A DNA stretch of 64,000 nucleotides from Bremerella sp. TYQ1. Its GTDB lineage: Bacteria; Planctomycetota; Planctomycetia; Pirellulales; Pirellulaceae. Numbering within the stretch: the stretch's first letter is position 1; each line of letters opens with the position of its first letter. The translations under genes were made by a program, and so were the position numbers. Under the pieces are notes generated by a model, which was not told the origin of the DNA, made no database searches, and saw only the letters and a list, made by a program, of their open reading frames with translations. The stretch lies in the NCBI RefSeq assembly GCF_020150455.1, contig NZ_CP083740.1, forward strand, positions 558,001-622,000. Reading direction: 5' to 3'. Below, in pieces: positions 1 through 64,000 of this stretch.

Positions 1-2
1 CT

Positions 3-842
3 CGGCAGAGCCTTTCGTACACCCAGTCAGGCGTTCAAATTCCTGGCGAAGAATCGCCCTCTCGCTTATTTAGAAAGCTGTTCGTCCAAGGATCGCAAAA
101 GGAAATCGAAGCACAGATCGCCAAGCTTCGACAAGGTCGCAGCATTTTGGACTCGGTCGGCGAAAGAGCACGGGAGTTGGAGAAACGAGTTGGAGCATCC
201 GATCGAGACAAGCTCAATCAGTTCTACACTGGCGTCCGCGATTTGGAGAAACGGTTGCACAAGAGTGAGCAGTGGGAGAAAGAGCCTAAACGCCAGGTCG
301 AGATGTCGCCCCCACAGGATTATGACGATCCAGGAGCACTGATAGACAGAACACGTGCCATGTATGACTTGGCCCGTATCGCGATTGAAACCGATTCGAC
401 AAGGATTATCTCGCTATACATCTATCAAAATAGTGCAAAACCCAATATCGCTGGTGTGGATACTGGAACCCATCCTCTCACGCACCATGGCAACCAGCCC
501 GAAAAACTGGAGCAACTTCGTCGGATTGAATCGGCTCAATTCCAGGAACTGGCCGCATTGCTCCGAGGACTTGACGAGCGACAGTCGAGTGGCAAATCGC
601 TGCTGAATCAGACATCGGTTATCTACGGGACCTCTCTAGGCAATGGCAATTCCCATGCAAATGACAACTTGCCTGTGTTGATCGCGGGAGGTGGCTTCCG
701 GCATGCCCAGCACCTTGCGTTAGGTGGGACGCACGACTATCCGTTGCCCAACTTGTTCGTAAGCGTATTGCAGAGAATGGGTATCGACACCGATCGTTTT
801 GCTAGTAGCACCGGCACCATGAAGGGATTGGAGCTGTCATGA
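3..842 (+). CDS. DUF1552 domain-containing protein (5' end outside window)
   Basis: The reading frame is open from base 3 with no start, so the N-terminus, which in this family usually carries a Tat signal, lies outside the window. What remains is the C-terminal 280 residues of a DUF1552 protein. They include a coiled-coil-like helical stretch (about residues 30-90), an HPLTHHG segment, and the GTSLGNGNSHANDNLP and GTHDYPLPNL motifs usual for the family. The biochemical role is unknown; DUF1552 proteins are normally exported and paired with a DUF1592 protein, as seen here at 34.1-38.3 kb, so the partner probably lies just upstream of the window. The stop overlaps the next start by four bases (ATGA), which implies translational coupling. 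Family assignment is firm, function is not. Confidence 0.88.
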   Translation, partial: RQSLSYTQSGVQIPGEESPSRLFRKLFVQGSQKEIEAQIAKLRQGRSILDSVGERARELEKRVGASDRDKLNQFYTGVRDLEKRLHKSEQWEKEPKRQVEMSPPQDYDDPGALIDRTRAMYDLARIAIETDSTRIISLYIYQNSAKPNIAGVDTGTHPLTHHGNQPEKLEQLRRIESAQFQELAALLRGLDERQSSGKSLLNQTSVIYGTSLGNGNSHANDNLPVLIAGGGFRHAQHLALGGTHDYPLPNLFVSVLQRMGIDTDRFASSTGTMKGLELS

Positions 843-1768
843 ATCTCGGCCGGAACGTCATAAGAACTTGCCCCTTGGCTTTGTTGCTCTCTTGCGTCGT
901 GCTGACTGCTGCCCATGCTCAGATCCCAGCACCGCAGGGCGATGTAACGAAGCTCGCAGGTGGCTTTCGGTTCACGGAGGGCCCCGCTTGGGACGGAGTC
1001 GAGTCCTTGTACTTCTCGGATATGCCAAGTGGTGCCATGCATCGCTGGAATGGATCCGATGGTTTAACACTGGTTAGACAAGCCCGCCACAATTCCAACG
1101 GGATTGTCGTCACTCGCAAAGGCGAGTTGCTGTTCTGTGAGGGCGGGCGGCGAATTGTATTGCGTCAGCTTGACGGCAAGGAAAAGGTTGTCGCTGATCA
1201 ATGCGAAGGGCGCCCTCTCGGTATGCCCAATGACTTATGGATGTCGCCCACGGGAATCGTGTACTTCACGATACCCATGATCAAACCGAATCAAGCAGAT
1301 CGATTCCCTGAAGATGCTTTGAGTGGAACCGTGTGTGTTCTATCGAGTGATTTCACACAGGTCCGCGAGGTAGGGTTCGGCCTCAAGAACGCCAATGGTA
1401 TCGTCGGCAGCGCTGATGGCAATCGACTCTATGTAGCCGATCCACGTGCGCAAAAGTGTTATCGCTACCAGGTCGGGGCTGATGGGAGTCTTTCTGATCA
1501 ACAGGTTGCCGCAGCACGTTTCTCAGATGGTCTCACTTTGGACGAGCAGGGAAATCTTTATACAACTTCCAACGAAGGCATCCGAGTGTTCTCTCCAGCG
1601 TGTGAGGAAATCGCACTCATTGAAACGCCCGAGATTCCCTCGAACATGACGTTTGTCGGACGTGATGGCCGTACGTTATTCATCACAGCCCGGACGAGCC
1701 TCTACGCAGTGCGCATGAACGTCTGTGGCGACTTTACCACTCAAAACAACAACGAAAGTCTGAAATGA
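839..1768 (+). CDS. SMP-30/gluconolactonase family protein, secreted
   Basis: This is a 309-residue six-bladed beta-propeller of the SMP-30/gluconolactonase/luciferin-regenerating family, which hydrolyses sugar lactones at a divalent metal. A signal peptide (about residues 1-28, ending AHA-Q) points to export. Likely metal-site residues are the Glu of FTEGP (about residue 46), the Asn of MPNDLW, the Asn of NANGIV and the Asp of FSDGLTLD, in the family order. The gene overlaps its neighbours by four bases on both sides (839-842 and 1765-1768). Beside an SDR, a TIM-barrel isomerase and a Gfo/Idh/MocA protein, lactone hydrolysis in sugar or sugar-acid oxidation is the natural reading; the substrate is not determined. 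Confidence 0.85.
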   Translation: MNLGRNVIRTCPLALLLSCVVLTAAHAQIPAPQGDVTKLAGGFRFTEGPAWDGVESLYFSDMPSGAMHRWNGSDGLTLVRQARHNSNGIVVTRKGELLFCEGGRRIVLRQLDGKEKVVADQCEGRPLGMPNDLWMSPTGIVYFTIPMIKPNQADRFPEDALSGTVCVLSSDFTQVREVGFGLKNANGIVGSADGNRLYVADPRAQKCYRYQVGADGSLSDQQVAAARFSDGLTLDEQGNLYTTSNEGIRVFSPACEEIALIETPEIPSNMTFVGRDGRTLFITARTSLYAVRMNVCGDFTTQNNNESLK

Positions 1769-2544
1769 GTCGCTGGCCAGGTATTTCTCAATTTCAAATG
1801 AATGGACAGGTGGCAATCGTCACTGGTGGGTCAAAAGGGCTCGGAGAAGCAATGGCCGCCGGCTTAGCGTCCGCAGGGGCAGACTTGCTTCTCGTTAGTC
1901 GAAACGAAAGCGAAGCAACGGCCGCGGCAGAACGAATTGCGGGGGAGTATCCCGTAAAGGCAGTTGGCATGGCGGCGGACGTTTCCATTGAAAGCGATGT
2001 CAAGTCGATCGTCGAACGCTGTTCTCTTGAATTTGATCGCGTAGACGTCCTTATCAACAACGCTGGAATCAATATCCGGGGTGCCATCGAAGATCTTAGT
2101 CTTGATGAGTTCCGCAAGGTTCAAAGCATCAATGTGGACGCGATGTGGCTTTGCATCAAACATGTCGTGCCAATCATGAAACGACAAGGTTATGGCCGGA
2201 TTATCAATATGGCCAGCACGTTGGGTTTGGTGGGACTTGCCAATCGAACACCGTACGCAACCAGCAAAGGCGCGGTTGTGCAGATGACCCGAGCGTTGGG
2301 GCTGGAACTTGCTCTCGACAAAATAACGGTCAACGCAATCTGTCCCGGCCCTTTTCACACTCCGATGAATATTCCCATCGCGGAGACGGAAGAAGCCAAA
2401 AACTTCATCGTCGGCGCGACAGCCGTCGAACGCTGGGGCGAGATGAAAGAGATTCAAGGCGCGGCTTTGTTTCTCGCCAGTCCCGCTTCGTCCTACGTCA
2501 CCGGTAGCATGCTTACGGTTGATGGAGGTTGGACGGCTCGCTAA
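1765..2544 (+). CDS. SDR family oxidoreductase
   Basis: This is a classical short-chain dehydrogenase/reductase of 259 residues. It shows the cofactor motif TGGSKGLG (about residues 19-26), ADVS near residue 71, the NNAG structural motif and the catalytic Ser (MASTLG) and Tyr-Lys (YATSK), plus a C-terminal TGSMLTVDGG typical of gluconate 5-dehydrogenase/KduD/FabG-like members. It is a cytoplasmic NAD(P)-dependent oxidation or reduction of a sugar, sugar acid or polyol, with substrate unknown. The ATG at 1765 overlaps the upstream stop and is preferred; an internal ATG at 1798 starts nearer the Rossmann fold and is possible. It lies in the lactonase-isomerase-oxidoreductase operon. Confidence 0.88.
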   Translation: MSRWPGISQFQMNGQVAIVTGGSKGLGEAMAAGLASAGADLLLVSRNESEATAAAERIAGEYPVKAVGMAADVSIESDVKSIVERCSLEFDRVDVLINNAGINIRGAIEDLSLDEFRKVQSINVDAMWLCIKHVVPIMKRQGYGRIINMASTLGLVGLANRTPYATSKGAVVQMTRALGLELALDKITVNAICPGPFHTPMNIPIAETEEAKNFIVGATAVERWGEMKEIQGAALFLASPASSYVTGSMLTVDGGWTAR

Positions 2545-2569
2545 TTGGCACCCGCTATGGATACATGAC

Positions 2570-3655
2570 ATGCGTAAGAAGATAGAGAGACCCTTTTCGA
2601 GACGAACGCTACTTGGCATCGCCGTAGCGGCGATGCCACTGGGATTGCATGCCTACAGACATCTTTGGGGAGATGAGTCGGTTCGCTTGACGGGCCTGGG
2701 ATTAGTCCAATACAGCTGCAGAATTCGCCGCCATTGGCTGCGAAGACAAGATTCCCAGACTGACCTGTACTCACCGCTAAACTTCCTCAACCACTGCAAT
2801 TCAGTTGGTGCCGGTGGTATGCAAGCAAGTCTGGGTGTGATGGAAGCGAAGGAAGCACACCGCCTACGCGATCTCGCGGAAAACAAAGGATTATTTGTCG
2901 AAGCAATCGTCAACCCACCTCGAGACAAAGATGATCTTGGACGCTTCGAACAAGAGGTCACTACTGCTCGCGACTCGGGCGCGACAGCAGTCCGCACTGT
3001 GATCATGCCCGGAAGACGCTACGAACAGTTCAAGTCCTTGTCAGAGTTCCGTCAGTACGAGCAACGTGGACAAAGAATGATGGAGTTGGCAGTTCCCATC
3101 ATTGAGAAATATCAAGTCCCCTTTGCAATTGAGAACCATAAAGACCAGCGAGTCGAAGAGCGATTGGCTCTGCTTAAGCATCTTGACTGCGAGTGGATCG
3201 GAGCGTGCGTCGATACAGGCAACAGCATCGCACTACTTGACGACCCGTACGCCGCAATTGAAGCGTTCGCACCTTACGCAGTGTCTGTTCACCTAAAAGA
3301 CCAGGCTTTATCCTCGTACGCCGACGGATTCCTTCTGGGCGACGTTCCCTTAGGCGAAGGCAGTCTTGACCTGATGCAAATGGTCAACATTCTCAGACGC
3401 ACAAAACCGAGTATTCATTGTTCTCTCGAATTGATCACACGCGATGCGCTAAAGGTCCCGTGTTTAACGGAGGACTTTTGGACAACGCTTCCTCTGGTAT
3501 CAGGTCGAGAATTGTCGCGCACCTTGCGACTGGTCCGTGACAATCCCGCTAAATCGCAAGTGGTTAGTTCCTTTTCGGAAGTGCAACAGTTGGAACTCGA
3601 AGACGATAACGTACGAAAGAGTCTTCAATATGCGGGGAAGGTTCTGTCTATATGA
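2570..3655 (+). CDS. Sugar phosphate isomerase/epimerase-like TIM-barrel protein, Tat-exported
   Basis: This protein belongs to the xylose-isomerase-like (AP endonuclease 2 type) TIM-barrel superfamily. Likely metal/substrate residues lie in AIENHKD (Glu), CVDTGNS (Asp), HLKDQ (His/Asp) and CSLELI (Glu), in barrel order. I start at 2570 rather than 2519 because the upstream extension overlaps the SDR coding frame, and because 2570 begins MRKK followed by a twin-arginine motif (SRRTLLG) and a hydrophobic stretch, indicating export. The gene overlaps the following Gfo/Idh/MocA start by four bases. Planctomycetes often pair these two families in sugar-modification clusters. Substrate unknown. 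Confidence 0.8.
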   Translation: MRKKIERPFSRRTLLGIAVAAMPLGLHAYRHLWGDESVRLTGLGLVQYSCRIRRHWLRRQDSQTDLYSPLNFLNHCNSVGAGGMQASLGVMEAKEAHRLRDLAENKGLFVEAIVNPPRDKDDLGRFEQEVTTARDSGATAVRTVIMPGRRYEQFKSLSEFRQYEQRGQRMMELAVPIIEKYQVPFAIENHKDQRVEERLALLKHLDCEWIGACVDTGNSIALLDDPYAAIEAFAPYAVSVHLKDQALSSYADGFLLGDVPLGEGSLDLMQMVNILRRTKPSIHCSLELITRDALKVPCLTEDFWTTLPLVSGRELSRTLRLVRDNPAKSQVVSSFSEVQQLELEDDNVRKSLQYAGKVLSI

Positions 3656-5037
3656 GCAGGTTACCACTGAATCGCCGAAAATTCCTGGCAGCAGCAAGCG
3701 CGGCAGGGATGACGCTTACTGCACTTGGCTGGAAGTCTCTTGTTCGAGGCGATAGTCCTTTAGAGCAACTTCGAGTCGGTGTTATAGGCACAGGCGTGCG
3801 GGGAAAGTATTTGATTGGAAATCTTCCATCTTCGGTACGTGTCACCGCGATTTGTGACTGTGCCTATAGTCGAATGGATGAAACGCTTCACCCTCAAAAT
3901 GAGTTTATTGAAGTACTTGACGTTTTTAAAGAGCTTTATGCGAGTCGCTGTCATCAGTATCAAGACTATCGCCTCATGCTTGATCGCGAACCGCTAGATG
4001 CCGTCATTATCGCGACCCCCGATCATCACCACTCTCATGCAGCAATTCTGGCCTTGGATGCCGGCCTGGATGTCTATCTCGAGAAGCCCATGACCGTGTC
4101 GATTGGTGAAGGAAGACTAATCGTTGAAAAGGTCACGGCGACGGGCCAAATCTTACAAGTTGGTAGTCAACAGCGATCGATGGAGATGAATAAGTTTGCC
4201 TGTGATTTCATTCGCAACGGTGGTCTTGGCAAGATTACCGCTGTCGACCTACCGAACTATCCTGGGCCGATCACAAACCCAGAATTTCCCGAAGAACCGA
4301 TCCCCAAAGGTTTCGATTGGGGATTGTTTCTCGGACCATCGCCGATGCGTGCTCACAACAAGCATCTATGGGTTAAAGATACGTTCAAGGTGGACAATCT
4401 AGTATGGCGTGGCTGGGATCTCTTCCAAGAGTTTTCCGGACATCTCATGACGAACTGGGGCGCCCATAGCGTCGACATGGTCTTATCGGCGATTGGATGT
4501 GATGAGACCGGCCCTGTATCGATTCGCACGATTCGTCCAGATTCTGTAAAGGAGATCTGGAAATCTTGGGGTCATAAAACTCCTCCTCCAAGTACACCGG
4601 ATGATCGCAGGTTTTGGCCCGTAGAAATGTCCTTTGCAAACGGGATTACGTTGCGATTTTGCGGTGGCAACAAATCAATTCGTTTTCAAGGTGAACTGGG
4701 GACGCTTGAAATGGGGAGAAACATGTTCAGCGTGAACCCGGCTGAACTCGTACTAGACGGTCCTGATCCTGGCCTCGCAGCCAAATGGCGCGGGGCTGGC
4801 AACGTTGCCCGCCCACATTTAGAAGATTGGCTCGAATGTATCCATAGTCGAAACACCCCTATTGCCCCCGCCGAATTCGGGCATCGCACCGCAACGGTAT
4901 GCCATCTTGCTAACTTAGCCCGCGAATTGAATCGCCCGCTTGATTGGAATCCTGACATCGAATGCTTCGTTGATGACAAAGAGGCGAACAGCAAACTCGA
5001 GAGGCCTCGTCGAGCGGGGTTTGATCTCAGCGTATGA
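3652..5037 (+). CDS. Gfo/Idh/MocA family oxidoreductase, Tat-exported
   Basis: This 461-residue protein has a twin-arginine N-terminus (NRRKFLAAASAAG), then a Rossmann dinucleotide fold (GVIGTGVRGKYLIG, about residues 43-56) and the conserved EKPM motif of the glucose-fructose oxidoreductase/inositol dehydrogenase family, whose Lys is catalytic. The C-terminal domain carries NWGAHSVDMV, with a His at the usual active-site position. Exported members are common in Planctomycetes and usually bind NAD(P) tightly to act on periplasmic sugars. Its ATG overlaps the isomerase stop, and it closes the first operon. The substrate cannot be read from the sequence. Confidence 0.87.
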   Translation: MSRLPLNRRKFLAAASAAGMTLTALGWKSLVRGDSPLEQLRVGVIGTGVRGKYLIGNLPSSVRVTAICDCAYSRMDETLHPQNEFIEVLDVFKELYASRCHQYQDYRLMLDREPLDAVIIATPDHHHSHAAILALDAGLDVYLEKPMTVSIGEGRLIVEKVTATGQILQVGSQQRSMEMNKFACDFIRNGGLGKITAVDLPNYPGPITNPEFPEEPIPKGFDWGLFLGPSPMRAHNKHLWVKDTFKVDNLVWRGWDLFQEFSGHLMTNWGAHSVDMVLSAIGCDETGPVSIRTIRPDSVKEIWKSWGHKTPPPSTPDDRRFWPVEMSFANGITLRFCGGNKSIRFQGELGTLEMGRNMFSVNPAELVLDGPDPGLAAKWRGAGNVARPHLEDWLECIHSRNTPIAPAEFGHRTATVCHLANLARELNRPLDWNPDIECFVDDKEANSKLERPRRAGFDLSV

Positions 5038-5170
5038 CCACATGAGATTGCCACGAATAAGTTTTAACGAGCCACATTCATCCAAATTTACAGCAGCATA
5101 AGTTCCCGCCGACACAGTTGGCACGAAAGTTTATCTCACAGCAATGTCGTTAGTAGAAAGGGTCTGTTCT

Positions 5171-5596
5171 ATGACAATCAACGATCTATCAGGAGTTTGG
5201 ATTGCTGTCCTTGCCCTCATAGTACTGTCGATCGGTTGCAGTTCGAGCAGTGAGACCGTTCCCGTGCACGGACATGTTCTCCTTGATGGAAAGCCACTGG
5301 CAAACGCGGAGATCATCTTCCAGCCTGAAGGAAAACGGGCGTCCATTGGCCAAACCAACAAAGATGGTTACTACGAACTCACTTTCACAGCCATGCAAGA
5401 GGGTGGAGTCGTGGGCTTGAATCGAGTGATGATCACCAAAGAAGCCGGAGGGCCTGATGGAGATGAGATGATCCCTCGGCAATACAACGTCGATACGGAG
5501 TTGACGGCTGACGTCGTAGACTCAGGGGACAATGAGTTCAATTTCGATCTGAAATCGGATAGGAAAACCCGTGGCGTAGCCCGAGCAAAAAAATGA
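5171..5596 (+). CDS. Small lipoprotein with carboxypeptidase-regulatory-like fold
   Basis: This is a 141-residue predicted lipoprotein. A short hydrophobic signal ends in a lipobox (LSIGC, Cys about residue 24), followed by a beta-rich domain with VHGHVLLDGKPLANAEIIF, the pattern of transthyretin/carboxypeptidase-regulatory-like domains abundant as small planctomycete lipoproteins. I prefer the ATG at 5171; an in-frame ATG at 5144 adds nine residues that would precede the signal peptide and has no better ribosome site. It lies 111 bp before a DUF1559 gene, a pairing repeated in inverted order at 41.3-42.7 kb. Function unknown, probably cell envelope. Confidence 0.72.
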   Translation: MTINDLSGVWIAVLALIVLSIGCSSSSETVPVHGHVLLDGKPLANAEIIFQPEGKRASIGQTNKDGYYELTFTAMQEGGVVGLNRVMITKEAGGPDGDEMIPRQYNVDTELTADVVDSGDNEFNFDLKSDRKTRGVARAKK

Positions 5597-5707
5597 AATA
5601 CAGGCAGTTCGGCCTAATGCTCTCATGGGCATTACCGAATGCTGTTGAACAATCACGTCTTTTCTTGTTTTGACTTCACTTTCTATTCTTCTTAAGGAGT
5701 TCTTTTC

Positions 5708-6655
5708 ATGCGTACTATCGCTTGGAATCATCAACGGGCTTTCACGCTCGTTGAGTTGCTTGTCGTTATTGCCATTATCGGTGTACTTATCGCGCTTCTT
5801 CTTCCAGCCGTGCAGCAGGCCCGTGAGGCGGCACGGCGGATGCACTGCTCAAACAACTTGAAGCAAATCGGTTTAGCGTTGCATATGCATCACGATACCT
5901 ACAGTGAACTTGTTCCTGGCATTGTTTCGGGTGATTGGGGAAACGGTGGATCGGTCCACAACAAAGATGGCTGGCTTTGGAGTGCCATGATTCTGCCTTA
6001 CATGGAACAGCAATCGCTGTATGACCTGGCAGGAATCGGTCAAGGCGCCTGGCCAGATGATACCGCTCAAACTCTGGCTGCATGTAAGACGGAATTGGGG
6101 ATGTACAGTTGCCCATCGGCAACAGGTCCAACGCAACTGCAAAAGTTTGGCAGCGAAGAGATTGCGGCATCCAATTACGCTGCAGTGTTTCATCACGCCG
6201 ATGAGAAGTGCCACGTAGGCACTGGGCCATTTCCCCAGTTCGTTCGCAATCGCCCCACGTGGTCAACTCCCATATCGACCGTTAACGGATCACCATTTCC
6301 TGTTAATGGCAACTTTGGCGCGATGACGGATGGTACAAGTAATCAAGCAGCGGTTGGTGAGAAGTGCCATCAGTTGGGTAACTCGACACCGGGAGCGACG
6401 GTTTGGGCTGCGATTCAAATTTCGGATGATCGTGGCAAGATCCGAAACCTCTTGCTGACTGGTCGTAGACCCTTAAATAGTGGTCATGGGGACGCCAGCA
6501 ACAGCAACCATCCTGGAGGAGGTCTATTCCTATTCTATGATGGTTCGGTGAGGTTTATTGCTGAAACAATCTTCCACGATTTGTCTAATGAAGTGGATAG
6601 CCCCTATGAGGCTATGCTGGCGGCAAATGACGGACTTGTGTTCGAGTACGAGTAG
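5708..6655 (+). CDS. DUF1559 domain-containing protein with prepilin-type N-terminus
   Basis: This 315-residue protein has a class III (type IV pilin-like) leader. A short basic segment is followed by [20 protein letters not shown], with the +5 Glu and a long hydrophobic helix, then the [19 protein letters not shown] start of DUF1559. The C-terminus holds the family's H-x9-DG type motif ([16 protein letters not shown]). These proteins occur in tens of copies per planctomycete genome and are thought to be pseudopilin-like surface or secretion components; their exact role is unknown. A good ribosome site (AAGGAG at about 5694-5699) precedes the ATG. A strong hairpin follows at 6723-6753. Confidence 0.93.
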
Positions 6656-6722
6656 CAAGGGCTCTCAAACTTCGTATTGCATCTAATTCAGCCGCAGAGT
6701 TTTTCACTCGCCAAGGTACCCA

Positions 6723-6753
6723 CAGCGGCACACCGTTTTCACGGTGGCCGCTG
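6723..6753 (+). terminator. Strong hairpin after DUF1559 gene
   Basis: The arms CAGCGGC-A-CACCG and CGGTGGCCGCTG pair over 12 bp with one bulged A and a TTTTCA loop, 67 bp downstream of the DUF1559 stop and 60 bp before the sulfatase start. No T-tract follows, so it could be a transcript-stabilising or attenuating hairpin rather than a classic terminator. Confidence 0.5.
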
Positions 6754-6813
6754 GAAAATGCCCCAAGTATTTCCCTCCGCATACTAGAACTTCATTTTTC
6801 CTTTGGCTTTCGA

Positions 6814-8193
6814 ATGACTAAGCTAATACCAATTATCAGTCTGGTTCTCACCGTCCTTATTTCATCTGCCTCAGCAGATCAAGGGCGATCAAAGCAGCCC
6901 AATATTATCTTGATCATGCCTGACGACGTGGGGGTTGGTAACGTAAGCATTCTCAGCACCGACACGCCGTATCCTGCCAGTGTGCAGGAGACGAACACAA
7001 TCCACTTGAATGAACTGGCTTTGAGAGGAATTACATGTGACCAGGGCTATTCAGCAGGCAACATGTGTTGGCCATCGCGAGGGGCGCTTCTTACTGGAAG
7101 CTATCCTCAACGCTGGAACTCACGTGTCCAAGTACCTAGGTCTTTTCCTCGATTACCGAGGGTCCTCCAAGAGTTAGGGTATCACACCGGCATCGTAGGA
7201 AAGTGGCACAATGGGGCAGAGAAAGGCAATTTTCCACCGACCGATTGGGGGTTCGATGAGCACTTTGTAACCTACACGTCTCATGACTACTACGAAACAA
7301 AAGCGGGGCCAGGCTTACAATGGGAGACCATGCAGCAGTGGCGAGCGACCCAAAAAGACCAAGCGACTCGCCCATTTGCCCATCGATACGCGCCTCTTCT
7401 CGATTCCAGATTGTCTACTGACGAGAATAAGCAGTTCGTTACCGAATTCGGATATCTAACTTCGGCCTTCAATCGGCGCGCCGTGGATTTTATCGAAGAC
7501 AACAAGGATCGGCCCTTTTTTCTCTACCTGCCTCACAGTGCCCGCCATGTCCCTACACAACGCCCACCCCAGAAATACATGAAGCGATTTAAAGAACCCG
7601 GGATGGAGCACGTCAGCACTGCGATGATCGATGTTGTTGATGAAGGCATCGGTCAGATCCAAGAGAAACTTCAGGAACTAGACTTACTCGATAATACGAT
7701 CATCATTTTCATGGGGGACAACGGAGGCCCTCATTGGGCAACGAAATACCTCCGCGGAAACAAAGGCCAAAGCTATGAAGGAGGAATACGAATTCCGTTC
7801 ATCGTTACTTGGTCCGCAGAGTTCCCAAAGGGATGGCGTTTGGATGCCCCGATTAGCCATATCGACATTGCACCAACGCTAATATCCGCGGCAGGGGGAA
7901 CGCCACCAACAGAAATGGATGGTCGAAACTTACTGGATCTTCTCAAAGGAACGACATCCGCAAGCGAGAACGATACCTTGTACTGGGACAATGCCATTCG
8001 CAAAGATCAGCATGATGGTGGACAAGTCACACATCAATGGAAAGTTGTTTTGGACAAGAGTGGAAGCCAACCGCAGCTTTTTGATTTGATGTCTGATCCA
8101 AGTGAGGCCACAAACATTGCGGCAAAGTATCCGACAATTCTATCAAACCTCTTGGAAGGACGAAGCCAATGGCTTGAAAGAGTCGGAAAGTAG
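6814..8193 (+). CDS. Sulfatase (formylglycine-dependent), secreted
   Basis: This is a type I sulfatase of 459 residues with a Sec signal peptide (about 1-21). Metal-site DDVG appears near residue 37. The maturation motif C-W-P-S-R has its Cys at residue 85, to be oxidised to formylglycine by an FGE-type enzyme not in the window. GKWHNG, HSARHVPT and MGDNGG complete the conserved active site. It hydrolyses sulfate esters, probably on a sulfated polysaccharide, in the periplasm; the exact S1 subfamily cannot be assigned by eye. Immediately downstream is a DUF1501 remnant, and a decayed copy of this gene's last codons lies at 15844-15921. Confidence 0.93.
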   Translation: MTKLIPIISLVLTVLISSASADQGRSKQPNIILIMPDDVGVGNVSILSTDTPYPASVQETNTIHLNELALRGITCDQGYSAGNMCWPSRGALLTGSYPQRWNSRVQVPRSFPRLPRVLQELGYHTGIVGKWHNGAEKGNFPPTDWGFDEHFVTYTSHDYYETKAGPGLQWETMQQWRATQKDQATRPFAHRYAPLLDSRLSTDENKQFVTEFGYLTSAFNRRAVDFIEDNKDRPFFLYLPHSARHVPTQRPPQKYMKRFKEPGMEHVSTAMIDVVDEGIGQIQEKLQELDLLDNTIIIFMGDNGGPHWATKYLRGNKGQSYEGGIRIPFIVTWSAEFPKGWRLDAPISHIDIAPTLISAAGGTPPTEMDGRNLLDLLKGTTSASENDTLYWDNAIRKDQHDGGQVTHQWKVVLDKSGSQPQLFDLMSDPSEATNIAAKYPTILSNLLEGRSQWLERVGK

Positions 8194-8239
8194 TTTTTTG
8201 CTGCGTTTATCTGCTTGAAATGCATGACTCAAGTACTGG

Positions 8240-8884
8240 CTTGATTCGTGGGGAAAGATCAACCATTCCCATGCCGACATGCCTGATGTGTTCGACTTGT
8301 CGATGGAGCCTCGGAAGACCCTGGAGATGTATGGGATCACCGATCAAGAAAAGCGAATCACTATGAAGCGGCTAGCGCGGATGTACGTCAATGAAGTGTA
8401 ATGTCTTTTGGCACGCAAGTTGATCGAGTCCGGGGTTCGCTTCGTCGAAATCAACGACCGATTGTGGGATAGCCATATCCAACACCGCGAGTGTCAGGAA
8501 AAACGTGCGTGGTCGACTGACCAACCTATCGCTGAGCTACTAACAGACCTAAAGCAATGTGGCTTGCTCGAAGATACCCTGGTGCTATGGGGTGGTAAAT
8601 TTGGACGTACTATCGGAAACATGAAGCGGGATGGCAGCGATTACGATCCTCACGGACTCACGATTTGGATGGCGGGAGGAGGAGTCAAACGACGTTTTTC
8701 GTTTGGAGGCACAGACGAGACTGGCCAGCGAGCCGTGGAAGGACGCATGTATAATCATGATCTGCACGCCACGCTTCTGCACCTGCTTGGCCTTGATCAT
8801 GAGCGGCTCACCTACCGATACGCTGGAAGAGACTTTCGACTTGCGGACGTGTATGGTCGGGTTGCTAAGGAAATCCTGGCGTGA
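8240..8884 (+). pseudogene. DUF1501 protein remnant (N-terminus lost, internal stop)
   Basis: The frame reads like the C-terminal half of a DUF1501 protein: PDVFDLSMEPRKTLEMYGI at 8279-8335, then an in-frame TAA at 8399-8401, then CLLARKLIESGVRFVEI, TDQPIAELLTDLKQCGLLED and GGTDETGQRAVEG. Each piece aligns in order with the intact DUF1501 protein at 14193-15596 (for example CLLARKLVQQGVRFVQL and GATDETGMEAVEN). The N-terminal half is missing and the conserved GGEFGRT has become GGKFGRT. A 159-residue open frame from a TTG at 8408 exists but is unlikely to make a working protein. It follows the sulfatase by under 50 bp, and about 216 bp without features follow it. Confidence 0.82.
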
Positions 8885-9100
8885 TCTTCGACTTTTCTTT
8901 TCCATGGCATGGATAGATGTCTTGTGAGTTCCGACATACTTTTGTTCGGTTTTTGCTACGACAGCCATTTCCTCTTACTCAATGCCGGATGACATTTCGA
9001 TCGTTATTCTCGGCAAACAACGCGATGCTTTGTGGAAGTTTTCAGCAAGACCTGTTTTACCTAGTTAAATAAGACGCCCTACTGAGAGATCAAATAGCTC

Positions 9101-9817
9101 ATGAATGCATTGAAGGACAAAGTCGTTCTCGTAATTGGGGGAGGAAGTGGGATTGGCCTCGGAATTGGTCAGGCCTTCTTGGACGAAGGCGCCAAGGTTA
9201 TTCTCTCGAGTCGGTCTGAATTGTCCCTGAAGGAAGCTGGAACTTCCTTCCTGTCATTCTCAGCCGATACCACGCAGCCGGATCAGCTTGTTCGTCTGGT
9301 CGAGTACTGCTATGAGCACGCCGGTCCGATCGACGTACTCGTCTACAGTGCTGGCATGAATGTTCCGAATCGTTTTTTTGAGAATCACAGCGCAGCCGAG
9401 TTTAAACAAGTGCTGGCCGTCAATACGACCGGCTTCTTTCATGCCATGCAAGCGGTGCTTCCTGGGATGAGAGAACGTAAGTCAGGTTTGGTTTTGAATG
9501 TTGTTTCACTTGCTGGTCTCCGGAACATGAAATTAGCAGGCGCATCTTACTGTGCATCGAAATTTGCTCAGGGCTCTTTGGGGCACTTCGCTAATTTAGA
9601 ACTGTTAGAAGAAGGCATCTCAGTCACCAATATCTACCCAGGTGAAACCGACACCCCATTGGTTGATAAACGGCCCTCGCCGCCACCGGCTGAGCAGCGT
9701 GCCAAAATGGTTCACCCAGAGGACATTGCCGCCATGGCGGTCGCGGTCGCAAAACTTCCGGCCCGAGCGACCGTTCCGGAAATTGTGATTACACCACGGC
9801 ACATGCCACTGAGCTAA
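9101..9817 (+). CDS. SDR family oxidoreductase
   Basis: This is a 238-residue classical SDR with the cofactor motif GGGSGIG (about residues 13-19), YSAGMN in place of the usual NNAG, and the catalytic Ser (VVSLAG) and Tyr-Lys (SYCASK). It lacks the extended C-terminus of KduD-like members and ends with PEIVITPRH, as in the general clan of 3-oxoacyl/sugar-alcohol reductases. It lies four bases upstream of a GntP-type permease, so the two are almost surely co-transcribed and the substrate is probably a sugar acid or its reduced or oxidised form. It differs clearly from the SDR at 1765-2544. Confidence 0.85.
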   Translation: MNALKDKVVLVIGGGSGIGLGIGQAFLDEGAKVILSSRSELSLKEAGTSFLSFSADTTQPDQLVRLVEYCYEHAGPIDVLVYSAGMNVPNRFFENHSAAEFKQVLAVNTTGFFHAMQAVLPGMRERKSGLVLNVVSLAGLRNMKLAGASYCASKFAQGSLGHFANLELLEEGISVTNIYPGETDTPLVDKRPSPPPAEQRAKMVHPEDIAAMAVAVAKLPARATVPEIVITPRHMPLS

Positions 9818-9821
9818 CGAC

Positions 9822-11192
9822 ATGGATCCGCTACTTATCCTCGTGATCGGCGTTGTCATCGTCGTTTCATTGATCCTGGTATTTAGGATCAACGCTTTTA
9901 TTGCGCTCATCACGTCGGCGATCGTGGTGAGCCTGTTAGCACCTGGCAAAGCGACTGAAAAGATCACACGTGTCGGCATCGCGTTTGGCGACGTGGCCGG
10001 GGCCATTGGAATTGTCATTGCCATGGCCGCGGTCATCGGTTGGTGCTTGATGGAAAGTGGTGCAGCGCAGCGAATCGTCGACAGTCTCAGCAAACTTCTG
10101 GGCGAGAAACGCGCCCCCGCGGCCCTTGCCGCAAGCGGCTTCGTTCTTTCCATCCCGGTGTTTTTCGACACCGTATTCTATCTGGTCATTCCCGTAATTC
10201 GATCGATGTGGCGTAAGCGACAAAAGAATTACGTATTGCTGCTTACATCCGTCGTTGCAGGCGGAGCGGTTACCCATTCGATGGTCCCTCCTACACCCGG
10301 TCCGCTTTTCATGGCGAACGAACTCCAGGTCGACCTCGGTATGATGATCTTAGTGGGTAGCATAACCGGTATTCCCATGGCGATCGTGGGACTGTTGACC
10401 TGCCATTGGCTCGATCGACATAACACAATCGAGATGCGTCCGTATCCAGGGGAGGAAAAACGGGAAGCAGAGGACAAACATTCCGATTTACGATTGCCAC
10501 CGTTGAGTATTTCTCTCTTCCCGATCTTGCTGCCAGTTGTATTGATTGCAACCAACGCCTTTGCCAGATCGGTCGATGACACGCCTGATACCATGTTGGC
10601 GATCACAGCGATTGTAGGAAACCCAAGTCTGGCGCTTCTGATATCGGCTGCGATGTCGCTATGCCTTGTCGCTGTTTATAGAGGAACGTCTCTGACAGAC
10701 CTAAACCAAGGGGTCGAACAGGCTGTTACCAGTGCCGGTTTTGTAATTTTGATCACTGCCGCAGGAGGGGCATTTGGAGCCATGCTGCGCGAGGCTGGAA
10801 TCAAAGATAGTTTCTCCTCGCTGCTAGGTGAGCCTGGTTCGGTCTCTGGCAGTGTGTTGCTGCTATCAGCTTTTGGAGTTGCATCACTTATTAAGTTCGC
10901 TCAAGGATCCGGAACGGTGTCGATGATCACCACGGCATCAATATTCGCTTCGATGGAATTCTCTTCTGAGCACCTTGGTTGCCACCCTGCCTATCTGGCG
11001 TGTGCGATCGGCAGTGGCTCCCTCGTGGGAGACTGGATGAACAACAGTGGATTCTGGATATTCGCCAAAATGGGTGTACTTACGACGGAGGAAACACTGC
11101 GCACATGGTCGATCCTCACTGCGGCACTTGGAGTAACGGGAATCTTGGCAACGATTCTGATGTCCTGGATTATTCCCTTCAGCAATTCGTAA
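9822..11192 (+). CDS. GntP family sugar-acid permease
   Basis: This is a 456-residue, very hydrophobic protein with about 12 predicted membrane helices. Features fitting the gluconate:H+ symporter (GntP) family are the hydrophobic N-terminus, the GWCLMESGAAQRIVDSL segment, IPVFFDTVFYLVIP, SMVPPTPGPLF and the late KFAQGSGTVSMITTASI. Known members import gluconate, idonate, fructuronate or related hydroxy acids across the inner membrane. Its position just after an SDR and near a lactonase supports a sugar-acid cargo; which acid is unknown. About 170 bp without recognisable features separate it from the next gene. Confidence 0.92.
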   Translation: MDPLLILVIGVVIVVSLILVFRINAFIALITSAIVVSLLAPGKATEKITRVGIAFGDVAGAIGIVIAMAAVIGWCLMESGAAQRIVDSLSKLLGEKRAPAALAASGFVLSIPVFFDTVFYLVIPVIRSMWRKRQKNYVLLLTSVVAGGAVTHSMVPPTPGPLFMANELQVDLGMMILVGSITGIPMAIVGLLTCHWLDRHNTIEMRPYPGEEKREAEDKHSDLRLPPLSISLFPILLPVVLIATNAFARSVDDTPDTMLAITAIVGNPSLALLISAAMSLCLVAVYRGTSLTDLNQGVEQAVTSAGFVILITAAGGAFGAMLREAGIKDSFSSLLGEPGSVSGSVLLLSAFGVASLIKFAQGSGTVSMITTASIFASMEFSSEHLGCHPAYLACAIGSGSLVGDWMNNSGFWIFAKMGVLTTEETLRTWSILTAALGVTGILATILMSWIIPFSNS

Positions 11193-11371
11193 AGCAGTTC
11201 AATTCTGGCTTTATCCGACGAATCTGACGGGAATCCATGCTGGCACCTCATTGTGCGAGATTGATGCATTGAGTTTGCCGAATTCAGCCGAATTTACCAA
11301 GATCGACTTGGCGCTGTAGTACTAGAGCTGTCCGTATTATTAGTATACTTCATTCCCCAGTAGCTGTGCTT

Positions 11372-14203
11372 ATGTGCGTATTCCCATTCGCAACTCTTGT
11401 TCGCTCGATCAGTCCGCCCTGGTTTGTACTCTTTGCGGTTCTACCTTTAGCTGCAAACGAACCCGAAGGCGAAGCCCTGTTCGTGCGCCGCGTGGCTCCT
11501 TTGATCGCCGAGAAGTGTCTGGCCTGTCATGGGCAGAACGAAGACGAGAGCGAAGGAGGTCTCGATATGCGTTCGCTGGCGGCCCTGCACACAGGCGGCG
11601 ATAGCGGCGAAGCGAGTATCGTTGTCGGCAAGCCCGAAGAGAGCCCACTGATGCTGGCCATCGGCCGCGATGACTTCAGTTGGTCGGCCATGCCGCCGAA
11701 GGAGTCTGAGGCCCTGACGGACGAACAAATCGGCTGGATCCGCCAATGGATCGCCCTGGGCGCCCCCTGGCCGGACGAAGCCCGAACCCAAGAGATCAAC
11801 GCCCAGTATGCCGACCAGTGGTCGGCCGAGGATGGCATCACGGTCGAGACCGTCGGGGCACTCTCACCTGAGTGGGCCAATCGCAAGTACAAGCCCGAGG
11901 CATTGTGGGCCTACACGAAGGTCAGCAAACCGGAAGTTCCTGGTCCGCAAAGTCATCCGATCGATGCGTTCCTGGCGGCGAAGATGCCGGAAGGACTTTC
12001 CGCAGCACCCCCTGCCGATCGTCCGGCGCTCATCCGCCGAGCAACATTCGACCTGACGGGGCTACCACCCAGTCCGCAGGACATCGAAGCGTTCGTGAGC
12101 GATCCCTCTTCTGACGAAGTCGCGTTTGCCAAGGTCATCGACCGCCTACTGGCGTCACCTCACTATGGCGAACGGATGGCCCAGCATTGGTTGGACGTGG
12201 CCCGCTACGCCGACACCTCCGGCTTTGCCAACGACTACGAACGAGGCAACGCGTGGCGCTACCGAGACTACGTCGTGCGGAGCTTCAACGAAGACAAGCC
12301 GTACGATCAGTTCATTCGCGAGCAGATCGCCGGAGACGAACTCGCCCCGGAGGATGCTGAGGCCATCATCGCGACCGGTTTCCTACGGATGGGACCGTGG
12401 GAGTTGACCGGCATGGAAGTTGAAAAGGTCGCGCGGCAGCGCTTCTTAGACGACGTGACCAACAGCGTCGGCGAGACGTTCCTGGCCCATTCGCTGCAGT
12501 GTGCTCGCTGTCACGACCACAAGTTCGATCCCGTCCCCACGCACGACTATTATGCTATTCAAGCGGTCTTCGCCACCACGCAGCTTGCCGAACGCAAAGC
12601 ACCGTTTCTCAAGATCGAAAACACCGACGGCTTCGACGAGAAGCGGTACCTGCAAGCACGCCGGGCCGAATACTCGCAGACGCTTAAAGAGCTCAACGCG
12701 ATGCAGCTGACCGCCGCCCAAGCCTGGTTGGCTGAAAACAAAATCGATCCGGCGAAATGGAACGAGGCACTCGACCAACAAAATGGAAACAAGAACTTCG
12801 GATCGGCCCGCCAGGCGCTCATGCGGCAGAACCTGCCGGAGTCTCAGATTCCCCCCAAGCACGTTGGCTTCACGCCGGAGGATTACGGCAACGAACGCGT
12901 TGCTCGCAAAGGTCTCCAGCGGCTGAAATGGGAAGAGGAACGTTACCAGCCGTATGCATTGGCCGTCTATAGCGGCAAGACGCCGACGCTGCGATCCGTC
13001 TATGCTCCGCTGCGAATTCCCAAAAGCCCCAGCCAGGTCGGCGAGCTCAAGAAAACGTGCATCCTGACCGGCGGCGATCCCTTCATCCAAGGCGCCCCCG
13101 TCAAGCCAGGCATTCTGAGCGTGCTGGACGAGGTTCAACACCCGGCCATCCCTACCCGCATCGAAGGTCGCCGGGCAGCGTTCGCCCAGTGGGTGGCCAG
13201 CCCCGAAAACCCACTCACCACGCGAACCATCGTGAATCGCATTTGGCTGTGGCACATGGGACGGCCGATCGCCGGCAATCCGAATAACTTCGGTTCCACT
13301 GGCAAACGCCCGACGCACCCCGAGCTGCTGGACTGGCTGGCGGCGACGTTCGTCGAATCAGGCTGGTCGTTCAAAGCGATGCATCGTCAAATCATGCTCA
13401 GCGAAGCGTACCGACGATCGTGCCGGCATCCCGGCTTTGACGCCTTGGCCGAGAAGGATCCGCTCAGCACATCGTACGCCGCGTTTACCCCACGGCGGTT
13501 GACCGCTTCCGAGCTGCGCGACGCGATGCTCTTCGCGACCGGCGAGTTGAATCCGAAGCTCGGCGGCATCCCCAACCGACCCGAGATCAACATGGAAGCG
13601 GCCATGCAGCCGCGCCAGGTGATGGGCACGTTCGCTGCCGCGTGGACACCCAATCCCCTGCCCCAGCAGCGTCATCGGCGTTCGCTGTATAGCTTGAAGG
13701 TCCGTGGCCTTCCTGATCCATTCCGTGAAGTGTTCAACGCCCCCGGGCCCGACTTCTCGTGCGAGATGCGTAGCGAGTCGACCGTCACGCCGCAGGTCTT
13801 CGCGTTGTTTAACGGCCAGTCGACCTACGATCGGGCGTTGGCTTTGGCGCACCGGGTAACCCGGGAAGGTCTTTCCGGTGGCAAAGCGATCGACCGCGTG
13901 TTTCAGTTGACGTATGGCCGCTTGCCGACCGACGGCGAACGCACGGCCTGCGAACAGCACTGGACGACCATGCAGGACATCCAAGTGGAACGCGAGCTGA
14001 CGGAGGTTGAAGCCCCGCTGGTCGTCCGGCGTGATGCGGTCGAAGAGAACACGGGCGAAAAGTTCTCGTTCGACGAAACGCTGCACGCCTACCAAGATTT
14101 TGTGCCTGATCTTCAGCCGCAAGATGTCGACGCAAACACGCGAGCCCTGGCCGATGTTTGTCTGGCGATCTTAAATTCCAACGAGTTTGTCTATGTCTAC
14201 TAA
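11372..14203 (+). CDS. DUF1549/DUF1553 (PSCyt1-PSCyt2-PSD1) c-type-cytochrome-like protein
   Basis: This is a large exported planctomycete protein of 943 residues. A short hydrophobic signal is followed by a PSCyt1 domain with a heme-type CLACH motif (about residue 49), a DUF1549 (PSCyt2) domain containing RRATFDLTGLPPSPQDI and ARYADTSGF, a second CARCHD motif (about residue 377), and a C-terminal DUF1553 (PSD1) domain with NRIWLWHMGRPIAG and SEAYRRS. The family is always paired with a DUF1501 protein, as here, where the DUF1501 start lies inside this gene's last codons. It is presumed to act in the periplasm in redox or polysaccharide handling, but no activity is proved. I chose the ATG at 11372; a GTG at 11366 is possible. 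Confidence 0.92.
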   Translation: MCVFPFATLVRSISPPWFVLFAVLPLAANEPEGEALFVRRVAPLIAEKCLACHGQNEDESEGGLDMRSLAALHTGGDSGEASIVVGKPEESPLMLAIGRDDFSWSAMPPKESEALTDEQIGWIRQWIALGAPWPDEARTQEINAQYADQWSAEDGITVETVGALSPEWANRKYKPEALWAYTKVSKPEVPGPQSHPIDAFLAAKMPEGLSAAPPADRPALIRRATFDLTGLPPSPQDIEAFVSDPSSDEVAFAKVIDRLLASPHYGERMAQHWLDVARYADTSGFANDYERGNAWRYRDYVVRSFNEDKPYDQFIREQIAGDELAPEDAEAIIATGFLRMGPWELTGMEVEKVARQRFLDDVTNSVGETFLAHSLQCARCHDHKFDPVPTHDYYAIQAVFATTQLAERKAPFLKIENTDGFDEKRYLQARRAEYSQTLKELNAMQLTAAQAWLAENKIDPAKWNEALDQQNGNKNFGSARQALMRQNLPESQIPPKHVGFTPEDYGNERVARKGLQRLKWEEERYQPYALAVYSGKTPTLRSVYAPLRIPKSPSQVGELKKTCILTGGDPFIQGAPVKPGILSVLDEVQHPAIPTRIEGRRAAFAQWVASPENPLTTRTIVNRIWLWHMGRPIAGNPNNFGSTGKRPTHPELLDWLAATFVESGWSFKAMHRQIMLSEAYRRSCRHPGFDALAEKDPLSTSYAAFTPRRLTASELRDAMLFATGELNPKLGGIPNRPEINMEAAMQPRQVMGTFAAAWTPNPLPQQRHRRSLYSLKVRGLPDPFREVFNAPGPDFSCEMRSESTVTPQVFALFNGQSTYDRALALAHRVTREGLSGGKAIDRVFQLTYGRLPTDGERTACEQHWTTMQDIQVERELTEVEAPLVVRRDAVEENTGEKFSFDETLHAYQDFVPDLQPQDVDANTRALADVCLAILNSNEFVYVY

Positions 14204-15596
14204 TCCACTGCCCAAGCGGCGCGAATTCCTGTACGGCCTAGGGGCGACCCTGGGCAGTGTTGCGTTCAGTTCGCTCCTCGCAGCCGAAGAAGATCAGGCC
14301 GCGGTGGGGCTCGCACCGCGTAAGGGTCACTTGCCGGCTAAGGCCAAGAACTGCATCTTCCTCACCATGGAAGGTGGTCCCTCGCACATCGATACGTTCG
14401 ATCCCAAGCCGAAGCTCGACCAGCTGCACCTGAAGGAATTCACCCGCAGCGGCGAGCAGAAGTCGGCCATGGAAAGTGGCAAACGCTACTACGTGCAAAG
14501 CCCTTTCAAGTTCAATAAGGTCGGCCAGTCGGGTGCCGACATGGCCGAGAACTGGCAGCACCTGGCCGGTGTGGCCGACGAGATCTGCTTCTTCCGCGGT
14601 TGTCAGGTCGACAGCGTCAATCATCCCACGGCCATGTACCAACTGAACTGCGGCAACCGTTTCGGCGGCGACCCTGGCGTCGGGGCGTGGGTTACCTATG
14701 GGCTGGGATCGGAAAACCAAAACCTGCCTGGGTTCATCGTCCTGTCTGAGGTCAGCTATCCGCAGGGTGGCGCGGCGAACTGGAGTAACGGCTACTTGCC
14801 GGCTCAGTTCCAGGGAACGCCGTTGCGTCCGAAGGGATCGCCGATCCTCGACCTCTTTCCGCCCAGCGGCATCACGGCCGAGCATCAGCGAAAGAATCTT
14901 GATCTGATCGCGAAGCTCAATCAGCAGCACCAGCGGCGGCATGCGTATCATGATGAACTGGGTGCCCGGATGGAGAGCTACGAGTTGGCCTTCCGCATGC
15001 AAATGCAGGTGCCCGGCGTGTTGGATTTGAAGCAGGAACCCCAGGAAACGCTCGACCTGTACGGCGTCGGCAAGGAGCCCACCGATTCGTTCGGCCGCAA
15101 ATGTTTGCTGGCGCGAAAGCTCGTTCAGCAAGGGGTCCGCTTCGTGCAGTTGTACCATGGTTCGTGGGACAGCCACGACTACATCGAGCGAGCTCACGGC
15201 AACCTGGTAGGTGCCGTCGACCAGCCGATCGCCGCGTTGATTGCCGATCTGAAGCGAACCGGGCTGCTCGACGAAACGCTGATCGTCTGGTGCGGCGAGT
15301 TCGGCCGCACGCCTGACAACGGCGTCCGTGGTGGAACCGCCTACGGCCGCGACCACAACCCGCACGCAATGACCTACTGGCTGGCCGGAGGCGGCGTCAA
15401 CGCAGGCCACACGATCGGGGCGACCGACGAAACCGGGATGGAAGCAGTCGAGAACGTCGCCCACATTCGCGACTTCCATGTGACCCTGTTGCGGCTTTTG
15501 GGGCTGGACGACAACAAGCTCACCTACTACCACGCCGGCCGCTTTAAACAGTTGAGTCAGTTCGGTGGGAAAGTGATTCCGGAGCTGATTGGTTAG
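14193..15596 (+). CDS. DUF1501 domain-containing protein, Tat-exported
   Basis: This is a 467-residue DUF1501 protein, a distant relative of the alkaline phosphatase/sulfatase fold. The N-terminus carries a twin-arginine-like KRREFLYGLG and a hydrophobic segment. Conserved motifs are MEGGPSHIDTFDPKP, CLLARKLVQQGVRFVQLYHGS, WCGEFGRTP and RDHNPHAMTYWLAGGG, which supply likely metal ligands (His, Asp, Glu). The ATG at 14193 overlaps the upstream DUF1553 gene by 11 bp, and the two form the standard planctomycete pair. Function unknown. This copy is intact, unlike the remnant at 8240-8884. Confidence 0.93.
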   Translation: MSTNPLPKRREFLYGLGATLGSVAFSSLLAAEEDQAAVGLAPRKGHLPAKAKNCIFLTMEGGPSHIDTFDPKPKLDQLHLKEFTRSGEQKSAMESGKRYYVQSPFKFNKVGQSGADMAENWQHLAGVADEICFFRGCQVDSVNHPTAMYQLNCGNRFGGDPGVGAWVTYGLGSENQNLPGFIVLSEVSYPQGGAANWSNGYLPAQFQGTPLRPKGSPILDLFPPSGITAEHQRKNLDLIAKLNQQHQRRHAYHDELGARMESYELAFRMQMQVPGVLDLKQEPQETLDLYGVGKEPTDSFGRKCLLARKLVQQGVRFVQLYHGSWDSHDYIERAHGNLVGAVDQPIAALIADLKRTGLLDETLIVWCGEFGRTPDNGVRGGTAYGRDHNPHAMTYWLAGGGVNAGHTIGATDETGMEAVENVAHIRDFHVTLLRLLGLDDNKLTYYHAGRFKQLSQFGGKVIPELIG

Positions 15597-15843
15597 ATTC
15601 GATGAAACAATAGGTCTGATTACTAGGTTGACTGAGATACCATCGTAATCTCCACTCTTAGAACATGAGAAAAGCGAGGTAATCACGGCGATCGCACTGT
15701 AAATCACGTTTCTAACAACACTTTCAGGAGGTACTGATCGTACTATTCTGATTTTGGTCGTTTGTTCTTCACGCCCACTTTCGCCGTTATGTTATTCTTC
15801 CCTAGACGCAGGCTCGTTCTTTTCAGCAGGCTGAAGTCTTGGG

Positions 15844-15921
15844 CTATCGCAAAAGTTCCCGACAATTTTCTCCAATCTATGGAAAGGATGAATCGAATGG
15901 CTTGAAAGAGTCAGAAAGTAG
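15844..15921 (+). pseudogene. Relic of a sulfatase C-terminus
   Basis: Codons 15853-15921 read K-F-P-T-I-F-S-N-L-W-K-G-stop-I-E-W-L-E-R-V-R-K-stop. This aligns without gaps to the last residues of the sulfatase ending at 8193 (KYPTILSNLLEGRSQWLERVGK), about 14 of 22 positions identical by eye, with one internal TGA. DNA similarity continues a few bases past the stop (TTGCT-CG). It is the only recognisable content of the 414 bp between the two convergent gene blocks (15597-16010); no clear terminator was seen there. Confidence 0.75.
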
Positions 15922-16010
15922 CTACTTGCTACGGTCTAATTCTTGACCTTCACTCCGTTTCCTGATCCGTGCGGAATGTGAGTGTGTTTCTTGCAAGTCA
16001 TGCAGGTCAC

Positions 16011-18246
16011 TTATTCTCGCGAAAAATTGCCTACAGCAATGACCCAGTCAGATACTTCGGGTAGTGACAATTTTTGTTTCTTTTGTTTTGCCGCAAGGGC
16101 GATCTCCACATATTCCTGTTTGGTATTCACTGCAATGGCGCTAAGATTGCCTGAAAAATGAGACAGATCAACGCTGACGTCATCGCAGTCTTCCTTGTAG
16201 ACAATCATCAACGTACTATCCGGCGTGCTCAGGCAGTGGCCGTCACTAAGATCGAAGTTCCACTGCATTTCTTTCCTCAACCGGTCTTTTTGAATGAAAG
16301 ATGTATTGTAAGTCTTCAATTCGTGTTCGTTTGGGTAGTCGAAGGTTATGCCGCCACTTTCATACTTGCCATTGGGGCGTTTGAGGTATCCCCAGATATT
16401 GGCAACTCCGCAGGCCATCGTGGAATGGTATAAACCTCGCCGAGTCTCTTCAGCTGTGTAGTCTTTATTTGGGTATTTACCACGAACGCGAAAACGGTCT
16501 TCCGAGAATGCAGGCTTATCCGGGCGTCTGGTTAGTGTCTTGAGGTACCAATGGTAGTCCGGCTTGTGCTGTTCGTATCCAGCATAATCCACGGCCCCAG
16601 AAATCTGGTCTAGCCTATTTTTCGAGGATCGTGCGCCCAACAAATGCGGCTGAAACAATCGTTGATGCGTATAGCTATGCCACTGGGCCACTTGGTCTTC
16701 GTCTGCCCATTCCCAGAGATCGAACCCATACCCCATCGTCCACCCTGGAAGCGGGCCCAGTCGAGCTGCTATGTATCGCTGTAGCCGGCGATCTACGGGA
16801 CCGTTGGCTACCCCCCTCTAAAGCTGACGGGGCATTTCCTCGTTGCTCATCTCCCCAAAGCCAGATATGACAACTTCCCCCAGCCCGGTGCACCATGCTG
16901 ATCGTTTTTTCTAGACGTCTGAAAATCTCTGGGTTAGGATTTCCATCTACTACCCAGGCCGAAGGATCTTGAACTGGGATGTGGAATCCGGTAAAGCCAT
17001 GGTCGTCGAACAGTCGTTCGATCTCTTTCTCAGTTACGGCATCGTCATCCGGAACCAATTCACCGTGGTACATGGCATACTGTGGTACGTACCACCGCAA
17101 CGCTCCCTTCGTGCCCGTTGGCCGGACATACTTGGTATGCGTATCCGTCTTGAAGGTCGTGATAAAACCGGTCGCCAATTTATTGGGATTTGGGTGTTAC
17201 TTCGATTTGACCTCGAATACCATCAAGCGAATCGACTTCGCTGGACGTTAAATAGTCCCACGTTCCTGTTTGCGTACCAGTGAAACGAAACTTGAACCGC
17301 CCCTTACCATCGTAATACATCTCGGTGGATGCCTTCGTCTTACTGGCGGTGTGAATAAAGGTAACATGTGCGGCTACATCGTATGGATTCTTGCCGTCGC
17401 TTTTGGCAGGAAGTTCCCACTCGAGATAGGGATAGTATTGCGTCGTGCTCTTGAGAGGAAACGTGCGTGATGCGATGCGTTGACTACTAGATTGTTTCTG
17501 AGCAACCTCTTGGGTCGCATAGATTTTTACATTGCGATACTGAATCTGATCGAGCGCCGAAGAATATTTCCCGGGGCCCGAACCTATCCTGATGCAATGT
17601 TGCTTTGGGGCGTAGGGTAGCGACTTGGAGACCTCCCAGACTGTTTTTCGGTTGCTGCCATCAAGCTCTTCGATCGAGGTTTCGATTTGTTTCTGATCCG
17701 ATCCCAGGCGATGTGAACTCGGTACCATTGATCTGATTGGAACGGGTATCCAGTGTCCGTAGGCTCCCGTCGCCACTCCATCTTGCTATCCGCTGCGAAC
17801 ATCGGTCGATCGTCAACAGCAAGCTCTTTCTTTTTGTCAGTCGCTATGTTGATCACGCATTTGATCGCCCTACGGTTGTTCCGCCAGTGCATGTTAAAGC
17901 GATAGAAGTTGTACTTGAATTCAGGCGAGTAGCCGATAGGTTGGGCCATGTTGTGCCCGTCGTACATACAGGCGAATCCATGCTCTTTCTCGTTGACCTT
18001 GTCAGGGTTCATGCCTCGAATTTCAAACGTGAGTCGCCCCTGACGTATGGTCGTAGGAAGTTTGTAGAGGATGTGGTTTTCTCCCTTGCCGGGATTGTAG
18101 CATTTGTCGACAAATTTGCCGCCGTACTGGCGACCGATCGTTCCCTCCGAAAGCGGATCGTCGATGACCAATGTCTCGGCGAAAGACACCACCGGAAACG
18201 ACAACAACGCAAATAATGTCGCGAGCCTGACGCTTGTGTTTAGCAT
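16011..18246 (-). pseudogene. DUF5060-type glycoside hydrolase, interrupted by three frameshifts
   Basis: Four open pieces on the minus strand join into one protein of about 740 residues. Piece one (from 18246) has a signal peptide ending SFA-E and a beta-rich domain. It shifts frame near 17685-17700 into a DUF5060-like Ig domain (WELPAKSDGKNPYDV, GRFKFRFTGTQTGTWDY). This shifts again near 17180-17190 (VTP to NPNKLATGF) and again in a run of six G/C at 16811-16816 (ALEGG to VANGPVDRRL), giving the TIM-barrel part ending at 16011. DUF5060 fronts exo-acting glycosidases of the DUF4038/GH140-like kind. Two of three shifts are at homopolymers, so assembly error is possible, but three in one gene favours real decay. 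It is the last gene of the long minus-strand operon. Confidence 0.75.
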
Positions 18247-18385
18247 AGAATCTGATCCTGGTTAAATGAGGCGAGACGACAAGTTGGACTAGCTGCACGA
18301 ATGTGCTTAGCGCATTGCTATCGGAAAAGGTCGAAGCAGTTCGACTTCTAGTAGAATCCTTCAAAAGTCGGCCCGAATATCACGG

Positions 18386-21300
18386 TCAAAGTCCGTGATA
18401 GTTCCGCGAACGAGTGTACCTCGCGTCTACCTGAAGTTCCTGATTTTGCTCTCGCAATCGATCGATGCCTTGCTTATTTTGCATCTGTTCCGAAGTGGCG
18501 ATCTCCAGACGCTCTAATTGTGGAAGTGAGCTAAGAGCATCCCAGCCTTCAGCAAACGGTATTGCCTCTTTGAAGTATTGAGGACTGAAGATTTTGAGTT
18601 TCGAGAATGTTTGGAGTGAGGCGAGGTAGTCGGCTGTAACACCATGTTTGGGCTTCAGCCACAGCACTTCAAGCTTGGGCAAGAGGCGACCAATCTCCGC
18701 CAGTTGCGCAGGCGTGACTTCCGTTCGATGCAATTGAAGGTCCGTGACATTGGGGCAGAGCCGAATCATCTGCATGGTCTGATCTGCCGTTAATGGGGTG
18801 TCGAGTACCAGTCGCCAGACTTTGGGGAAAGGGGTGCTTAGCTTCTGAACGTTGATGGCCTTCATCTGGAAGTTGTGCTTAATCTCGATGATCTCAAGGT
18901 CCTTCATTCCGTCGATTACCGTGATGAAATCAGGCGAAGCACTCGCTCCTGGGGCTTTGGCCATGTAGTGGAACCCAACCTGCTTCAGGTGTGGAAACTC
19001 ACCTATTACGGCTAAACCAACGTCGCCGACGGGTTGTGCTTCCAGGTTGATTGCGGTGAGCTCGGTGAATTCTCGCAATCGTTTCAAGTCATCGTCCGAT
19101 ACCCCAGGCTTCTCTCCTGCTGACTTGGTCAACACCTGGTGGTTGATGAGGACGAGTCCGTTGACGTTGCCGTCTTCATCCGTCCAGACTTCACTCCGCT
19201 GGACTTTATTGGCAAGTGTTGCCGCGATCGCTTGCTGTTTGTCGGGTGTCACGGAAGCCGTAGAAGCCGCTCTGAGCAGCACGTAGATCGCATCCAGGGG
19301 TAGTGTGACCTGCCCCATCGAGACAGCCATCCGTTTGACCGGGTATCCATTAATATCCAAGACGACCGCTTCGGTGAGAGCCGGATTGTTCACACGTAGC
19401 GTTACCAAGGTATTCGCAATTCGGAAAGGGGGTTCGCCGATGCGTTCGATCTGTTCACCTTGCACCGTATAGGCTCCCTCTCCATTGCCGATCTGGAACG
19501 TAGCTGGGGTGGTTCGGAAACCGGTCAAGCGGTTTGCGGTGACAATCTGAGCAAGCACCTGGCCGGACTGTCCAATGGGACGCTCATCCAGGCTGACAAC
19601 GTTAATCGTCGCATAGCCGTTGTCACTTTCAATCGTGATATCGTCTAGTTCAAACTTCCCGCCGTTGCGTTTCAGAAAGCCTGTAATGCCCTGGGCCTTA
19701 GGAGAATTCATAGTACAAAGCTCGCGGCGATAGTCCCACGTCAACTCACCAGTGGCGGAGCGAATCGTGCCTGCTTGGGGATCGAACCATTGCGATAGAT
19801 CGCCTACCTGGGACTCAGCCGGATCGCCATTCGACTTGGTCATCACGGGACCGACCAGGAATGCGGCCCGGTTGATCTCGTCACCATTGGGAGACCACCC
19901 CGGTTTCAGGTCCGCAAGGCTGCGCTGATCCCCGTAGGCTTCGTTGTCATTGACGCGAGGTGCCTCTCGGTTGAACAGACTCTCAAGCTGGCGTACCTCC
20001 TGGACAATCGGATCGGCCTGCCGTAGATAACCCCGGCGATACAGCAGCGCGTTGGCCGGGAAGCCAGCCATCATCGCGGGGTAACAGTGATTCCATTTGT
20101 GAGTCGACATCTGATCGTCGACTCGCCAGAACGGCTTGAGCGGATCGGTCTCGTACGTCGGCGTCTGGCACGAAAACCATGCCACACCATCGATCCCGGT
20201 CAGGCTTTGATAGGCGGCGGCGAGAAACGGACCTTCACTTTGGTAACGGTTTGGGTTTTTCCAGGCCGTTTCCGTGACGATGAATGGATGCCCTTGCTCC
20301 TGGCGAAAATTCGTACAAATCTCGAATGGTTTCGACAGCACCGATTCATTTACCAGGTAGTCGCCCGGATCGATGCGGTACCCATCATTCGGGCCAGAGT
20401 GCTGATAGTCGGAGCCGACGTACTCGTTCTCGGCATCGATATCCAAGGCATGGTACGAGTAGCGTTCCAAGGCTTTGAGCTTGGTATCGTTAGCGGTCCG
20501 CCAGTTTGTCGCGTTAAGTAGTTGTTGGCACCCGATTTCTTTCCGCAAGAACTTGCCCATACGCTTATAGAAGCTACGCTGAAACTCGGCCAGGAACTCC
20601 GCTGTATCGCGTTGCCGTTTCGCAAAGGCCCCTTTGCCATCGGTTGTCAGGTCGTAAATCCGTAGGCAGGCGATTCTCCCTCCTTCGACATCGTCGAGTT
20701 CGTCATTCCCTTTGAAACCTTCGCCCCAGGCCTCCCAGGCTTGCGACGTGGAACCGTACTTCTTGACTAGCCATGCCGAAAACGCTTTAGACAAAGTAAT
20801 CCGGTACGGTTCTGGTAACCGCTGCATGGTCCAGAAGAAAAGGGAGTCTTCATTGTGAACCTGCAAGATGGCAACGGTCGGATCATCCTTGATCGGGAGT
20901 CCCGTGTATGGGTTCTCTCTTGAGTAGAACTCCCTGGTCCAATGCTGATAGGCATCTTGAAGTTTGGGCTCGATGAAAAGCAATCCTTCCATGTCGACTG
21001 AACCTCCGGGCAGGTTCCAACTCTTCGGCGCGTCGAAGTGAGCATAGTATGGGGAAAGGAGCACATAGATTCCATTGTCTTTGGCCGATTTGATGAATCG
21101 ATGAACGCCATCAATCAACTCCTCATTCACGTCCGTGATCTTCGAGCCTTCACTCTTATTGCAGATCGTTACGTGGAGCCGCACCATATTGACTCCCAGT
21201 TTGGCCAACCAACGTGAGTGCCGATCCATCTCTAGCGGTGGGAACTGATGGGCATCCGAGCCGACAATCCAGAAACGAACGGGCTCGCCGTCCCCCCGGA

Positions 21301-21514
21301 CAAAGCCATTTCCATCACGACTGAGCCTGACAAATCCGTTCTCGCCCGATTGGGTTTCGTTTAAGTATCTCAGATCCAATAAAGCGTTGTCGTTGAAGTC
21401 ATCGGAAGGTACCGACAAAGCCCACGAATTGGATTCGTCCAGCGGCGTTTCCGCTGTTGCCAGAGACACCGGATGCCACACGACGCAGAATAGTAGAAAG
21501 GAGAAGATTCGCAT
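18386..21514 (-). CDS. Clan GH-A-like glycoside hydrolase with C-terminal leucine-rich-type region, secreted
   Basis: This is a secreted protein of about 1042 residues. The start at 21514 (MRIFSFLLF) places a clean signal peptide first; a longer frame to 21556 adds residues before it. Residues about 25-500 resemble a cellulase/beta-galactosidase-type (beta/alpha)8 barrel: GVNMVRLHV, a probable acid/base Glu in LQVHNEDS (near 216) and a probable nucleophile Glu in VTETAW (near 413). A beta-sandwich region follows, and from about residue 820 there are leucine-rich-like units (LRLCPN-type spacing, ELTAINLEAQPVGDVGL, PKLEVLWLKP). Substrate is unknown. It follows the DUF1593 gene by 121 bp in the minus-strand operon. 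Confidence 0.75.
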   Translation of the reverse strand: MRIFSFLLFCVVWHPVSLATAETPLDESNSWALSVPSDDFNDNALLDLRYLNETQSGENGFVRLSRDGNGFVRGDGEPVRFWIVGSDAHQFPPLEMDRHSRWLAKLGVNMVRLHVTICNKSEGSKITDVNEELIDGVHRFIKSAKDNGIYVLLSPYYAHFDAPKSWNLPGGSVDMEGLLFIEPKLQDAYQHWTREFYSRENPYTGLPIKDDPTVAILQVHNEDSLFFWTMQRLPEPYRITLSKAFSAWLVKKYGSTSQAWEAWGEGFKGNDELDDVEGGRIACLRIYDLTTDGKGAFAKRQRDTAEFLAEFQRSFYKRMGKFLRKEIGCQQLLNATNWRTANDTKLKALERYSYHALDIDAENEYVGSDYQHSGPNDGYRIDPGDYLVNESVLSKPFEICTNFRQEQGHPFIVTETAWKNPNRYQSEGPFLAAAYQSLTGIDGVAWFSCQTPTYETDPLKPFWRVDDQMSTHKWNHCYPAMMAGFPANALLYRRGYLRQADPIVQEVRQLESLFNREAPRVNDNEAYGDQRSLADLKPGWSPNGDEINRAAFLVGPVMTKSNGDPAESQVGDLSQWFDPQAGTIRSATGELTWDYRRELCTMNSPKAQGITGFLKRNGGKFELDDITIESDNGYATINVVSLDERPIGQSGQVLAQIVTANRLTGFRTTPATFQIGNGEGAYTVQGEQIERIGEPPFRIANTLVTLRVNNPALTEAVVLDINGYPVKRMAVSMGQVTLPLDAIYVLLRAASTASVTPDKQQAIAATLANKVQRSEVWTDEDGNVNGLVLINHQVLTKSAGEKPGVSDDDLKRLREFTELTAINLEAQPVGDVGLAVIGEFPHLKQVGFHYMAKAPGASASPDFITVIDGMKDLEIIEIKHNFQMKAINVQKLSTPFPKVWRLVLDTPLTADQTMQMIRLCPNVTDLQLHRTEVTPAQLAEIGRLLPKLEVLWLKPKHGVTADYLASLQTFSKLKIFSPQYFKEAIPFAEGWDALSSLPQLERLEIATSEQMQNKQGIDRLREQNQELQVDARYTRSRNYHGL

Positions 21515-21635
21515 GATGGGGACTCGATAACGTTGAAATGAGAAGGCAGGCGGCAATCAGCCGCTTGGGGAGAATCACGAACGTTCCAGCGGCGAGGCGC
21601 CGAATGAGGTTCGTCGTGCCCCCAAGGAACACAAC

Positions 21636-22964
21636 TTAGTCATCTATGGATGGTTGGCACTGGATCACCACACGGCGATACCGGGTTAGTGCAGGTTCAC
21701 CGTCGTCGGTGACTTGCAGGATGACGTGGATGGACTTGCCTGTTGCCGACTTGGGAATGGTCAGCGACGCGTCTTGAGAGCGGTTCTTAGATATGGGGAC
21801 TTCCTTGCCAAAGGAACCCGCTTCGGGGTAAACAAACCAGCGAAACGCCAAATCGTCCTTATCCGGATCGCGTGACTTGCGGGCTGATAACGCAACGCTT
21901 TCGCCCGGTGCGGCTTGGATCGTGATCGAATGAGTTCCAGGAATATCGTTGACGATCACCACAGGCGGATGATTGGCATGCTGGTAAGATTGAACGCACC
22001 AATCCAGCCTGGCTTGGAAGTCATTCTGGATGTGCTCTGCCCAACGTTTTAGCGTGTTATCTCGGCTTTCCGATCCGTTGAACTTATCGCGTGCATCGCT
22101 CCAGTAGAAACCATCCCGGCGATGTTCATCGGTCCTGGGGACGAACCGACCTGCCCACGAGCCACCTTCGGGCGACCATACGTCGCTCAGCCCGTTCGGC
22201 ACCAGGTAAAGAAACCCTGGCGTGTCTCCTTCTTTTTGGATCGTATAAGAGGCGCCTAATGGCCCATGCGATGTCTTGATGTCCCGCTGGACGTCAAAGC
22301 CGCCGGCATCGTGCGTGAGGGGCTGGAAGCGGTGATACCAGCGGTTTGGATTTCGCGTATCTACCCACTTATGCAGGTATGGAATGTGCTCCCGGACATG
22401 ATAACCGCGATCGGCATCTCGCGAGAAACATAGGCGATCAGCGAATGCTCGGTAAGCTTCGTTACTTCTCGTCTTCTTGACGTGATCCAACGCTTGTCGC
22501 ATGGCGGTCAGATTGCCGTCATTGGTCCCCCAGTTGACGTACCAGATTCGGCGAGCATCTTCTCGATCGACGGCCGCGATGATTGCGTCGCGTGCCTCGG
22601 TGCCATCGTAGGAAGGGAACGTGATCGCCCGAACATCCTTCGGAGAGGGATACCGTCGATCGTGCTTGGTGAGGCTGGGCCACACTTTCTGGTAAGCATC
22701 AATAAAACGATCGAGACATTCTTTACCGCTTTCTCCCGTACGAGACTGGTCGGCCCGTCGGGTACAGAGAATTCCCTCGACATCCCATTCGTTCAAGTAA
22801 AGGAAGAATCTTACAAGCGATCCTTCATCATCGGGATCCCCTCCTGGGGCATCCGTTTCGATAATCACCCGCAGTCGATCTTCCGGCTCGGCCGCGTTCG
22901 CTGGACGAGGAACCGTCAGACCGATCGCCACCGCTGCCAAGAGGATTATCGCAGAACATTTCAT
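21636..22964 (-). CDS. DUF1593 (Sde182-like) nucleoside-hydrolase-fold protein
   Basis: This is a 442-residue protein with a signal peptide (about 1-24, ending ANA-A). The N-terminal domain begins RVIIETDAPGGDPDDEGSL, the Asp cluster of the nucleoside-hydrolase fold that binds calcium, and continues through IWYVNWGTNDGNLTAM, characteristic of DUF1593. The C-terminal domain (about residues 335-440, SVALSARKSRDPDKDDLAFRWF) is an Ig-like module seen in the cellulose-binding Sde182 group. It probably acts on an extracellular glycan; no activity is established. The start lies two bases after the stop of the upstream TIM-barrel gene, a tight operon link. Confidence 0.85.
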   Translation of the reverse strand: MKCSAIILLAAVAIGLTVPRPANAAEPEDRLRVIIETDAPGGDPDDEGSLVRFFLYLNEWDVEGILCTRRADQSRTGESGKECLDRFIDAYQKVWPSLTKHDRRYPSPKDVRAITFPSYDGTEARDAIIAAVDREDARRIWYVNWGTNDGNLTAMRQALDHVKKTRSNEAYRAFADRLCFSRDADRGYHVREHIPYLHKWVDTRNPNRWYHRFQPLTHDAGGFDVQRDIKTSHGPLGASYTIQKEGDTPGFLYLVPNGLSDVWSPEGGSWAGRFVPRTDEHRRDGFYWSDARDKFNGSESRDNTLKRWAEHIQNDFQARLDWCVQSYQHANHPPVVIVNDIPGTHSITIQAAPGESVALSARKSRDPDKDDLAFRWFVYPEAGSFGKEVPISKNRSQDASLTIPKSATGKSIHVILQVTDDGEPALTRYRRVVIQCQPSIDD

Positions 22965-22966
22965 AG

Positions 22967-24496
22967 TTAGGAACCTGAGCTCGGATTCGATTGTGCCGCC
23001 AGGAACTGATCGACGCCTTGACCAAACGCTCGCAAGCTGGGAAGACGCATTTCGTTGTACTCTCGCGAAGCAAGCACACCGTCGGCGCCAGCTTCAAATG
23101 CCTGAACGACCGCCGCTTCAACGGAGTCCGGACGACTAGGGCGTGGCTCCATTCCTCCGGGGACATACCAGGGGACATCGATGCCGATCCCGGCGTACAC
23201 CTTGGCATGGCTTCCCACGCCCAACTTACAACGCTTGGTCTCGTTGTACACATAGGTTGCGCCTAGGCCGTTTGCGTCAAGCTCTTCGACCTGGGGCATC
23301 TCTTCAGCCGTATGCCCAAAAGTGGAATAGAAAAGACTCAGCGATTGCTCCAAGCTCAGCTCATTCAAGACGCGGTCTTTCATCCGTTCGAGCACCCACC
23401 AGCGAAGTCTCGGGCCGAAGGTCTCGTGGTACAGAATAGGCTTGATGAAGTCCGCGTTTTCCGCCATGGTGCTGTAAGGAATCGCAGCCCGGTAGAAGAC
23501 ATCCCAGCTCGACCGCTGGTGATCGACGTGCCGGCCTGAGTCGATATTGGGTGAGATCGCCTTGGCCGTATGGTGGACCTGAGTGCAGATTTCCTCGTCG
23601 GCGAGAAACCATTGATAGTCCCAGCTTAAAACTTCTGGGAACTGCTGCAGGATTCTGAGCACTTCCGTCAGCAGACCATCGTTTGGCCGGGCTTTATTCT
23701 GCTCAGTCGCTTTGATCAGGGAATACAGTTTTCCGTAGCCTTGCCGGGCACGATCTGCGTTGATGCCTTTCTCGTGGTTACGCCGGATGCAGTGACTGCA
23801 AAAGCATGTCGCCGTTTCTCCTCGGAATAGCACGTGCGACATCGGTCCGGTGCGTTCGGCACCATACTGCAAGCCATCCAGGTCATAGTTGGTGACCAGC
23901 TGCTCAATCGTCTTGAATACCCATTCGCGATAGGCCGGATGGTTCCAGCACGGACCGCCCGACCGATGTCCGAGGTGATCGACGGTCTGTACCTTGCGAT
24001 ACCCGGGGATGTTGTCCATGCGGTTCCCGCCAGCTTCGAGAATGCGGGCATACACCTTCATTCCACGATCGCTGGCCGGCTTGCGGACCTCTTGAAAGAG
24101 ATCTCGGTCGCTATATTCAAAATCGTCACGATGCGACTCATGTTGAATCAGGCCGCCGGCGAATTCGGAATGATCGCTTTTGACCCAGTAGTTGGGCAGG
24201 TTGCGTTTCCGTGGATCACGCACCGGCACGCCATGGTCGGTCGCCAAGACGTTCTGGGGAGTCACTCCCATGTGGTAGGTTTGTGAATAGATGAAGAGCG
24301 TGTTGACCCTGGCCTCGCCCTGCAAGAGATCTAAGCAACGGTCGATTCCCTCGTCCAGCATGGAATGTGGTGCAATCTGCACGCCCACCATCGGGTCTTG
24401 TTTCGTGGATTCATGGGCGAAGCCGAAACCAGGTAAACAACACGAAGTTGCCAGCGAACCGGCTGCTTGGAGAAACTGACGACGAGTAGAATTCAT
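22967..24496 (-). CDS. Tat-exported TIM-barrel glycosidase-like protein, paralog A
   Basis: This is a 509-residue protein with a Tat leader (TRRQFLQAAGSLATS). It looks like a hypothetical-glycosyl-hydrolase type barrel: VNTLFIYSQTYHMG, RGMKVYARILEAGG, NYDLDGLQYGAERTGP (probable catalytic Glu), ADFIKPILYHE, and GADGVLASREYNEMRLPSLR at the end. A four-residue-spaced Cys cluster, CFCSHC, sits mid-protein. The same motifs in the same order occur in the protein at 25417-26940. The start at 24496 is one base beyond the DUF6282 stop; the longer frame to 24655 only runs inside that gene. Substrate unknown; family naming is tentative. Confidence 0.7.
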   Translation of the reverse strand: MNSTRRQFLQAAGSLATSCCLPGFGFAHESTKQDPMVGVQIAPHSMLDEGIDRCLDLLQGEARVNTLFIYSQTYHMGVTPQNVLATDHGVPVRDPRKRNLPNYWVKSDHSEFAGGLIQHESHRDDFEYSDRDLFQEVRKPASDRGMKVYARILEAGGNRMDNIPGYRKVQTVDHLGHRSGGPCWNHPAYREWVFKTIEQLVTNYDLDGLQYGAERTGPMSHVLFRGETATCFCSHCIRRNHEKGINADRARQGYGKLYSLIKATEQNKARPNDGLLTEVLRILQQFPEVLSWDYQWFLADEEICTQVHHTAKAISPNIDSGRHVDHQRSSWDVFYRAAIPYSTMAENADFIKPILYHETFGPRLRWWVLERMKDRVLNELSLEQSLSLFYSTFGHTAEEMPQVEELDANGLGATYVYNETKRCKLGVGSHAKVYAGIGIDVPWYVPGGMEPRPSRPDSVEAAVVQAFEAGADGVLASREYNEMRLPSLRAFGQGVDQFLAAQSNPSSGS

Positions 24497-24497
24497 C

Positions 24498-25442
24498 TTA
24501 GGAATTGCCTTCGAAGTGTTGAGCCTTGTGGACAAGTCGGCCAGGATTGGCACAAAGCATTTTGTGCATATCCTCTTGCGTGAAGCCAAGTTGTTGAAGT
24601 TGGGAAATCTGCTGGGCGAACGCTTCCAACGGTGATCCATTGGCAGGCTGCCCAAAGTCGGATGAAAGCACGATATGTTCCGTCCCGACTTCCTTGATTT
24701 GACGTTCGATCTCCGACATTGGTATGGGACGCGGAGAGCATTGTGCCGTTGCTAAGAAACAGTGTTCGATCAATGCGCCCAGAGCGACCGCTTGACGCTG
24801 ATCCCTGATCGAAAGACCAGGCGTCGGCTCCGAAGCATGCGTAACGATCTTCCGCTTGACGCCTCGATCTGCTGCTTCCGTCAAAAGATGCAAAATCTCA
24901 TGAGGCGAAAGGTGTCCCGTCGCTAGGATCGCATCATGTTCGGCAATCAAGGAAACAATATCCGAGGCCTCCGACGTCAACTTCCCGCTGCTCAGAATGC
25001 GGATGGGTGTGAAGTCGCTTGTTGGATGCGGAACCGGCGTAAAATCCCAACCGTAAGTTTCAATATGAAACTCGGCCGAGTAAGTCGGAAAGTAAACAAT
25101 GTCGACACCAGCTTGCAACGCGGACTCGACGGCTGCGATATTCAAGCCACCAATGGGGGCATTGAGTGCGATCGAACTGTAAAACCGGGTTCCCTGGGGA
25201 AATAGTTCATTGAGTACGCTGCATCGCCCTACGGTTGACGTGGTATGGTCTTTGATGCCAATTCCTGCCATTCCCAACTCATTGGCAAGTCTGGCCAGTT
25301 CCAGTGCGGTCTCCGCTCGTGCGACAACATCCGGCGAGCAATGGACGTGCAGGTCGTAGGCTCCCTGCAACCATTCTTTTTCTCGCCGTGGTTCAGGCGT
25401 TGAGCGTCGACTTGTCTCAGCCGAAGTGTTTTCGTACGGCAT
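24498..25442 (-). CDS. DUF6282 family metal-dependent hydrolase-like protein
   Basis: This is a 314-residue cytoplasmic protein matching the DUF6282 type of amidohydrolase/PHP-like barrel: YDLHVHCSPD (HxH metal motif near residue 30), MAGIGIKDHTT, ATGHLSPHEI, IVTHASEP and VLSSDFGQP, all typical placements of metal His and Asp. The reaction is unknown. The ATG at 25442 overlaps the end of the upstream paralog B by 26 bp; a TTG at 25448 is also in frame. It lies between two exported paralogous barrels in one transcript, so a role in processing their product inside the cell is a reasonable guess. The next gene starts one base after its stop. Confidence 0.8.
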   Translation of the reverse strand: MPYENTSAETSRRSTPEPRREKEWLQGAYDLHVHCSPDVVARAETALELARLANELGMAGIGIKDHTTSTVGRCSVLNELFPQGTRFYSSIALNAPIGGLNIAAVESALQAGVDIVYFPTYSAEFHIETYGWDFTPVPHPTSDFTPIRILSSGKLTSEASDIVSLIAEHDAILATGHLSPHEILHLLTEAADRGVKRKIVTHASEPTPGLSIRDQRQAVALGALIEHCFLATAQCSPRPIPMSEIERQIKEVGTEHIVLSSDFGQPANGSPLEAFAQQISQLQQLGFTQEDMHKMLCANPGRLVHKAQHFEGNS

Positions 25443-26940
25443 CGCCAAAGGCCTTAAGCGTGGGCATTCTCATTTCGTCATATTCTCGCGAAGCCACAAC
25501 TCCGCCGGCACCTGCTTCCTTACTCAAGCGAATCGTTTCACCGAGCACTTCGAAGTCCTGTGGCGAGCGCGTGAACAGTCCGCCGCTTCGGTGGGGTACA
25601 TCCATGCCAATCCCAGGAAGGATATCCGCTTGGCCAGATACTTCCTCGACCAGTCGCTGTGTTTCGTGCCCAACGTATTCCGCCGGTAAGCTCGTATGGA
25701 AGAGTTGGCTTACCTTGGGAAGCTTTAGCGATTGATAGCCGTTGAAAGCGAGGAACACTTCATACAGCGTGTCCTGGTCCAGCTCCGAGAACGTTCCCGC
25801 TCGCCATCGGTTGAGAAAGTGATCGACGATCCGTGGTGCCATGACATCGTGGTAGAGGATCGGCTTAATAAAGTCACTGTAATTTGCCATCGCGAGGTAA
25901 TCGGTGCCGGCACGCGTAACTGGATTAAGGGTCGTTCCCTTGCTATCAATGTGACGCCCCACTTGGGCACTCGGTTTGATGGACTTGATCGTCGTGTAGA
26001 TTGACTCTGCGACTTCTTCCACCCCTTTTCGCCAGAGATGCTCCCAGGCGATAACCTCGGGATACTTGATGACGATGCCAAGCAATGTATTCATCACTCC
26101 CTTACTAGGCCTCGCATTTCGTTTACCAACGGACTGAATCAGGCCATGCATCTCGGTAAAACCTTGGCGAGCACGAGAAGGATCCACTCCTTCTTCCTGG
26201 GCGCGCTTCTGGCAGTAATCACAGAAGCATCCTGGGGCGGCCCCCTGCGAGAGCAGCCCTGCCAGCGGGCCAATGCGCTCGGCACCCCATTGATAGCCAT
26301 CCAGGTCGTAATTTTGGAACAAATCACGCACCATGGCCTGGCAAAATGCTCGGTAGTTGGGATTGTGGCGGCATGGCTGATTGGCCAGTTTGCCGAAGAG
26401 GTTTATCGATGTGACGTCATCGTAGTTCGCAATTCTCCCCTGAACGTCCAGCCGACCAGGCTCAAGCAAGCGAGCATACACTTTGATACCACGACGACGA
26501 GCAGGCTCGATGGTTTCCGCAAACACGTCTCGCCCATTGTGTTCGGTATTCTTCGGTTGAGCGTTAAACTTCAACGTCGTTTCTGAAAACTCCTTGGGAT
26601 TGTGACGAACCCATACCGGCCACAGCGAACGGTCTTTGTCGTTTCGCGGTTGATAGCCATGGTCATCCGCCAGAACGTTCGCTGTACGTGTATAGGGAAT
26701 CCCATAGTAGGTGTGACTATAAACGAAGAGCGTGTTAACAGCGGCCACATCATCGACGCGTTCCAAACAAGCATCGACCCCTTCATCCAGAATGTTGAAA
26801 GGCGCAATCTGCAGCCCGATGGTGGGGCGCTGGCGGACTTCCTCCCCACGCAATAACGTCCCCGAGGCCAACATGCCCGCACCTCCGACTTGCATGAATC
26901 GACGTCGTGACGTGTTTTGTGTCGTTGGATGGGGTGACAT
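25417..26940 (-). CDS. Tat-exported TIM-barrel glycosidase-like protein, paralog B
   Basis: This 507-residue paralog of the protein at 22967-24496 shares a Tat leader (SRRRFMQVGG), VNTLFVYSHTYYG, RGIKVYARLLEPG, NYDLDGYQWGAERIGP, the Cys cluster CFCDYC, SDFIKPILYHD and GAGGVVASREYDEMRMPTLK. I start at 26940, where GGAG lies about 11 bases upstream; the frame extends to a GTG at 26982 that overlaps the previous stop but would bury the Tat signal. Two diverged copies in one operon suggest related but distinct substrates. The enzyme class is inferred from barrel-like spacing and is not proved. Confidence 0.7.
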   Translation of the reverse strand: MSPHPTTQNTSRRRFMQVGGAGMLASGTLLRGEEVRQRPTIGLQIAPFNILDEGVDACLERVDDVAAVNTLFVYSHTYYGIPYTRTANVLADDHGYQPRNDKDRSLWPVWVRHNPKEFSETTLKFNAQPKNTEHNGRDVFAETIEPARRRGIKVYARLLEPGRLDVQGRIANYDDVTSINLFGKLANQPCRHNPNYRAFCQAMVRDLFQNYDLDGYQWGAERIGPLAGLLSQGAAPGCFCDYCQKRAQEEGVDPSRARQGFTEMHGLIQSVGKRNARPSKGVMNTLLGIVIKYPEVIAWEHLWRKGVEEVAESIYTTIKSIKPSAQVGRHIDSKGTTLNPVTRAGTDYLAMANYSDFIKPILYHDVMAPRIVDHFLNRWRAGTFSELDQDTLYEVFLAFNGYQSLKLPKVSQLFHTSLPAEYVGHETQRLVEEVSGQADILPGIGMDVPHRSGGLFTRSPQDFEVLGETIRLSKEAGAGGVVASREYDEMRMPTLKAFGDAVRKHFG

Positions 26941-26978
26941 ATCATCTTCTCCGCAAATGCGAGCGATCTTGGTTGGTC

Positions 26979-29969
26979 TCACGGAAGTTCGCCAGGGAGG
27001 TGATCATCCGCGGCATCATGGTTCCCCAGAAGATAGCGAACGAGCATCGTAAGTTCCTCTGAGTTAAGATCGTTGACTAAGCCTGTCGGCATGATGGATT
27101 GGCCCGACGCCTTGGAAATCTCAATCGTCTCCTTGGCGATCGTATGTATTTTGTCGCCCGATAAAATCTGGATATGCCCATTCCCGGACTCATGTAGGAT
27201 TCCCGTAAGCACGCGTCCTGAATCGAGCAACACGGTTGTGCTTTGGAATTGATCCGATATCGCTTTGCTTGGTTCAATGATGGCTTCCAGGAGAGCCTTC
27301 TCATCAAACTTGCCGCGGACATTGCTCAAGTCTGGACCGATTGCTCCCCCTTCTCCATCGAACCGATGGCACTTAATGCAGGTTGTCACGTGAAAGAGAT
27401 TTCGTCCTCGAACCAAGTCATCTTTCGTAGTTGCCGGGGAATCTTGTATCGCGGAAAGGGCATCGCTTGCCGCCCAGACACGCCCTGGACCTTGAGGTGG
27501 GGTGGTCTTAATCGGTCGAATTGAGAACTCCGGTAGAGGATGATTCCCTGCAACGGCTTGCAATTCACTCGGCAGACGCTTTAAAGCCCGTTCACGAATG
27601 GCACGTAAGTAGTCCATGTATGCGGCACCACCTTGATAGCGGGTGGCATCACTCAAGAAGGTGAAATACGCTTCAGCTTGTTCCGCCGTCCAGTGCTGGC
27701 TCAATTCCGCAAGAAACGTCGCCAACTGCAACTGGTGCTCAGGCGGAGGGTTTTCCAGATAACGTGCAAATGTCCCGCCATACGCAGAAGATGGATTTTG
27801 CTTTAGGATCTTCGCATCTGCCCAATCAGGCAACTGCCTCTGGTGCGGTTCCGCAAGCCAATCAAAAGCGTGATCAAGGATCTGCGGAGACCCTAGAAAG
27901 GCGAACAGGCGTAACAACTCTTGTCGAATCAGTGGTGACGACGTCTCGGCCAGCGGCAGCAACGCCATGGCAGCGTCTCGTTGGCTGGACGGCGGCTGAA
28001 TCCGACTCCAGGTCAACGCCTTCGCTCGCAAAAGTCCTAAGACTTGCGTCTCACTCAAGGACGCCCATTGAATTTGAGACAGTTTCTCGTCGACCAGGGA
28101 AGCCGCGGCGTGATCTCCGACACGCCCGACGGCTACAGCAGCCGTAATAACGCCCTGAGGGTTCGCCTCGGCCTGAAGATAGGGAAGCCAGGACTCGACT
28201 GGCTGTGATTCAACCGCGATCCGAGCTGCATAACGAAGGTATCGGTCATTGCTTGATAAGTAAGGCCATGCCGCACGCACGGCGTCGGAATCGACCACTC
28301 CGTGGAATGCTTCCAGCTTCCTGCGCACCCGCAACGTTTCGGGACGTTCCGCTGGCAACGGAGACGCTGGCGATCGATCGCCAACGTATCGGACGCGGAA
28401 TAGCGACGAAGAAATGCCGCGGCCTCCCGTGAGAAATACCAGCGATCCATCGTCAGCTACCGTGGCACCTGTTACGGGTAACGGGCTGCCACTAACAAAC
28501 GTTTCATAATGGGCCTGGAATGTCGCACCGTCATGTTCAAGGAATAGGGCACGGATGGTTCCGTACGTCCAGTCCAACGCAAATAGAGCGTTCTGATACT
28601 TCGTCGGAAATCGCGTCCCCTGACCACTGACAATGGCTGTTGGTGACCCCGGTCCGAACTCAACGATCGGGGGAAGAACATCTTCATAGTAGGCAGGCCA
28701 TTTGTCCGAGCCACCCCGCCAACCATACTCACCACCACTAACGAGGTGATAGAGACGCGTGGGACGGTACCATGGCATTCCCAGATCCCATTCCTCATCC
28801 GAATCCGTGGCAAACCATTCGCCCTGGTCATTCGAGGTGATGCCGTATGCGTTTCGTAAACCGGATGCGAAAAGATCGAGTTGGTCGGACTGCAGGCTCT
28901 GAAGACCTACCCAGCCGCCAGGAGCAACCCAGTTTTTACGATTCAACATCGACTGGGCGCGAACTCTCTCCATGAGCGTGTCTTCGAAGACGGCAGGATT
29001 CTTGCTGGTGAGACCTGGGGGCGTCTGGGTTCCGTTACCTGCCACCAGCATCAACGCGTTTCGTGAGTAAGGTGCGATTGAATGAACACCATGTTCGCCT
29101 CGACCACCAATCTCTTTCAGCGGTCGAACCGACTCGAGTTGTCCATCGCCATCCTTGTCCTCGATTGCGAATAACCCCTTGCCACTTACGAGAGCATACA
29201 ACACTCCCGTCTGGAAAATGAGGCCATGGGCAGCACTCAATTCCACCGGCAACTTCTCGACATGTGCGGTCCCATCATCCACGAAAGTAACATGGAATAG
29301 GCCGTGCTCCTTCTCAGCGGAAGTAAAGAAACCTCCATTCCCATCGGTGCAAATACTCACCCACGACCCATACGAGCTGGCAACGTCGAGTAGTTTTTCC
29401 ACGACGAAACCCTCGGGTTTCGTGATGTGTGCCAGATTGGTACTCCAAGGGTTCTTCCAGGGAGAAATGCCGAGCTGTCCAATCTCGTGGGATGCCTGCC
29501 AACGACCTCGTTCCGGGCGATCATGGCCAGGCCAGGTATGCCACGATTGGTCTGTACCTACGAGAATGCTTTCCCCGGATGGGGATTTCGCTTCCAGCCA
29601 GGCGATCATTCCGGCAGGCCCGTTAAGATTACGAGCTTTGACAGTGATGCTGTTCTTACCTTTCCTCAGCCGCGACGTCACATCCACCGAGCGCGGATTT
29701 CTCCACGTTTCGCTGAATAGTATAAAGTCGCCGTTTACCACCAGGACAAAGAAATCATCCGCGGTGATCTTGAGGCTGGCATGCTCTGGTAGGATGTCGA
29801 GTTCAAACTCTTTCTCGAACGTGACTTCGCCCGTGGTGGAATCCTCTTCCCCCCAAATCCACTTGGGAACGCTGGAGGAGGTCGGTACCTCTTCGGCTTG
29901 AATACCGGGCACATAAGGCCCCGGCAAGGCCAAGGCAAGGAGAACGAGCAACTGCTTAAGGTAACGCAT
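26979..29969 (-). CDS. PVC-type heme-binding CxxCH protein (membrane-bound dehydrogenase-like)
   Basis: This is a 996-residue exported protein with a signal peptide (about 1-25, ending IQA-E). Domains in order are a jelly-roll region (about 35-150), a beta-propeller of the PVC membrane-bound dehydrogenase type (about 185-530, with GLRNAYGI and GGEYGWRGG), a helical HEAT-like stretch (about 560-800) and a C-terminal cytochrome module with CIKCHRFDGEGGAIGPDLSNV split around residue 862. Such proteins are thought to oxidise sugars or related compounds outside the cytoplasm and pass electrons to the heme. It sits between the FAH hydrolase and paralog B with 38-55 bp gaps. Confidence 0.88.
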   Translation of the reverse strand: MRYLKQLLVLLALALPGPYVPGIQAEEVPTSSSVPKWIWGEEDSTTGEVTFEKEFELDILPEHASLKITADDFFVLVVNGDFILFSETWRNPRSVDVTSRLRKGKNSITVKARNLNGPAGMIAWLEAKSPSGESILVGTDQSWHTWPGHDRPERGRWQASHEIGQLGISPWKNPWSTNLAHITKPEGFVVEKLLDVASSYGSWVSICTDGNGGFFTSAEKEHGLFHVTFVDDGTAHVEKLPVELSAAHGLIFQTGVLYALVSGKGLFAIEDKDGDGQLESVRPLKEIGGRGEHGVHSIAPYSRNALMLVAGNGTQTPPGLTSKNPAVFEDTLMERVRAQSMLNRKNWVAPGGWVGLQSLQSDQLDLFASGLRNAYGITSNDQGEWFATDSDEEWDLGMPWYRPTRLYHLVSGGEYGWRGGSDKWPAYYEDVLPPIVEFGPGSPTAIVSGQGTRFPTKYQNALFALDWTYGTIRALFLEHDGATFQAHYETFVSGSPLPVTGATVADDGSLVFLTGGRGISSSLFRVRYVGDRSPASPLPAERPETLRVRRKLEAFHGVVDSDAVRAAWPYLSSNDRYLRYAARIAVESQPVESWLPYLQAEANPQGVITAAVAVGRVGDHAAASLVDEKLSQIQWASLSETQVLGLLRAKALTWSRIQPPSSQRDAAMALLPLAETSSPLIRQELLRLFAFLGSPQILDHAFDWLAEPHQRQLPDWADAKILKQNPSSAYGGTFARYLENPPPEHQLQLATFLAELSQHWTAEQAEAYFTFLSDATRYQGGAAYMDYLRAIRERALKRLPSELQAVAGNHPLPEFSIRPIKTTPPQGPGRVWAASDALSAIQDSPATTKDDLVRGRNLFHVTTCIKCHRFDGEGGAIGPDLSNVRGKFDEKALLEAIIEPSKAISDQFQSTTVLLDSGRVLTGILHESGNGHIQILSGDKIHTIAKETIEISKASGQSIMPTGLVNDLNSEELTMLVRYLLGNHDAADDHLPGELP

Positions 29970-30023
29970 ATGTCTGTCAGATAAGAAAGTAAGGCGAGGC
30001 TTCTGGGGTTACTTGTTACGCGA

Positions 30024-30821
30024 CTACTTCACCGTGTTCGAGAGAGTTCCGATCGGATCAATCGTCACCTCAACGTGGTCACCATGTCTGAGAAACTTGG
30101 CCAACTCGTGACAGCCAGGGACGCCAAATGGGGTGCCTGTAAAAATCATGTCGCCAGGACGCAGCGTATGTCCTTGACTGGCGAAGCTGACACAGGCCTG
30201 AACGTTGTGAATCATGTCGCTTGTGCTATCGTCCTGAACGACCTGCCCATTAAGCCGGGTTTCAATGTGAAGTACGTTCGGATCGGGAATGTCATCGACG
30301 GTAACGATAGCAGGACCAATGGGTTTATAGCCATCAAAACCTTTGCCTTTGGACCACTGGCCACCCACGTTGGCACCTTGCCACTCGCCAGTGCAGACGT
30401 CATTCCCTACGGTGTAACCAAAGACGTAAGCGAGCGCCTCGTCAGGCGAGATATCAACGCCTTTCCGGCCGATAACGACAACCAGTTCGCCTTCGTATTT
30501 CGTTTTTTCGTGGGCGAGTGTTCTCGGCAGGCAGACTTCCCCGCCTGGATCATTGATGGCATTGGGCAACGAAAAGAAAACAACCGGATACGGCGGCACC
30601 TCGACTTGGAGGTGCTGTGCCAGGCGATGGTAGTTGCACCCAATTCCTACGATCGCACCGGTCGCGGGAGCAAGCAAGCGTTTGACGTCGACAACTTCGT
30701 CTGAAAGGGCGTAGGAGCCGTAAAGCTCACCCGTAATCAGCTTGGCACGACCAAGCGAATCGTCCAAGGGAACTCCGTAGTGGACGGTGTTGTCAGCGGT
30801 TTGAAAGCGAATGATCTTCAT
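30024..30821 (-). CDS. Fumarylacetoacetate hydrolase (FAH) family protein
   Basis: This is a 265-residue cytoplasmic FAH-fold hydrolase. The metal ligands appear as YEGELVVVIG and GYTVGNDV, with GKGFDGYKPIGP and a late FTGTPFGV motif as in 2,4-diketo-3-deoxy-acid and acylpyruvate hydrolases, which cleave a C-C bond to release pyruvate. Only 33 bp separate it from malate synthase G upstream. With SDRs and a lactonase nearby, I infer cleavage of a 2,4-diketo-3-deoxy sugar acid; if the substrate is C5, the products are pyruvate and glycolate, which would explain the malate synthase. The family call is firm, the substrate is inference. Confidence 0.9.
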   Translation of the reverse strand: MKIIRFQTADNTVHYGVPLDDSLGRAKLITGELYGSYALSDEVVDVKRLLAPATGAIVGIGCNYHRLAQHLQVEVPPYPVVFFSLPNAINDPGGEVCLPRTLAHEKTKYEGELVVVIGRKGVDISPDEALAYVFGYTVGNDVCTGEWQGANVGGQWSKGKGFDGYKPIGPAIVTVDDIPDPNVLHIETRLNGQVVQDDSTSDMIHNVQACVSFASQGHTLRPGDMIFTGTPFGVPGCHELAKFLRHGDHVEVTIDPIGTLSNTVK

Positions 30822-30854
30822 GGTGGTGGTAGTCAGTGAAGTGAGTTGGTGGGC

Positions 30855-33059
30855 TTAGGCTGGCGAGGAATTCGCGACGACTTGCTGCTTGGCGAGTTTG
30901 CGATACCGGAATAGCGTTGGTTCGGTATACCCATTGGGCTCGTCAACACCTTCCAGCACGAGCGTTTGAGCGGCCTGAAAGGCCAAGGAATCTTCCGGCG
31001 ATTCTCCGAAGGGGCAATACTCCGAGCTTGCTCCTTGTTGCTGATCCACAACCGCTGCCATCGCATTGAACGAGGCTTCGAGTTCTTCATGGGAGATCAC
31101 CTTGTGAAGCAGCCAGTTTGCTAATAGCTGACTGGAAATCCGCAAGGTTGCCCGGTCCTCCATCAAACCTGTCCCATTCAGATCCGGCACTTTGGAACAC
31201 CCGACGCCAAGATTGATCCACCGGCTGACATAACCGAGGATGCTCTGGCAGTTGTTGTTCAGCTCATGCTGAATTTGATCCGGCGAAAGATCTTGAGCGT
31301 CGAATGGTTCTACCGTCAATAGTCCTGCCAGGAGCGACTCGCAGTGGTCGCCCGTACGTTGACTTGCCGCCTCAAACTGGTGGTAGTGAATCGCGTGTAA
31401 TACGGCGGCCGTAGGTGAAGGGACCCAAGCGGTCGTCGCCCCTGCTTCCAACTGCTTGTGCTTGCTGCCAAGCATTTCGGCCATTTGATCGGGCATGGCC
31501 CACATGCCTTTGCCGATCTGGCCCACCTGATCAAGCTTTGACGCGTGCCCCGCCGCCACGTTGTTGCGTTCGTAGGCGTTTAGCCATACCGATTCCTTAA
31601 TCGCATCCTTGCGGACAAACGGGCCCAACTGCATTCGCGAGTGGATCTCATCTCCGGTGCGATCAAGAAACCCTGTATTGATAAATACAACACGACTCGC
31701 CGCGCGTTCCAGACATGCGAGAAGGTTCGCCGACGTGCGTCGTTCTTCGTCCATGATGCCCAGTTTCAGGGTGCCTTCCGGCAGACCGAATGCCGACTCA
31801 ACCTTGGCGAATAGGTCGACAGTCAACGTGACCTCTTCCGGCCCATGCTGCTTTGGTTTGACAATGTAGACGCTTCCTGTCTTGCTATTCTGGAAACGAC
31901 CCTGCCCCTTAAGATCGTGCAGTGCGGCCAGAGTGACGAGAACCGCATCGAGAAACGCCTCGGGAATGGGAATTCCGTCTTTGGTTAGCACGGCATCGGT
32001 GTGCATATGCATTCCCACGATACGTACCAGAAGCAAGCTACGCCCTGGAAGGTGAATCGTCTCTTGGCCAAACGTTTGGAATTCGCGGTCCTCGCTCAGA
32101 ACGCGATTGATTTGATTGCCACCTTTACTAAAGGTGGCCGTTAGATCTCCTTTCATTAGGCTAAGCCAGTTTCGGTATACCTGGACTTTATCAACGGCAT
32201 CCACAGCTGCGACGGAGTCTTCGCAGTCTTGAATGGTGGTGACTGCCGCTTCGAGAATGACGTCCTTGATGCCGGCAGCGTGTTGTTGTCCCACTGGATG
32301 GTTAGGGTCGACTTGAATTTCAATATGCAGACCATGATGAGCGAAAAGCAAAGAGAATACTGAGGCGGAGGACGCGTTGTACCCTACCAGGCAATTCGGA
32401 TCGGCAAGCTTAGCTTCGTTTCCCTGTACCGTCAGAAAGGACACCGCGACCGAACCATTGTTCTCGTTGAGGACGATGCGGTTCAGTTGATTCCAGGAGA
32501 ACTCTTGGAACGGTAGGAACTCGTCGAGATATCGGTTCGCCTGCTGAATGACCAGCATGCCACGAGCTTGGTCATAGCCGTGAACCGCTTCGCGTGTGTC
32601 TTCGAAGGGAATCGCGTTCGTTCCGTACAGAGCGTCGAACAAACTTCCCCAGCGGGCATTCGCCGCATTGATGGCGTACCGTGCGTTGTCCAGCGGCACA
32701 ACCAACTGGGGAGCTGCAATGGTGGCAATCTCGGGGTCGACGCCTTGAGTGGTCACCTTCGACTCACTTGGTGGGTCCACGAGATAGCCGATCTCTTTAA
32801 GAAACGCCTGATGCTCGGCAGCGCTAAATGAAATGCCGCGGTGATCCTTATACCATTGATCGAGTTTGGCTTGCAATTCATCTCGCGTTTTAAGCAACTC
32901 ACGATTTCGCTCGCCCAACTGTTCTACCAAGCTGGCGAGTAGACGCCATACTTCATCGCTGGTCGTGCCTGTACCTGGTACCACTTCTTGAGCAACGAAA
33001 TCAGCGAGTTCATTTGCGATTTGGAGTCCTGCGATAGAGCGGTAGGATGTTTCAATCAT
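30855..33059 (-). CDS. glcB: Malate synthase G
   Basis: This 734-residue protein, the normal length for malate synthase G, condenses glyoxylate with acetyl-CoA to malate. Signature motifs match the family closely: YIVKPKQHGPEEV, LGIMDEERRTSANL, NTGFLDRTGDEIH, YERNNV, GQIGKGMWAMPDQMAEM, AGATTAWVPSPTAAVLHA and the catalytic Asp in LMEDRATLRISSQLLANW. No isocitrate lyase is nearby, which fits a role in glycolate/glyoxylate assimilation rather than the glyoxylate shunt. It lies between an SGNH-like gene (57 bp upstream) and the FAH hydrolase (33 bp downstream), well inside the catabolic operon, which is unusual company for glcB. Confidence 0.97.
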   Translation of the reverse strand: MIETSYRSIAGLQIANELADFVAQEVVPGTGTTSDEVWRLLASLVEQLGERNRELLKTRDELQAKLDQWYKDHRGISFSAAEHQAFLKEIGYLVDPPSESKVTTQGVDPEIATIAAPQLVVPLDNARYAINAANARWGSLFDALYGTNAIPFEDTREAVHGYDQARGMLVIQQANRYLDEFLPFQEFSWNQLNRIVLNENNGSVAVSFLTVQGNEAKLADPNCLVGYNASSASVFSLLFAHHGLHIEIQVDPNHPVGQQHAAGIKDVILEAAVTTIQDCEDSVAAVDAVDKVQVYRNWLSLMKGDLTATFSKGGNQINRVLSEDREFQTFGQETIHLPGRSLLLVRIVGMHMHTDAVLTKDGIPIPEAFLDAVLVTLAALHDLKGQGRFQNSKTGSVYIVKPKQHGPEEVTLTVDLFAKVESAFGLPEGTLKLGIMDEERRTSANLLACLERAASRVVFINTGFLDRTGDEIHSRMQLGPFVRKDAIKESVWLNAYERNNVAAGHASKLDQVGQIGKGMWAMPDQMAEMLGSKHKQLEAGATTAWVPSPTAAVLHAIHYHQFEAASQRTGDHCESLLAGLLTVEPFDAQDLSPDQIQHELNNNCQSILGYVSRWINLGVGCSKVPDLNGTGLMEDRATLRISSQLLANWLLHKVISHEELEASFNAMAAVVDQQQGASSEYCPFGESPEDSLAFQAAQTLVLEGVDEPNGYTEPTLFRYRKLAKQQVVANSSPA

Positions 33060-33116
33060 TCCAATGATGTCTTAGGTTTGAGCGAATCGGTTTGGTGTAT
33101 TGCTGACGCGTGCGTG

Positions 33117-34067
33117 TTAGTTTTCTTGAACTTGGGTTAACGCCCGCTGGGTCTCTTGCCAGATTTCCCAGGCAACCGTCTCCAGATAGCGGGCATCTTC
33201 TTCCGAAAGGGTTTCGGTCAGCCCCGCACTCGCGTAGGCCTGCATCCATTTGGGAAGACGTCTCTGATAGTCATTGGGCTCGAACTTAGCGAACGCTTCG
33301 TCCAATGTGGTCTTCCGTTGTGCACGCTCCTTTTCGCCCCAGTGGTGCCATACAGGGAACGTGCGCGGCAACTGTCCGACGGGCGACTGCTGCGTCAATG
33401 CGGCATAGAAGCACGCCGTATTGAGAAAGTGTCCCAGGTTGCCTGGGTGAACAGGATCGTGTGGGTCTTGTAGCTTCAAATCGGGGCGTTCTTTGGCAAC
33501 GCGTGCCCAAGCGGAAGAACAAGGCGCAAAGTGCGTCACATTATTTTGTTTCGCCAACTCCAGAATCCGCTTTCGTCCCTCCTCATGGAAGGGAGCATCT
33601 CCCCAGCCCGACTCATAGAACACCGGCTCCCCACCTGCGGCACGAATCGCCTGGCAGTAGGTCGTGACTGCTTGGGCATGTTCGCTTTCGGCCAGCGATG
33701 GGCCGGTCTCCATGATAAATCGCGTGAACACCATCATCGTGACGAAATCAAACTTTTCGGCTTGCACCTTCCCCAAAAAGGTCTGACCGGGCTTTACGCC
33801 GTATTGGTAGTTATCGAAGCCAGGTTGCAGGTAGACCCGGATGTCGTCACCACTTCTACCGACAAGTTCTGCAGTGGCAAGACACCCTTCCTTGCCAGAC
33901 ACTTTTTTTGACACGACCTGGCCAACGGCATCTGGCAGGTCATTCCAATACAAGCTGCTACTGCCTGCGAAGAGTAACCGTACGCGGCAGTCATCAGACT
34001 CTTGTGCCTGTGCTGCTGACCAAAAGGGTGCGCAGAGCAAGAGAATTAGCACCAAGAAGCGATTCAT
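33117..34067 (-). CDS. Secreted SGNH/GDSL-like hydrolase-fold protein
   Basis: This is a 316-residue protein with a signal peptide (about 1-21, ending AQA-Q). It begins LLFAGSSSLYWNDLP, a Ser-containing block I equivalent of SGNH hydrolases, has ELVGRSGDDIRVYL and FVTMMVFTRFIMETGP mid-protein, and ends with DPVHPGNLGHFLNT, the Asp-x-x-His block V. This suggests an esterase or deacetylase of a glycan, but the block order is looser than in classic members. Codon use and spacing fit the surrounding operon. It lies between the DUF1552 gene and malate synthase G. Confidence 0.65.
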   Translation of the reverse strand: MNRFLVLILLLCAPFWSAAQAQESDDCRVRLLFAGSSSLYWNDLPDAVGQVVSKKVSGKEGCLATAELVGRSGDDIRVYLQPGFDNYQYGVKPGQTFLGKVQAEKFDFVTMMVFTRFIMETGPSLAESEHAQAVTTYCQAIRAAGGEPVFYESGWGDAPFHEEGRKRILELAKQNNVTHFAPCSSAWARVAKERPDLKLQDPHDPVHPGNLGHFLNTACFYAALTQQSPVGQLPRTFPVWHHWGEKERAQRKTTLDEAFAKFEPNDYQRRLPKWMQAYASAGLTETLSEEDARYLETVAWEIWQETQRALTQVQEN

Positions 34068-34117
34068 TTCGTTCTCTTTGTTGTGGAATGGAGGGAGACG
34101 CAGTGCAACCGCGTTGG

Positions 34118-35428
34118 CTAAGTGGATGGGGAGTTTCGAAGTTCGATCGTTCCGCTGCTGTCTGCGAAGTTGTCGATCTCGATCCCCGCTGCTTGGGCCT
34201 GTGAAAGCCAGAGGTTCGCGACCGGCTTCTTGCCACCAAAACGGTGATGAATTCCGGTTGGGACTTTACCGTGAAGGTTTCCGGCAGTGATAACCGGAAG
34301 GTCGTTGTAGTCGTGAATCTGACCATTCCCCATTCCACTGCCGTAGGTCAGCAGGCTACTGTCGAGCAGCGTGCTGCTACTATCGCTCATGGCTTGCATG
34401 CGTTCCAGGAAGTACGCAAACTGCGAGACGTGAAACTCATCGATCCGCTGTAGCTTCTCCTTCGCCTCGTCACCCTTTGTATGGGTCAGTGCGTGGTGGT
34501 TTTGCGGACTGTCGAACACGCCGTGGTACATACGTGGCGTATCCCAACGCTCCGGATCAATCACCAACGTGGCGACTCGCGTTAGATCTTGCTGAAACGC
34601 GATCGTGATCAGATCGACCATGACACGGATATACTCGCCGCGATCCTCCGGCATACCGGTGGGGCGCGTCATGGGGCTTTGATGACGCTTGGCGGCATGC
34701 TTCTCGGCTTTTTGAATTTTCTGCTCGACACTTCGCACCGAGTCGAGGAACTCGCCCAGCTTGCTCCGGTCGCTTGGACCAAGCGAACGTTCGAGTCGGC
34801 GGGCATCTTCCATCACGACATCCAGCAGGCTGGCCATGCGTGGATCGGGCTTGCCGAACAAGCGATCGAATACATCTCGGGGGTTTTTCTGGGCGTTAGC
34901 GGCGTAACCGGGACCATGCCAAGAGATTGTCTCGAAGTACTTGGTTTCACGCTGATTGGTATGGTCGTTGCAACTCAGTTCTATCGACGGCAGCAATGTC
35001 CCGCCGTTAATTTTCCGGGCAATAATCTGGTCTAACGAGGTGTTGGTCGGAAACCCACCATCCAGTGCCTCAGTCGGTGGCGAACTGGTGAGCCAACAAC
35101 ATCCTGCTTGGGCATGGACGCCGGTGCCTCCACGAAATTCACGATCCAACCCGGTGTAAACGTTGATGTCGTTGCGGAACTTCGCCAAAGGTCGAAGCGT
35201 ACGGCTCAACTCCCACTTGCGGCCACTTTCTTCTGGTGTCCAGGCATCCTGCACGACGCCGTTGGGGACATAGATCCAAGCGAAACGCTGGGGCGCGATG
35301 GGCTCACTAGCAGCCATTGCCGGCTGCATAGCCGACAGCCAGGGTAGCCCCATGGCGACACCAGCCCCGCGAAGGAACGTGCGGCGGGAAAGGGCTCGAC
35401 TTGCAAACGAATTTCGATTCTTATTCAT
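34118..35428 (-). CDS. DUF1552 domain-containing protein, Tat-exported
   Basis: This is a 436-residue DUF1552 protein. The start at 35428 has a good ribosome site (GAAGGAG) and is followed by a Tat leader (ALSRRTFLRGAGVAMGLPWL). A longer frame to 35623 runs inside the upstream DUF1592 gene and is rejected. Core motifs include WIYVPNGVVQDAWTPEE, HAQAGCCWLTSS, LTYGSGMGNGQIHDYNDLP and HHRFGGKKPVANLW. The start overlaps the DUF1592 stop by eight bases, the usual DUF1592-DUF1552 pairing of Planctomycetes. It is a paralog of the partial gene at 3-842. Function unknown. Confidence 0.92.
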   Translation of the reverse strand: MNKNRNSFASRALSRRTFLRGAGVAMGLPWLSAMQPAMAASEPIAPQRFAWIYVPNGVVQDAWTPEESGRKWELSRTLRPLAKFRNDINVYTGLDREFRGGTGVHAQAGCCWLTSSPPTEALDGGFPTNTSLDQIIARKINGGTLLPSIELSCNDHTNQRETKYFETISWHGPGYAANAQKNPRDVFDRLFGKPDPRMASLLDVVMEDARRLERSLGPSDRSKLGEFLDSVRSVEQKIQKAEKHAAKRHQSPMTRPTGMPEDRGEYIRVMVDLITIAFQQDLTRVATLVIDPERWDTPRMYHGVFDSPQNHHALTHTKGDEAKEKLQRIDEFHVSQFAYFLERMQAMSDSSSTLLDSSLLTYGSGMGNGQIHDYNDLPVITAGNLHGKVPTGIHHRFGGKKPVANLWLSQAQAAGIEIDNFADSSGTIELRNSPST

Positions 35429-38252
35429 TCCTACTCCTTCTTGTTCGGAACGCATCGGATTGGACGATTCCACGCACAACACTTGAGAACCGATAGTTTT
35501 CCGACTTAGCGCCGCTGACAATCTCTTGAACGGCCGGAACGTCGTAGTATTCGAGATCTCGAGACAATGCATACGAGAAGAGATGCTCGGCAAAGCCTCT
35601 CGCGAAGAGATCTTGTTTGTCAATTAGCTGCTGTTTGAACTCGAGAGGGTTCCCGAATTTGCCAACGCCAGGAAGTTGGCCCGACGAGTCAATTGGCATG
35701 CCTTGCTCTTCGACTCGCCATTTTCCGATGGCATCGAAGTTTTCCAGGGCAAACCCGGGCGGATCGATTTGGTCGTGACAGACGGCACAGGCGTGATTGG
35801 CCCGATGCAGTTCCACCTTTTCGCGTAAAGAAAGCCCTTCGATCCCTTCTTGGTCCTCGATATCACCCACCGCAACATTGGGTGGCGGTAAGTGGCGATT
35901 GAACAGCGTTTCCAAAAGCCACACTCCGCGGCGAATCGGACTGGTACGGTGCGGCAGTGATGTGGCGGTCAATATGGCGGGGCTGGTCACAACTCCACCG
36001 CGTTCCTCGGAGACACGTCGAATGCGAAACCAGTTACGGTCATCCTTCAGCAAATCACGATCGATCGCTCTTGGCTGGGCACCGACCAGAGTAAGTTCCT
36101 CTGAGTTTAATTTGTAGAATTGCACCATCTTGCCGTTGACGAACGTGTAGTCGCTGTCCAGCAGGTCAACGACTGAGCGATCCTCAACCAAGACGGCCTG
36201 AAACAGAAGCAACACCTCGCCAAACATATCTTGGGCTAGCGTTCGCTTGTTGTTGATCGCACTGTAGAACTGAGGGAATTGTTTAACATCAGGTTGGGCC
36301 GACCAAAGCTCTTGTAGCTTCAACCATTGCACGTAAAAACTTTCGCTCAGCTCTATTGCCCGCGGATCAGCCAACATGCGTTGAACTTGCTGGTCCAGCA
36401 CTTCTCGTTCGAGAAGACGACCAGAGTCGGCTAGTTCCGACAGTTCATCATCCGGCATGGTGCTCCATAAAAAGTAACTGAGACGTGTTGCCAACTCGTG
36501 AGCTGTGAGGGCAACGGCATGGTCGGCGGTTCCCTGCGTGCTCTCCTGCTCAGGCTGGGGTGCGTTCAGGTAGAGAAAGCTAGGGGAAGACAGCACCGCC
36601 TGAACGACCGATCGCATCGCGTCTTCGGGACTTCCGCCGCGAGCGAGTACCTGGTCGTGATAGGTCGCAAACAAGGCCAGTTCTGCGTTGGGGACCGGGC
36701 GGCGAAACGCACGACGCAAAAAGTGCTCGATGCGGTTCGTAGAAGACTGTTGTGCAATCGACTTGTCGACTTTTGCGGAAGCATTCGTGGGCTCGGAATT
36801 CGCCAGAGGTTCGATCGGCTCCTCAGCCATGACCAGCCCCTGATCGACAGGCGGGTCGCGTGTAATGATTGCCAAGTCATCCAGTAGCACGTAGTCACCT
36901 GAGTACGCTTGGCCATCCACGACCAGCCGTGTGATGAAGCTATCGGGAGGAGACTTCAACGCGACGAAGATATTCTTTCCGTCACTCATATCGATGTCAT
37001 GCATCGACATGTCGCCGGAGTTCGTACGTACGCCAATCCGGATACTGCCAGACTCTCCCTTTCGACTTAGCAGTACTAAGCCGATTTCCGAGACACCTGA
37101 GAACGGTATTTTATTGAAGTCATGGAATGCCAGTTCGTATTGCTTTTGCCCTCGATTCCGATTGGCAAACAATGTTTTCCCACTGGTTTCCTCCGCAGTG
37201 CCAAAGGAGGCAATCCACCAGTCCTCGGTAGGATTGATTCCCAAGATACGAGCCGATGACATTCCGTAGGAAAAACCCACAACGCCACCTTTACCAGGCA
37301 CGATGCTATTGGTTAAGCACTCTCCATCAAATACGCCTCCTCTGCCTTCCGATTTAGCAATGGCAATCCGCTGCTGGAACGAGGCAAGGTCAAACGCACT
37401 TGCGTCCGCCGTGGCGGTAACGTTCGAGTTTGGGGCTATTTCAGAAGTGGCCACGACGATCGAATTGCTCAGCGTTTCCTTTTTCTGCGATGGCTGGGAG
37501 TAATTGGCCGAGGGAAATAACTCTTCCATCATTTTGGCACGGGTGAGAAGATCTGGATGGAATGCGATTTCGCCGGCGATCTTGATGTATTCCTCGAGTC
37601 GGGCAGCCGAAAAGTCTTGGGCATCGCCTCGGTTCACGAAGCCACTATCGGCCCGACTATCACCCGGAATGCCAGCATCCATCAGAAACACCGGGTACTT
37701 GGCACCATACTCCCTGGCCGACATCCGAAACTGCCCAGGCATTTCTTTGGTTGCCGGCTGAAAGTGATCTCGCTGAAACGGCAGGCGTTCGGAAAAGATG
37801 AACACGTCGGTATCCAACCCAAGCAGGTCGCGCACGGTGTTGTTGTATTCCAAGCGAGTTAGGCGGCGAAGGACCGGTTTTCCTGGCCAGTCGGTCGAGT
37901 GACTACGTGCGACCTTTAACCAGCGGCGCAACTCTTGTTGAAGCTCAACTCGCTCGTGATCCGAAGGCTGCTCCTCTTCACGCGGGGGCATCTGATGCGA
38001 CTCAATCACATCGAGCACGCGTTTGACAGCAGGTCCGTTTTCCTTCCAATCATCAATACGCAAAAGGCCGGTCAAACTAAACCCACCCTCAGGGGACTCA
38101 TCTGGGGCGCCATGACAAAAGGTGCAGTGATTCTCCAGAAGCAACTCGGCCTTCCGAAAGTCTTCCCCGACCACGACCGAAACTGAGGCGAATCCAACCA
38201 GCAGGCACCAAATAAAGGTACTCAGAACCCGAGATCGTCTCGGAACACGCAT
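35421..38252 (-). CDS. DUF1592 domain-containing multidomain cytochrome-like protein
   Basis: This is a 943-residue exported protein. After a signal peptide comes a heme-type CTFCH motif near residue 42, then DUF1587 (RRLTRLEYNNTVRDLLGL), a central insert of carbohydrate-binding-like beta structure, DUF1595 (FLRRAFRRPVPNAELALF), DUF1592 (LATRLSYFLWSTMPDDELSE), DUF1588 (SPIRRGVWLLETLF and a second CAVCHDQIDPPGFALENFD near residue 820) and DUF1585 (HLFSYALSRDLEYYD). This is the full canonical domain order. It heads the minus-strand operon, so its upstream region (38253-38604) should carry the promoter. Probable periplasmic redox role, unproved. Confidence 0.95.
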   Translation of the reverse strand: MRVPRRSRVLSTFIWCLLVGFASVSVVVGEDFRKAELLLENHCTFCHGAPDESPEGGFSLTGLLRIDDWKENGPAVKRVLDVIESHQMPPREEEQPSDHERVELQQELRRWLKVARSHSTDWPGKPVLRRLTRLEYNNTVRDLLGLDTDVFIFSERLPFQRDHFQPATKEMPGQFRMSAREYGAKYPVFLMDAGIPGDSRADSGFVNRGDAQDFSAARLEEYIKIAGEIAFHPDLLTRAKMMEELFPSANYSQPSQKKETLSNSIVVATSEIAPNSNVTATADASAFDLASFQQRIAIAKSEGRGGVFDGECLTNSIVPGKGGVVGFSYGMSSARILGINPTEDWWIASFGTAEETSGKTLFANRNRGQKQYELAFHDFNKIPFSGVSEIGLVLLSRKGESGSIRIGVRTNSGDMSMHDIDMSDGKNIFVALKSPPDSFITRLVVDGQAYSGDYVLLDDLAIITRDPPVDQGLVMAEEPIEPLANSEPTNASAKVDKSIAQQSSTNRIEHFLRRAFRRPVPNAELALFATYHDQVLARGGSPEDAMRSVVQAVLSSPSFLYLNAPQPEQESTQGTADHAVALTAHELATRLSYFLWSTMPDDELSELADSGRLLEREVLDQQVQRMLADPRAIELSESFYVQWLKLQELWSAQPDVKQFPQFYSAINNKRTLAQDMFGEVLLLFQAVLVEDRSVVDLLDSDYTFVNGKMVQFYKLNSEELTLVGAQPRAIDRDLLKDDRNWFRIRRVSEERGGVVTSPAILTATSLPHRTSPIRRGVWLLETLFNRHLPPPNVAVGDIEDQEGIEGLSLREKVELHRANHACAVCHDQIDPPGFALENFDAIGKWRVEEQGMPIDSSGQLPGVGKFGNPLEFKQQLIDKQDLFARGFAEHLFSYALSRDLEYYDVPAVQEIVSGAKSENYRFSSVVRGIVQSDAFRTRRSRNE

Positions 38253-38604
38253 TCTCGACTCCTAGTCAACGAAGCAGGTCAATCGGGGAGAAAACCGATA
38301 GGATATATCCGCAAAAAGCGACGAAAGAGTGGACGATGTCCGATCGACACTGGATGCGAATAAGAGGGCAATAAGGTCACTTTGTGTAGTAGCTATCTGC
38401 GCGCGTCGACGAAATCAGCCTCAGAAATTCAAAGGAAATCCGTTCTTTTACGTGATGCCAGGGACCCGTCTGGGCGAGGAGTGTCATCTCCCTTGAATAG
38501 GGGCAAATCGTTTTTTTCAGATTTTTAACGGCAGATGTGCCAAAATCGGGGAGATATTCAGCCAGTCGTAGCAGATACCTTATCCTCGGAAGCGTAGGTA
38601 AGTT
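38253..38604. promoter_or_regulatory. Divergent intergenic region between the 22-kb operon and the ECF sigma gene
   Basis: This 352-bp gap separates the DUF1592 start (minus) from the sigma factor start (plus) and must hold promoters for both directions. I see no convincing -35/-10 pair and no long inverted repeat. An ECF autoregulatory promoter would be expected here but was not identified. Confidence 0.4.
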
Positions 38605-39126
38605 TTGTCAGAGCCCGATAAGACATCCCGTTTTGTGCAGTTACTCGTGCAGCATCAGGATGCGCTGCTGCGATTCATCCTGCCTATGGTTGGCAACCAT
38701 TCTGATGCTCAAGACGTCCTTCAAGACACGGCAACCGCGATGTGGAAGAAGTTTGGCAACTATGACGATGCCATGCCGTTTTTCCCATGGGCGCGACAAT
38801 TTGCCCGAAATGAAGTCCTTCACTTCCACCGCCGCAGCCGCAAGCACGCTTTCCTGAGCGAAGAGCTGTTGCAAACCCTGCTGACCGAGAGTCAAGACGA
38901 AGAAGCGATCTACGAGGAGAGAAAGCAGGCCTTGCGAGAATGCCTGTTAAAGCTCCCAGAATCGGACCGAAAGTTGATCCAAGTTCGATATGCGGAACAA
39001 AACCAATCTATCGAAGAACTTTCGCGGGGAACAAGCTTCTCTGCGAATGCGTTCTACAAGTCGCTGGGAAGAATCCGCCGCGTCCTGATGTCCTGTATCA
39101 ATCGCAAAGTGGCTACCCACAGCTAA
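38605..39126 (+). CDS. ECF-type RNA polymerase sigma factor (Rhodopirellula/Verrucomicrobium family)
   Basis: This 173-residue sigma factor has only regions 2 and 4. Region 2 contains DAQDVLQDTATAMWKKF (about 32-48) and FFPWARQFARNEVLHFHRR; region 4 contains LPESDRKLIQVRYAEQ and a helix-turn-helix (SIEELSRGTSFSANAFYKSL, about 130-150). The start is a TTG at 38605, chosen because MSEPDKTSRFVQLL is the usual family beginning and no ATG fits. A FecR-domain protein follows after 16 bp, the common sigma/anti-sigma-like arrangement. By position it may control the divergent operon, the downstream DUF1559 unit, or both; this is inference. Confidence 0.9.
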   Translation: MSEPDKTSRFVQLLVQHQDALLRFILPMVGNHSDAQDVLQDTATAMWKKFGNYDDAMPFFPWARQFARNEVLHFHRRSRKHAFLSEELLQTLLTESQDEEAIYEERKQALRECLLKLPESDRKLIQVRYAEQNQSIEELSRGTSFSANAFYKSLGRIRRVLMSCINRKVATHS

Positions 39127-39142
39127 AGTAGAAATCGACGAC

Positions 39143-41056
39143 ATGAGCTCACAACAAGAACAAGAATTGCTCAAGCTATTAGATCGTCTGCTCGACGATC
39201 AGCTCGACGAGCAAGGCAATCAGCGACTTGCGGAACTTCTTGAATCGCCGGATGCACAACAAATCTACAAGCAGTACATGTGGCTGCATGCCGACCTGTT
39301 TCAAGCGGCCGGCCATGATATCGATAGCCTCGAACTTCCAGCTAAGCCTGGACCACATCGCCTGAGAGCCAGGTCTTCCGGATGGATCTTGGGCCTGGCG
39401 CTTAGCCTTACGATCGTCTTCGCCGGACTTTGGGGAGCAAGCCTATGGGCTCCTGCCAGACCGCAAGAGTCGCTTGGCGAAATCACACACAGCGAAGACG
39501 CCAGATGGCAGTCGGAAGGACAGCCTCAAGATGAACTGGGGCAAATTCATCGGGGAAACTGGGAGCTTACTTCTGGTTCCGCCACCATCGTCATGAATAG
39601 TGGCGCCGAAGTCTCCCTCCGTGGCCCCTCGAAGTTCCAAGTACTCGACGCCAAGGCAATCCAACTCGATTTCGGTGACGTGACCATTCACGCGCCCGAC
39701 TCCGCGGTCGGTTTTCGAGTGCTCACACCGACCGGCGATATCGTCGACCTGGGAACTGAGTTCAATGTTTCGGTCGACAACTCAGGGGAAACGGAAGTTC
39801 ATGTCTCGCAAGGCGTCGTTGTTGCCAAGTCGGTCAGCAATGGATCGGTCGTCCCCATACTTCGCGGCGAAGCGGGGCGAATTGATCGCACGCTGGGCGA
39901 CATCATGCCTACTCCGTTCGATCTTGCTCGATTCGGCAAAGAGGAGAAACCTCAGGAAGCCCCAGGGCAGAGAACTTCCTTGGGCAAATTTGCCCCGATC
40001 CCAGGCGACGCACGCATCGTTTTCCTGGGCGATAGCGCGACCGATCAAGAGACCTACATACTTTTGATCAAGCAGTATCTCAAGCAAGTTGGTACCCACG
40101 CGGATGTCCGCTACTTCAATTCGGGGATGACATTTCAGTTCTTCTTCGACGAGGCAAACTTCCAACAACACGTAGCCGCATTCGCTCCGACTCATGCGGT
40201 TTTGGAATTTGGGACGGAGCTTGCGATCAATTCAGTCGACCCGGGTACATTTGAGCAACAACTTCGACAGCTTTGTAGCCGACTAGAAGCGACTTCCATT
40301 GAGCCTGTACTGGTGATTGACTACCCATTCAGCGCTGGATCTGCCGAGATTCGCACGCGGCAACAAGTGTATCGTCAAATCGTTATGGGCGTCGCTCGAG
40401 AATTCGGATATCGCATTGCCGATGCCGAGTACCACTTTCTTTCATCGCCAATCCAGCAGGATCATCTCGTTTCCAGCGACGGTCGACGCCCCTCGTTTGA
40501 TGGGCACCGTCTCCTGGCGAAAGCAATTCTGGAGAGCTTGGGCTATTCAGACGGTGACATTGATCGAACGATCGAGATTTCGATGCTTCCGGGAGTGATC
40601 CAAGACTGGAAGTACAAGACCAAGGAAGACGACCAGCCACTCACGGCACAAGTCGTGCGTGCTCTTCAGACAGACGTGTCCTGGAAGGAGATTTCGCTCC
40701 CTCTTCCAGAAAACACGTTTGCGAAGCGAATTGCCGATGAGTCGCACCTGGTCGGTTACCGCGATCGCTCACGCGGATACGCCACTAGCCTGCCAGCGAA
40801 CTATCGCCCAGGGATTGTGGCCGTATCGCAGATTGAATGCGAAGCACCGAAGACGGCCTATGTCAACGTCGGTGCCTCCGTTCACGCAGTCTGGGTCAAT
40901 GGTGAACAGGTTCTGCGACTAAGTGAATGGACCGGTTGGCATGCTGGCAAGAAGCGTGTAGCCGTCGCACTAGCGGCCGGCAAAAACCAAATTGTGATCG
41001 AAGCTGGCGATAACTTTTTTGTAAGTGTGACCGACGATCGTGATTGGTCGCTCTGA
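39143..41056 (+). CDS. FecR-domain transmembrane protein fused to an SGNH hydrolase-like domain
   Basis: This 637-residue protein has four parts. A cytoplasmic N-terminus (1-79) shows the acidic LLDRLLDDQLDEQGNQRL pattern of planctomycete anti-sigma-like proteins. A membrane helix spans about 80-100. A FecR domain (about 140-235) has VLTPTGDIVDLGTEFNV and HVSQGVVVA. A periplasmic SGNH-like domain (about 288-460) begins IVFLGDSATDQ (Ser in GDS) and ends SFDGHRLLAKAI, a probable catalytic Asp/His pair. A jelly-roll-like C-terminus follows. LamG fusions to FecR are common in this phylum; an SGNH fusion is not one I know as standard. It probably senses or modifies a glycan and regulates the sigma factor encoded 16 bp upstream. 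Confidence 0.8.
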   Translation: MSSQQEQELLKLLDRLLDDQLDEQGNQRLAELLESPDAQQIYKQYMWLHADLFQAAGHDIDSLELPAKPGPHRLRARSSGWILGLALSLTIVFAGLWGASLWAPARPQESLGEITHSEDARWQSEGQPQDELGQIHRGNWELTSGSATIVMNSGAEVSLRGPSKFQVLDAKAIQLDFGDVTIHAPDSAVGFRVLTPTGDIVDLGTEFNVSVDNSGETEVHVSQGVVVAKSVSNGSVVPILRGEAGRIDRTLGDIMPTPFDLARFGKEEKPQEAPGQRTSLGKFAPIPGDARIVFLGDSATDQETYILLIKQYLKQVGTHADVRYFNSGMTFQFFFDEANFQQHVAAFAPTHAVLEFGTELAINSVDPGTFEQQLRQLCSRLEATSIEPVLVIDYPFSAGSAEIRTRQQVYRQIVMGVAREFGYRIADAEYHFLSSPIQQDHLVSSDGRRPSFDGHRLLAKAILESLGYSDGDIDRTIEISMLPGVIQDWKYKTKEDDQPLTAQVVRALQTDVSWKEISLPLPENTFAKRIADESHLVGYRDRSRGYATSLPANYRPGIVAVSQIECEAPKTAYVNVGASVHAVWVNGEQVLRLSEWTGWHAGKKRVAVALAAGKNQIVIEAGDNFFVSVTDDRDWSL

Positions 41057-41279
41057 CCGATCCGTTCGTCGCTTGCCGCCTAGGAAACGACTTAAACATC
41101 CTTACAAGACCTCCAATACGTATTTGAAATGTTTCTACAACTCCCTTCAATGTAGTGTTATTTCCGAATCAGCAGATTACCCCATCGACGTGCCTCGTGA
41201 GCGCAGCCTCAATCGCTCGCAATGACGATGTCAATTTGCCTCGGATGATTTTTCTTCTCTGTTTTTAGGAACCCATTCG

Positions 41280-42257
41280 ATGTCTCGTAATGCCTCATCC
41301 TCTGCACAATCATCTCGACGAGCCTTTACGCTTGTAGAATTGCTCGTCGTCATCGCCATTATCGGAGTGCTCATCGCACTTCTCTTGCCGGCCGTCCAAC
41401 AAGCGCGAGAAGCTGCTCGTCGTATGACCTGTACGAATCATCTCAAGCAGATGGGTTTAGCCCTTCATAATTACCACGACACATACGGAACGATGCCCCC
41501 AGGCTGGTTGGTCCATAGCAATACCAATGACTCGGCATGGGGTTGGAACGCACTCATTCTTCCATTCATGGAACAATCCAACCTTCACGATGCACTGAAC
41601 GTAACCTCGAAAACGCTTCAGCAGGTAAAGACCGAGTACAGTGCGTCTTCACCAACCGCTCAAGATCTGGCGTTAATGACGACCATCGATATCGCTCTTT
41701 GCCCATCCGACACTGGCCCGCCACTGAACGATACGAAACACATCAACACGCTAGAGGTTCCCCTGTCCAACTACATCGCTTGCGTTGGCTTCTCAAGTGC
41801 TCAAGGGACAACGAAAACGAAACATCCAGCTGGGCTGGGGCTATTTATTGGCAACGATGGCCGTTCTTTTCGCGACATCGTCGATGGAACAAGCAACACC
41901 ATTGCGGTGGGGGAAAGAAGTTATCGCCTAAACGGTCGAGCCGCAGTGTGGGCTGGTCCGGGACGCGCCGGACAAGGCAGCTCTACCGATGGTGTGCAGA
42001 ACGTTTCTGGCGGTGTTTCCTTTACCCTGAACGGTCCGGAGTCACGTGGTGGCTTCCGATCATTGCACCCTGGCGGAGCAAACTTTGTCTATGCCGATGC
42101 CTCAGTCCATTTCGTTCCCGAGACGATCAATTCCGATCGAGGAAACTGTCCGGAGTGGTTCTGCAATACCTGGTCAGACCAGCAAGCCGTCACCGACGAG
42201 CTTGGCGTGTTTCAGCGCCTGGGCATGATTGCCGACGGCATGGTCATCTCGGAATAG
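41280..42257 (+). CDS. DUF1559 domain-containing protein with prepilin-type N-terminus
   Basis: This is a 325-residue paralog of the protein at 5708-6655. It shares the leader [20 protein letters not shown] almost unchanged, the [10 protein letters not shown] start of the domain and the C-terminal HPGGANFVYADASVHFV motif. It is expected to be processed by a prepilin peptidase and to sit at the inner membrane or surface; the exact role is unknown. About 220 bp with no clear feature separate it from the FecR gene. A strong hairpin lies 19 bp after its stop, before the lipoprotein gene. Confidence 0.93.
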   Translation: MSRNASSSAQSSRRAFTLVELLVVIAIIGVLIALLLPAVQQAREAARRMTCTNHLKQMGLALHNYHDTYGTMPPGWLVHSNTNDSAWGWNALILPFMEQSNLHDALNVTSKTLQQVKTEYSASSPTAQDLALMTTIDIALCPSDTGPPLNDTKHINTLEVPLSNYIACVGFSSAQGTTKTKHPAGLGLFIGNDGRSFRDIVDGTSNTIAVGERSYRLNGRAAVWAGPGRAGQGSSTDGVQNVSGGVSFTLNGPESRGGFRSLHPGGANFVYADASVHFVPETINSDRGNCPEWFCNTWSDQQAVTDELGVFQRLGMIADGMVISE

Positions 42258-42275
42258 TATTGATTAAAGGGGCAC

Positions 42276-42314
42276 GCACGCTGCGAGTATGGGAATTCTC
42301 GACTCGCAGTGTGC
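42276..42314 (+). terminator. Strong hairpin between DUF1559 and lipoprotein genes
   Basis: Arms GCACGCTGCGAGT (42276-42288) and ACTCGCAGTGTGC (42302-42314) pair over 13 bp with one G-T wobble and a 13-base loop. No T-tract follows. It may act as an intercistronic attenuator or transcript stabiliser, lowering lipoprotein output relative to the DUF1559 protein. A comparable hairpin follows the other DUF1559 gene at 6723-6753. Confidence 0.5.
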
Positions 42315-42365
42315 TCCTTACCCCCGCTCCCCATCTGCGGACGATTCTTCGTAGGACACCTTTCA

Positions 42366-42734
42366 ATGCTTAAGACTTTCAACCACCACGCTTGTATCGC
42401 ACTTTCCATCGTCTTGTTGGCGGCCTCTTTTGGTTGCAGTAACACGCCGGAGGACACCGGTCCTTCCACGGCGGAGACGTTCTCCAGCTATGTTGCCTCG
42501 CTGGAAGGTGCCGTGAAGACTGCCCATCCCCAGGAACTTGCCGCAGCGTCAGAGGAGCTTGCCGAGTCAGCGGAACTGGCCTCCAAATCGATACGCTCAT
42601 CGAATAAGGAAGAAGTACGCCAGTTGGTAAGTGAGTTTCAACAGTTTTCTAAAGCCGCAGCTAGCGAATCAAAAAAGGACCTCGTGCAGCGTATCGAAAA
42701 GATGAAGTCGCTTGTCGCGGAACTCGATAATTGA
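42366..42734 (+). CDS. Small helical lipoprotein, function unknown
   Basis: This is a 122-residue predicted lipoprotein with hydrophobic signal and lipobox AASFGC (Cys about residue 24), followed by a mostly helical, Ala/Ser/Glu-rich domain (EELAESAELASKSI, RQLVSEFQQFSKAAASESKKDL). I start at 42366; an upstream frame to 42309 places extra residues before the signal and overlaps the hairpin. It probably belongs to the sigma-FecR-DUF1559 transcript. No family recognised. Confidence 0.7.
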   Translation: MLKTFNHHACIALSIVLLAASFGCSNTPEDTGPSTAETFSSYVASLEGAVKTAHPQELAAASEELAESAELASKSIRSSNKEEVRQLVSEFQQFSKAAASESKKDLVQRIEKMKSLVAELDN

Positions 42735-42802
42735 TCAACGATAGCGGCAATGTGTTGTCCCACCGCTCTGTTATGTGCTGGCATCCTATTGGCGAATATA
42801 GC

Positions 42803-42831
42803 AAGGAACGTCACCCGTCAGTTCGTTCCTT
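42803..42831 (+). terminator. Putative intrinsic terminator after the lipoprotein gene
   Basis: Arms AAGGAACG (42803-42810) and CGTTCCTT (42824-42831) form a perfect 8-bp stem with a 13-base loop, followed by a T-rich stretch (TACTTTAGTGTTTTG). It lies 69 bp after the lipoprotein stop and probably ends the sigma factor-FecR-DUF1559 unit. Confidence 0.4.
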
Positions 42832-43293
42832 TACTTTAGTGTTTTGTAGCAAGATAATGCGACCAAGGTATCGCTGACGTTCTCTTCCGCAAAAGCAAAT
42901 TGCATGTGAAGGACTGATGGACATTGGACTTACTCGGGTATACAGCTAAGAGCTACCGGTCGATCGGATTCCTGCGATCACCCGTAAAGGCGTTTCTACT
43001 CGCATTTTCCAACTCTAAACTCTGTAATTCCCTCTTCTTGCTTTCGCCCCGCAATCCCCATTTGCTCTTGTCTCTTTCTGTCCTGATCCAGGATCCAGAT
43101 CCAGTAGCTCCTCAATGCGAGAATGAAGCGACGCATCCCCATCGACATTTACCTACGTGGCCTGCTTGATGGTTTGAAGCTTTGTCCGCAACGGTTGAGG
43201 ACTAGCCGAAACCTTCTTGAATGTGGGAGTAGGCCAATACGCTTCACGGCGTCTAGTGTTCATGTTGATCATTAAGGAAGTTCTCGTATTGGA
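42832..43293. other. Intergenic region before the recombinase, nothing recognised
   Basis: About 460 bp. An 81-codon frame at 42924-43169 has no ribosome site and no protein-like motif, and I do not call it a gene. It marks the change from the envelope/regulatory block to the accessory island, so an island end may lie here. Confidence 0.4.
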
Positions 43294-43329
43294 GAATTGT
43301 CGCGTCAGGCGACCGTTACGCGACAATTC
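43294..43329. repeat. Perfect 11-bp inverted repeat at the 5' end of the serine recombinase gene
   Basis: Arms GAATTGTCGCG (43294-43304) and CGCGACAATTC (43319-43329) are perfect reverse complements separated by 14 bp. The dyad lies about 80 bp before the preferred recombinase ATG. It could be a recombinase binding or attachment half-site, or an operator. No second copy was noticed by eye elsewhere in the window. Confidence 0.6.
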
Positions 43330-43410
43330 GTTTCTAGACTTCGGCTACGGCTTGCGAAGCCGCGGCCTGGTGGTCGCCTGCTAGCATTCTGTGGCAAGCC
43401 GTGCATCTCC

Positions 43411-45936
43411 ATGATTCACGGGAAGCTAGACATGCAGCCCAATTTGGTGGCGGCCAAGCTTGAGAAACTGCTCCATGATTTCAGCGAAAAAGCCGTTGCA
43501 ACTACCGTCAAGGGGAAGACGGCTCCGGCAAAGCGGAAGAAAGTGAAACGCACGAAGGAGGAGATTCGTCGTCAACAGGATCAGTTCCATGCAAAGACGG
43601 TCAAAGAGATCGACTCCCTGCTGGAGGACTATTACACGAGAATCTCGCAAGAAGGTGCCGATAGTATCGGCGCAGCCTACGCTCGCTTCTCGACGAGATT
43701 TCAAGATTCAATCGCAGATCAACTCCGATCGATCCTCCAGGATGCCGTACGGTTGGACATCTATATTCCGCGCGAGTACGTTTTCTTCGACCTTGCAGTT
43801 CGCGGCTTTCAAGATCGGCGACCTGGCCTCATGGCTCTCAGGAAGATGTTAGAAGCGGGAAACATCCAAACGCTCATGGTCTTCACCACGTCCCGACTCT
43901 ACCGACGAGCCTACAAGTGCTTGCAGTTTGTTGAAGAGGATTTGGTCGAGCAAGGCATTCGTGGAATCTTCGTCAAATCGCATATCGACACCGCCGACGG
44001 GGATAACTGGCGAACGACCTTACAGGCGTTGGCCAACATTGATGAGGCGCAAGTCCGCGTATACGGGGCGCATATTAATGCATCACACGAAGGGCTGTTC
44101 GACAGGCAGATGGTCCATACGACCCTTTCCCTAGGCTACACCGGTGAAATCGTTGAAGGTGAGTTGACGCGGCGGCAGCGTCCTCGGCGAAGGATCGTCA
44201 TTGATCCTGAATCCGCTCAATGGATAGTTCGGATCTTTTACTGGTATGTGGTCGATCGGATCAGTATTGCGGAGATTGCAAGGAAGCTCAACGCAGACGA
44301 GAACGCCCCTGCCCCGGAGAATTCAATTACCGGCCTTTGGACGCATGCTTTGGTGCGAAAGCACCTATCCAATCCCCTATATCGCGGCTGGTGGGCTTAT
44401 GGGGCGACGGAGACCAAGTGGAAGAGCAAGAAGGATTATGCTGCTCAAATTCCCCGGCAAGCCCCATTGAGGGAAGCCCATTTCGACGATCTACAGATCA
44501 TTCCGGATGAGTGCTGGTATGCCGCTCAAACGCTGCTTGCTGCCGAAACAAGCAAGTCGGGGCGAAAACCTACGACAGGAGACCGTGATAAAGGACCTCG
44601 CCTTTTGCAAGGTATGTTTGTCTGTCCAGAGCACGGTCGCCGACTTGCAGCCGGGGGGGCAAATGGTCGCATGTTGCTGTGTCCGTGCTGCCGCTACATC
44701 GAATCAAATAGTCGACCGATCTTTACTCACTTGAATCGGAAACTGGCTCTGCGATTGACGTGCGATCACCTTATCGATTGGATCCGACCGTCGGAAGAAC
44801 TTATTGATTCGGTAGTCGAGGAATGCGAACGTCGTTCCGCAGAATTGCAAAAAGAGGACCCCTATATTCTGCAGGCTCTGAAAAAACGGGCGGCCGAGCT
44901 CAAGGCCACCATCGACTTCAATCGTCGCAACCCTGGGGTTTCTGAGGATGAACAGCGTCAGACCATGCTGATCCTCAAGGATCTTCGCCGACAACAAAAT
45001 GACGTACTCGTCCGTCTCAGTTCCATCGAGGCCGCACAGCAGTCACCACCTCCGACGCCGAGCCGTGAACAGGTTGCCGAGTTCCTGGACGCAACAAGAG
45101 AATTGATACAACAGGGGCTAACATCCAAGGACGAATCCTTGCTTCGTAAGATGCGCCTATCGATGGAAGGCATAATTCTGGGTAAAGTTGAAGTGCATCA
45201 GATGGGGGAACGTAGTAAAGCGAAGGGTTGGCTGCAGGGCCGATTGCGGATTGATGTCGCTGGTTTTGTTGTCAAGGAATTGACCGGAGTTTGTTGTGCG
45301 GACTCGAACACCGTTCAGGAAGTGACGATCGACTTCAAAAAGGTTGACCCGCTCGACGAGCAATCGGAAACGGCGAAACGACTCTGGGATGATGGACTTC
45401 TTCTTAATGCGATCGCCCAGCAAATGGGCTGCTCTCCAGCGTACGTTACCAAGCTAATCCAACATTGGCACGATAAACGCGGCTTGCCGCGTCCCAATAA
45501 TAAGCGACGCCGAAAACAGTTAGAATCTAAGCAAATTAAAGTCCCCTCGTACAAGGAAATCGCCAACCAGGTGCATGAACTCATGATAGCAGGGCAATCC
45601 AACTTGGAAATTGGCAGGGCTTTAGGAGTTTCGGACGCCACCGTTGCCAAAGCGATTAAATGGTGGCATGAAAAGCGAGGCTTGCCGGTTCCGACCGCCG
45701 CGGATCGACGACAATTGAAGCTCTTGCGAGCAAAAAAGATGCTCGCCGAAGGTATGTTGGTTACAGATGTCGCGGCAAAACTCGAATACACGCCTCGCGG
45801 CCTAAAAATGGCACTCGCCAAGTTCGCTGCCGATAATGGCGAGGCAGCACCGGATTTCCGTTCGCGCCGTGGGAATGCCAAAGCCGGATCGGCGGCGAAT
45901 GGCAAAGAACTAGGCTCTGATAAGTTGGCCGTCTGA
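43411..45936 (+). CDS. Large serine recombinase (site-specific) with tandem HTH tail
   Basis: This is a serine recombinase of about 841 residues. The resolvase domain shows YARFS (nucleophile Ser about residue 94), RFQDSIADQLRSI and FTTSRLYRR. A Recombinase domain follows (IAEIARKLNADENAP), then a zinc ribbon (CPEH near 405 and CPCC near 425) and a coiled coil. The tail has three helix-turn-helix-like units (about 655-800): LNAIAQQMGCSPAYVTKLI, NLEIGRALGVSDATVAKAI and VTDVAAKLEYTPRGLKMAL. The frame is open from a TTG at 43297, but that start lies inside the inverted repeat; ATG 43411 or 43432 is more likely. It probably mobilises or fixes the adjacent defence island. Confidence 0.88.
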   Translation: MIHGKLDMQPNLVAAKLEKLLHDFSEKAVATTVKGKTAPAKRKKVKRTKEEIRRQQDQFHAKTVKEIDSLLEDYYTRISQEGADSIGAAYARFSTRFQDSIADQLRSILQDAVRLDIYIPREYVFFDLAVRGFQDRRPGLMALRKMLEAGNIQTLMVFTTSRLYRRAYKCLQFVEEDLVEQGIRGIFVKSHIDTADGDNWRTTLQALANIDEAQVRVYGAHINASHEGLFDRQMVHTTLSLGYTGEIVEGELTRRQRPRRRIVIDPESAQWIVRIFYWYVVDRISIAEIARKLNADENAPAPENSITGLWTHALVRKHLSNPLYRGWWAYGATETKWKSKKDYAAQIPRQAPLREAHFDDLQIIPDECWYAAQTLLAAETSKSGRKPTTGDRDKGPRLLQGMFVCPEHGRRLAAGGANGRMLLCPCCRYIESNSRPIFTHLNRKLALRLTCDHLIDWIRPSEELIDSVVEECERRSAELQKEDPYILQALKKRAAELKATIDFNRRNPGVSEDEQRQTMLILKDLRRQQNDVLVRLSSIEAAQQSPPPTPSREQVAEFLDATRELIQQGLTSKDESLLRKMRLSMEGIILGKVEVHQMGERSKAKGWLQGRLRIDVAGFVVKELTGVCCADSNTVQEVTIDFKKVDPLDEQSETAKRLWDDGLLLNAIAQQMGCSPAYVTKLIQHWHDKRGLPRPNNKRRRKQLESKQIKVPSYKEIANQVHELMIAGQSNLEIGRALGVSDATVAKAIKWWHEKRGLPVPTAADRRQLKLLRAKKMLAEGMLVTDVAAKLEYTPRGLKMALAKFAADNGEAAPDFRSRRGNAKAGSAANGKELGSDKLAV

Positions 45937-46127
45937 AAATAGATGTTCATGCCGGGCCGCGAACCAGCATGTCGCCGATCCGTTCGCAGCCCTAGTCAGG
46001 GTGTGCCTGCTTGAGCATCAGAATCGTCCGATTGGTCAGCCCAGGTAGTCTGCTTCCTTTCTTCGAGCCTCTAGGCTAGTTGATCAGACCGCCCGTTCCG
46101 CTGCAAGGTATCCAGCAGCAGAAGCTT

Positions 46128-46490
46128 CTACTGTGGCAAGATGGGCGTCTGAGGGCGATCAACACCGGGAGCGAAGGTGGCACGTCGCTTGGTCCTGACA
46201 ACCGGAAGTGGAGCCTCTTTGCCCCACGACAGTGAATCTGGCAACTCGGAGATCCGTTCTTTAGGGAGAGGACGAGGCCAAGGAGACTGATACTTTTCAT
46301 CCGACACAGGTGGAAACGCCTCTTGCATTTGCTCGGCAGCCGGAGTCTTCAACGTCGGCCCTGCGGGTCCGACGATTGGAACTGAAACGAATACTTTTTG
46401 TAGGTGGCTTCTTAGCTGCGCTCGCTGAGAGGATCTGTCGAATTGGCCACGCGCCAGATAGGCTCGTCGGATGGATGTTACAGGACACAT
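46128..46490 (-). CDS. Small proline-rich protein, homologous to the one at 62402-62629
   Basis: This is a 120-codon frame of unknown function, the start uncertain. Its middle, PAGPTLKTPAAEQMQEAF, matches PAGPPLEPPAAEHLPEAF of the small gene at 62402-62629. The DNA of the shared part (46312-46370, minus strand) agrees at about 48 of 59 positions with 62492-62550. Conservation at both DNA and protein level in the same frame supports a real, or recently real, gene. No domain recognised. The first half (MCPVTSIRRAYLARG) has no counterpart and may not be translated. Confidence 0.45.
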   Translation of the reverse strand: MCPVTSIRRAYLARGQFDRSSQRAQLRSHLQKVFVSVPIVGPAGPTLKTPAAEQMQEAFPPVSDEKYQSPWPRPLPKERISELPDSLSWGKEAPLPVVRTKRRATFAPGVDRPQTPILPQ

Positions 46491-46792
46491 CTACGGTCCA
46501 TTTCCGAACTTCGCGAGGGTTTTAATTACCAATTGAGGTTTGGATCGACCTCCCTGTTGAGGCTTTGCCCAATGAGATAAATGGGAGATCGAGGTTTTCG
46601 TTTACGAGGCAAAAATCGTCTCCAATCACGACTCAAAGGGTTGTTCAGGGGCGATTCCTAAATCTCTGTACCGGAATTGGAACGCGTAACCTCAGAAATG
46701 GAAATGAGTTGCGGAATTCACTTTGAAAGTGGAATCCAAGATGGTTGTGTCCACGACTAAGTTTATTTCAACTTTGCCTTATTGAAAAATGA
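46491..46792. other. Intergenic region, nothing recognised
   Basis: About 300 bp between the small proline-rich gene and a tyrosine recombinase relic. No coding frame, repeat or promoter that I can support. Confidence 0.3.
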
Positions 46793-46924
46793 TCTTTCGT
46801 TTTCGATTATTGGACAAAAAAGCCGATTAGCGTTGAGATGCTCTCGGAGCTGATGGGCAATTCGGTCGAGATTTGCCGGGAGCATTATCTCGCATGGGAT
46901 CGGAGATATTCGGAGCAGTTCTAG
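46793..46924 (+). pseudogene. Relic of a tyrosine recombinase C-terminus
   Basis: The frame reads SVEMLSELMGNSVEICREHY then LAWDRRYSEQF and a TAG, followed by A-A-Y-stop. This is the standard end of XerD-like integrases (LGHSSVKVTEKHYAPWVKARQ type), keeping the Tyr nucleophile context (EHY) but with the conserved His changed to Asn. Upstream the frame closes at 46790. Only about 43 codons remain, so it is a relic. It lies about 220 bp before the PHP-SMC ATPase gene. Confidence 0.6.
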
Positions 46925-47141
46925 GCAGCGTATTAGTTGGCCACACTTAAGAGAAGGCTGCCCTTTGGCATTACGATGCGATAAGCATTTTCTCGCTAGG
47001 CGCAACGGTCAGTTGAGTTCAATTCCGTTATGAAATAGTCTATCTCCAATGCTGTTCGGATGTACTTCGAACAGTGCAATGCAAACGCCGATAGTAATTT
47101 CGTTTGTTGCACGAGACTCGTACCTTTTGAATGGCAGCAAC

Positions 47142-50114
47142 ATGAGCGTAATTAATATAGAGTCTTTTCAAAGCGGTTCGCATTGGCGTCGTTGGAATCC
47201 ACATTTACATGCACCCGGCACACTACTAAACGATCAATTTGCTGGCGACTGGGAGGGATATCTGAATGCCATTGAAAAGGCTATGCCAGCAGTCGAGGTT
47301 TTAGGAGTAACCGATTATCTTTGTATCGATACATACAAAGCCGTTTGGAACTACAAAAATGCTGGAAGACTTAAAAATGTCCAGTTCATGTTTCCAAATG
47401 TCGAATTTCGATTGACCATCGAAACTGACAAGCGAAAGGGAATTAACCTCCATCTGCTCTTTAGTCCCGATGACCCCAGCCACATCGAACGTATCGAAGG
47501 GGCATTACTAAGTCTTGCATTCGAGTACCAAGGCAGCCCGTATCGCTGTACTCCTTCGGACTTTGAGCGGCTTGGTCGCGCTCATAATGGCCTTCTGACA
47601 GATAATATGGCCGCACGTCGCGAGGGTGCCAATCAATTCAAGGTCACTCTTGAAGACCTGAGAAAGCTCTTTAGGGGTGATAAGTGGGTGTTAGATAACT
47701 GCGTAATTGGTGTCGCAGCAAGCAGCAATGATGGCACTGCTGGCCTCCAGGCAGATGCATCGTTTTCGGCTTTGCGACAAGAGATTGAGGGTTTTGCAAA
47801 TGTGATATTCTCGTCGAATGCAAAGACCCGTGAGTTTTGGCTTGGGAAGAGCACCGCCGCAGATGTTCTAAAGTTGACGTCGGTTTATGGTGGCGTTAAG
47901 CCATGCTTGCACGGATGCGATGCTCACTCGGTCGCAAAGACTTGCAAGCCAGATGACAATAGATATTGCTGGATCAAAGGAGATCCATCATTTGAGACTC
48001 TTAGACAAGCACTATTGGAGCCTGAAGCTAGAGTTTGGATTGGGGAACATGCTCCTACACGCCATGATGCAAGTCAGTGTATCGAACGCCTATCCACGAA
48101 GAAAACACCGTGGATAAAGAATGATTCGATTCCGTTTAATAATGGCCTCGTGGCAATAATTGGTTCCCGTGGATCAGGAAAGACTGCACTAGCGGACATT
48201 CTTGCCATAGGATCGAATGTCACCTCCCCACTCGATTTGCCGACATCTTTTATTCATCGTGCATCCAATCCGGTCAATTACCTAAACGAAGCGGAGATTC
48301 ATACCTTCTGGGGCGACGGGACAAGTGTTCCGCGATGGATGAATCTACGCCTGAGAGATGCTGGTGAAGAATCAGTGCGATATTTGTCTCAGCAATTCGT
48401 CGAGCAACTTTGTTCTGCTGAGGGATTGGCAATAGAACTTAGAAAGGAAATTGAACGCGTCGTATTTGATGCAACTGAGCCAGCAGATCGGTGCGATGCG
48501 GGCTCCTTTGAAGAGCTTGCGGAAGTCTACTTGAAGCCAGTTCGCAGGAATCGGGAAGTTGCCCAAGAATCCATCGAAAACACGTCCGGCCAAGTCAACG
48601 CCGAGGAGTTACTTCATGCCAGAATTCCCACTATCGAAAGAGAGCAAAAAGAGAGATTGGCGAGAATTGCGAAATTCAAAGGCGAAATGGCTACCTTGAT
48701 CCCCACTGACAAAGAAGAGCATGCAAAGACGCTTGCAAGACTTGAAGCAGCCCTATTAAAGATGAACCTTGAGGTAGAGAAACTGAATCGCTCAAAGCTT
48801 CGAGTACAAGACCTCTATCGAGAAGTGGACAACACCAGAAAGAAAATCGCTCCGCAAGAACTGAATACTCTAATGATTTCCTTCTCGGAGACCGGTCTAT
48901 CAGCCGAGGATTGGATTGGCTTTGAAATGGTGTTCAAGGGCGATGTCGATTCGATTCTGAATGAGAGAGCGGCCACTATCGGGAAGCATATCCAATCTAT
49001 TCTAAACGGAGATGGGACGGCACCCGACCTTTCCACTGTACCGTATGAAAAATGGCCAATGAATATCCTGAGAACGGCACGCGACAAGGCCAAGGAGCAA
49101 GTCGGGTTGGATGCACGAAAACAACAACGCTACAACCAACTTCAACAGCAGGTAGCTGCCGATGAGAAGCAGCAGGAGAAATCTGTACTCGAACTAGCAG
49201 ATGCCAAAGGTGCCGAAGCTCGACGAGTGAATCTTGTGGAACGACGACGGGAGTTATACGTCGAAGTATTTCAATCGTTTCTCGATGAGAAACAGATTCT
49301 AGAAGACTTGTATGCGCCACTTCAGTTAACGCTTAAGGACGCGACAGGGTCTCTGAAAAGGCTACGGCTCTCCGTCTCTCGCGACATAGATGTTAGCAAA
49401 TGGATAAACGCTGGTGAGCAGCTTCTCGATCTTCGCAAAGAGTCAGAACTTCGCGGTCATGGGGCATTGCAGAAACATGTCGAGAAGTTGTTGTTGCCCG
49501 CATGGCAAGCCGGAACGGCAGAAGATGTCGGTGCGGCCATGCAAGAATTCATCAGAACGACTTACCCTGAAGTGCTTAAGGCGATGCCCACAACAATTAC
49601 CCCAAGCAAGCGACCAGCATGGATTCAGCAGGTTGCAACTTGGTTTTACAGCACTGAACATATCGAAATGCAATACAGCATTACATATGACGGAGTTGCC
49701 ATTGAACAGCTTTCACCGGGTACTCGCGGAATCGTCTTGCTGCTTTTGTACCTTGTAATTGATGCACAAGATCGACGCCCTCTTATAATCGATCAGCCTG
49801 AAGAGAATCTTGATCCCAAGTCCGTCTTTGAGGAATTGGTCCCTCATTTCAGAGAAGCAAGGAAGAGACGACAGGTCATTATTGTTACCCACAATGCGAA
49901 TCTAGTTGTTAATACTGATGCCGATCAAGTAATCGTCGCTGCATCAGAGACAAATGTCGATGGCGGATTGCCCAATGTTACCTACCGATGCGGGGCGATC
50001 GAAAATCCCAGCATCAGGAAAGCCGTATGCGAGATTCTAGAAGGAGGAGAACAGGCATTTCTTGATCGCGAACGCAGATATAGATTACAGCGGAAAATCG
50101 AGGTTGAAGAATGA
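47142..50114 (+). CDS. PHP domain-SMC-like ATPase (TrlF family), probable defence protein
   Basis: This is a 990-residue protein with an N-terminal PHP-type phosphoesterase-like domain (HLHAPG near residue 22, GVTDYL near 57) and a split SMC/ABC ATPase: Walker A GSRGSGKT (about 341-348), a long coiled-coil middle (about 470-780), signature LSPGTRG (near 855), Walker B LIIDQPEENLDP (near 879) and H-loop VTHNANLV (near 917). This is the layout of TrlF-family AAA-like ATPases, frequent in defence islands. I start at 47142; the frame extends to 47049. Base composition looks more AT-rich than the flanking metabolic genes. No partner gene shares its operon. Mechanism unknown; the PHP domain may cut nucleic acid or nucleotides. 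Confidence 0.82.
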   Translation: MSVINIESFQSGSHWRRWNPHLHAPGTLLNDQFAGDWEGYLNAIEKAMPAVEVLGVTDYLCIDTYKAVWNYKNAGRLKNVQFMFPNVEFRLTIETDKRKGINLHLLFSPDDPSHIERIEGALLSLAFEYQGSPYRCTPSDFERLGRAHNGLLTDNMAARREGANQFKVTLEDLRKLFRGDKWVLDNCVIGVAASSNDGTAGLQADASFSALRQEIEGFANVIFSSNAKTREFWLGKSTAADVLKLTSVYGGVKPCLHGCDAHSVAKTCKPDDNRYCWIKGDPSFETLRQALLEPEARVWIGEHAPTRHDASQCIERLSTKKTPWIKNDSIPFNNGLVAIIGSRGSGKTALADILAIGSNVTSPLDLPTSFIHRASNPVNYLNEAEIHTFWGDGTSVPRWMNLRLRDAGEESVRYLSQQFVEQLCSAEGLAIELRKEIERVVFDATEPADRCDAGSFEELAEVYLKPVRRNREVAQESIENTSGQVNAEELLHARIPTIEREQKERLARIAKFKGEMATLIPTDKEEHAKTLARLEAALLKMNLEVEKLNRSKLRVQDLYREVDNTRKKIAPQELNTLMISFSETGLSAEDWIGFEMVFKGDVDSILNERAATIGKHIQSILNGDGTAPDLSTVPYEKWPMNILRTARDKAKEQVGLDARKQQRYNQLQQQVAADEKQQEKSVLELADAKGAEARRVNLVERRRELYVEVFQSFLDEKQILEDLYAPLQLTLKDATGSLKRLRLSVSRDIDVSKWINAGEQLLDLRKESELRGHGALQKHVEKLLLPAWQAGTAEDVGAAMQEFIRTTYPEVLKAMPTTITPSKRPAWIQQVATWFYSTEHIEMQYSITYDGVAIEQLSPGTRGIVLLLLYLVIDAQDRRPLIIDQPEENLDPKSVFEELVPHFREARKRRQVIIVTHNANLVVNTDADQVIVAASETNVDGGLPNVTYRCGAIENPSIRKAVCEILEGGEQAFLDRERRYRLQRKIEVEE

Positions 50115-50236
50115 ACCCACTTTATCCGTCGACTAGTACTTCATCTTGTCGAGCGGAAATAAGAAAAGCCTACGTTTCAATTTATAGAACGCAGACTGGT
50201 TGATCGCACCGCTGTTGCCCGAAAGGTGCCGGATCT

Positions 50237-50317
50237 GCTCGGATCACCACGACCCACATCTATGACAAACTTAGGCGTTCTGCCACCGAGAGTGCCAGCC
50301 ACGACATGCTGGTGTAA
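50237..50317 (+). pseudogene. Relic of a tyrosine recombinase C-terminus (second)
   Basis: Codons 50237-50317 read ARITTTHIYDKLRRSATESA then SHDMLV and a stop. This resembles the end of planctomycete tyrosine recombinases (GHADARTTTRLYDRR type), with the Tyr nucleophile in HIYDK. Upstream the frame is broken. The copy lies about 120 bp after the PHP-SMC ATPase gene, within a 313-bp gap that otherwise shows nothing recognisable. Confidence 0.55.
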
Positions 50318-50427
50318 CGGCTGCTGAACTATTCTCTGATATAGGAATCGTCCGATTAAGTAACTCACCAAATCACAAGTCCAAGCTCTCGACATTCCAT
50401 GCGACAACAGCACGCAAGGGGGCAGCG

Positions 50428-50808
50428 TCAGTCACCAAGTTTTCGAGTGATTCTATGAAATTCCACGGGGGTGGTCGGTTCAAAGCTCATTGCATATCCA
50501 TAACAAACGCTCGTCCATTGATCATTATCATAGAACGCTAATACGATCGATTTGACGGTTTGGTAGTGAATTTTTAGTGCATCTTTCAATTCGTGTTCAA
50601 ACTCGTTCCATTTGACGGATTCACCCTCTTCAAGTTTGTTGTCATATTTTTCAAAAATGTCGTGGGCAAGATCGATCTCTCCTTCATCCCAGTCAAGTGA
50701 CAATATGAGCGATTCTACCGGGTGCTTTCGAGTATCGATGGTTTCCCCAATAGTGCGGACTTGAAACTTTAGCTTTTCAAGCTCCCTGGTGATCTCTTCA
50801 TTGTTCAT
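50428..50808 (-). CDS. Hypothetical protein, cytosolic partner of the membrane protein encoded upstream
   Basis: This is a 126-residue acidic, soluble protein with no family I recognise. It starts with a charged helix (NNEEITRELEKLKFQVRTIG), followed by an acidic region (LDWDEGEIDLAHDIFEKYDN) and a beta-rich C-terminus (SIVLAFYDNDQWTSVCYGY). Its start overlaps the stop of the upstream membrane-anchored gene by four bases, so the two are translationally coupled. Position between two defence modules suggests a two-gene defence or toxin-antitoxin-like unit, but this is guilt by association only. Confidence 0.7.
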   Translation of the reverse strand: MNNEEITRELEKLKFQVRTIGETIDTRKHPVESLILSLDWDEGEIDLAHDIFEKYDNKLEEGESVKWNEFEHELKDALKIHYQTVKSIVLAFYDNDQWTSVCYGYAMSFEPTTPVEFHRITRKLGD

Positions 50809-51257
50809 GCCTTACCCTCCAATTGGTAAATAATTGCGTTCAACTCTGACACCGCATCTTGCATCTTTGCCTGAAGCTCGTGAACGTCTTCGGCAGCGGG
50901 GTCCCCAGCATTCCACGAAACTTCGTAAGAGTTTAGTTTGGTTTGTCCACCTGTCAGAAGTGATCGGAGACTTGCATCAGGTCCACCTGCATCGATGGTT
51001 CCAAGTGCATGATCAAAATGTTCGCGAATCTTCTGAATAAGCTCCTGGGGGCGCACACCACGAGCCTTGTTCTTATTGGAAGTAGGAAGACGCCTAATCT
51101 CATCTTGGGCTCGCTTCAGCCGTTCAATTACTGTTGTGAGACCGAACTTTCGGATGTCTGACTTGAGCTGGTTTCGATAGGTCCTAGCTTGAGTTGCTTG
51201 CCAAATCGTGACGGCAGTTCCAGCCAAAGTCACAACGGTGCCAACTACAGTCACCAT
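50805..51257 (-). CDS. Hypothetical single-pass membrane protein
   Basis: This protein is about 150 residues with one N-terminal membrane helix (MVTVVGTVVTLAGTAVTIW) and a cytoplasmic helical domain (IERLKRAQDEIRRLP, ELIQKIREHFDHALGTI, VHELQAKMQDAVSELNAIIY). I start at 51257, which puts the helix at the N-terminus; an in-frame ATG at 51308 adds 17 polar residues and lacks a ribosome site. It overlaps the following cytosolic gene by four bases. No family recognised. A signal-anchored coiled protein plus a small soluble partner inside a defence island is reminiscent of membrane effectors, without proof. Confidence 0.68.
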   Translation of the reverse strand: MVTVVGTVVTLAGTAVTIWQATQARTYRNQLKSDIRKFGLTTVIERLKRAQDEIRRLPTSNKNKARGVRPQELIQKIREHFDHALGTIDAGGPDASLRSLLTGGQTKLNSYEVSWNAGDPAAEDVHELQAKMQDAVSELNAIIYQLEGKA

Positions 51258-51569
51258 GCTGTCTAGTTCCAAGAATTTTCCCCTCTTCTCGCCGTTTTGC
51301 AATGGCATTCAACGCGAGACCGAAGTCCGTGCAAGCCTGCAACCAACCTAAAAACGGTCCTTAGCTTTGCGAAATGTATCGAAACGTGTTCCATCTGACA
51401 ACAACCGGCGGCGATCTCCGGCCTTCTCCATCGGAATCGAGCCGAGCGGATCAGCAACGCCAATCACACCGCCAGCCAGCCTATTACGATCCCCGCTGAA
51501 ACCGGTTCAACCAGTTCCCACTCGATTATCGAGGGCGATGACGCAACAGTTTGCTGTGTAATCGAGTTT

Positions 51570-52721
51570 TCAACTCGTGCGAGTCAGCCAGTCCGTAATT
51601 CGCTGTTTTACTTTGTTTAATGGCAGAAACTCCTGCTCGAGTCTTCCTTGCCTTTCGCCAAGCAAACGAACGTATAGCTCCTGCTCTACGTCCGAAAGAC
51701 CGTCAGGAACTCTGGTGCCAGCCACGACGGGTTCGCACACTGCTGATTGTTTAAACTCATCAAAGTCTTGCATCGTCATCAGGAGGGGTTCTAGATGTGG
51801 AATCGCTGTCCGTGCCTTCGCCAAGAACTGTAGTCCCCAACTATCGATGTCACCCCAATAGGCAACCTTTTTGGTGACCAGCCACCGCCCCTCTGTCCAG
51901 CTCAAGTCGAATCCAGCGCCCAATACTGCAATAGTATCCTTTGCTTCAGGAAGGTGATGTTGACAAGATTCATTTTCAATGACGAGCAGGCAACTTCCGG
52001 GAAGACCAACTTCCTTCAACTCAGAAGCACGCACACGCATCTTTCTGAACGGAAGAAGCGAGCCGTCCAGATCCACGACTAACAACCAACGATCACCTTC
52101 TCGAAATGCTCCGAGGAAGCTCTCTAATCCAATACGGCTAACCTCACCGTCAAATCGGACATCCAGCAACGCGGTGACTAGCCTAGAATTGCGTTCGAAG
52201 AATTTGGTGTCAATACCTGCCAGTGAGATCGTTCGCAACGGCTGGCCTTGAGCGCAGCCTGGTGAGATCGCCATCGCGAGGCTCGATGCTTGTAAGACTT
52301 CGTCAAGCGGTTTACCCAACCAGAGCGATCTTCTACGGACAAAAAGCGAATGGAATTCAGTAGCAGTTTGCTTAACGAGAGTCGCCATCGATTGGAACTC
52401 TTGACGCACCGAGTATTCGCCAGCCGCTTCGATCCACTCACTCGGTTTTGAGAACTGCCATGTGACTGGGATATCGACTGGTGTCGACGCTGCGCGATAC
52501 TGAGTCGGCTCCCACACGACCTGACCAATTCGTACTTGCCGCCACGCTTCGATGTGCTGTTTAACGTCATCAAGAGCACCACTGAGTTTTCGTGGCGAAG
52601 GTCGTCCAATAGAGAAACGCAATGGCCATGCAGACGCTCCGCCCAGAAGCCGCGACTCCCGTAAGGTTGGGTTCTCCCATTGTCGCCGTGCTACAACCCT
52701 CAGTTCCCCTGGAGATTTCAT
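51570..52721 (-). CDS. jetD: Wadjet subunit JetD (DUF3322-DUF2220), Toprim-type nuclease
   Basis: This 383-residue protein has the JetD layout. An N-terminal DUF3322 (MKSPGELRVVARRQWENP, arm domain) is followed by a C-terminal DUF2220 Toprim-like nuclease with LLVIENESC (Glu near 249) and KVAYWGDIDSWGLQFL (DxD near 290). In Wadjet, JetD cleaves small closed circular DNA detected by the JetABC SMC motor, which removes plasmids. The start overlaps the jetC stop by four bases, and the nuclease motifs appear intact, so the system should be active. About 310 bp without a supported gene follow its stop before the membrane protein gene begins. Confidence 0.93.
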   Translation of the reverse strand: MKSPGELRVVARRQWENPTLRESRLLGGASAWPLRFSIGRPSPRKLSGALDDVKQHIEAWRQVRIGQVVWEPTQYRAASTPVDIPVTWQFSKPSEWIEAAGEYSVRQEFQSMATLVKQTATEFHSLFVRRRSLWLGKPLDEVLQASSLAMAISPGCAQGQPLRTISLAGIDTKFFERNSRLVTALLDVRFDGEVSRIGLESFLGAFREGDRWLLVVDLDGSLLPFRKMRVRASELKEVGLPGSCLLVIENESCQHHLPEAKDTIAVLGAGFDLSWTEGRWLVTKKVAYWGDIDSWGLQFLAKARTAIPHLEPLLMTMQDFDEFKQSAVCEPVVAGTRVPDGLSDVEQELYVRLLGERQGRLEQEFLPLNKVKQRITDWLTRTS

Positions 52722-55700
52722 TGTGTTCGTGCCAGCTGCTCAAGTTTCTCCCACGAGATGGAGGTCAGGCTTGCATCTTTATTTGGACGCTGCACGCAAA
52801 TAACCTTCCGCGTATGCTGCTTTAACAAACCAATTTCTTTGTTCGGAGTTACGAAGATTGGATGCAGGCTGAAAATACGGAGCGCCTCGATAATGCGACT
52901 GGCTGCTGACGGTGAACTCTTGGAAAACGCTTCATCCAGAATCACAGTGCCGTAAAGCGGGCGCGACGCGCCCGCCGGACACAACGCATAGCTCAGTGAC
53001 GCTGTGAGAATATGACTTGCCATGAGCTCCTTCTCGCCTCCACTTCCGCTTTGTGAACCAGTTCGCGGCGGTGAACGATCTCCGCTTTTGCGGTCGACCT
53101 CAACAACGAAAAATTGCAGGCGGAATCGCGGATCAAGCAGCGCCTTAGATCCTTGGAGTCGGCGATTCTCTCCCGCTTCTCGAAGGATTGCTACCATGCC
53201 CTGTAGCGCTCGAAAATGACTCTCTCCATTGTCGTCCTTTAGTGCTGCACTCCGCACCTTCTGCATGGCGATATTAAGAGCCCGCAGTCGCTCGTCCTTG
53301 ATCCTCTGCGGCTGTAGTTGAAGATAACGCCCCTCGCGAAAGTCGACCTTTACCAACGTATGATTCAGCTCGCTTATTCGCTGTTCAATTGCATCTACCT
53401 CTTCATCGATGCTCGCCAGAAGTTGCGTTACTCCTTGGTCCGAGGAACGATTCAAGTACTCCAAGAATCGCGCGCGCTTTTCAGGCAAAGCTTCCTCATT
53501 CAAGACCCTAAGGCGTTCAAGGTATTGCGGGACGTCATCGACTTCCGTGCCGACATCCGCTAAGCTACCGCTATCGATATGCTTTGCTATCCCCATACGA
53601 CGCACGAGCTGCTTCTCAATTTCTTTTTCTCGGTCGACATGCTTTAGCAGCTTTTCTTCGACAATCTTTGCCCACTTACGTTCTTCGTCGTATAAGTCCT
53701 CAACCAAAACATTAGGGGACAGTCTTATCTTTCGTTCCGCTAGTTCTAGGTCGACCTCCTCAGCAGCTGAACCAATCCGAGCTCGAGCCTTCACCTGTTC
53801 CCGCTTTGCATGTTCGTATTGCGATTCATCCCGATTGATCCTCAGCCTGAGTTCATTAATTGACTTTTGAATCGAAGCAAGTTGCTTGTTCTCTTTGTCG
53901 AACTCTACTTTTGCCAAGATAACGTCGGAATCTGGTGCCCTTAGTAGTGCCAGTCGATCAACGCTTTTCGCTAAGGCAGCCGCTGCGCTGGGCAAATCTA
54001 CAGAAGTGAAGTCAAGTTGAAGGAGCACATCGATCATTCTCAAAAGCTCATCTGCAGCTTTGAGTTTTTGCTTCTTCCCTTCATAATCCTGCTTGGCTGA
54101 CGCCACTTCCAATGCGGCAGATTGAAGTTGGCCTGCGAGGGACACAAGCTGATCTTTATTGTCGAAGCCTGTCATCCAGTCTTGGCTCAAGCTACGTTGA
54201 TCCTGTTTCTCGAATTTCCCACGGCGACCAGACATCATACCCTCCTTGGTCAGGCCATGTTCGACATTCTGCAAATCCTTCGCCGAACTGACGCAGTGCA
54301 AGTCACGTTCAGAGAGAAGCTGTCTTGCCGCTTCCGAAAGAGGATGAGTTTTAAAATTGAGTTTCCGAACAAAGCCATCTTCAAAGATATTGAGACGACC
54401 ACTGCGAGCGGGAGCATCGGCATCCAAAAGCCGTACGTGCAACCTATTGTCGCGGTGATTCACCCACTCCAATGCCTGTCTCATATGTGATCGAGGAACA
54501 AGGATGCGCAATCTCTCTGAACCGATTGCTCGCTCGATAGCACCGCGCCAAATGGTTTCAGTAGAGCTAACTTCAACAAGTTCGGCGAGGTAAGGCAATT
54601 CATTATCAGCTAGTGACAGTTGGTTTGATAGCTCCGTTCTAAATTCCTGGTACTTAGGTGGAATGTTGGAGCCAGGCCTTTGTCTCACTTTGACCAGAGT
54701 TTGTTCAATTTCTCTTGCGATGGATTCTTTTTGGCGCAAAAACGAATCTGCCTTTAATACGAGATCATAGAGTTCCTCTTTCGCAACTGACTCGCATTCA
54801 AAACGCTCTTTAAGGGCTTGTTGATTTGAATTAAATGTCTCAAGAGTCAAGTCGTCTGCGAGTTGAAGTCGTCCAATCAGCTGGCGATACTGGTCAGCAC
54901 TTTGTCGGCGTGTATCGCGAACTTGCGTTTGAATGGCAATCGTGTTTTCTAACTCACCGATAACATTCCCACCTAGCAACAAATACTTCTCGCGAAGAGT
55001 ATCAACAAAAAGGCCGTGTTCTACTTCTGTCTTGCAGAGTTTTTCAAGCTCGTTCTTGGATGACTGAAGAAGTGTCCCGAGTTGATCGACTTTTTCACCC
55101 CATTGGCGGTCAGCATAGCATGCGAACCAAACTGGAAGGGTGCGTTTGAGAAGTCGACAATCGTTGGTTTTGGTGAGGGCTTGTTTTAGACTGTTGTATT
55201 CGTTGAATACCGGCACGAGTGACTCTTGTTGTTGTTTTGCTAATTCCAGCTCCGCGTGGATTGCTGCAAGGTTGTCAAACTCGGCAGCAACCTCGATAGC
55301 GCGATCAAAAGCAGATTTGTCATCGAGAACCAACTCTCGAAAAATCTCATCAATGCTATTGAGCTGTTTCAATCCAGCCGCACGGTTGAGAAGCGTGAAT
55401 GCGTTCTCGCCAACATCGAAGAATTTTCGGGCGCGTTCCAAGTAGGATCGCTTGCTCTCAAAGAATCGTAGACCAGCCGTCTCGCGGCCTATTTTTAGAA
55501 GATGGCGGACTCCGTCGTCGTTAAGCATACGAAGCCACTTCTCAAAGGTGTGATCTTGCGCGAGAGAGAACACCCACCTTCGCTTCAGATCCTCAGCAGA
55601 GTTGCCACTGCCTTCCGTCCAAAACAGCGCCGCCAACCGAAGTACTTGTTCGCCACTGATGTACGTCGCGCAAATACCGCTCATCGTTTTTCCAGGACGC

Positions 55701-56077
55701 GCGACTTCTTGCCTCCCCTCAGCTCCGTCGCCGCCAAGCACACCACGCACATACTCGATTAACGTCCGGTCACTCTCATGCCCTCCAGTGGATGCTAGGT
55801 TGTAGCGTGGCGATGCAACCAATAGCGTCATGAGAGCGTCGACGAGAGTCGTTTTTCCGCTGCCGGTTGGACCAATGATGGCAGTTCCGGCAGGGTCAAA
55901 TTGCGCCCTATGAATACCCCGAAACGGTCCCCAATTGTAGACTTCCAGCTGACTCAACAGGTATGAAGACTCTGGTCCCGTATTAGTTACATGGTCAAAA
56001 TCGCTTTCGTCCGCGAAGAGATTCTGTTGTTCGTTGCGAGACGTTGCAGGTTGAGAATTAGGACGCTCTAGCATCAT
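52718..56077 (-). CDS. jetC: Wadjet subunit JetC (MukB-like SMC ATPase)
   Basis: This is a 1119-residue SMC-family ATPase, the motor of Wadjet. Walker A GPTGSGKT sits at about 69-76. Two long coiled-coil arms enclose a hinge region (about 440-640), and near the C-terminus come the signature SGSGGEKELMAS and Walker B YGTVILDEAFSKSS. The N-terminal QLEVYNWGPFRGIH is typical of MukB/JetC-type heads. It extrudes DNA loops with JetA and JetB and presents small circles to JetD. It overlaps jetB and jetD by four bases each, keeping subunit synthesis coupled. Length is normal for the family. Confidence 0.95.
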   Translation of the reverse strand: MMLERPNSQPATSRNEQQNLFADESDFDHVTNTGPESSYLLSQLEVYNWGPFRGIHRAQFDPAGTAIIGPTGSGKTTLVDALMTLLVASPRYNLASTGGHESDRTLIEYVRGVLGGDGAEGRQEVARPGKTMSGICATYISGEQVLRLAALFWTEGSGNSAEDLKRRWVFSLAQDHTFEKWLRMLNDDGVRHLLKIGRETAGLRFFESKRSYLERARKFFDVGENAFTLLNRAAGLKQLNSIDEIFRELVLDDKSAFDRAIEVAAEFDNLAAIHAELELAKQQQESLVPVFNEYNSLKQALTKTNDCRLLKRTLPVWFACYADRQWGEKVDQLGTLLQSSKNELEKLCKTEVEHGLFVDTLREKYLLLGGNVIGELENTIAIQTQVRDTRRQSADQYRQLIGRLQLADDLTLETFNSNQQALKERFECESVAKEELYDLVLKADSFLRQKESIAREIEQTLVKVRQRPGSNIPPKYQEFRTELSNQLSLADNELPYLAELVEVSSTETIWRGAIERAIGSERLRILVPRSHMRQALEWVNHRDNRLHVRLLDADAPARSGRLNIFEDGFVRKLNFKTHPLSEAARQLLSERDLHCVSSAKDLQNVEHGLTKEGMMSGRRGKFEKQDQRSLSQDWMTGFDNKDQLVSLAGQLQSAALEVASAKQDYEGKKQKLKAADELLRMIDVLLQLDFTSVDLPSAAAALAKSVDRLALLRAPDSDVILAKVEFDKENKQLASIQKSINELRLRINRDESQYEHAKREQVKARARIGSAAEEVDLELAERKIRLSPNVLVEDLYDEERKWAKIVEEKLLKHVDREKEIEKQLVRRMGIAKHIDSGSLADVGTEVDDVPQYLERLRVLNEEALPEKRARFLEYLNRSSDQGVTQLLASIDEEVDAIEQRISELNHTLVKVDFREGRYLQLQPQRIKDERLRALNIAMQKVRSAALKDDNGESHFRALQGMVAILREAGENRRLQGSKALLDPRFRLQFFVVEVDRKSGDRSPPRTGSQSGSGGEKELMASHILTASLSYALCPAGASRPLYGTVILDEAFSKSSPSAASRIIEALRIFSLHPIFVTPNKEIGLLKQHTRKVICVQRPNKDASLTSISWEKLEQLARTQ

Positions 56078-56832
56078 GCACTCTCCACACTGCCATCGGG
56101 TATATCAGCGTCACTCGTTGGCTGCTTTTTATCTTTCAAAATACTGAGCAATTGTTTCAGCGATTCCGGGCTTGCCAAGTGAGCGATGAGCGGCCGGATC
56201 GTGACTTCATGTTTCTTGTCAACCTCCGAAACGATCCCGTGAGCCTTGAGTTGATCGAGCAACTGGAGGAGCCGATTCTCGTCCCTGGAGTCACTTCCCG
56301 ACTCGCCGAAATAGGCCAAGAAGTTCGGGAGCAATTCATCGACCGCAATCTTTGCTGGCGACTGCCCGACACCAGACTCCTGTTCGTGCATCACAAATGC
56401 TTGCCGCAAGACGGCTACCAGCAAGGACTGCTCCAGAGTAAGTCGCTGTTTTCTTACGAGTGGATGACTCCAGCTGTCTTCATCAGATTCGACCTCAGAC
56501 GGCCTAGTCAAGGACGATTTGGGGGCAATTACCAAGAAAGCTACGCCGCGATGGGAGTCAATCCGCACTGTAAGATCGAGTGGCTCCAATGCTTTGCTCA
56601 TTGACTGTTGATGGATAATAATGCGGCGAAATAGTTCTTGCCGATTCGTCTCTTCAACATATCCATGCTTGAGTAACTCCTGCACGACCGCCTTAATATC
56701 AGGAGATGTTTGTCCAACATCCTCAACACTGGCTGAATGTTGCGCAGGCGTATCGTCGGTGACAAGTGCGTGTTCGACAGTTGGATCACCTGGGCCCTCT
56801 TCCGATGCCATTTGGTCAAAAATGTTCGTCAC
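56074..56832 (-). CDS. jetB: Wadjet subunit JetB (DUF4194, MukE/KiteA-like)
   Basis: This is a 252-residue DUF4194 protein, the winged-helix kite subunit that dimerises and binds the JetA kleisin. Visible motifs are AVVQELLKHGYVEETNRQEL, LTVRIDSHRGVAFLVI, LTLEQSLLVAVLRQAFVMHE and NRLLQLLDQLKAHGIV followed by a short beta segment. An acidic disordered N-terminus (about 1-45) precedes the fold. It sits between jetA and jetC with four-base overlaps on both sides, the expected gene order. Confidence 0.9.
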   Translation of the reverse strand: MTNIFDQMASEEGPGDPTVEHALVTDDTPAQHSASVEDVGQTSPDIKAVVQELLKHGYVEETNRQELFRRIIIHQQSMSKALEPLDLTVRIDSHRGVAFLVIAPKSSLTRPSEVESDEDSWSHPLVRKQRLTLEQSLLVAVLRQAFVMHEQESGVGQSPAKIAVDELLPNFLAYFGESGSDSRDENRLLQLLDQLKAHGIVSEVDKKHEVTIRPLIAHLASPESLKQLLSILKDKKQPTSDADIPDGSVESA

Positions 56833-58319
56833 TCGAGACTCTCCACCTTTAGATTCTTCACTGCCTCGTAATTGACCTTCACAGTAGGAACCTGGAACCG
56901 AGTCCCTTCATTTTTGTCGTCAACTAAATCGATGGTTTCCGTCGCATCTTCGGGTGGTATCCCGGCTTGCCTTGCCATCGCAAGCCAAAACGCCAGAGTT
57001 TCGAGATCATGTGTAGGTGGAAGGGACAGGGCTAAATCACCAATCGTTGGTGAATTTGGGAGCTGCTGTAGATACTCAAGTGTTTGGCGGAATAGCTCCG
57101 TTCGATTTAACGCATGATATGCCTTCCAAAACTCGTCATCCATCGCGTTTGGATCAGCTTCGTTAACTTCTAAGTCCAGCGTATCTGTAGAGTCGTCGCC
57201 GACTTGTTTCGGAAGAAGACGTTCAATCACTGGTAAGTTTGCGATTGATATAGCAAGTGGTGGTAGCGGACTAGCCGATCGTCGCATTTTTTGCGATTGC
57301 CAATCTAGCTCCAACGCTACCTGGAATATTTCCTGCAAGAGCGCCCCCACACGCATCTGCTCGTCCGCGAGGCCAGACTTGAGAAAACCGCGCACGTCCC
57401 TTTCGCTTCGAGCTCGCGCCTGAATAACGCGTTCGGATTCCTGTACCAGTCGTGAAACCAATTGGCGAAGTTCAGCTTTCTGTTTCCTGCCAAGTGCACG
57501 GTCCGTGTTGTCATTTTCAAGGATTGCCCGCAGTCGAGATTTCATCTCTTGAAGCTCGGATGATTTGACCAGTTGGGCGTAAAAACTCTCGAAAACTTGC
57601 CCTTCTACGGTTTGGACCAACTGCGCATGCCCATCAAGTAGTTCATCGACAATCTCGCCGCGGTTTTGCTTCTCGCTAATGATTCTTTGGCGGAGAATTC
57701 GATCTGCATCACGATAGGAATCTTCAACTCGTCGAAAATCAGCTGGTAGGCTGATTGCTAGTTGATACACTTCTCGGATTCCTTCCTCCGCCTTCGATCC
57801 ATCAAGGACTTCAAAATTTCCAGCTTGAACAGCTTTCAATTCTTGATTCAACAATTCAATCCGAACTTGAAGAGACTTCTCCCTATCGCTTTGGCTCCTG
57901 CTCAGTTGGGACTCGAGAATTTCGATCGCACGCTGGACTGTGGCCAACCGCGAAGCCGTTGATGTCATCGTGTGATCCTCGAGTGATTCAAGAAACATTA
58001 AGGATCGCTGAAAGGCATCGGTCGCCAGAATCTTGCCACCGCGTTCTACAATCAGGCCACGTTTCAACCACTGCCTTAGCTCTCTTCTGGCCTCTAATGG
58101 GTGGTCGCTGTCGAGATCAAACTCGGAGTCGTTTGAATATTCTGCAAAGGCGGCAGCCAATCGTTCCACTGCCTCATCGAAATCTACACCGGCTGGATTC
58201 GACTCGATTAGATTCTTGAGGCTGGCGAGAATAAGTGGACCTTTTGGCGAAGCAAGGAGCAGCCATGCAGAATGGTTTCGCCGGAGCGATACATACTTCT
58301 GGACGATCTCTCTGGACAT
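56829..58319 (-). CDS. jetA: Wadjet subunit JetA (DUF3375, kleisin)
   Basis: This is a 496-residue DUF3375 protein, the kleisin that bridges the JetC heads. The N-terminus (YVSLRRNHSAWLLLASPKGPL) and ELRQWLKRGLIVERGGKILATD are typical of the family, followed by a coiled helical middle (about 120-330) and a C-terminal winged-helix-like part (LEYLQQLPNSPTIGDLALSL). It is the first gene of jetABCD; the order and domain set define a type I Wadjet system. A candidate promoter lies about 105 bp upstream. Confidence 0.94.
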   Translation of the reverse strand: MSREIVQKYVSLRRNHSAWLLLASPKGPLILASLKNLIESNPAGVDFDEAVERLAAAFAEYSNDSEFDLDSDHPLEARRELRQWLKRGLIVERGGKILATDAFQRSLMFLESLEDHTMTSTASRLATVQRAIEILESQLSRSQSDREKSLQVRIELLNQELKAVQAGNFEVLDGSKAEEGIREVYQLAISLPADFRRVEDSYRDADRILRQRIISEKQNRGEIVDELLDGHAQLVQTVEGQVFESFYAQLVKSSELQEMKSRLRAILENDNTDRALGRKQKAELRQLVSRLVQESERVIQARARSERDVRGFLKSGLADEQMRVGALLQEIFQVALELDWQSQKMRRSASPLPPLAISIANLPVIERLLPKQVGDDSTDTLDLEVNEADPNAMDDEFWKAYHALNRTELFRQTLEYLQQLPNSPTIGDLALSLPPTHDLETLAFWLAMARQAGIPPEDATETIDLVDDKNEGTRFQVPTVKVNYEAVKNLKVESLE

Positions 58320-58423
58320 ATGTCTCCGCTGCCCCAGCTATGCAAATTGGGTCAAAAAATTGCATCTTTCGGTTGCTTCGCGAACGGTCCTCAAAAAACG
58401 GTCACTAGCCACCAAGTCGGTAG

Positions 58424-58452
58424 ATTGTAGCATCCCCGACATGGGGTGTCTC
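58424..58452 (-). promoter_or_regulatory. Candidate promoter of jetABCD
   Basis: On the minus strand GAGACA (58447-58452, four of six to consensus) and TACAAT (58424-58429) are 17 bp apart, with an extended -10 TGC just before TACAAT. The spacer contains CACCCC-ATGTC-GGGGATG, a partly symmetric element that could bind a regulator. Sequence-only prediction. Confidence 0.35.
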
Positions 58453-59066
58453 CTCTCTCCTCCACAAGAGGGAAATTCGCAGCCGGAACGAGATAAGCTT
58501 TTGACACCCAGTCACACTGCGGCGCGGTATGGTTTTAGACGCCACCAAGCCCGGAGTGGCAGACCAAATTGTGCTTTGTAAGATCCACAACTAGAAGGTC
58601 GACACGGTCTCGAAACGGCGGCAGGTTGTCGCGACCTGAATGGCCGCGTCGTTTATTGTGCGAGTCGGCCCAAATTTTCAGTATGCAATTCAAATGTTGC
58701 TCGTTGGCAATACCGAAGCCGATTGGCCTGGATGGACATTATGGGTGTATTCAGCCAGACCAACCTAACATTCGTCGAATGTGAACCTATGGCAACACCG
58801 ATCTCGACGTTTGAACACGTCAAAAAGATGGCATGAACGCGGAGCGGACGCCAACGCATGTAAAATAGGGTATCAATCGCGGCGGCCCGATTGCGGAAGA
58901 CGTTACAGCCATACCTTGCGTGGACATGACGAATCGTACTTTTCCGCTCTCTGGACGGCGAATTAAAGGCCCTCCTTAACACGCTGGACAGGCGCCGCGG
59001 CAGTCGTTGTGACCGAATCCATCGTGCCAGTCTTCAAGCAAACACTGCCGCATTGCCAAAATGCCC
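58453..59066. other. Intergenic region, nothing recognised
   Basis: About 610 bp between the jetA promoter area and a hicA relic. Frames at 58569-58784 and 58653-58982 are rich in Arg/Cys and lack ribosome sites or motifs. It may contain decayed DNA that I could not identify. Confidence 0.35.
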
Positions 59067-59336
59067 TCAGTTTAGGTCGATGTTCTCGGCTCGCTCAAAC
59101 CGTCGCATGGATTTAACGGCTCACGACTCAGTGTCTTTTTGAAGGTGCGGCCGGTAAAGCATGACCCGCATGCCGTTCAGGGCAGCCCGCACTCGCGATC
59201 CGGAGCCTCCGCTGATCTCGGCACCGACTGCCTTCAGCGTCACCTGGATATCCGCCAGGCAATGCTGTATCTGACCGGTGCCTCGAAAATCGCTACCAAT
59301 GTGATCGTATGTGCTTTGGTCCCATGCTCTCCTCAT
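59067..59336 (-). pseudogene. hicA: hicA-family toxin gene, broken by a TGA
   Basis: The frame from 59336 reads ADIQVTLKAVGAEISGGSGS then RVRAALNGMRVMLYRPHLQ and KDTES, the pattern of HicA toxins (DIESLLRALGAEI, GSRV, FHRPHP). A TGA at 59121-59123 stands where the family has the Gly of DKGAV, and beyond it the same frame continues AVKSMRRFERAENIDLN to a stop, matching the normal HicA end. A single GGA-to-TGA change could explain the break. HicA is an mRNA-cleaving double-stranded-RNA-binding-fold toxin; no hicB was found beside it. It lies 24 bp after the OLD-family gene stop on the same strand. Confidence 0.62.
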
Positions 59337-59360
59337 TAGTATCTTCGGATAATGCCGCCG

Positions 59361-61898
59361 TCACGTTTTGTCAGATGGCGGGATTCCTGGTGAAATCGTT
59401 GCTTCGGTGGAAATCGGTTGCCCTTTTCCATCCGTGATTATTTGGGCGGGAGCACTGGATTCGACAACTGCAGCCTGCTTTGGCTCTGTTGCGGCCGACA
59501 AGTCAACCGTTTCCTGCTGAACCGCGTTTAGGGCAGAATACCGCACACAGCCAAGCGCCTGAGAAAACTCCGCGAACCGTTCGACCGCACCCGGTTTCGG
59601 TTCGTTGAGATCGAAACTGCGTCTTAGCTTTTGAAGCTCAAGCCGAACCGTGTCCGCTTCGCTGCTGTCGTCCAAAGCGGATTCAACATCCTCAAGCAGT
59701 AGAATGGCTTCCTCGCGCTTGGCAGTCGTTGGATGGTCACTGCGAAACGATTTGATAACGCGGTCGACTTTGCGAGAGATTCGCTCTTGTGATGTTCCAC
59801 GTTCGGCCTGTCTCTGCATTTCGGAGAGCCGCCGAATCAGGACAGCAAAATTCGCCTGGAAGGTTTTGGCATCCTCTTCAGGAATGATCGGAGTCGGGGC
59901 AATGTGGTTCTGGTGAATCAATTCAACGACTTCTCGGGCCAACCCCATCTTGTCGATGTGAAATTCCGGCCCAACTTCAGACTGCACGACGTGATTGATC
60001 GCGTCGTAGTGCTGTCGGTCTGCGGTCCATGCCGAAACAATTGCATCCTGGGTGACCTTTGCGGCATCTGTTGCTGATACACCACAGACCTTTTTGAGGA
60101 ATCGCTGCACCGCAATGGCACAAAGACCGGGAGGGATTAGGTCTTCCGACTCGATTAGGGTTTTGCCTTCCGGCAGTTTCACCTCACTTGCCAAGTCAGC
60201 AAGCATGAGCACGGACTCGGGCTTTATGATTTGCTTGCCTTTTGCGCCGCCCCTTTTTAGGTCTTTTTGCGCCTGCTTTCCCGATTTGTCGCTATCGAGC
60301 AAAACAATGACGGACGGCTGTTCGATATCTCGCCCGCGAGCCAGATAAACCAGATACGGAATGTGGGATGAAGAGCCTGCCGGAACAATCGTGATTCGAT
60401 TCAGGTCGAAGGTATTGATCTTAGAAACGTCCAGTGCCCGCAAATAAGTTGAACACCCTGCGAGCAATACCTGATCGGCTAATCCCTCAACCATAAGATT
60501 GCAGTTGCCGATGAAGGCAGTCTCTCCGACGAACGACCCGAATGATGAACGGAGCGGTTCGTAATGATTCTTCGACGCATCATTGACAACCCTCGTACCC
60601 TCATCGTCCGTGCCTTTCTCCAGTACGCGTATACGCTCACCATGATTGCGGTCGATCAGGAATGGGGAGTGCGTAACGTAAACGACCTGCACTGGCCTGC
60701 ATCCATCCTCTTCAGGATGTGCAAATGCGTCGAAGATTCTTAGAAGGTCCTGCTGGCCCTGGCTTGAGAGATACGCATCAGGTTCATCCATGAGCAACAT
60801 CTCCCAGCCATCGCTAGGATGATCGTGTGCCAAATACTGAACGTAGTAACTGAGAAAGTATTTGAGGCCGTTGCTGCGCTCGCCGAAGGAATACTCCGTT
60901 TGAGTACGGTCGCTGATTGTGAAGACTAGGTCATCGTCGCGGGCAGAGACCGTGAGGCGGAAATCCCTGTCCTGCACCCACCATTTCGGAAAATTCAATT
61001 CAGCGGCAAGGCGTTGATTAATTTGCTGGAGCAAGCCATTGGCAAGGCCCTCGTCTTCTTCAGCTAATGCTTTCGAAAGATCGGCTATTGCCGCTCTGTC
61101 GATCTTGGCTACCTTGAACAACAGGTCCCGTGCAAGTTCAAGAGATCGGGTCGCTTTTCCATCTGCCGCTGCCTCCTCATCATCAGGCGAAAACTTTGCC
61201 ATAGCCTTGGAAATGGCTGAAGCTCCGGACTTGACAGCTTCTTCGGATGAAAAATGCGAAAGAATGCCATCGACTATTCCAACAAGGGAATTTCGCTCGG
61301 TTCGGCGCCAAGCGGAACGCGTCTCACCTCTCAGCCATGAAAGAGGCACACTGCTTGGGAGCGCAACGCTAGAGTCAATTTCAAAGACTTTCGGGAGCAA
61401 TGCGCTTTTGAGGAATGCTGCCGTGTCCTTGACATCGCATTGAACGTATTGATCACGCTGCTTGAGCCAGATATCAATTGAGGTTCTGTCACGTCGAATA
61501 AGAATAAATTCATCTAAAGAGCTGTCGCTTTTTACTTCAATCAGTGTTCGAAGCTCGTCCTGCTGTTCTCGGCTGAGGTCCGCGAAATGAAGGCCGAAGT
61601 CCGGCCATCGCATATTTCCCTCTTCGACTGTAAAGAACTGGGAGTATCGACAGAAATCCCTGCGAGAGATGTTTTCGCCGGAAAGTCCTTTCTTAATTGC
61701 ACCGAGAGAATGACTCTTGCCAGACTCGTTTGCGCCGACAATGGTCGTGATGTCTCTTGCCAGTGGAATACGGACGAACGGAAACCACGCTTCGCCAACG
61801 TTCTCCCATGGCAACGCCTTGGCCCCGGGATGGTTCTTGCGAAGGTAGTCGAAGTTGAACGATTTGAAGAAGCGAACAAGAACTGCTTTGAGATACAT
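59361..61898 (-). CDS. OLD-family ATP-dependent nuclease (AAA ATPase with Toprim domain)
   Basis: This protein is about 845 residues. The start at 61898 has GGGGAG upstream and the usual YLKAVLVRFFKSF opening. The ABC-type ATPase has Walker A GANESGKS (about 54-61), LLMDEPDAYLSS as Walker B (near 366) and VTHSPFLI as H-loop. A Toprim domain follows with MVEGLADQ (Glu near 468) and LLDSDKSG (DxD near 531), giving an overcoming-lysogenization-defect type nuclease. About 200 residues of charged C-terminal sequence follow. No UvrD-like helicase is adjacent, so it is not Gabija; it resembles stand-alone class 1 OLD proteins with phage-defence roles. It closes the right part of the island. Confidence 0.85.
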   Translation of the reverse strand: MYLKAVLVRFFKSFNFDYLRKNHPGAKALPWENVGEAWFPFVRIPLARDITTIVGANESGKSHSLGAIKKGLSGENISRRDFCRYSQFFTVEEGNMRWPDFGLHFADLSREQQDELRTLIEVKSDSSLDEFILIRRDRTSIDIWLKQRDQYVQCDVKDTAAFLKSALLPKVFEIDSSVALPSSVPLSWLRGETRSAWRRTERNSLVGIVDGILSHFSSEEAVKSGASAISKAMAKFSPDDEEAAADGKATRSLELARDLLFKVAKIDRAAIADLSKALAEEDEGLANGLLQQINQRLAAELNFPKWWVQDRDFRLTVSARDDDLVFTISDRTQTEYSFGERSNGLKYFLSYYVQYLAHDHPSDGWEMLLMDEPDAYLSSQGQQDLLRIFDAFAHPEEDGCRPVQVVYVTHSPFLIDRNHGERIRVLEKGTDDEGTRVVNDASKNHYEPLRSSFGSFVGETAFIGNCNLMVEGLADQVLLAGCSTYLRALDVSKINTFDLNRITIVPAGSSSHIPYLVYLARGRDIEQPSVIVLLDSDKSGKQAQKDLKRGGAKGKQIIKPESVLMLADLASEVKLPEGKTLIESEDLIPPGLCAIAVQRFLKKVCGVSATDAAKVTQDAIVSAWTADRQHYDAINHVVQSEVGPEFHIDKMGLAREVVELIHQNHIAPTPIIPEEDAKTFQANFAVLIRRLSEMQRQAERGTSQERISRKVDRVIKSFRSDHPTTAKREEAILLLEDVESALDDSSEADTVRLELQKLRRSFDLNEPKPGAVERFAEFSQALGCVRYSALNAVQQETVDLSAATEPKQAAVVESSAPAQIITDGKGQPISTEATISPGIPPSDKT

Positions 61899-61920
61899 GA
61901 TATTACGTCTCCCCTGACTC

Positions 61921-62118
61921 TTATGATGACTCACTCAGCTGCTTTGGAGGCAATTGTTTGATAACGCGTCTCTCAACGGGCACCTGCGAATGCGGAAGCC
62001 CTGAAAGATGACCGTGCAATCGTTCGAGATTCTCACTTGTAAAGAAAATTACCTGCTGTGAGGAGGAAAGTGAGGCGGACGCTCTGCGCAGAAGCTCGAC
62101 GAAGTTTACATCGCGCAT
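61921..62118 (-). pseudogene. Small frame before the OLD gene, possibly an ATPase tail relic
   Basis: This is a 65-codon frame that extends upstream without an ATG to a stop near 62150. It reads ELLRRASASLSSSQQVIFFT and SENLERLHGHL, which resembles the end of an SMC/AAA ATPase (QVIxFT after Walker B). It lacks a clear ribosome site. Either a truncated neighbour or a short gene coupled to the OLD gene, whose start lies 22 bp downstream. I favour a relic. Confidence 0.35.
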
Positions 62119-62379
62119 AATCTGCTGACGTGGCTCTGAAAAAGATTAAGAATGTTATCGAGTCGACTATCGCTTTCAAGTGAACGCTAGTATCGCACAG
62201 GGGCTCCCTTTGGCAAGCTTATACCTCTATTGGTTCTTGATGGAGTTGTCAAGCAAGGCGATACACAGCAAGGGTTTGCGAACCATCAAAATTGGTCAGA
62301 GCGTTTGTGGCGCTTGATCGAGTGTGCCCCTCACCGACATCTTTGCTCAGTTTAGAGCTGAAAGTAGTAGGGGAATGAC

Positions 62380-62397
62380 CTCTCCTAATTAGGAGAG
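62380..62397 (+). promoter_or_regulatory. Perfect 18-bp palindrome containing the ribosome site of the small gene
   Basis: CTCTCCTAATTAGGAGAG is its own reverse complement; its right half holds the AGGAG (62391-62395) placed six bases before the ATG at 62402. As RNA the two halves could pair and hide the ribosome site, or as DNA it could be an operator. Confidence 0.55.
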
Positions 62398-62401
62398 AGT
62401 C

Positions 62402-62629
62402 ATGAACTCTGAAGATAGCTTCAATCCTCAAGAAGGTCTACAGAACCAAGCGGGTAACGAGTTGTTTGAGCGTAGCGAAAACGACTCATTACCCGCGGGG
62501 CCGCCGTTGGAGCCCCCTGCTGCCGAGCATCTGCCAGAGGCGTTTTCGCCTTCTCGTTTGGATCGGCCTGCTCTTATCGCCGTAACCAAACGCCACGGTT
62601 ACCAGCCGCGTGCACCTACAGACTCGTGA
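62402..62629 (+). CDS. Small proline-rich protein of unknown function
   Basis: This 75-residue protein starts at an ATG with a strong, well-spaced AGGAG. It is polar at the N-terminus (MNSEDSFNPQEGLQNQ) with a proline-rich middle (PAGPPLEPPAAEHLPEAF) and a basic end (VTKRHGYQPRAP). The middle is shared with the minus-strand frame at 46128-46490, at about 81 percent DNA identity over 59 bp. No domain recognised. Low complexity suggests a disordered protein. Its own palindromic leader hints at tight translational or transcriptional control. Confidence 0.62.
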   Translation: MNSEDSFNPQEGLQNQAGNELFERSENDSLPAGPPLEPPAAEHLPEAFSPSRLDRPALIAVTKRHGYQPRAPTDS

Positions 62630-62669
62630 AATCATTTATTCGAATGTCTGGTTTTCTTCTTCATCGCGA

Positions 62670-64000
62670 TCAATCTCCACCGTCTTCGATAGCCATTTGC
62701 CAGAGATCGTGACCGAAGGCATCTCGGACGACTGTCATCCGCATGACGTCGGTTGTTCCATCAGCAATTCGTAGCCCCATCAGGTCGCGGACTCGATCGC
62801 CCAGGTCTACCTCTCGGCTGTAGCCAAGGGCACCGTGCGCACGCATCGCAGCATCGCAAGCTTCCAGTGCGAATTCGACACCCTCTGCTTTGATTCCATT
62901 AACCAATGGCTCCGCGGCGTCATAGTTTCCCTGATCAAAGTAGCGTGCAGCCTCGCGAGACAAAGCCAATGCCATGCGGAGCTTGGTGAGTTGCTCGCCG
63001 ATGGGTTCCTGAAGATGAGTAAACCGTCCGATCGGACCTCCAAAGGCTTCGCGTTCTCGAATCCGCTCAGCCATGACCTCCAACGCTCGTTCGCCACATC
63101 CGATCGCCGCTGCCGACTGCATCAATCGCCAGTAGAGGAAATGCTCCTCAAAAAGATCACCACCGTCGCCGTCCTCGCCGATTAAGTGCTCCGGGCCTAC
63201 ATACATCTGATCGAAATTGAGTCCGCCAAATGAATTTCCTGTAAGCCCATGTGCATACCGATCGACAATCTCCAAACCCGGGTGATTGATCGGCAAAAGA
63301 AACGCGGTCTGTTTGCCCGGTCTGTCGTTGGCAGCCTGCACGTAAAGAACCACGTGCGTTGCTTGTCGCAGCCGGGCGTTCCAAAGCTTTGATCCTGTGA
63401 GCCTGAAACCATCGCCGTCTCTGATTGCTCGACTTTGAATATTCTTTGTGTGAGTGCCTGCTCCTTCTTCCGTGATAGCTACCGCAAAGTAAGCGCGGCC
63501 GCCAATCAGATCGTGTATGGCCGCTTGGGCAAACTCAGATTCAAGCTTGATAGCCGGTCTACCGTGAGCGCCACCAACAACATCACGTAGATTTAGGTTG
63601 TAACGCCCGGCGTGACGAAAGATCTCAAGCATTTGTTCGGCGGACCAGTCACTGCCCCCTACCGTTGTGGGCAGGTCCAATCCTGGCAATCCGAACCTAG
63701 CACCGCGACTTCGCCACTCTTTCGGCGAGGTAAGCTTGTTTTCAGCTTGAAGCTCTTTCGCGAGCAGGTCGATTTCGGTCTTAATCTGGTCGACTGAGGC
63801 CGCCGACGAATTGTTAATATAATCCCGCGTACCAACGATCTTGATCGTAAAGACAGTATTCAATTCATAGATCGGCTCGTTCTCATCATTGCGCGATAGG
63901 TTGTCCAAGATGACAATTGCCTTCGGAGCGGCATCGTCGCCATGGAACCGAATTCCGTATTGGTAATCTTTGAAGGGACGAGTAGGATCAAGGACGCGAA
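62670..64000 (-). CDS. Acyl-CoA dehydrogenase family protein (5' end outside window)
   Basis: From about residue 85 of the visible part this is an acyl-CoA dehydrogenase: FGLPGLDLPTTVGGSDW, FAVAITEEGAGTHTKNIQSR (FAD-binding loop), GFRLTGSKLWNA, REREAFGGPIGRFTHLQEP and AMRAHGALGYSREVDLGDRVRDL near the end, with IADGTTDVMRM. These flavoenzymes oxidise acyl-CoA or act as hydroxylase-like relatives in the cytoplasm. A TTG at 63908 could start it, but the frame stays open to the window edge through RVLDPTRPFKDYQYG and FHGDDAAPKAIVILDNLS, so an extra N-terminal domain or longer protein is likely. Confidence 0.85.
   Translation of the reverse strand, partial: RVLDPTRPFKDYQYGIRFHGDDAAPKAIVILDNLSRNDENEPIYELNTVFTIKIVGTRDYINNSSAASVDQIKTEIDLLAKELQAENKLTSPKEWRSRGARFGLPGLDLPTTVGGSDWSAEQMLEIFRHAGRYNLNLRDVVGGAHGRPAIKLESEFAQAAIHDLIGGRAYFAVAITEEGAGTHTKNIQSRAIRDGDGFRLTGSKLWNARLRQATHVVLYVQAANDRPGKQTAFLLPINHPGLEIVDRYAHGLTGNSFGGLNFDQMYVGPEHLIGEDGDGGDLFEEHFLYWRLMQSAAAIGCGERALEVMAERIREREAFGGPIGRFTHLQEPIGEQLTKLRMALALSREAARYFDQGNYDAAEPLVNGIKAEGVEFALEACDAAMRAHGALGYSREVDLGDRVRDLMGLRIADGTTDVMRMTVVRDAFGHDLWQMAIEDGGD

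Follow-up and report, generated by a model that had tools for sequence, protein, structure and literature searches.

A sulfatase-splitting integrative element of about 103 kb with a complete Wadjet type I operon among its cargo in Bremerella sp. TYQ1

The window analysed here (the whole stretch of 64,000 nt, genome C1 558001-622000) lies, from position 1 to position 64000, inside an integrative element of about 103 kb, which belongs to a family found so far in planctomycetes and is very probably inserted by a pair of tyrosine recombinases at the F-I-D-D codons of a sulfatase gene. The structure of the element is firm, both junctions, the empty site, the chimerism of the sulfatase, its recurrence and the cargo having been observed directly; catalysis by the tyrosine recombinases is what we infer. 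The insertion covers about 521.51-624.85 kb of C1 (window about -36490 to 66850). A preliminary description had recognised an acquired, mosaic and partly decayed island, a view that the present data support; the limits that it set (43.3-62.6 kb) do not hold, since the junctions are outside the window, the real unit is about five times larger and the metabolic genes said to enclose the island are cargo of the same insertion.

Conserved synteny of the entire region in all close relatives, which the preliminary description had named as evidence against acquisition, is not what the congeners display. In five of the eight (G001, G002, G007, G006 and G008) the flanks abut at an empty site with one intact sulfatase gene, arranged as an alpha-2-macroglobulin-like gene, the sulfatase, and then FAD oxidoreductase and MarR genes (gene names assigned by eye); an SDR gene comes after the sulfatase in G001, G002 and G007, and some congeners have small genes in between. 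This gene order is divided by 103 kb in Bremerella sp. TYQ1. G003 and G005 differ at the same place (site 1), G004 has no marker match there, and a second insertion site (site 2) is empty in G004. When the host parts of three split genes at the two sites were joined, the ORFs remained open over all 425 codons tested. The insertion thus combines an empty site at the exact place, an integrase adjoining an attachment junction and a core common to attL, attR and attB, as expected of an integrative element.

The sulfatase gene is split where it encodes the F-I-D-D strand of the active site. Its ORF is whole again at the left junction (attL), as a chimera, because the left end of the element supplies upstream DNA, a signal peptide and the first strand, and at the right junction (attR) the old 5' end of the host gene is left truncated (...FIDDK*). 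The left core of 12.6 kb is 94.7% identical to that of a second element in the same genome and 91.8% identical to that of the G001 element; the sulfatase part past the left junction differs from both. In a comparison of 75-nt leaders, the displaced old leader was nearer than the element's to the empty-site leaders in 4/5 cases for the element own1, 2/3 for own2 and 3/3 for G001. Twelve of 13 right-end matches were read, and in 11 of these 12 the neighbour is the 5' end of a sulfatase, broken off at DDK*; AAGTAGA is found in 12/12, a count that is partly due to selection, as this motif served to locate the right junction in most readings, some being aligned without it. The exception, at about 204.6 kb of G005:C5, abuts a gene unlike a sulfatase (...LILDVDK*), and the junction at 154 kb of G003:C6 abuts a damaged 5' end. 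GACGAT was considered as element sequence at attR and dropped; because GAYGAY varies there, only AAGTAG onward clearly belongs to the element. The core TTCATCGACGA is common to both junctions of own1 (attL, attR) and to the attB of four empty sites; the fifth, in G008, has TTCATCGATGA, and the attachment core is degenerate between target genes. The crossover could be located within a block of about 11 bp.

Beside attL, 34-36 kb outside the window, are two tandem tyrosine recombinase genes (Phage_integrase, PF00589) that start 0.3 kb from the left junction. Since the left core also encodes serine recombinase B (683 aa) and serine recombinase A lies inside the element, the pair is the presumed rather than the proven catalyst. 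In the mechanism that we propose, the tyrosine recombinases at the left end would recombine the element with the F-I-D-D-strand DNA of a host sulfatase gene; the left end would bring its upstream DNA together with an in-frame signal peptide and first strand, turning the C-terminal sulfatase part into a full ORF, and the host's old 5' end would stay at the right junction, stopped by the AAG-TAG of the element. Cargo would turn over between the conserved left core of about 12.6 kb and a right-end module of about 150 bp, with known or candidate defence systems towards the right end. The chimera would be expressed and useful, and the element would move between cells.

The association between integrase and sulfatase recurs. 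In a profile search, a divergent sulfatase adjoins the integrase at 33/33 loci with an integrase identity of at least 47%, including one 122-aa remnant (G045a) and one sulfatase cut by a contig end, and at none of four loci with 34-42% identity; the profile search replaced a regular-expression check that had missed G406, G050, G372, G002 and G045a. Among the testable loci of a public genome set, which overlaps the 33-locus sample, 47/51 have a divergent sulfatase and 4/51 have none. The sulfatases at these loci are diverse, and all 29 neighbours scanned match Pfam Sulfatase; the distance from the start of the integrase gene to that of the sulfatase is at most about 0.35 kb. Many related planctomycete elements appear to give the split sulfatase a new front end as well.

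This front end includes a conserved leader, LLHRIATL, whose codons TTRCTACAC...RCTACACT contain CTACAC repeats that are probably arm-type sites of the integrase. Similarity between leaders tracks that between integrases (Mantel rho 0.48, p=0.0005, 27 loci; this p is the minimum obtainable from 2000 shuffles, and shared ancestry is still in the statistic), and the part after DD gives rho 0.04 (p=0.29). Leader dN/dS is 0.14-0.70 over 10 pairs. As for codon constraint, the second Leu is CTA in 51 of 53 distinct leaders and the Thr is ACA in all 53; these come from 58 loci, namely 46 of the 47 public-set loci with a sulfatase (L244, which has no leader, being omitted) and 12/37 of the profile-search set, and L233 and own1, which do not fit the motif script, fall outside the count.

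Features of the window are collected in the table below. Its first two thirds hold cargo that is mostly metabolic: among ten larger ORFs, nine have a Pfam match at E<=0.001 (one of them only below the cut-off) and none matches PADLOC. The protein encoded at 39143-41056 was tried as a left-flank marker and failed because, being cargo, it is found in only one of nine genomes of the genus, its own. Rfam gave zero matches at gathering scores over the window, and ARAGORN zero tRNAs.

Features of the window (window coordinates)
Feature	Position	Strand	Evidence
Mostly metabolic cargo: Gfo/Idh oxidoreductase, sulfatase, GntP permease, PSCyt/PSD proteins, malate synthase G, FecR/GDSL protein, others	1..42734		Pfam
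Serine recombinase module A	43236..45936; ORF 43297-45936	(+)	Pfam Resolvase 1.1e-12, Recombinase 2.8e-13
Perfect 12-bp inverted repeat GAATTGTCGCGT-N12-ACGCGACAATTC at head of module A	43294..43329		chance mean 0.00
Relic common to other elements	46542..46931		73-86% nt identity
TrlF-family AAA-like ATPase, 1021 aa	47049..50114	(+)	NCBIfam TrlF_fam_ATP 6.4e-193, residues 43-1012
Orphan 126-aa protein of small pair	50428..50808	(-)	no Pfam, PADLOC or NCBIfam match at E<=0.001
Orphan 167-aa protein of small pair	50805..51308	(-)	no Pfam, PADLOC or NCBIfam match at E<=0.001; N-terminal hydrophobic stretch by eye
jetD, Wadjet type I	51570..52721	(-)	PADLOC JetD 2.6e-158; Pfam DUF3322, JetD_C
jetC, Wadjet type I SMC-like ATPase	52718..56077	(-)	PADLOC JetC E=0; Pfam AAA_29, SbcC_Walker_B
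jetB, Wadjet type I	56074..56832	(-)	PADLOC JetB 1.6e-85; Pfam DUF4194
jetA, Wadjet type I	56829..58319	(-)	PADLOC JetA 1.5e-199; Pfam DUF3375
Possible hicA relic	about 59103..59240	(-)	Pfam HicA_toxin E=0.025, 15.1 bits, cut-off 27
OLD/GajA-like AAA protein, 857 aa, intact ORF	59361..61934	(-)	PADLOC GajA 2.1e-12, Old 3.7e-12; Pfam AAA_21 2.1e-11
3' part of 647-aa gene, C-terminal acyl-CoA dehydrogenase	62670..63998	(-)	continues beyond window

Several genes named in the preliminary description proved to be what it had taken them for. The serine recombinase is confirmed by its Pfam domains, with the ATG at 43411 as its likely start codon. The ATPase proposed to be of PHP-SMC type belongs to the TrlF family according to a nearly full-length match (644 bits against a curated cut-off of 350), a comparison made through the profile alone. 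Judged by its profile matches, jetABCD (58319-51570) is, as had been claimed, a complete Wadjet type I operon: JetA, JetB, JetC and JetD are all present, full length, adjacent and in order, each is matched along almost all of its length by the corresponding PADLOC type I model, the only difference from the known system is the placement inside an element of about 103 kb, and plasmid removal is its predicted function.

Other assignments changed. The nuclease gene thought to be broken is intact, given that its ORF is uninterrupted over 857 aa; its matches to GajA and Old are weak and no UvrD-like GajB gene adjoins it, the neighbouring large ORFs being jetA and the acyl-CoA dehydrogenase gene, which does not indicate a Gabija system. 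What had been called a broken hicA is at most a weak relic, the sub-threshold match having come from a stretch translated with X at stops, and does not qualify as a HicA toxin. The two small proteins indeed lack family matches, and of the membrane character ascribed to the pair there is the hydrophobic stretch in the larger, which, among 396 genomes of the order, occurs in its own alone. The acyl-CoA dehydrogenase gene recurs (95.5% nt identity) near the right end of the G001 element.

Serine recombinase A might be thought to have integrated a smaller defence island, about 20 kb long, at whose edge it stands, and close copies of it (91-94% nt identity) do occur among different neighbours in three other elements, namely the second element of this genome and those of G001 and G003; moreover, the inverted repeat at its head is perfect in G001 and G003 and has one mismatch in the second own-genome copy. 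This is nonetheless improbable. The empty-site comparison places the junctions at 521.51 and 624.85 kb, about 80 kb from module A on one side and 21-24 kb on the other, which rules it out as boundary integrase; homology between the copies breaks off where the recombinase gene ends (45906-45936), to reappear only in the relic 0.5 kb on, so that the cargo is not tied to A; and two G005 elements and own3 have no close copy of A, yet have sulfatase junctions. Serine recombinase A is an inner module, not a boundary. The left edge of its homology was rejected as an attachment site, own2 and G003 sharing about 120 bp further upstream, and a PF00884 scan beside it found no sulfatase piece, the missing half being instead at the true left end of the element. 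CcrA/CcrB profiles gave weak matches, far below the cut-off. In the second own-genome element the relic is in two parts about 1 kb apart, and we read the insert between them as holding transposase-like ORFs. The sulfatase chimeras, for their part, could be gene fusions produced by homologous recombination between paralogues, given the similarity among sulfatase 5' ends and the 93 sulfatase-domain matches in the genome; such an origin is highly improbable, as the break falls at the same codons each time, the integrase starts so close to the sulfatase, the displaced 5' end is found at the opposite end beside fixed element sequence, and leader similarity follows the integrase rather than the sulfatase.

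That the 103 kb are composite, an original sulfatase-targeting element of about 35-60 kb having gained at least one later insertion (such as the metabolic block at 534-601 kb) with junctions that have since decayed, is a possibility that we take seriously without favouring it. Other copies measure about 40-62 kb, and accretion does occur, since own3 has two consecutive right junctions and element-type leaders follow at the right junctions of G005:C5 and G002:C73. In the present copy, a second insertion, now worn, may lie in the 67 kb that separate the core from module A, and site 1 of G005 clearly shows both composite structure and decay; against this, there is a single right-end module between 521 and 635 kb of the genome (E<=0.01), and the flanks match one single empty site. 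Tyrosine recombinases are common in phages, and a prophage or an integrated plasmid might thus be envisaged; it is an unlikely one, because viral_contigs contains no relative of the integrase, the weak matches in five phage and three plasmid records are all below 31% identity with at most 63% coverage, and no phage structural family was met among the minority of element ORFs scanned. The same ORFs include no relaxase or type IV secretion genes, and neither an excised circle nor an empty sister strain nor any transfer was observed. The integrative element inserted at the sulfatase codons is the reading retained here.

Gabija or CRISPR-Cas I-G genes, or candidates for a defence role, are found in other members of the family. 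Against defence profiles, 9/9 of their ORFs matched in one set and 5/8 in a second, both sets having been picked for nearness to the right junction or a promising look, with the ten metabolic ORFs (0/10) as sole control. One of the five matches in the second set is an RtcR-like regulator, not a clear defence gene.

The integrative and conjugative elements of the SXT/R391 group use a tyrosine integrase to insert near the 5' end of prfC, provide it with a new 5' end and carry variable cargo. The element described here likewise keeps a protein-coding gene whole by supplying a new 5' end and has variable cargo, but its target is a sulfatase gene and not prfC: instead of one gene, a many-membered enzyme family is struck in the codons of the active site, with a signal peptide and a catalytic strand among what is exchanged. 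Tn554 and RIT elements, which are far smaller, have tandem tyrosine recombinases and are not known to restore a target gene; two or more such genes in a row at one end are shared with the present elements, which differ in their size of about 40-103 kb and in rebuilding their target. SCC elements combine Ccr serine recombinases with interchangeable cargo; large serine recombinases and interchangeable cargo are found here too, with the difference that the serine recombinases lie away from the junctions.

We lean towards the view that this planctomycete family uses codons for the active site of a large enzyme family as its landing place and swaps the upstream and secretory front end of each enzyme hit, the translated recombinase-binding repeats serving as both arm and secretion signal. 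If so, with about 90 sulfatases in the genome, safe sites would never be exhausted, and each landing may bring another sulfatase under control of the element while importing defence systems. The family would be a concrete vehicle for the gain and loss of such systems in planctomycetes. It would also exemplify mobile elements that strike a family of paralogous enzymes at catalytic codons and then restore the target gene with a front end of their own. The model predicts arm sites within signal-peptide codons, an attP readable from attL and attR, and sulfatase expression that follows the element. The annotated 5' ends of planctomycete sulfatases may accordingly be of mobile origin, and an integrase pair beside a divergent sulfatase would offer a search handle for defence cargo across the phylum.

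Copies of module A, the serine recombinase module of the window, are found at 91–94% identity at a second place in Bremerella sp. TYQ1 (G000) and in two congeners. Comparison of these loci revealed a common right-end segment running into the truncated 5′ end of a sulfatase gene and, further out, a common left core that spans 12.6 kb and is 94.7% identical in own2, another element of G000, and 91.8% identical in an element of congener G001. Within the single 6.66-Mb contig of G000, the junctions of own1, the element that holds the window (558001–622000), lie at ~521.51 kb (left) and 624.85 kb (right), and the genes outside them adjoin around one intact sulfatase gene in five of the eight congeners (G001, G002, G006, G007 and G008); the window is therefore wholly within a ~103-kb insertion. 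The preliminary description had correctly recognized acquired genes of a known kind, but the region holding them is one portion of an element far larger than proposed, and the metabolic genes between which the island was thought to be set are cargo of the same insertion. Of the remaining three congeners, G005 has the same sulfatase occupied by a different, decayed element; the surroundings of the marker gene differ in G003, and a search for this gene gave no match in G004. Being larger than its relatives (about 40–62 kb), own1 may be composite; module A, which sits at different inner positions in four elements, could itself be a mobile unit nested within them.

At the left junction (attL) the sulfatase is a chimera, whose first ~57 residues (MHGLIKPT...RVPNI(V/I)LIF) come from the element and are alike in five same-genus copies of this type, and whose sequence from DD onward is the host gene and varies by site. 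At the right junction (attR), the host's own sulfatase 5′ end is truncated and runs into AAG-TAG of the element, the crossover being narrowed to a stretch rather than an exact base. Right junctions were read at 12 of 13 right-end matches; 11 show a sulfatase 5′ end with terminal DDK* (the 5′ end at G003:C6, 154 kb, being damaged), and the inner motif GTGTAGCAAARTGTAGTTAAT is exact at 10 of the 12. The twelfth, at about 204.6 kb of G005:C5 (L105, about 8612–8664), adjoins a non-sulfatase gene ending ...LILDVDK*, so that the element either can hit other targets or was rearranged there; this module is possibly an off-target insertion. It is a second right-end module, located 0.75 kb from the first. 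When the host-derived portions of three split genes were rejoined by script, the reading frame was open over all of the 425 codons tested. Moreover, the old 75-nt leader is nearer than the element leader to the leaders of empty sites in 4/5 (own1), 2/3 (own2) and 3/3 (G001) comparisons, which, though short and not clean, support the insertion model.

Chimerism is also reflected in the relationship between the sulfatases and the adjacent integrases at 27 loci: similarity of the leader tracks that of the integrase (Mantel rho 0.48, p=0.0005, 2000 shuffles), with no such correlation for the sequence beyond DD (rho 0.04, p=0.29). Integrases that are 95–97% identical can accompany post-DD parts sharing only 34–43% identity, the mean of all pairs being 39%. 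Leader substitutions are mostly synonymous (dN/dS 0.14–0.70 for 10 pairs from the five same-genus copies), and the motif LLHRI(A/T)TL is conserved at the DNA level among 53 distinct leaders, with CTA encoding the second Leu in 51, ACA the Thr in all 53 and GCT or ACT the preceding residue in 50. These derive from a 58-locus input from which L244, having no leader, was left out, and in which L233 and own1 (LLHIFAIL) fall outside the motif. In the leader DNA, CTACAC is directly repeated; this sequence also occurs within the right-end module, on the reverse strand of GTGTAGCAAARTGTAGTTAAT, and these repeats are probably arm-type sites of the integrases.

Two tandem tyrosine recombinases adjoin attL, both scoring above the PF00589 cut-off; the first begins 0.3 kb from the junction, and this position suggests that the pair performs integration. 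An alignment of nine integrases has invariant Arg, Lys, Arg-His and His-Tyr residues, which we take to be the expected catalytic set. Beyond the pair, the core encodes a 451-aa protein, serine recombinase B, a DUF1257-like protein scoring just under cut-off, a 217-aa protein, an AAA ATPase and then a 313-aa protein; altogether, three kinds of recombinases are encoded. Pfam and NCBIfam searches gave no match for the 451-, 217- and 313-aa proteins, which could act in recombination or maintenance.

Matches (E<=1e-40) to the 418-aa tyrosine recombinase beside attL occur in 29 of the order's 396 genomes, including G000. The upstream regions of 37 loci were inspected (30 fetched for this purpose, two fetched earlier and five from the elements already described), leaving out the second members of integrase pairs and the shorter fragments. 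A divergent sulfatase begins beside the integrase at 33/33 loci with an integrase identity of 47% or more (counting a 122-aa remnant in G045a, a gene cut by the contig end in G110 and a 252-aa one in G060b) and at 0/4 loci at 34–42% identity; all 29 of the 33 that were scanned match Pfam Sulfatase. By our own arithmetic, based on 93 sulfatase-domain matches in G000, a divergent sulfatase is expected by chance within 400 bp of ~0.3% of places. Among 84,980 species genomes in a public collection, 58 loci encode a relative of the integrase, with record titles that name only a "bacterium" in 5 cases, Ca. Kuenenia in two and planctomycete groups in the rest. Excluding seven with less than 400 bp upstream, a divergent sulfatase lies within 700 bp at 47 of 51 loci, in every case within about 350 bp, and is absent from this interval at four (L205, L214, L234 and L246); the two sets have loci in common (such as G406 and L196) and are thus not independent. 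The viral contigs searched contain no relative, and phage and plasmid records gave only weak integrase matches.

A different sulfatase, flanked by TypA-like and glycosyltransferase genes, hosts own2 (about 62 kb) and elements of G001 (57 kb) and G005 (56 kb); in G004, an intact sulfatase directly follows the glycosyltransferase gene. In own2, a Gabija pair (GajA 2.8e-196, GajB 1.3e-168) lies between the right end and module A; the G001 element carries a PDC-S06 candidate and an LmuA-like protein, and the G005:C5 element a type I-G CRISPR-Cas set adjoining the right junction (L105, 9289–18990). Cas56g pieces lie near right junctions in G003 (L042) and in the second G005 element (L254), which also has a DpdE/ZorD-like helicase. 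Own3, a further element of G000, contains a PDC-S28 candidate, and an RtcR-like regulator is the sole match among four ORFs of its second part. The elements read thus carry known or candidate defence genes, with the ORFs being hand-chosen and hence implying no enrichment over background. The own3 region (G000:C1 403–469 kb, L097–L100) has two successive right-end junctions at 446.59 and 469.17 kb, and looks like one element inserted in another's junction. In own2 (L004, L006 and L069; G000:C1 about 1914–1938 kb), serine recombinases A and B are separated by a long series of genes for proteins of roughly 180 aa, of which several resemble SMI1/KNR4-type proteins by eye.

Features of the window and of the conserved core (window positions unless a locus is named)
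Feature	Position	Strand	Remark
Module A, serine recombinase	43297-45936	plus	
12-bp inverted repeat heading module A	43294-43329		copies in L004 (own2), L044 (G001), L042 (G003)
61-bp stretch, inverted	46308-46368, 62491-62551		82% identity; flanks defence genes
TrlF-family ATPase	47049-50114		score well above NCBIfam cut-off
Small pair, overlapping genes	50428-51308		adjoins TrlF and Wadjet
Wadjet jetABCD	58319-51570	minus	best PADLOC type I models
OLD-like protein, 857 aa	59361-61934		weak GajA/Old matches
647-aa ORF, C-terminal acyl-CoA dehydrogenase	62670-64000, on into L007 to 7613; L044 7564-9507		95.5% identity between two elements with little other cargo in common
Core 451-aa protein	L101 9799-11154		
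Core 217-aa protein	L101 15017-15670		
Core 313-aa protein	L101 17254-18195		

Gene content of the window is close to that initially described, including a complete Wadjet system, each protein of which aligned to its model over nearly full length. The OLD-like gene, previously considered broken, is uninterrupted, and the putative hicA relic depends on a sub-threshold match. Profile searches gave no family match for the small pair, a candidate orphan defence pair whose 167-aa member occurs in one of the 396 genomes of the order, G000 itself. In the left 42 kb, Pfam matches to 9 of the 10 larger ORFs scanned are mostly metabolic, and none of the ten has a PADLOC match. The N-terminal part of the 647-aa ORF has no Pfam match. 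SDR, FAD oxidoreductase, MarR, alpha-2-macroglobulin, TypA, glycosyltransferase and NrfA are names read from the sequences rather than family search results.

The striking feature of these elements is their target: sulfatases of diverse kinds, in which they recurrently insert at the active-site codons and replace the front end of the gene.
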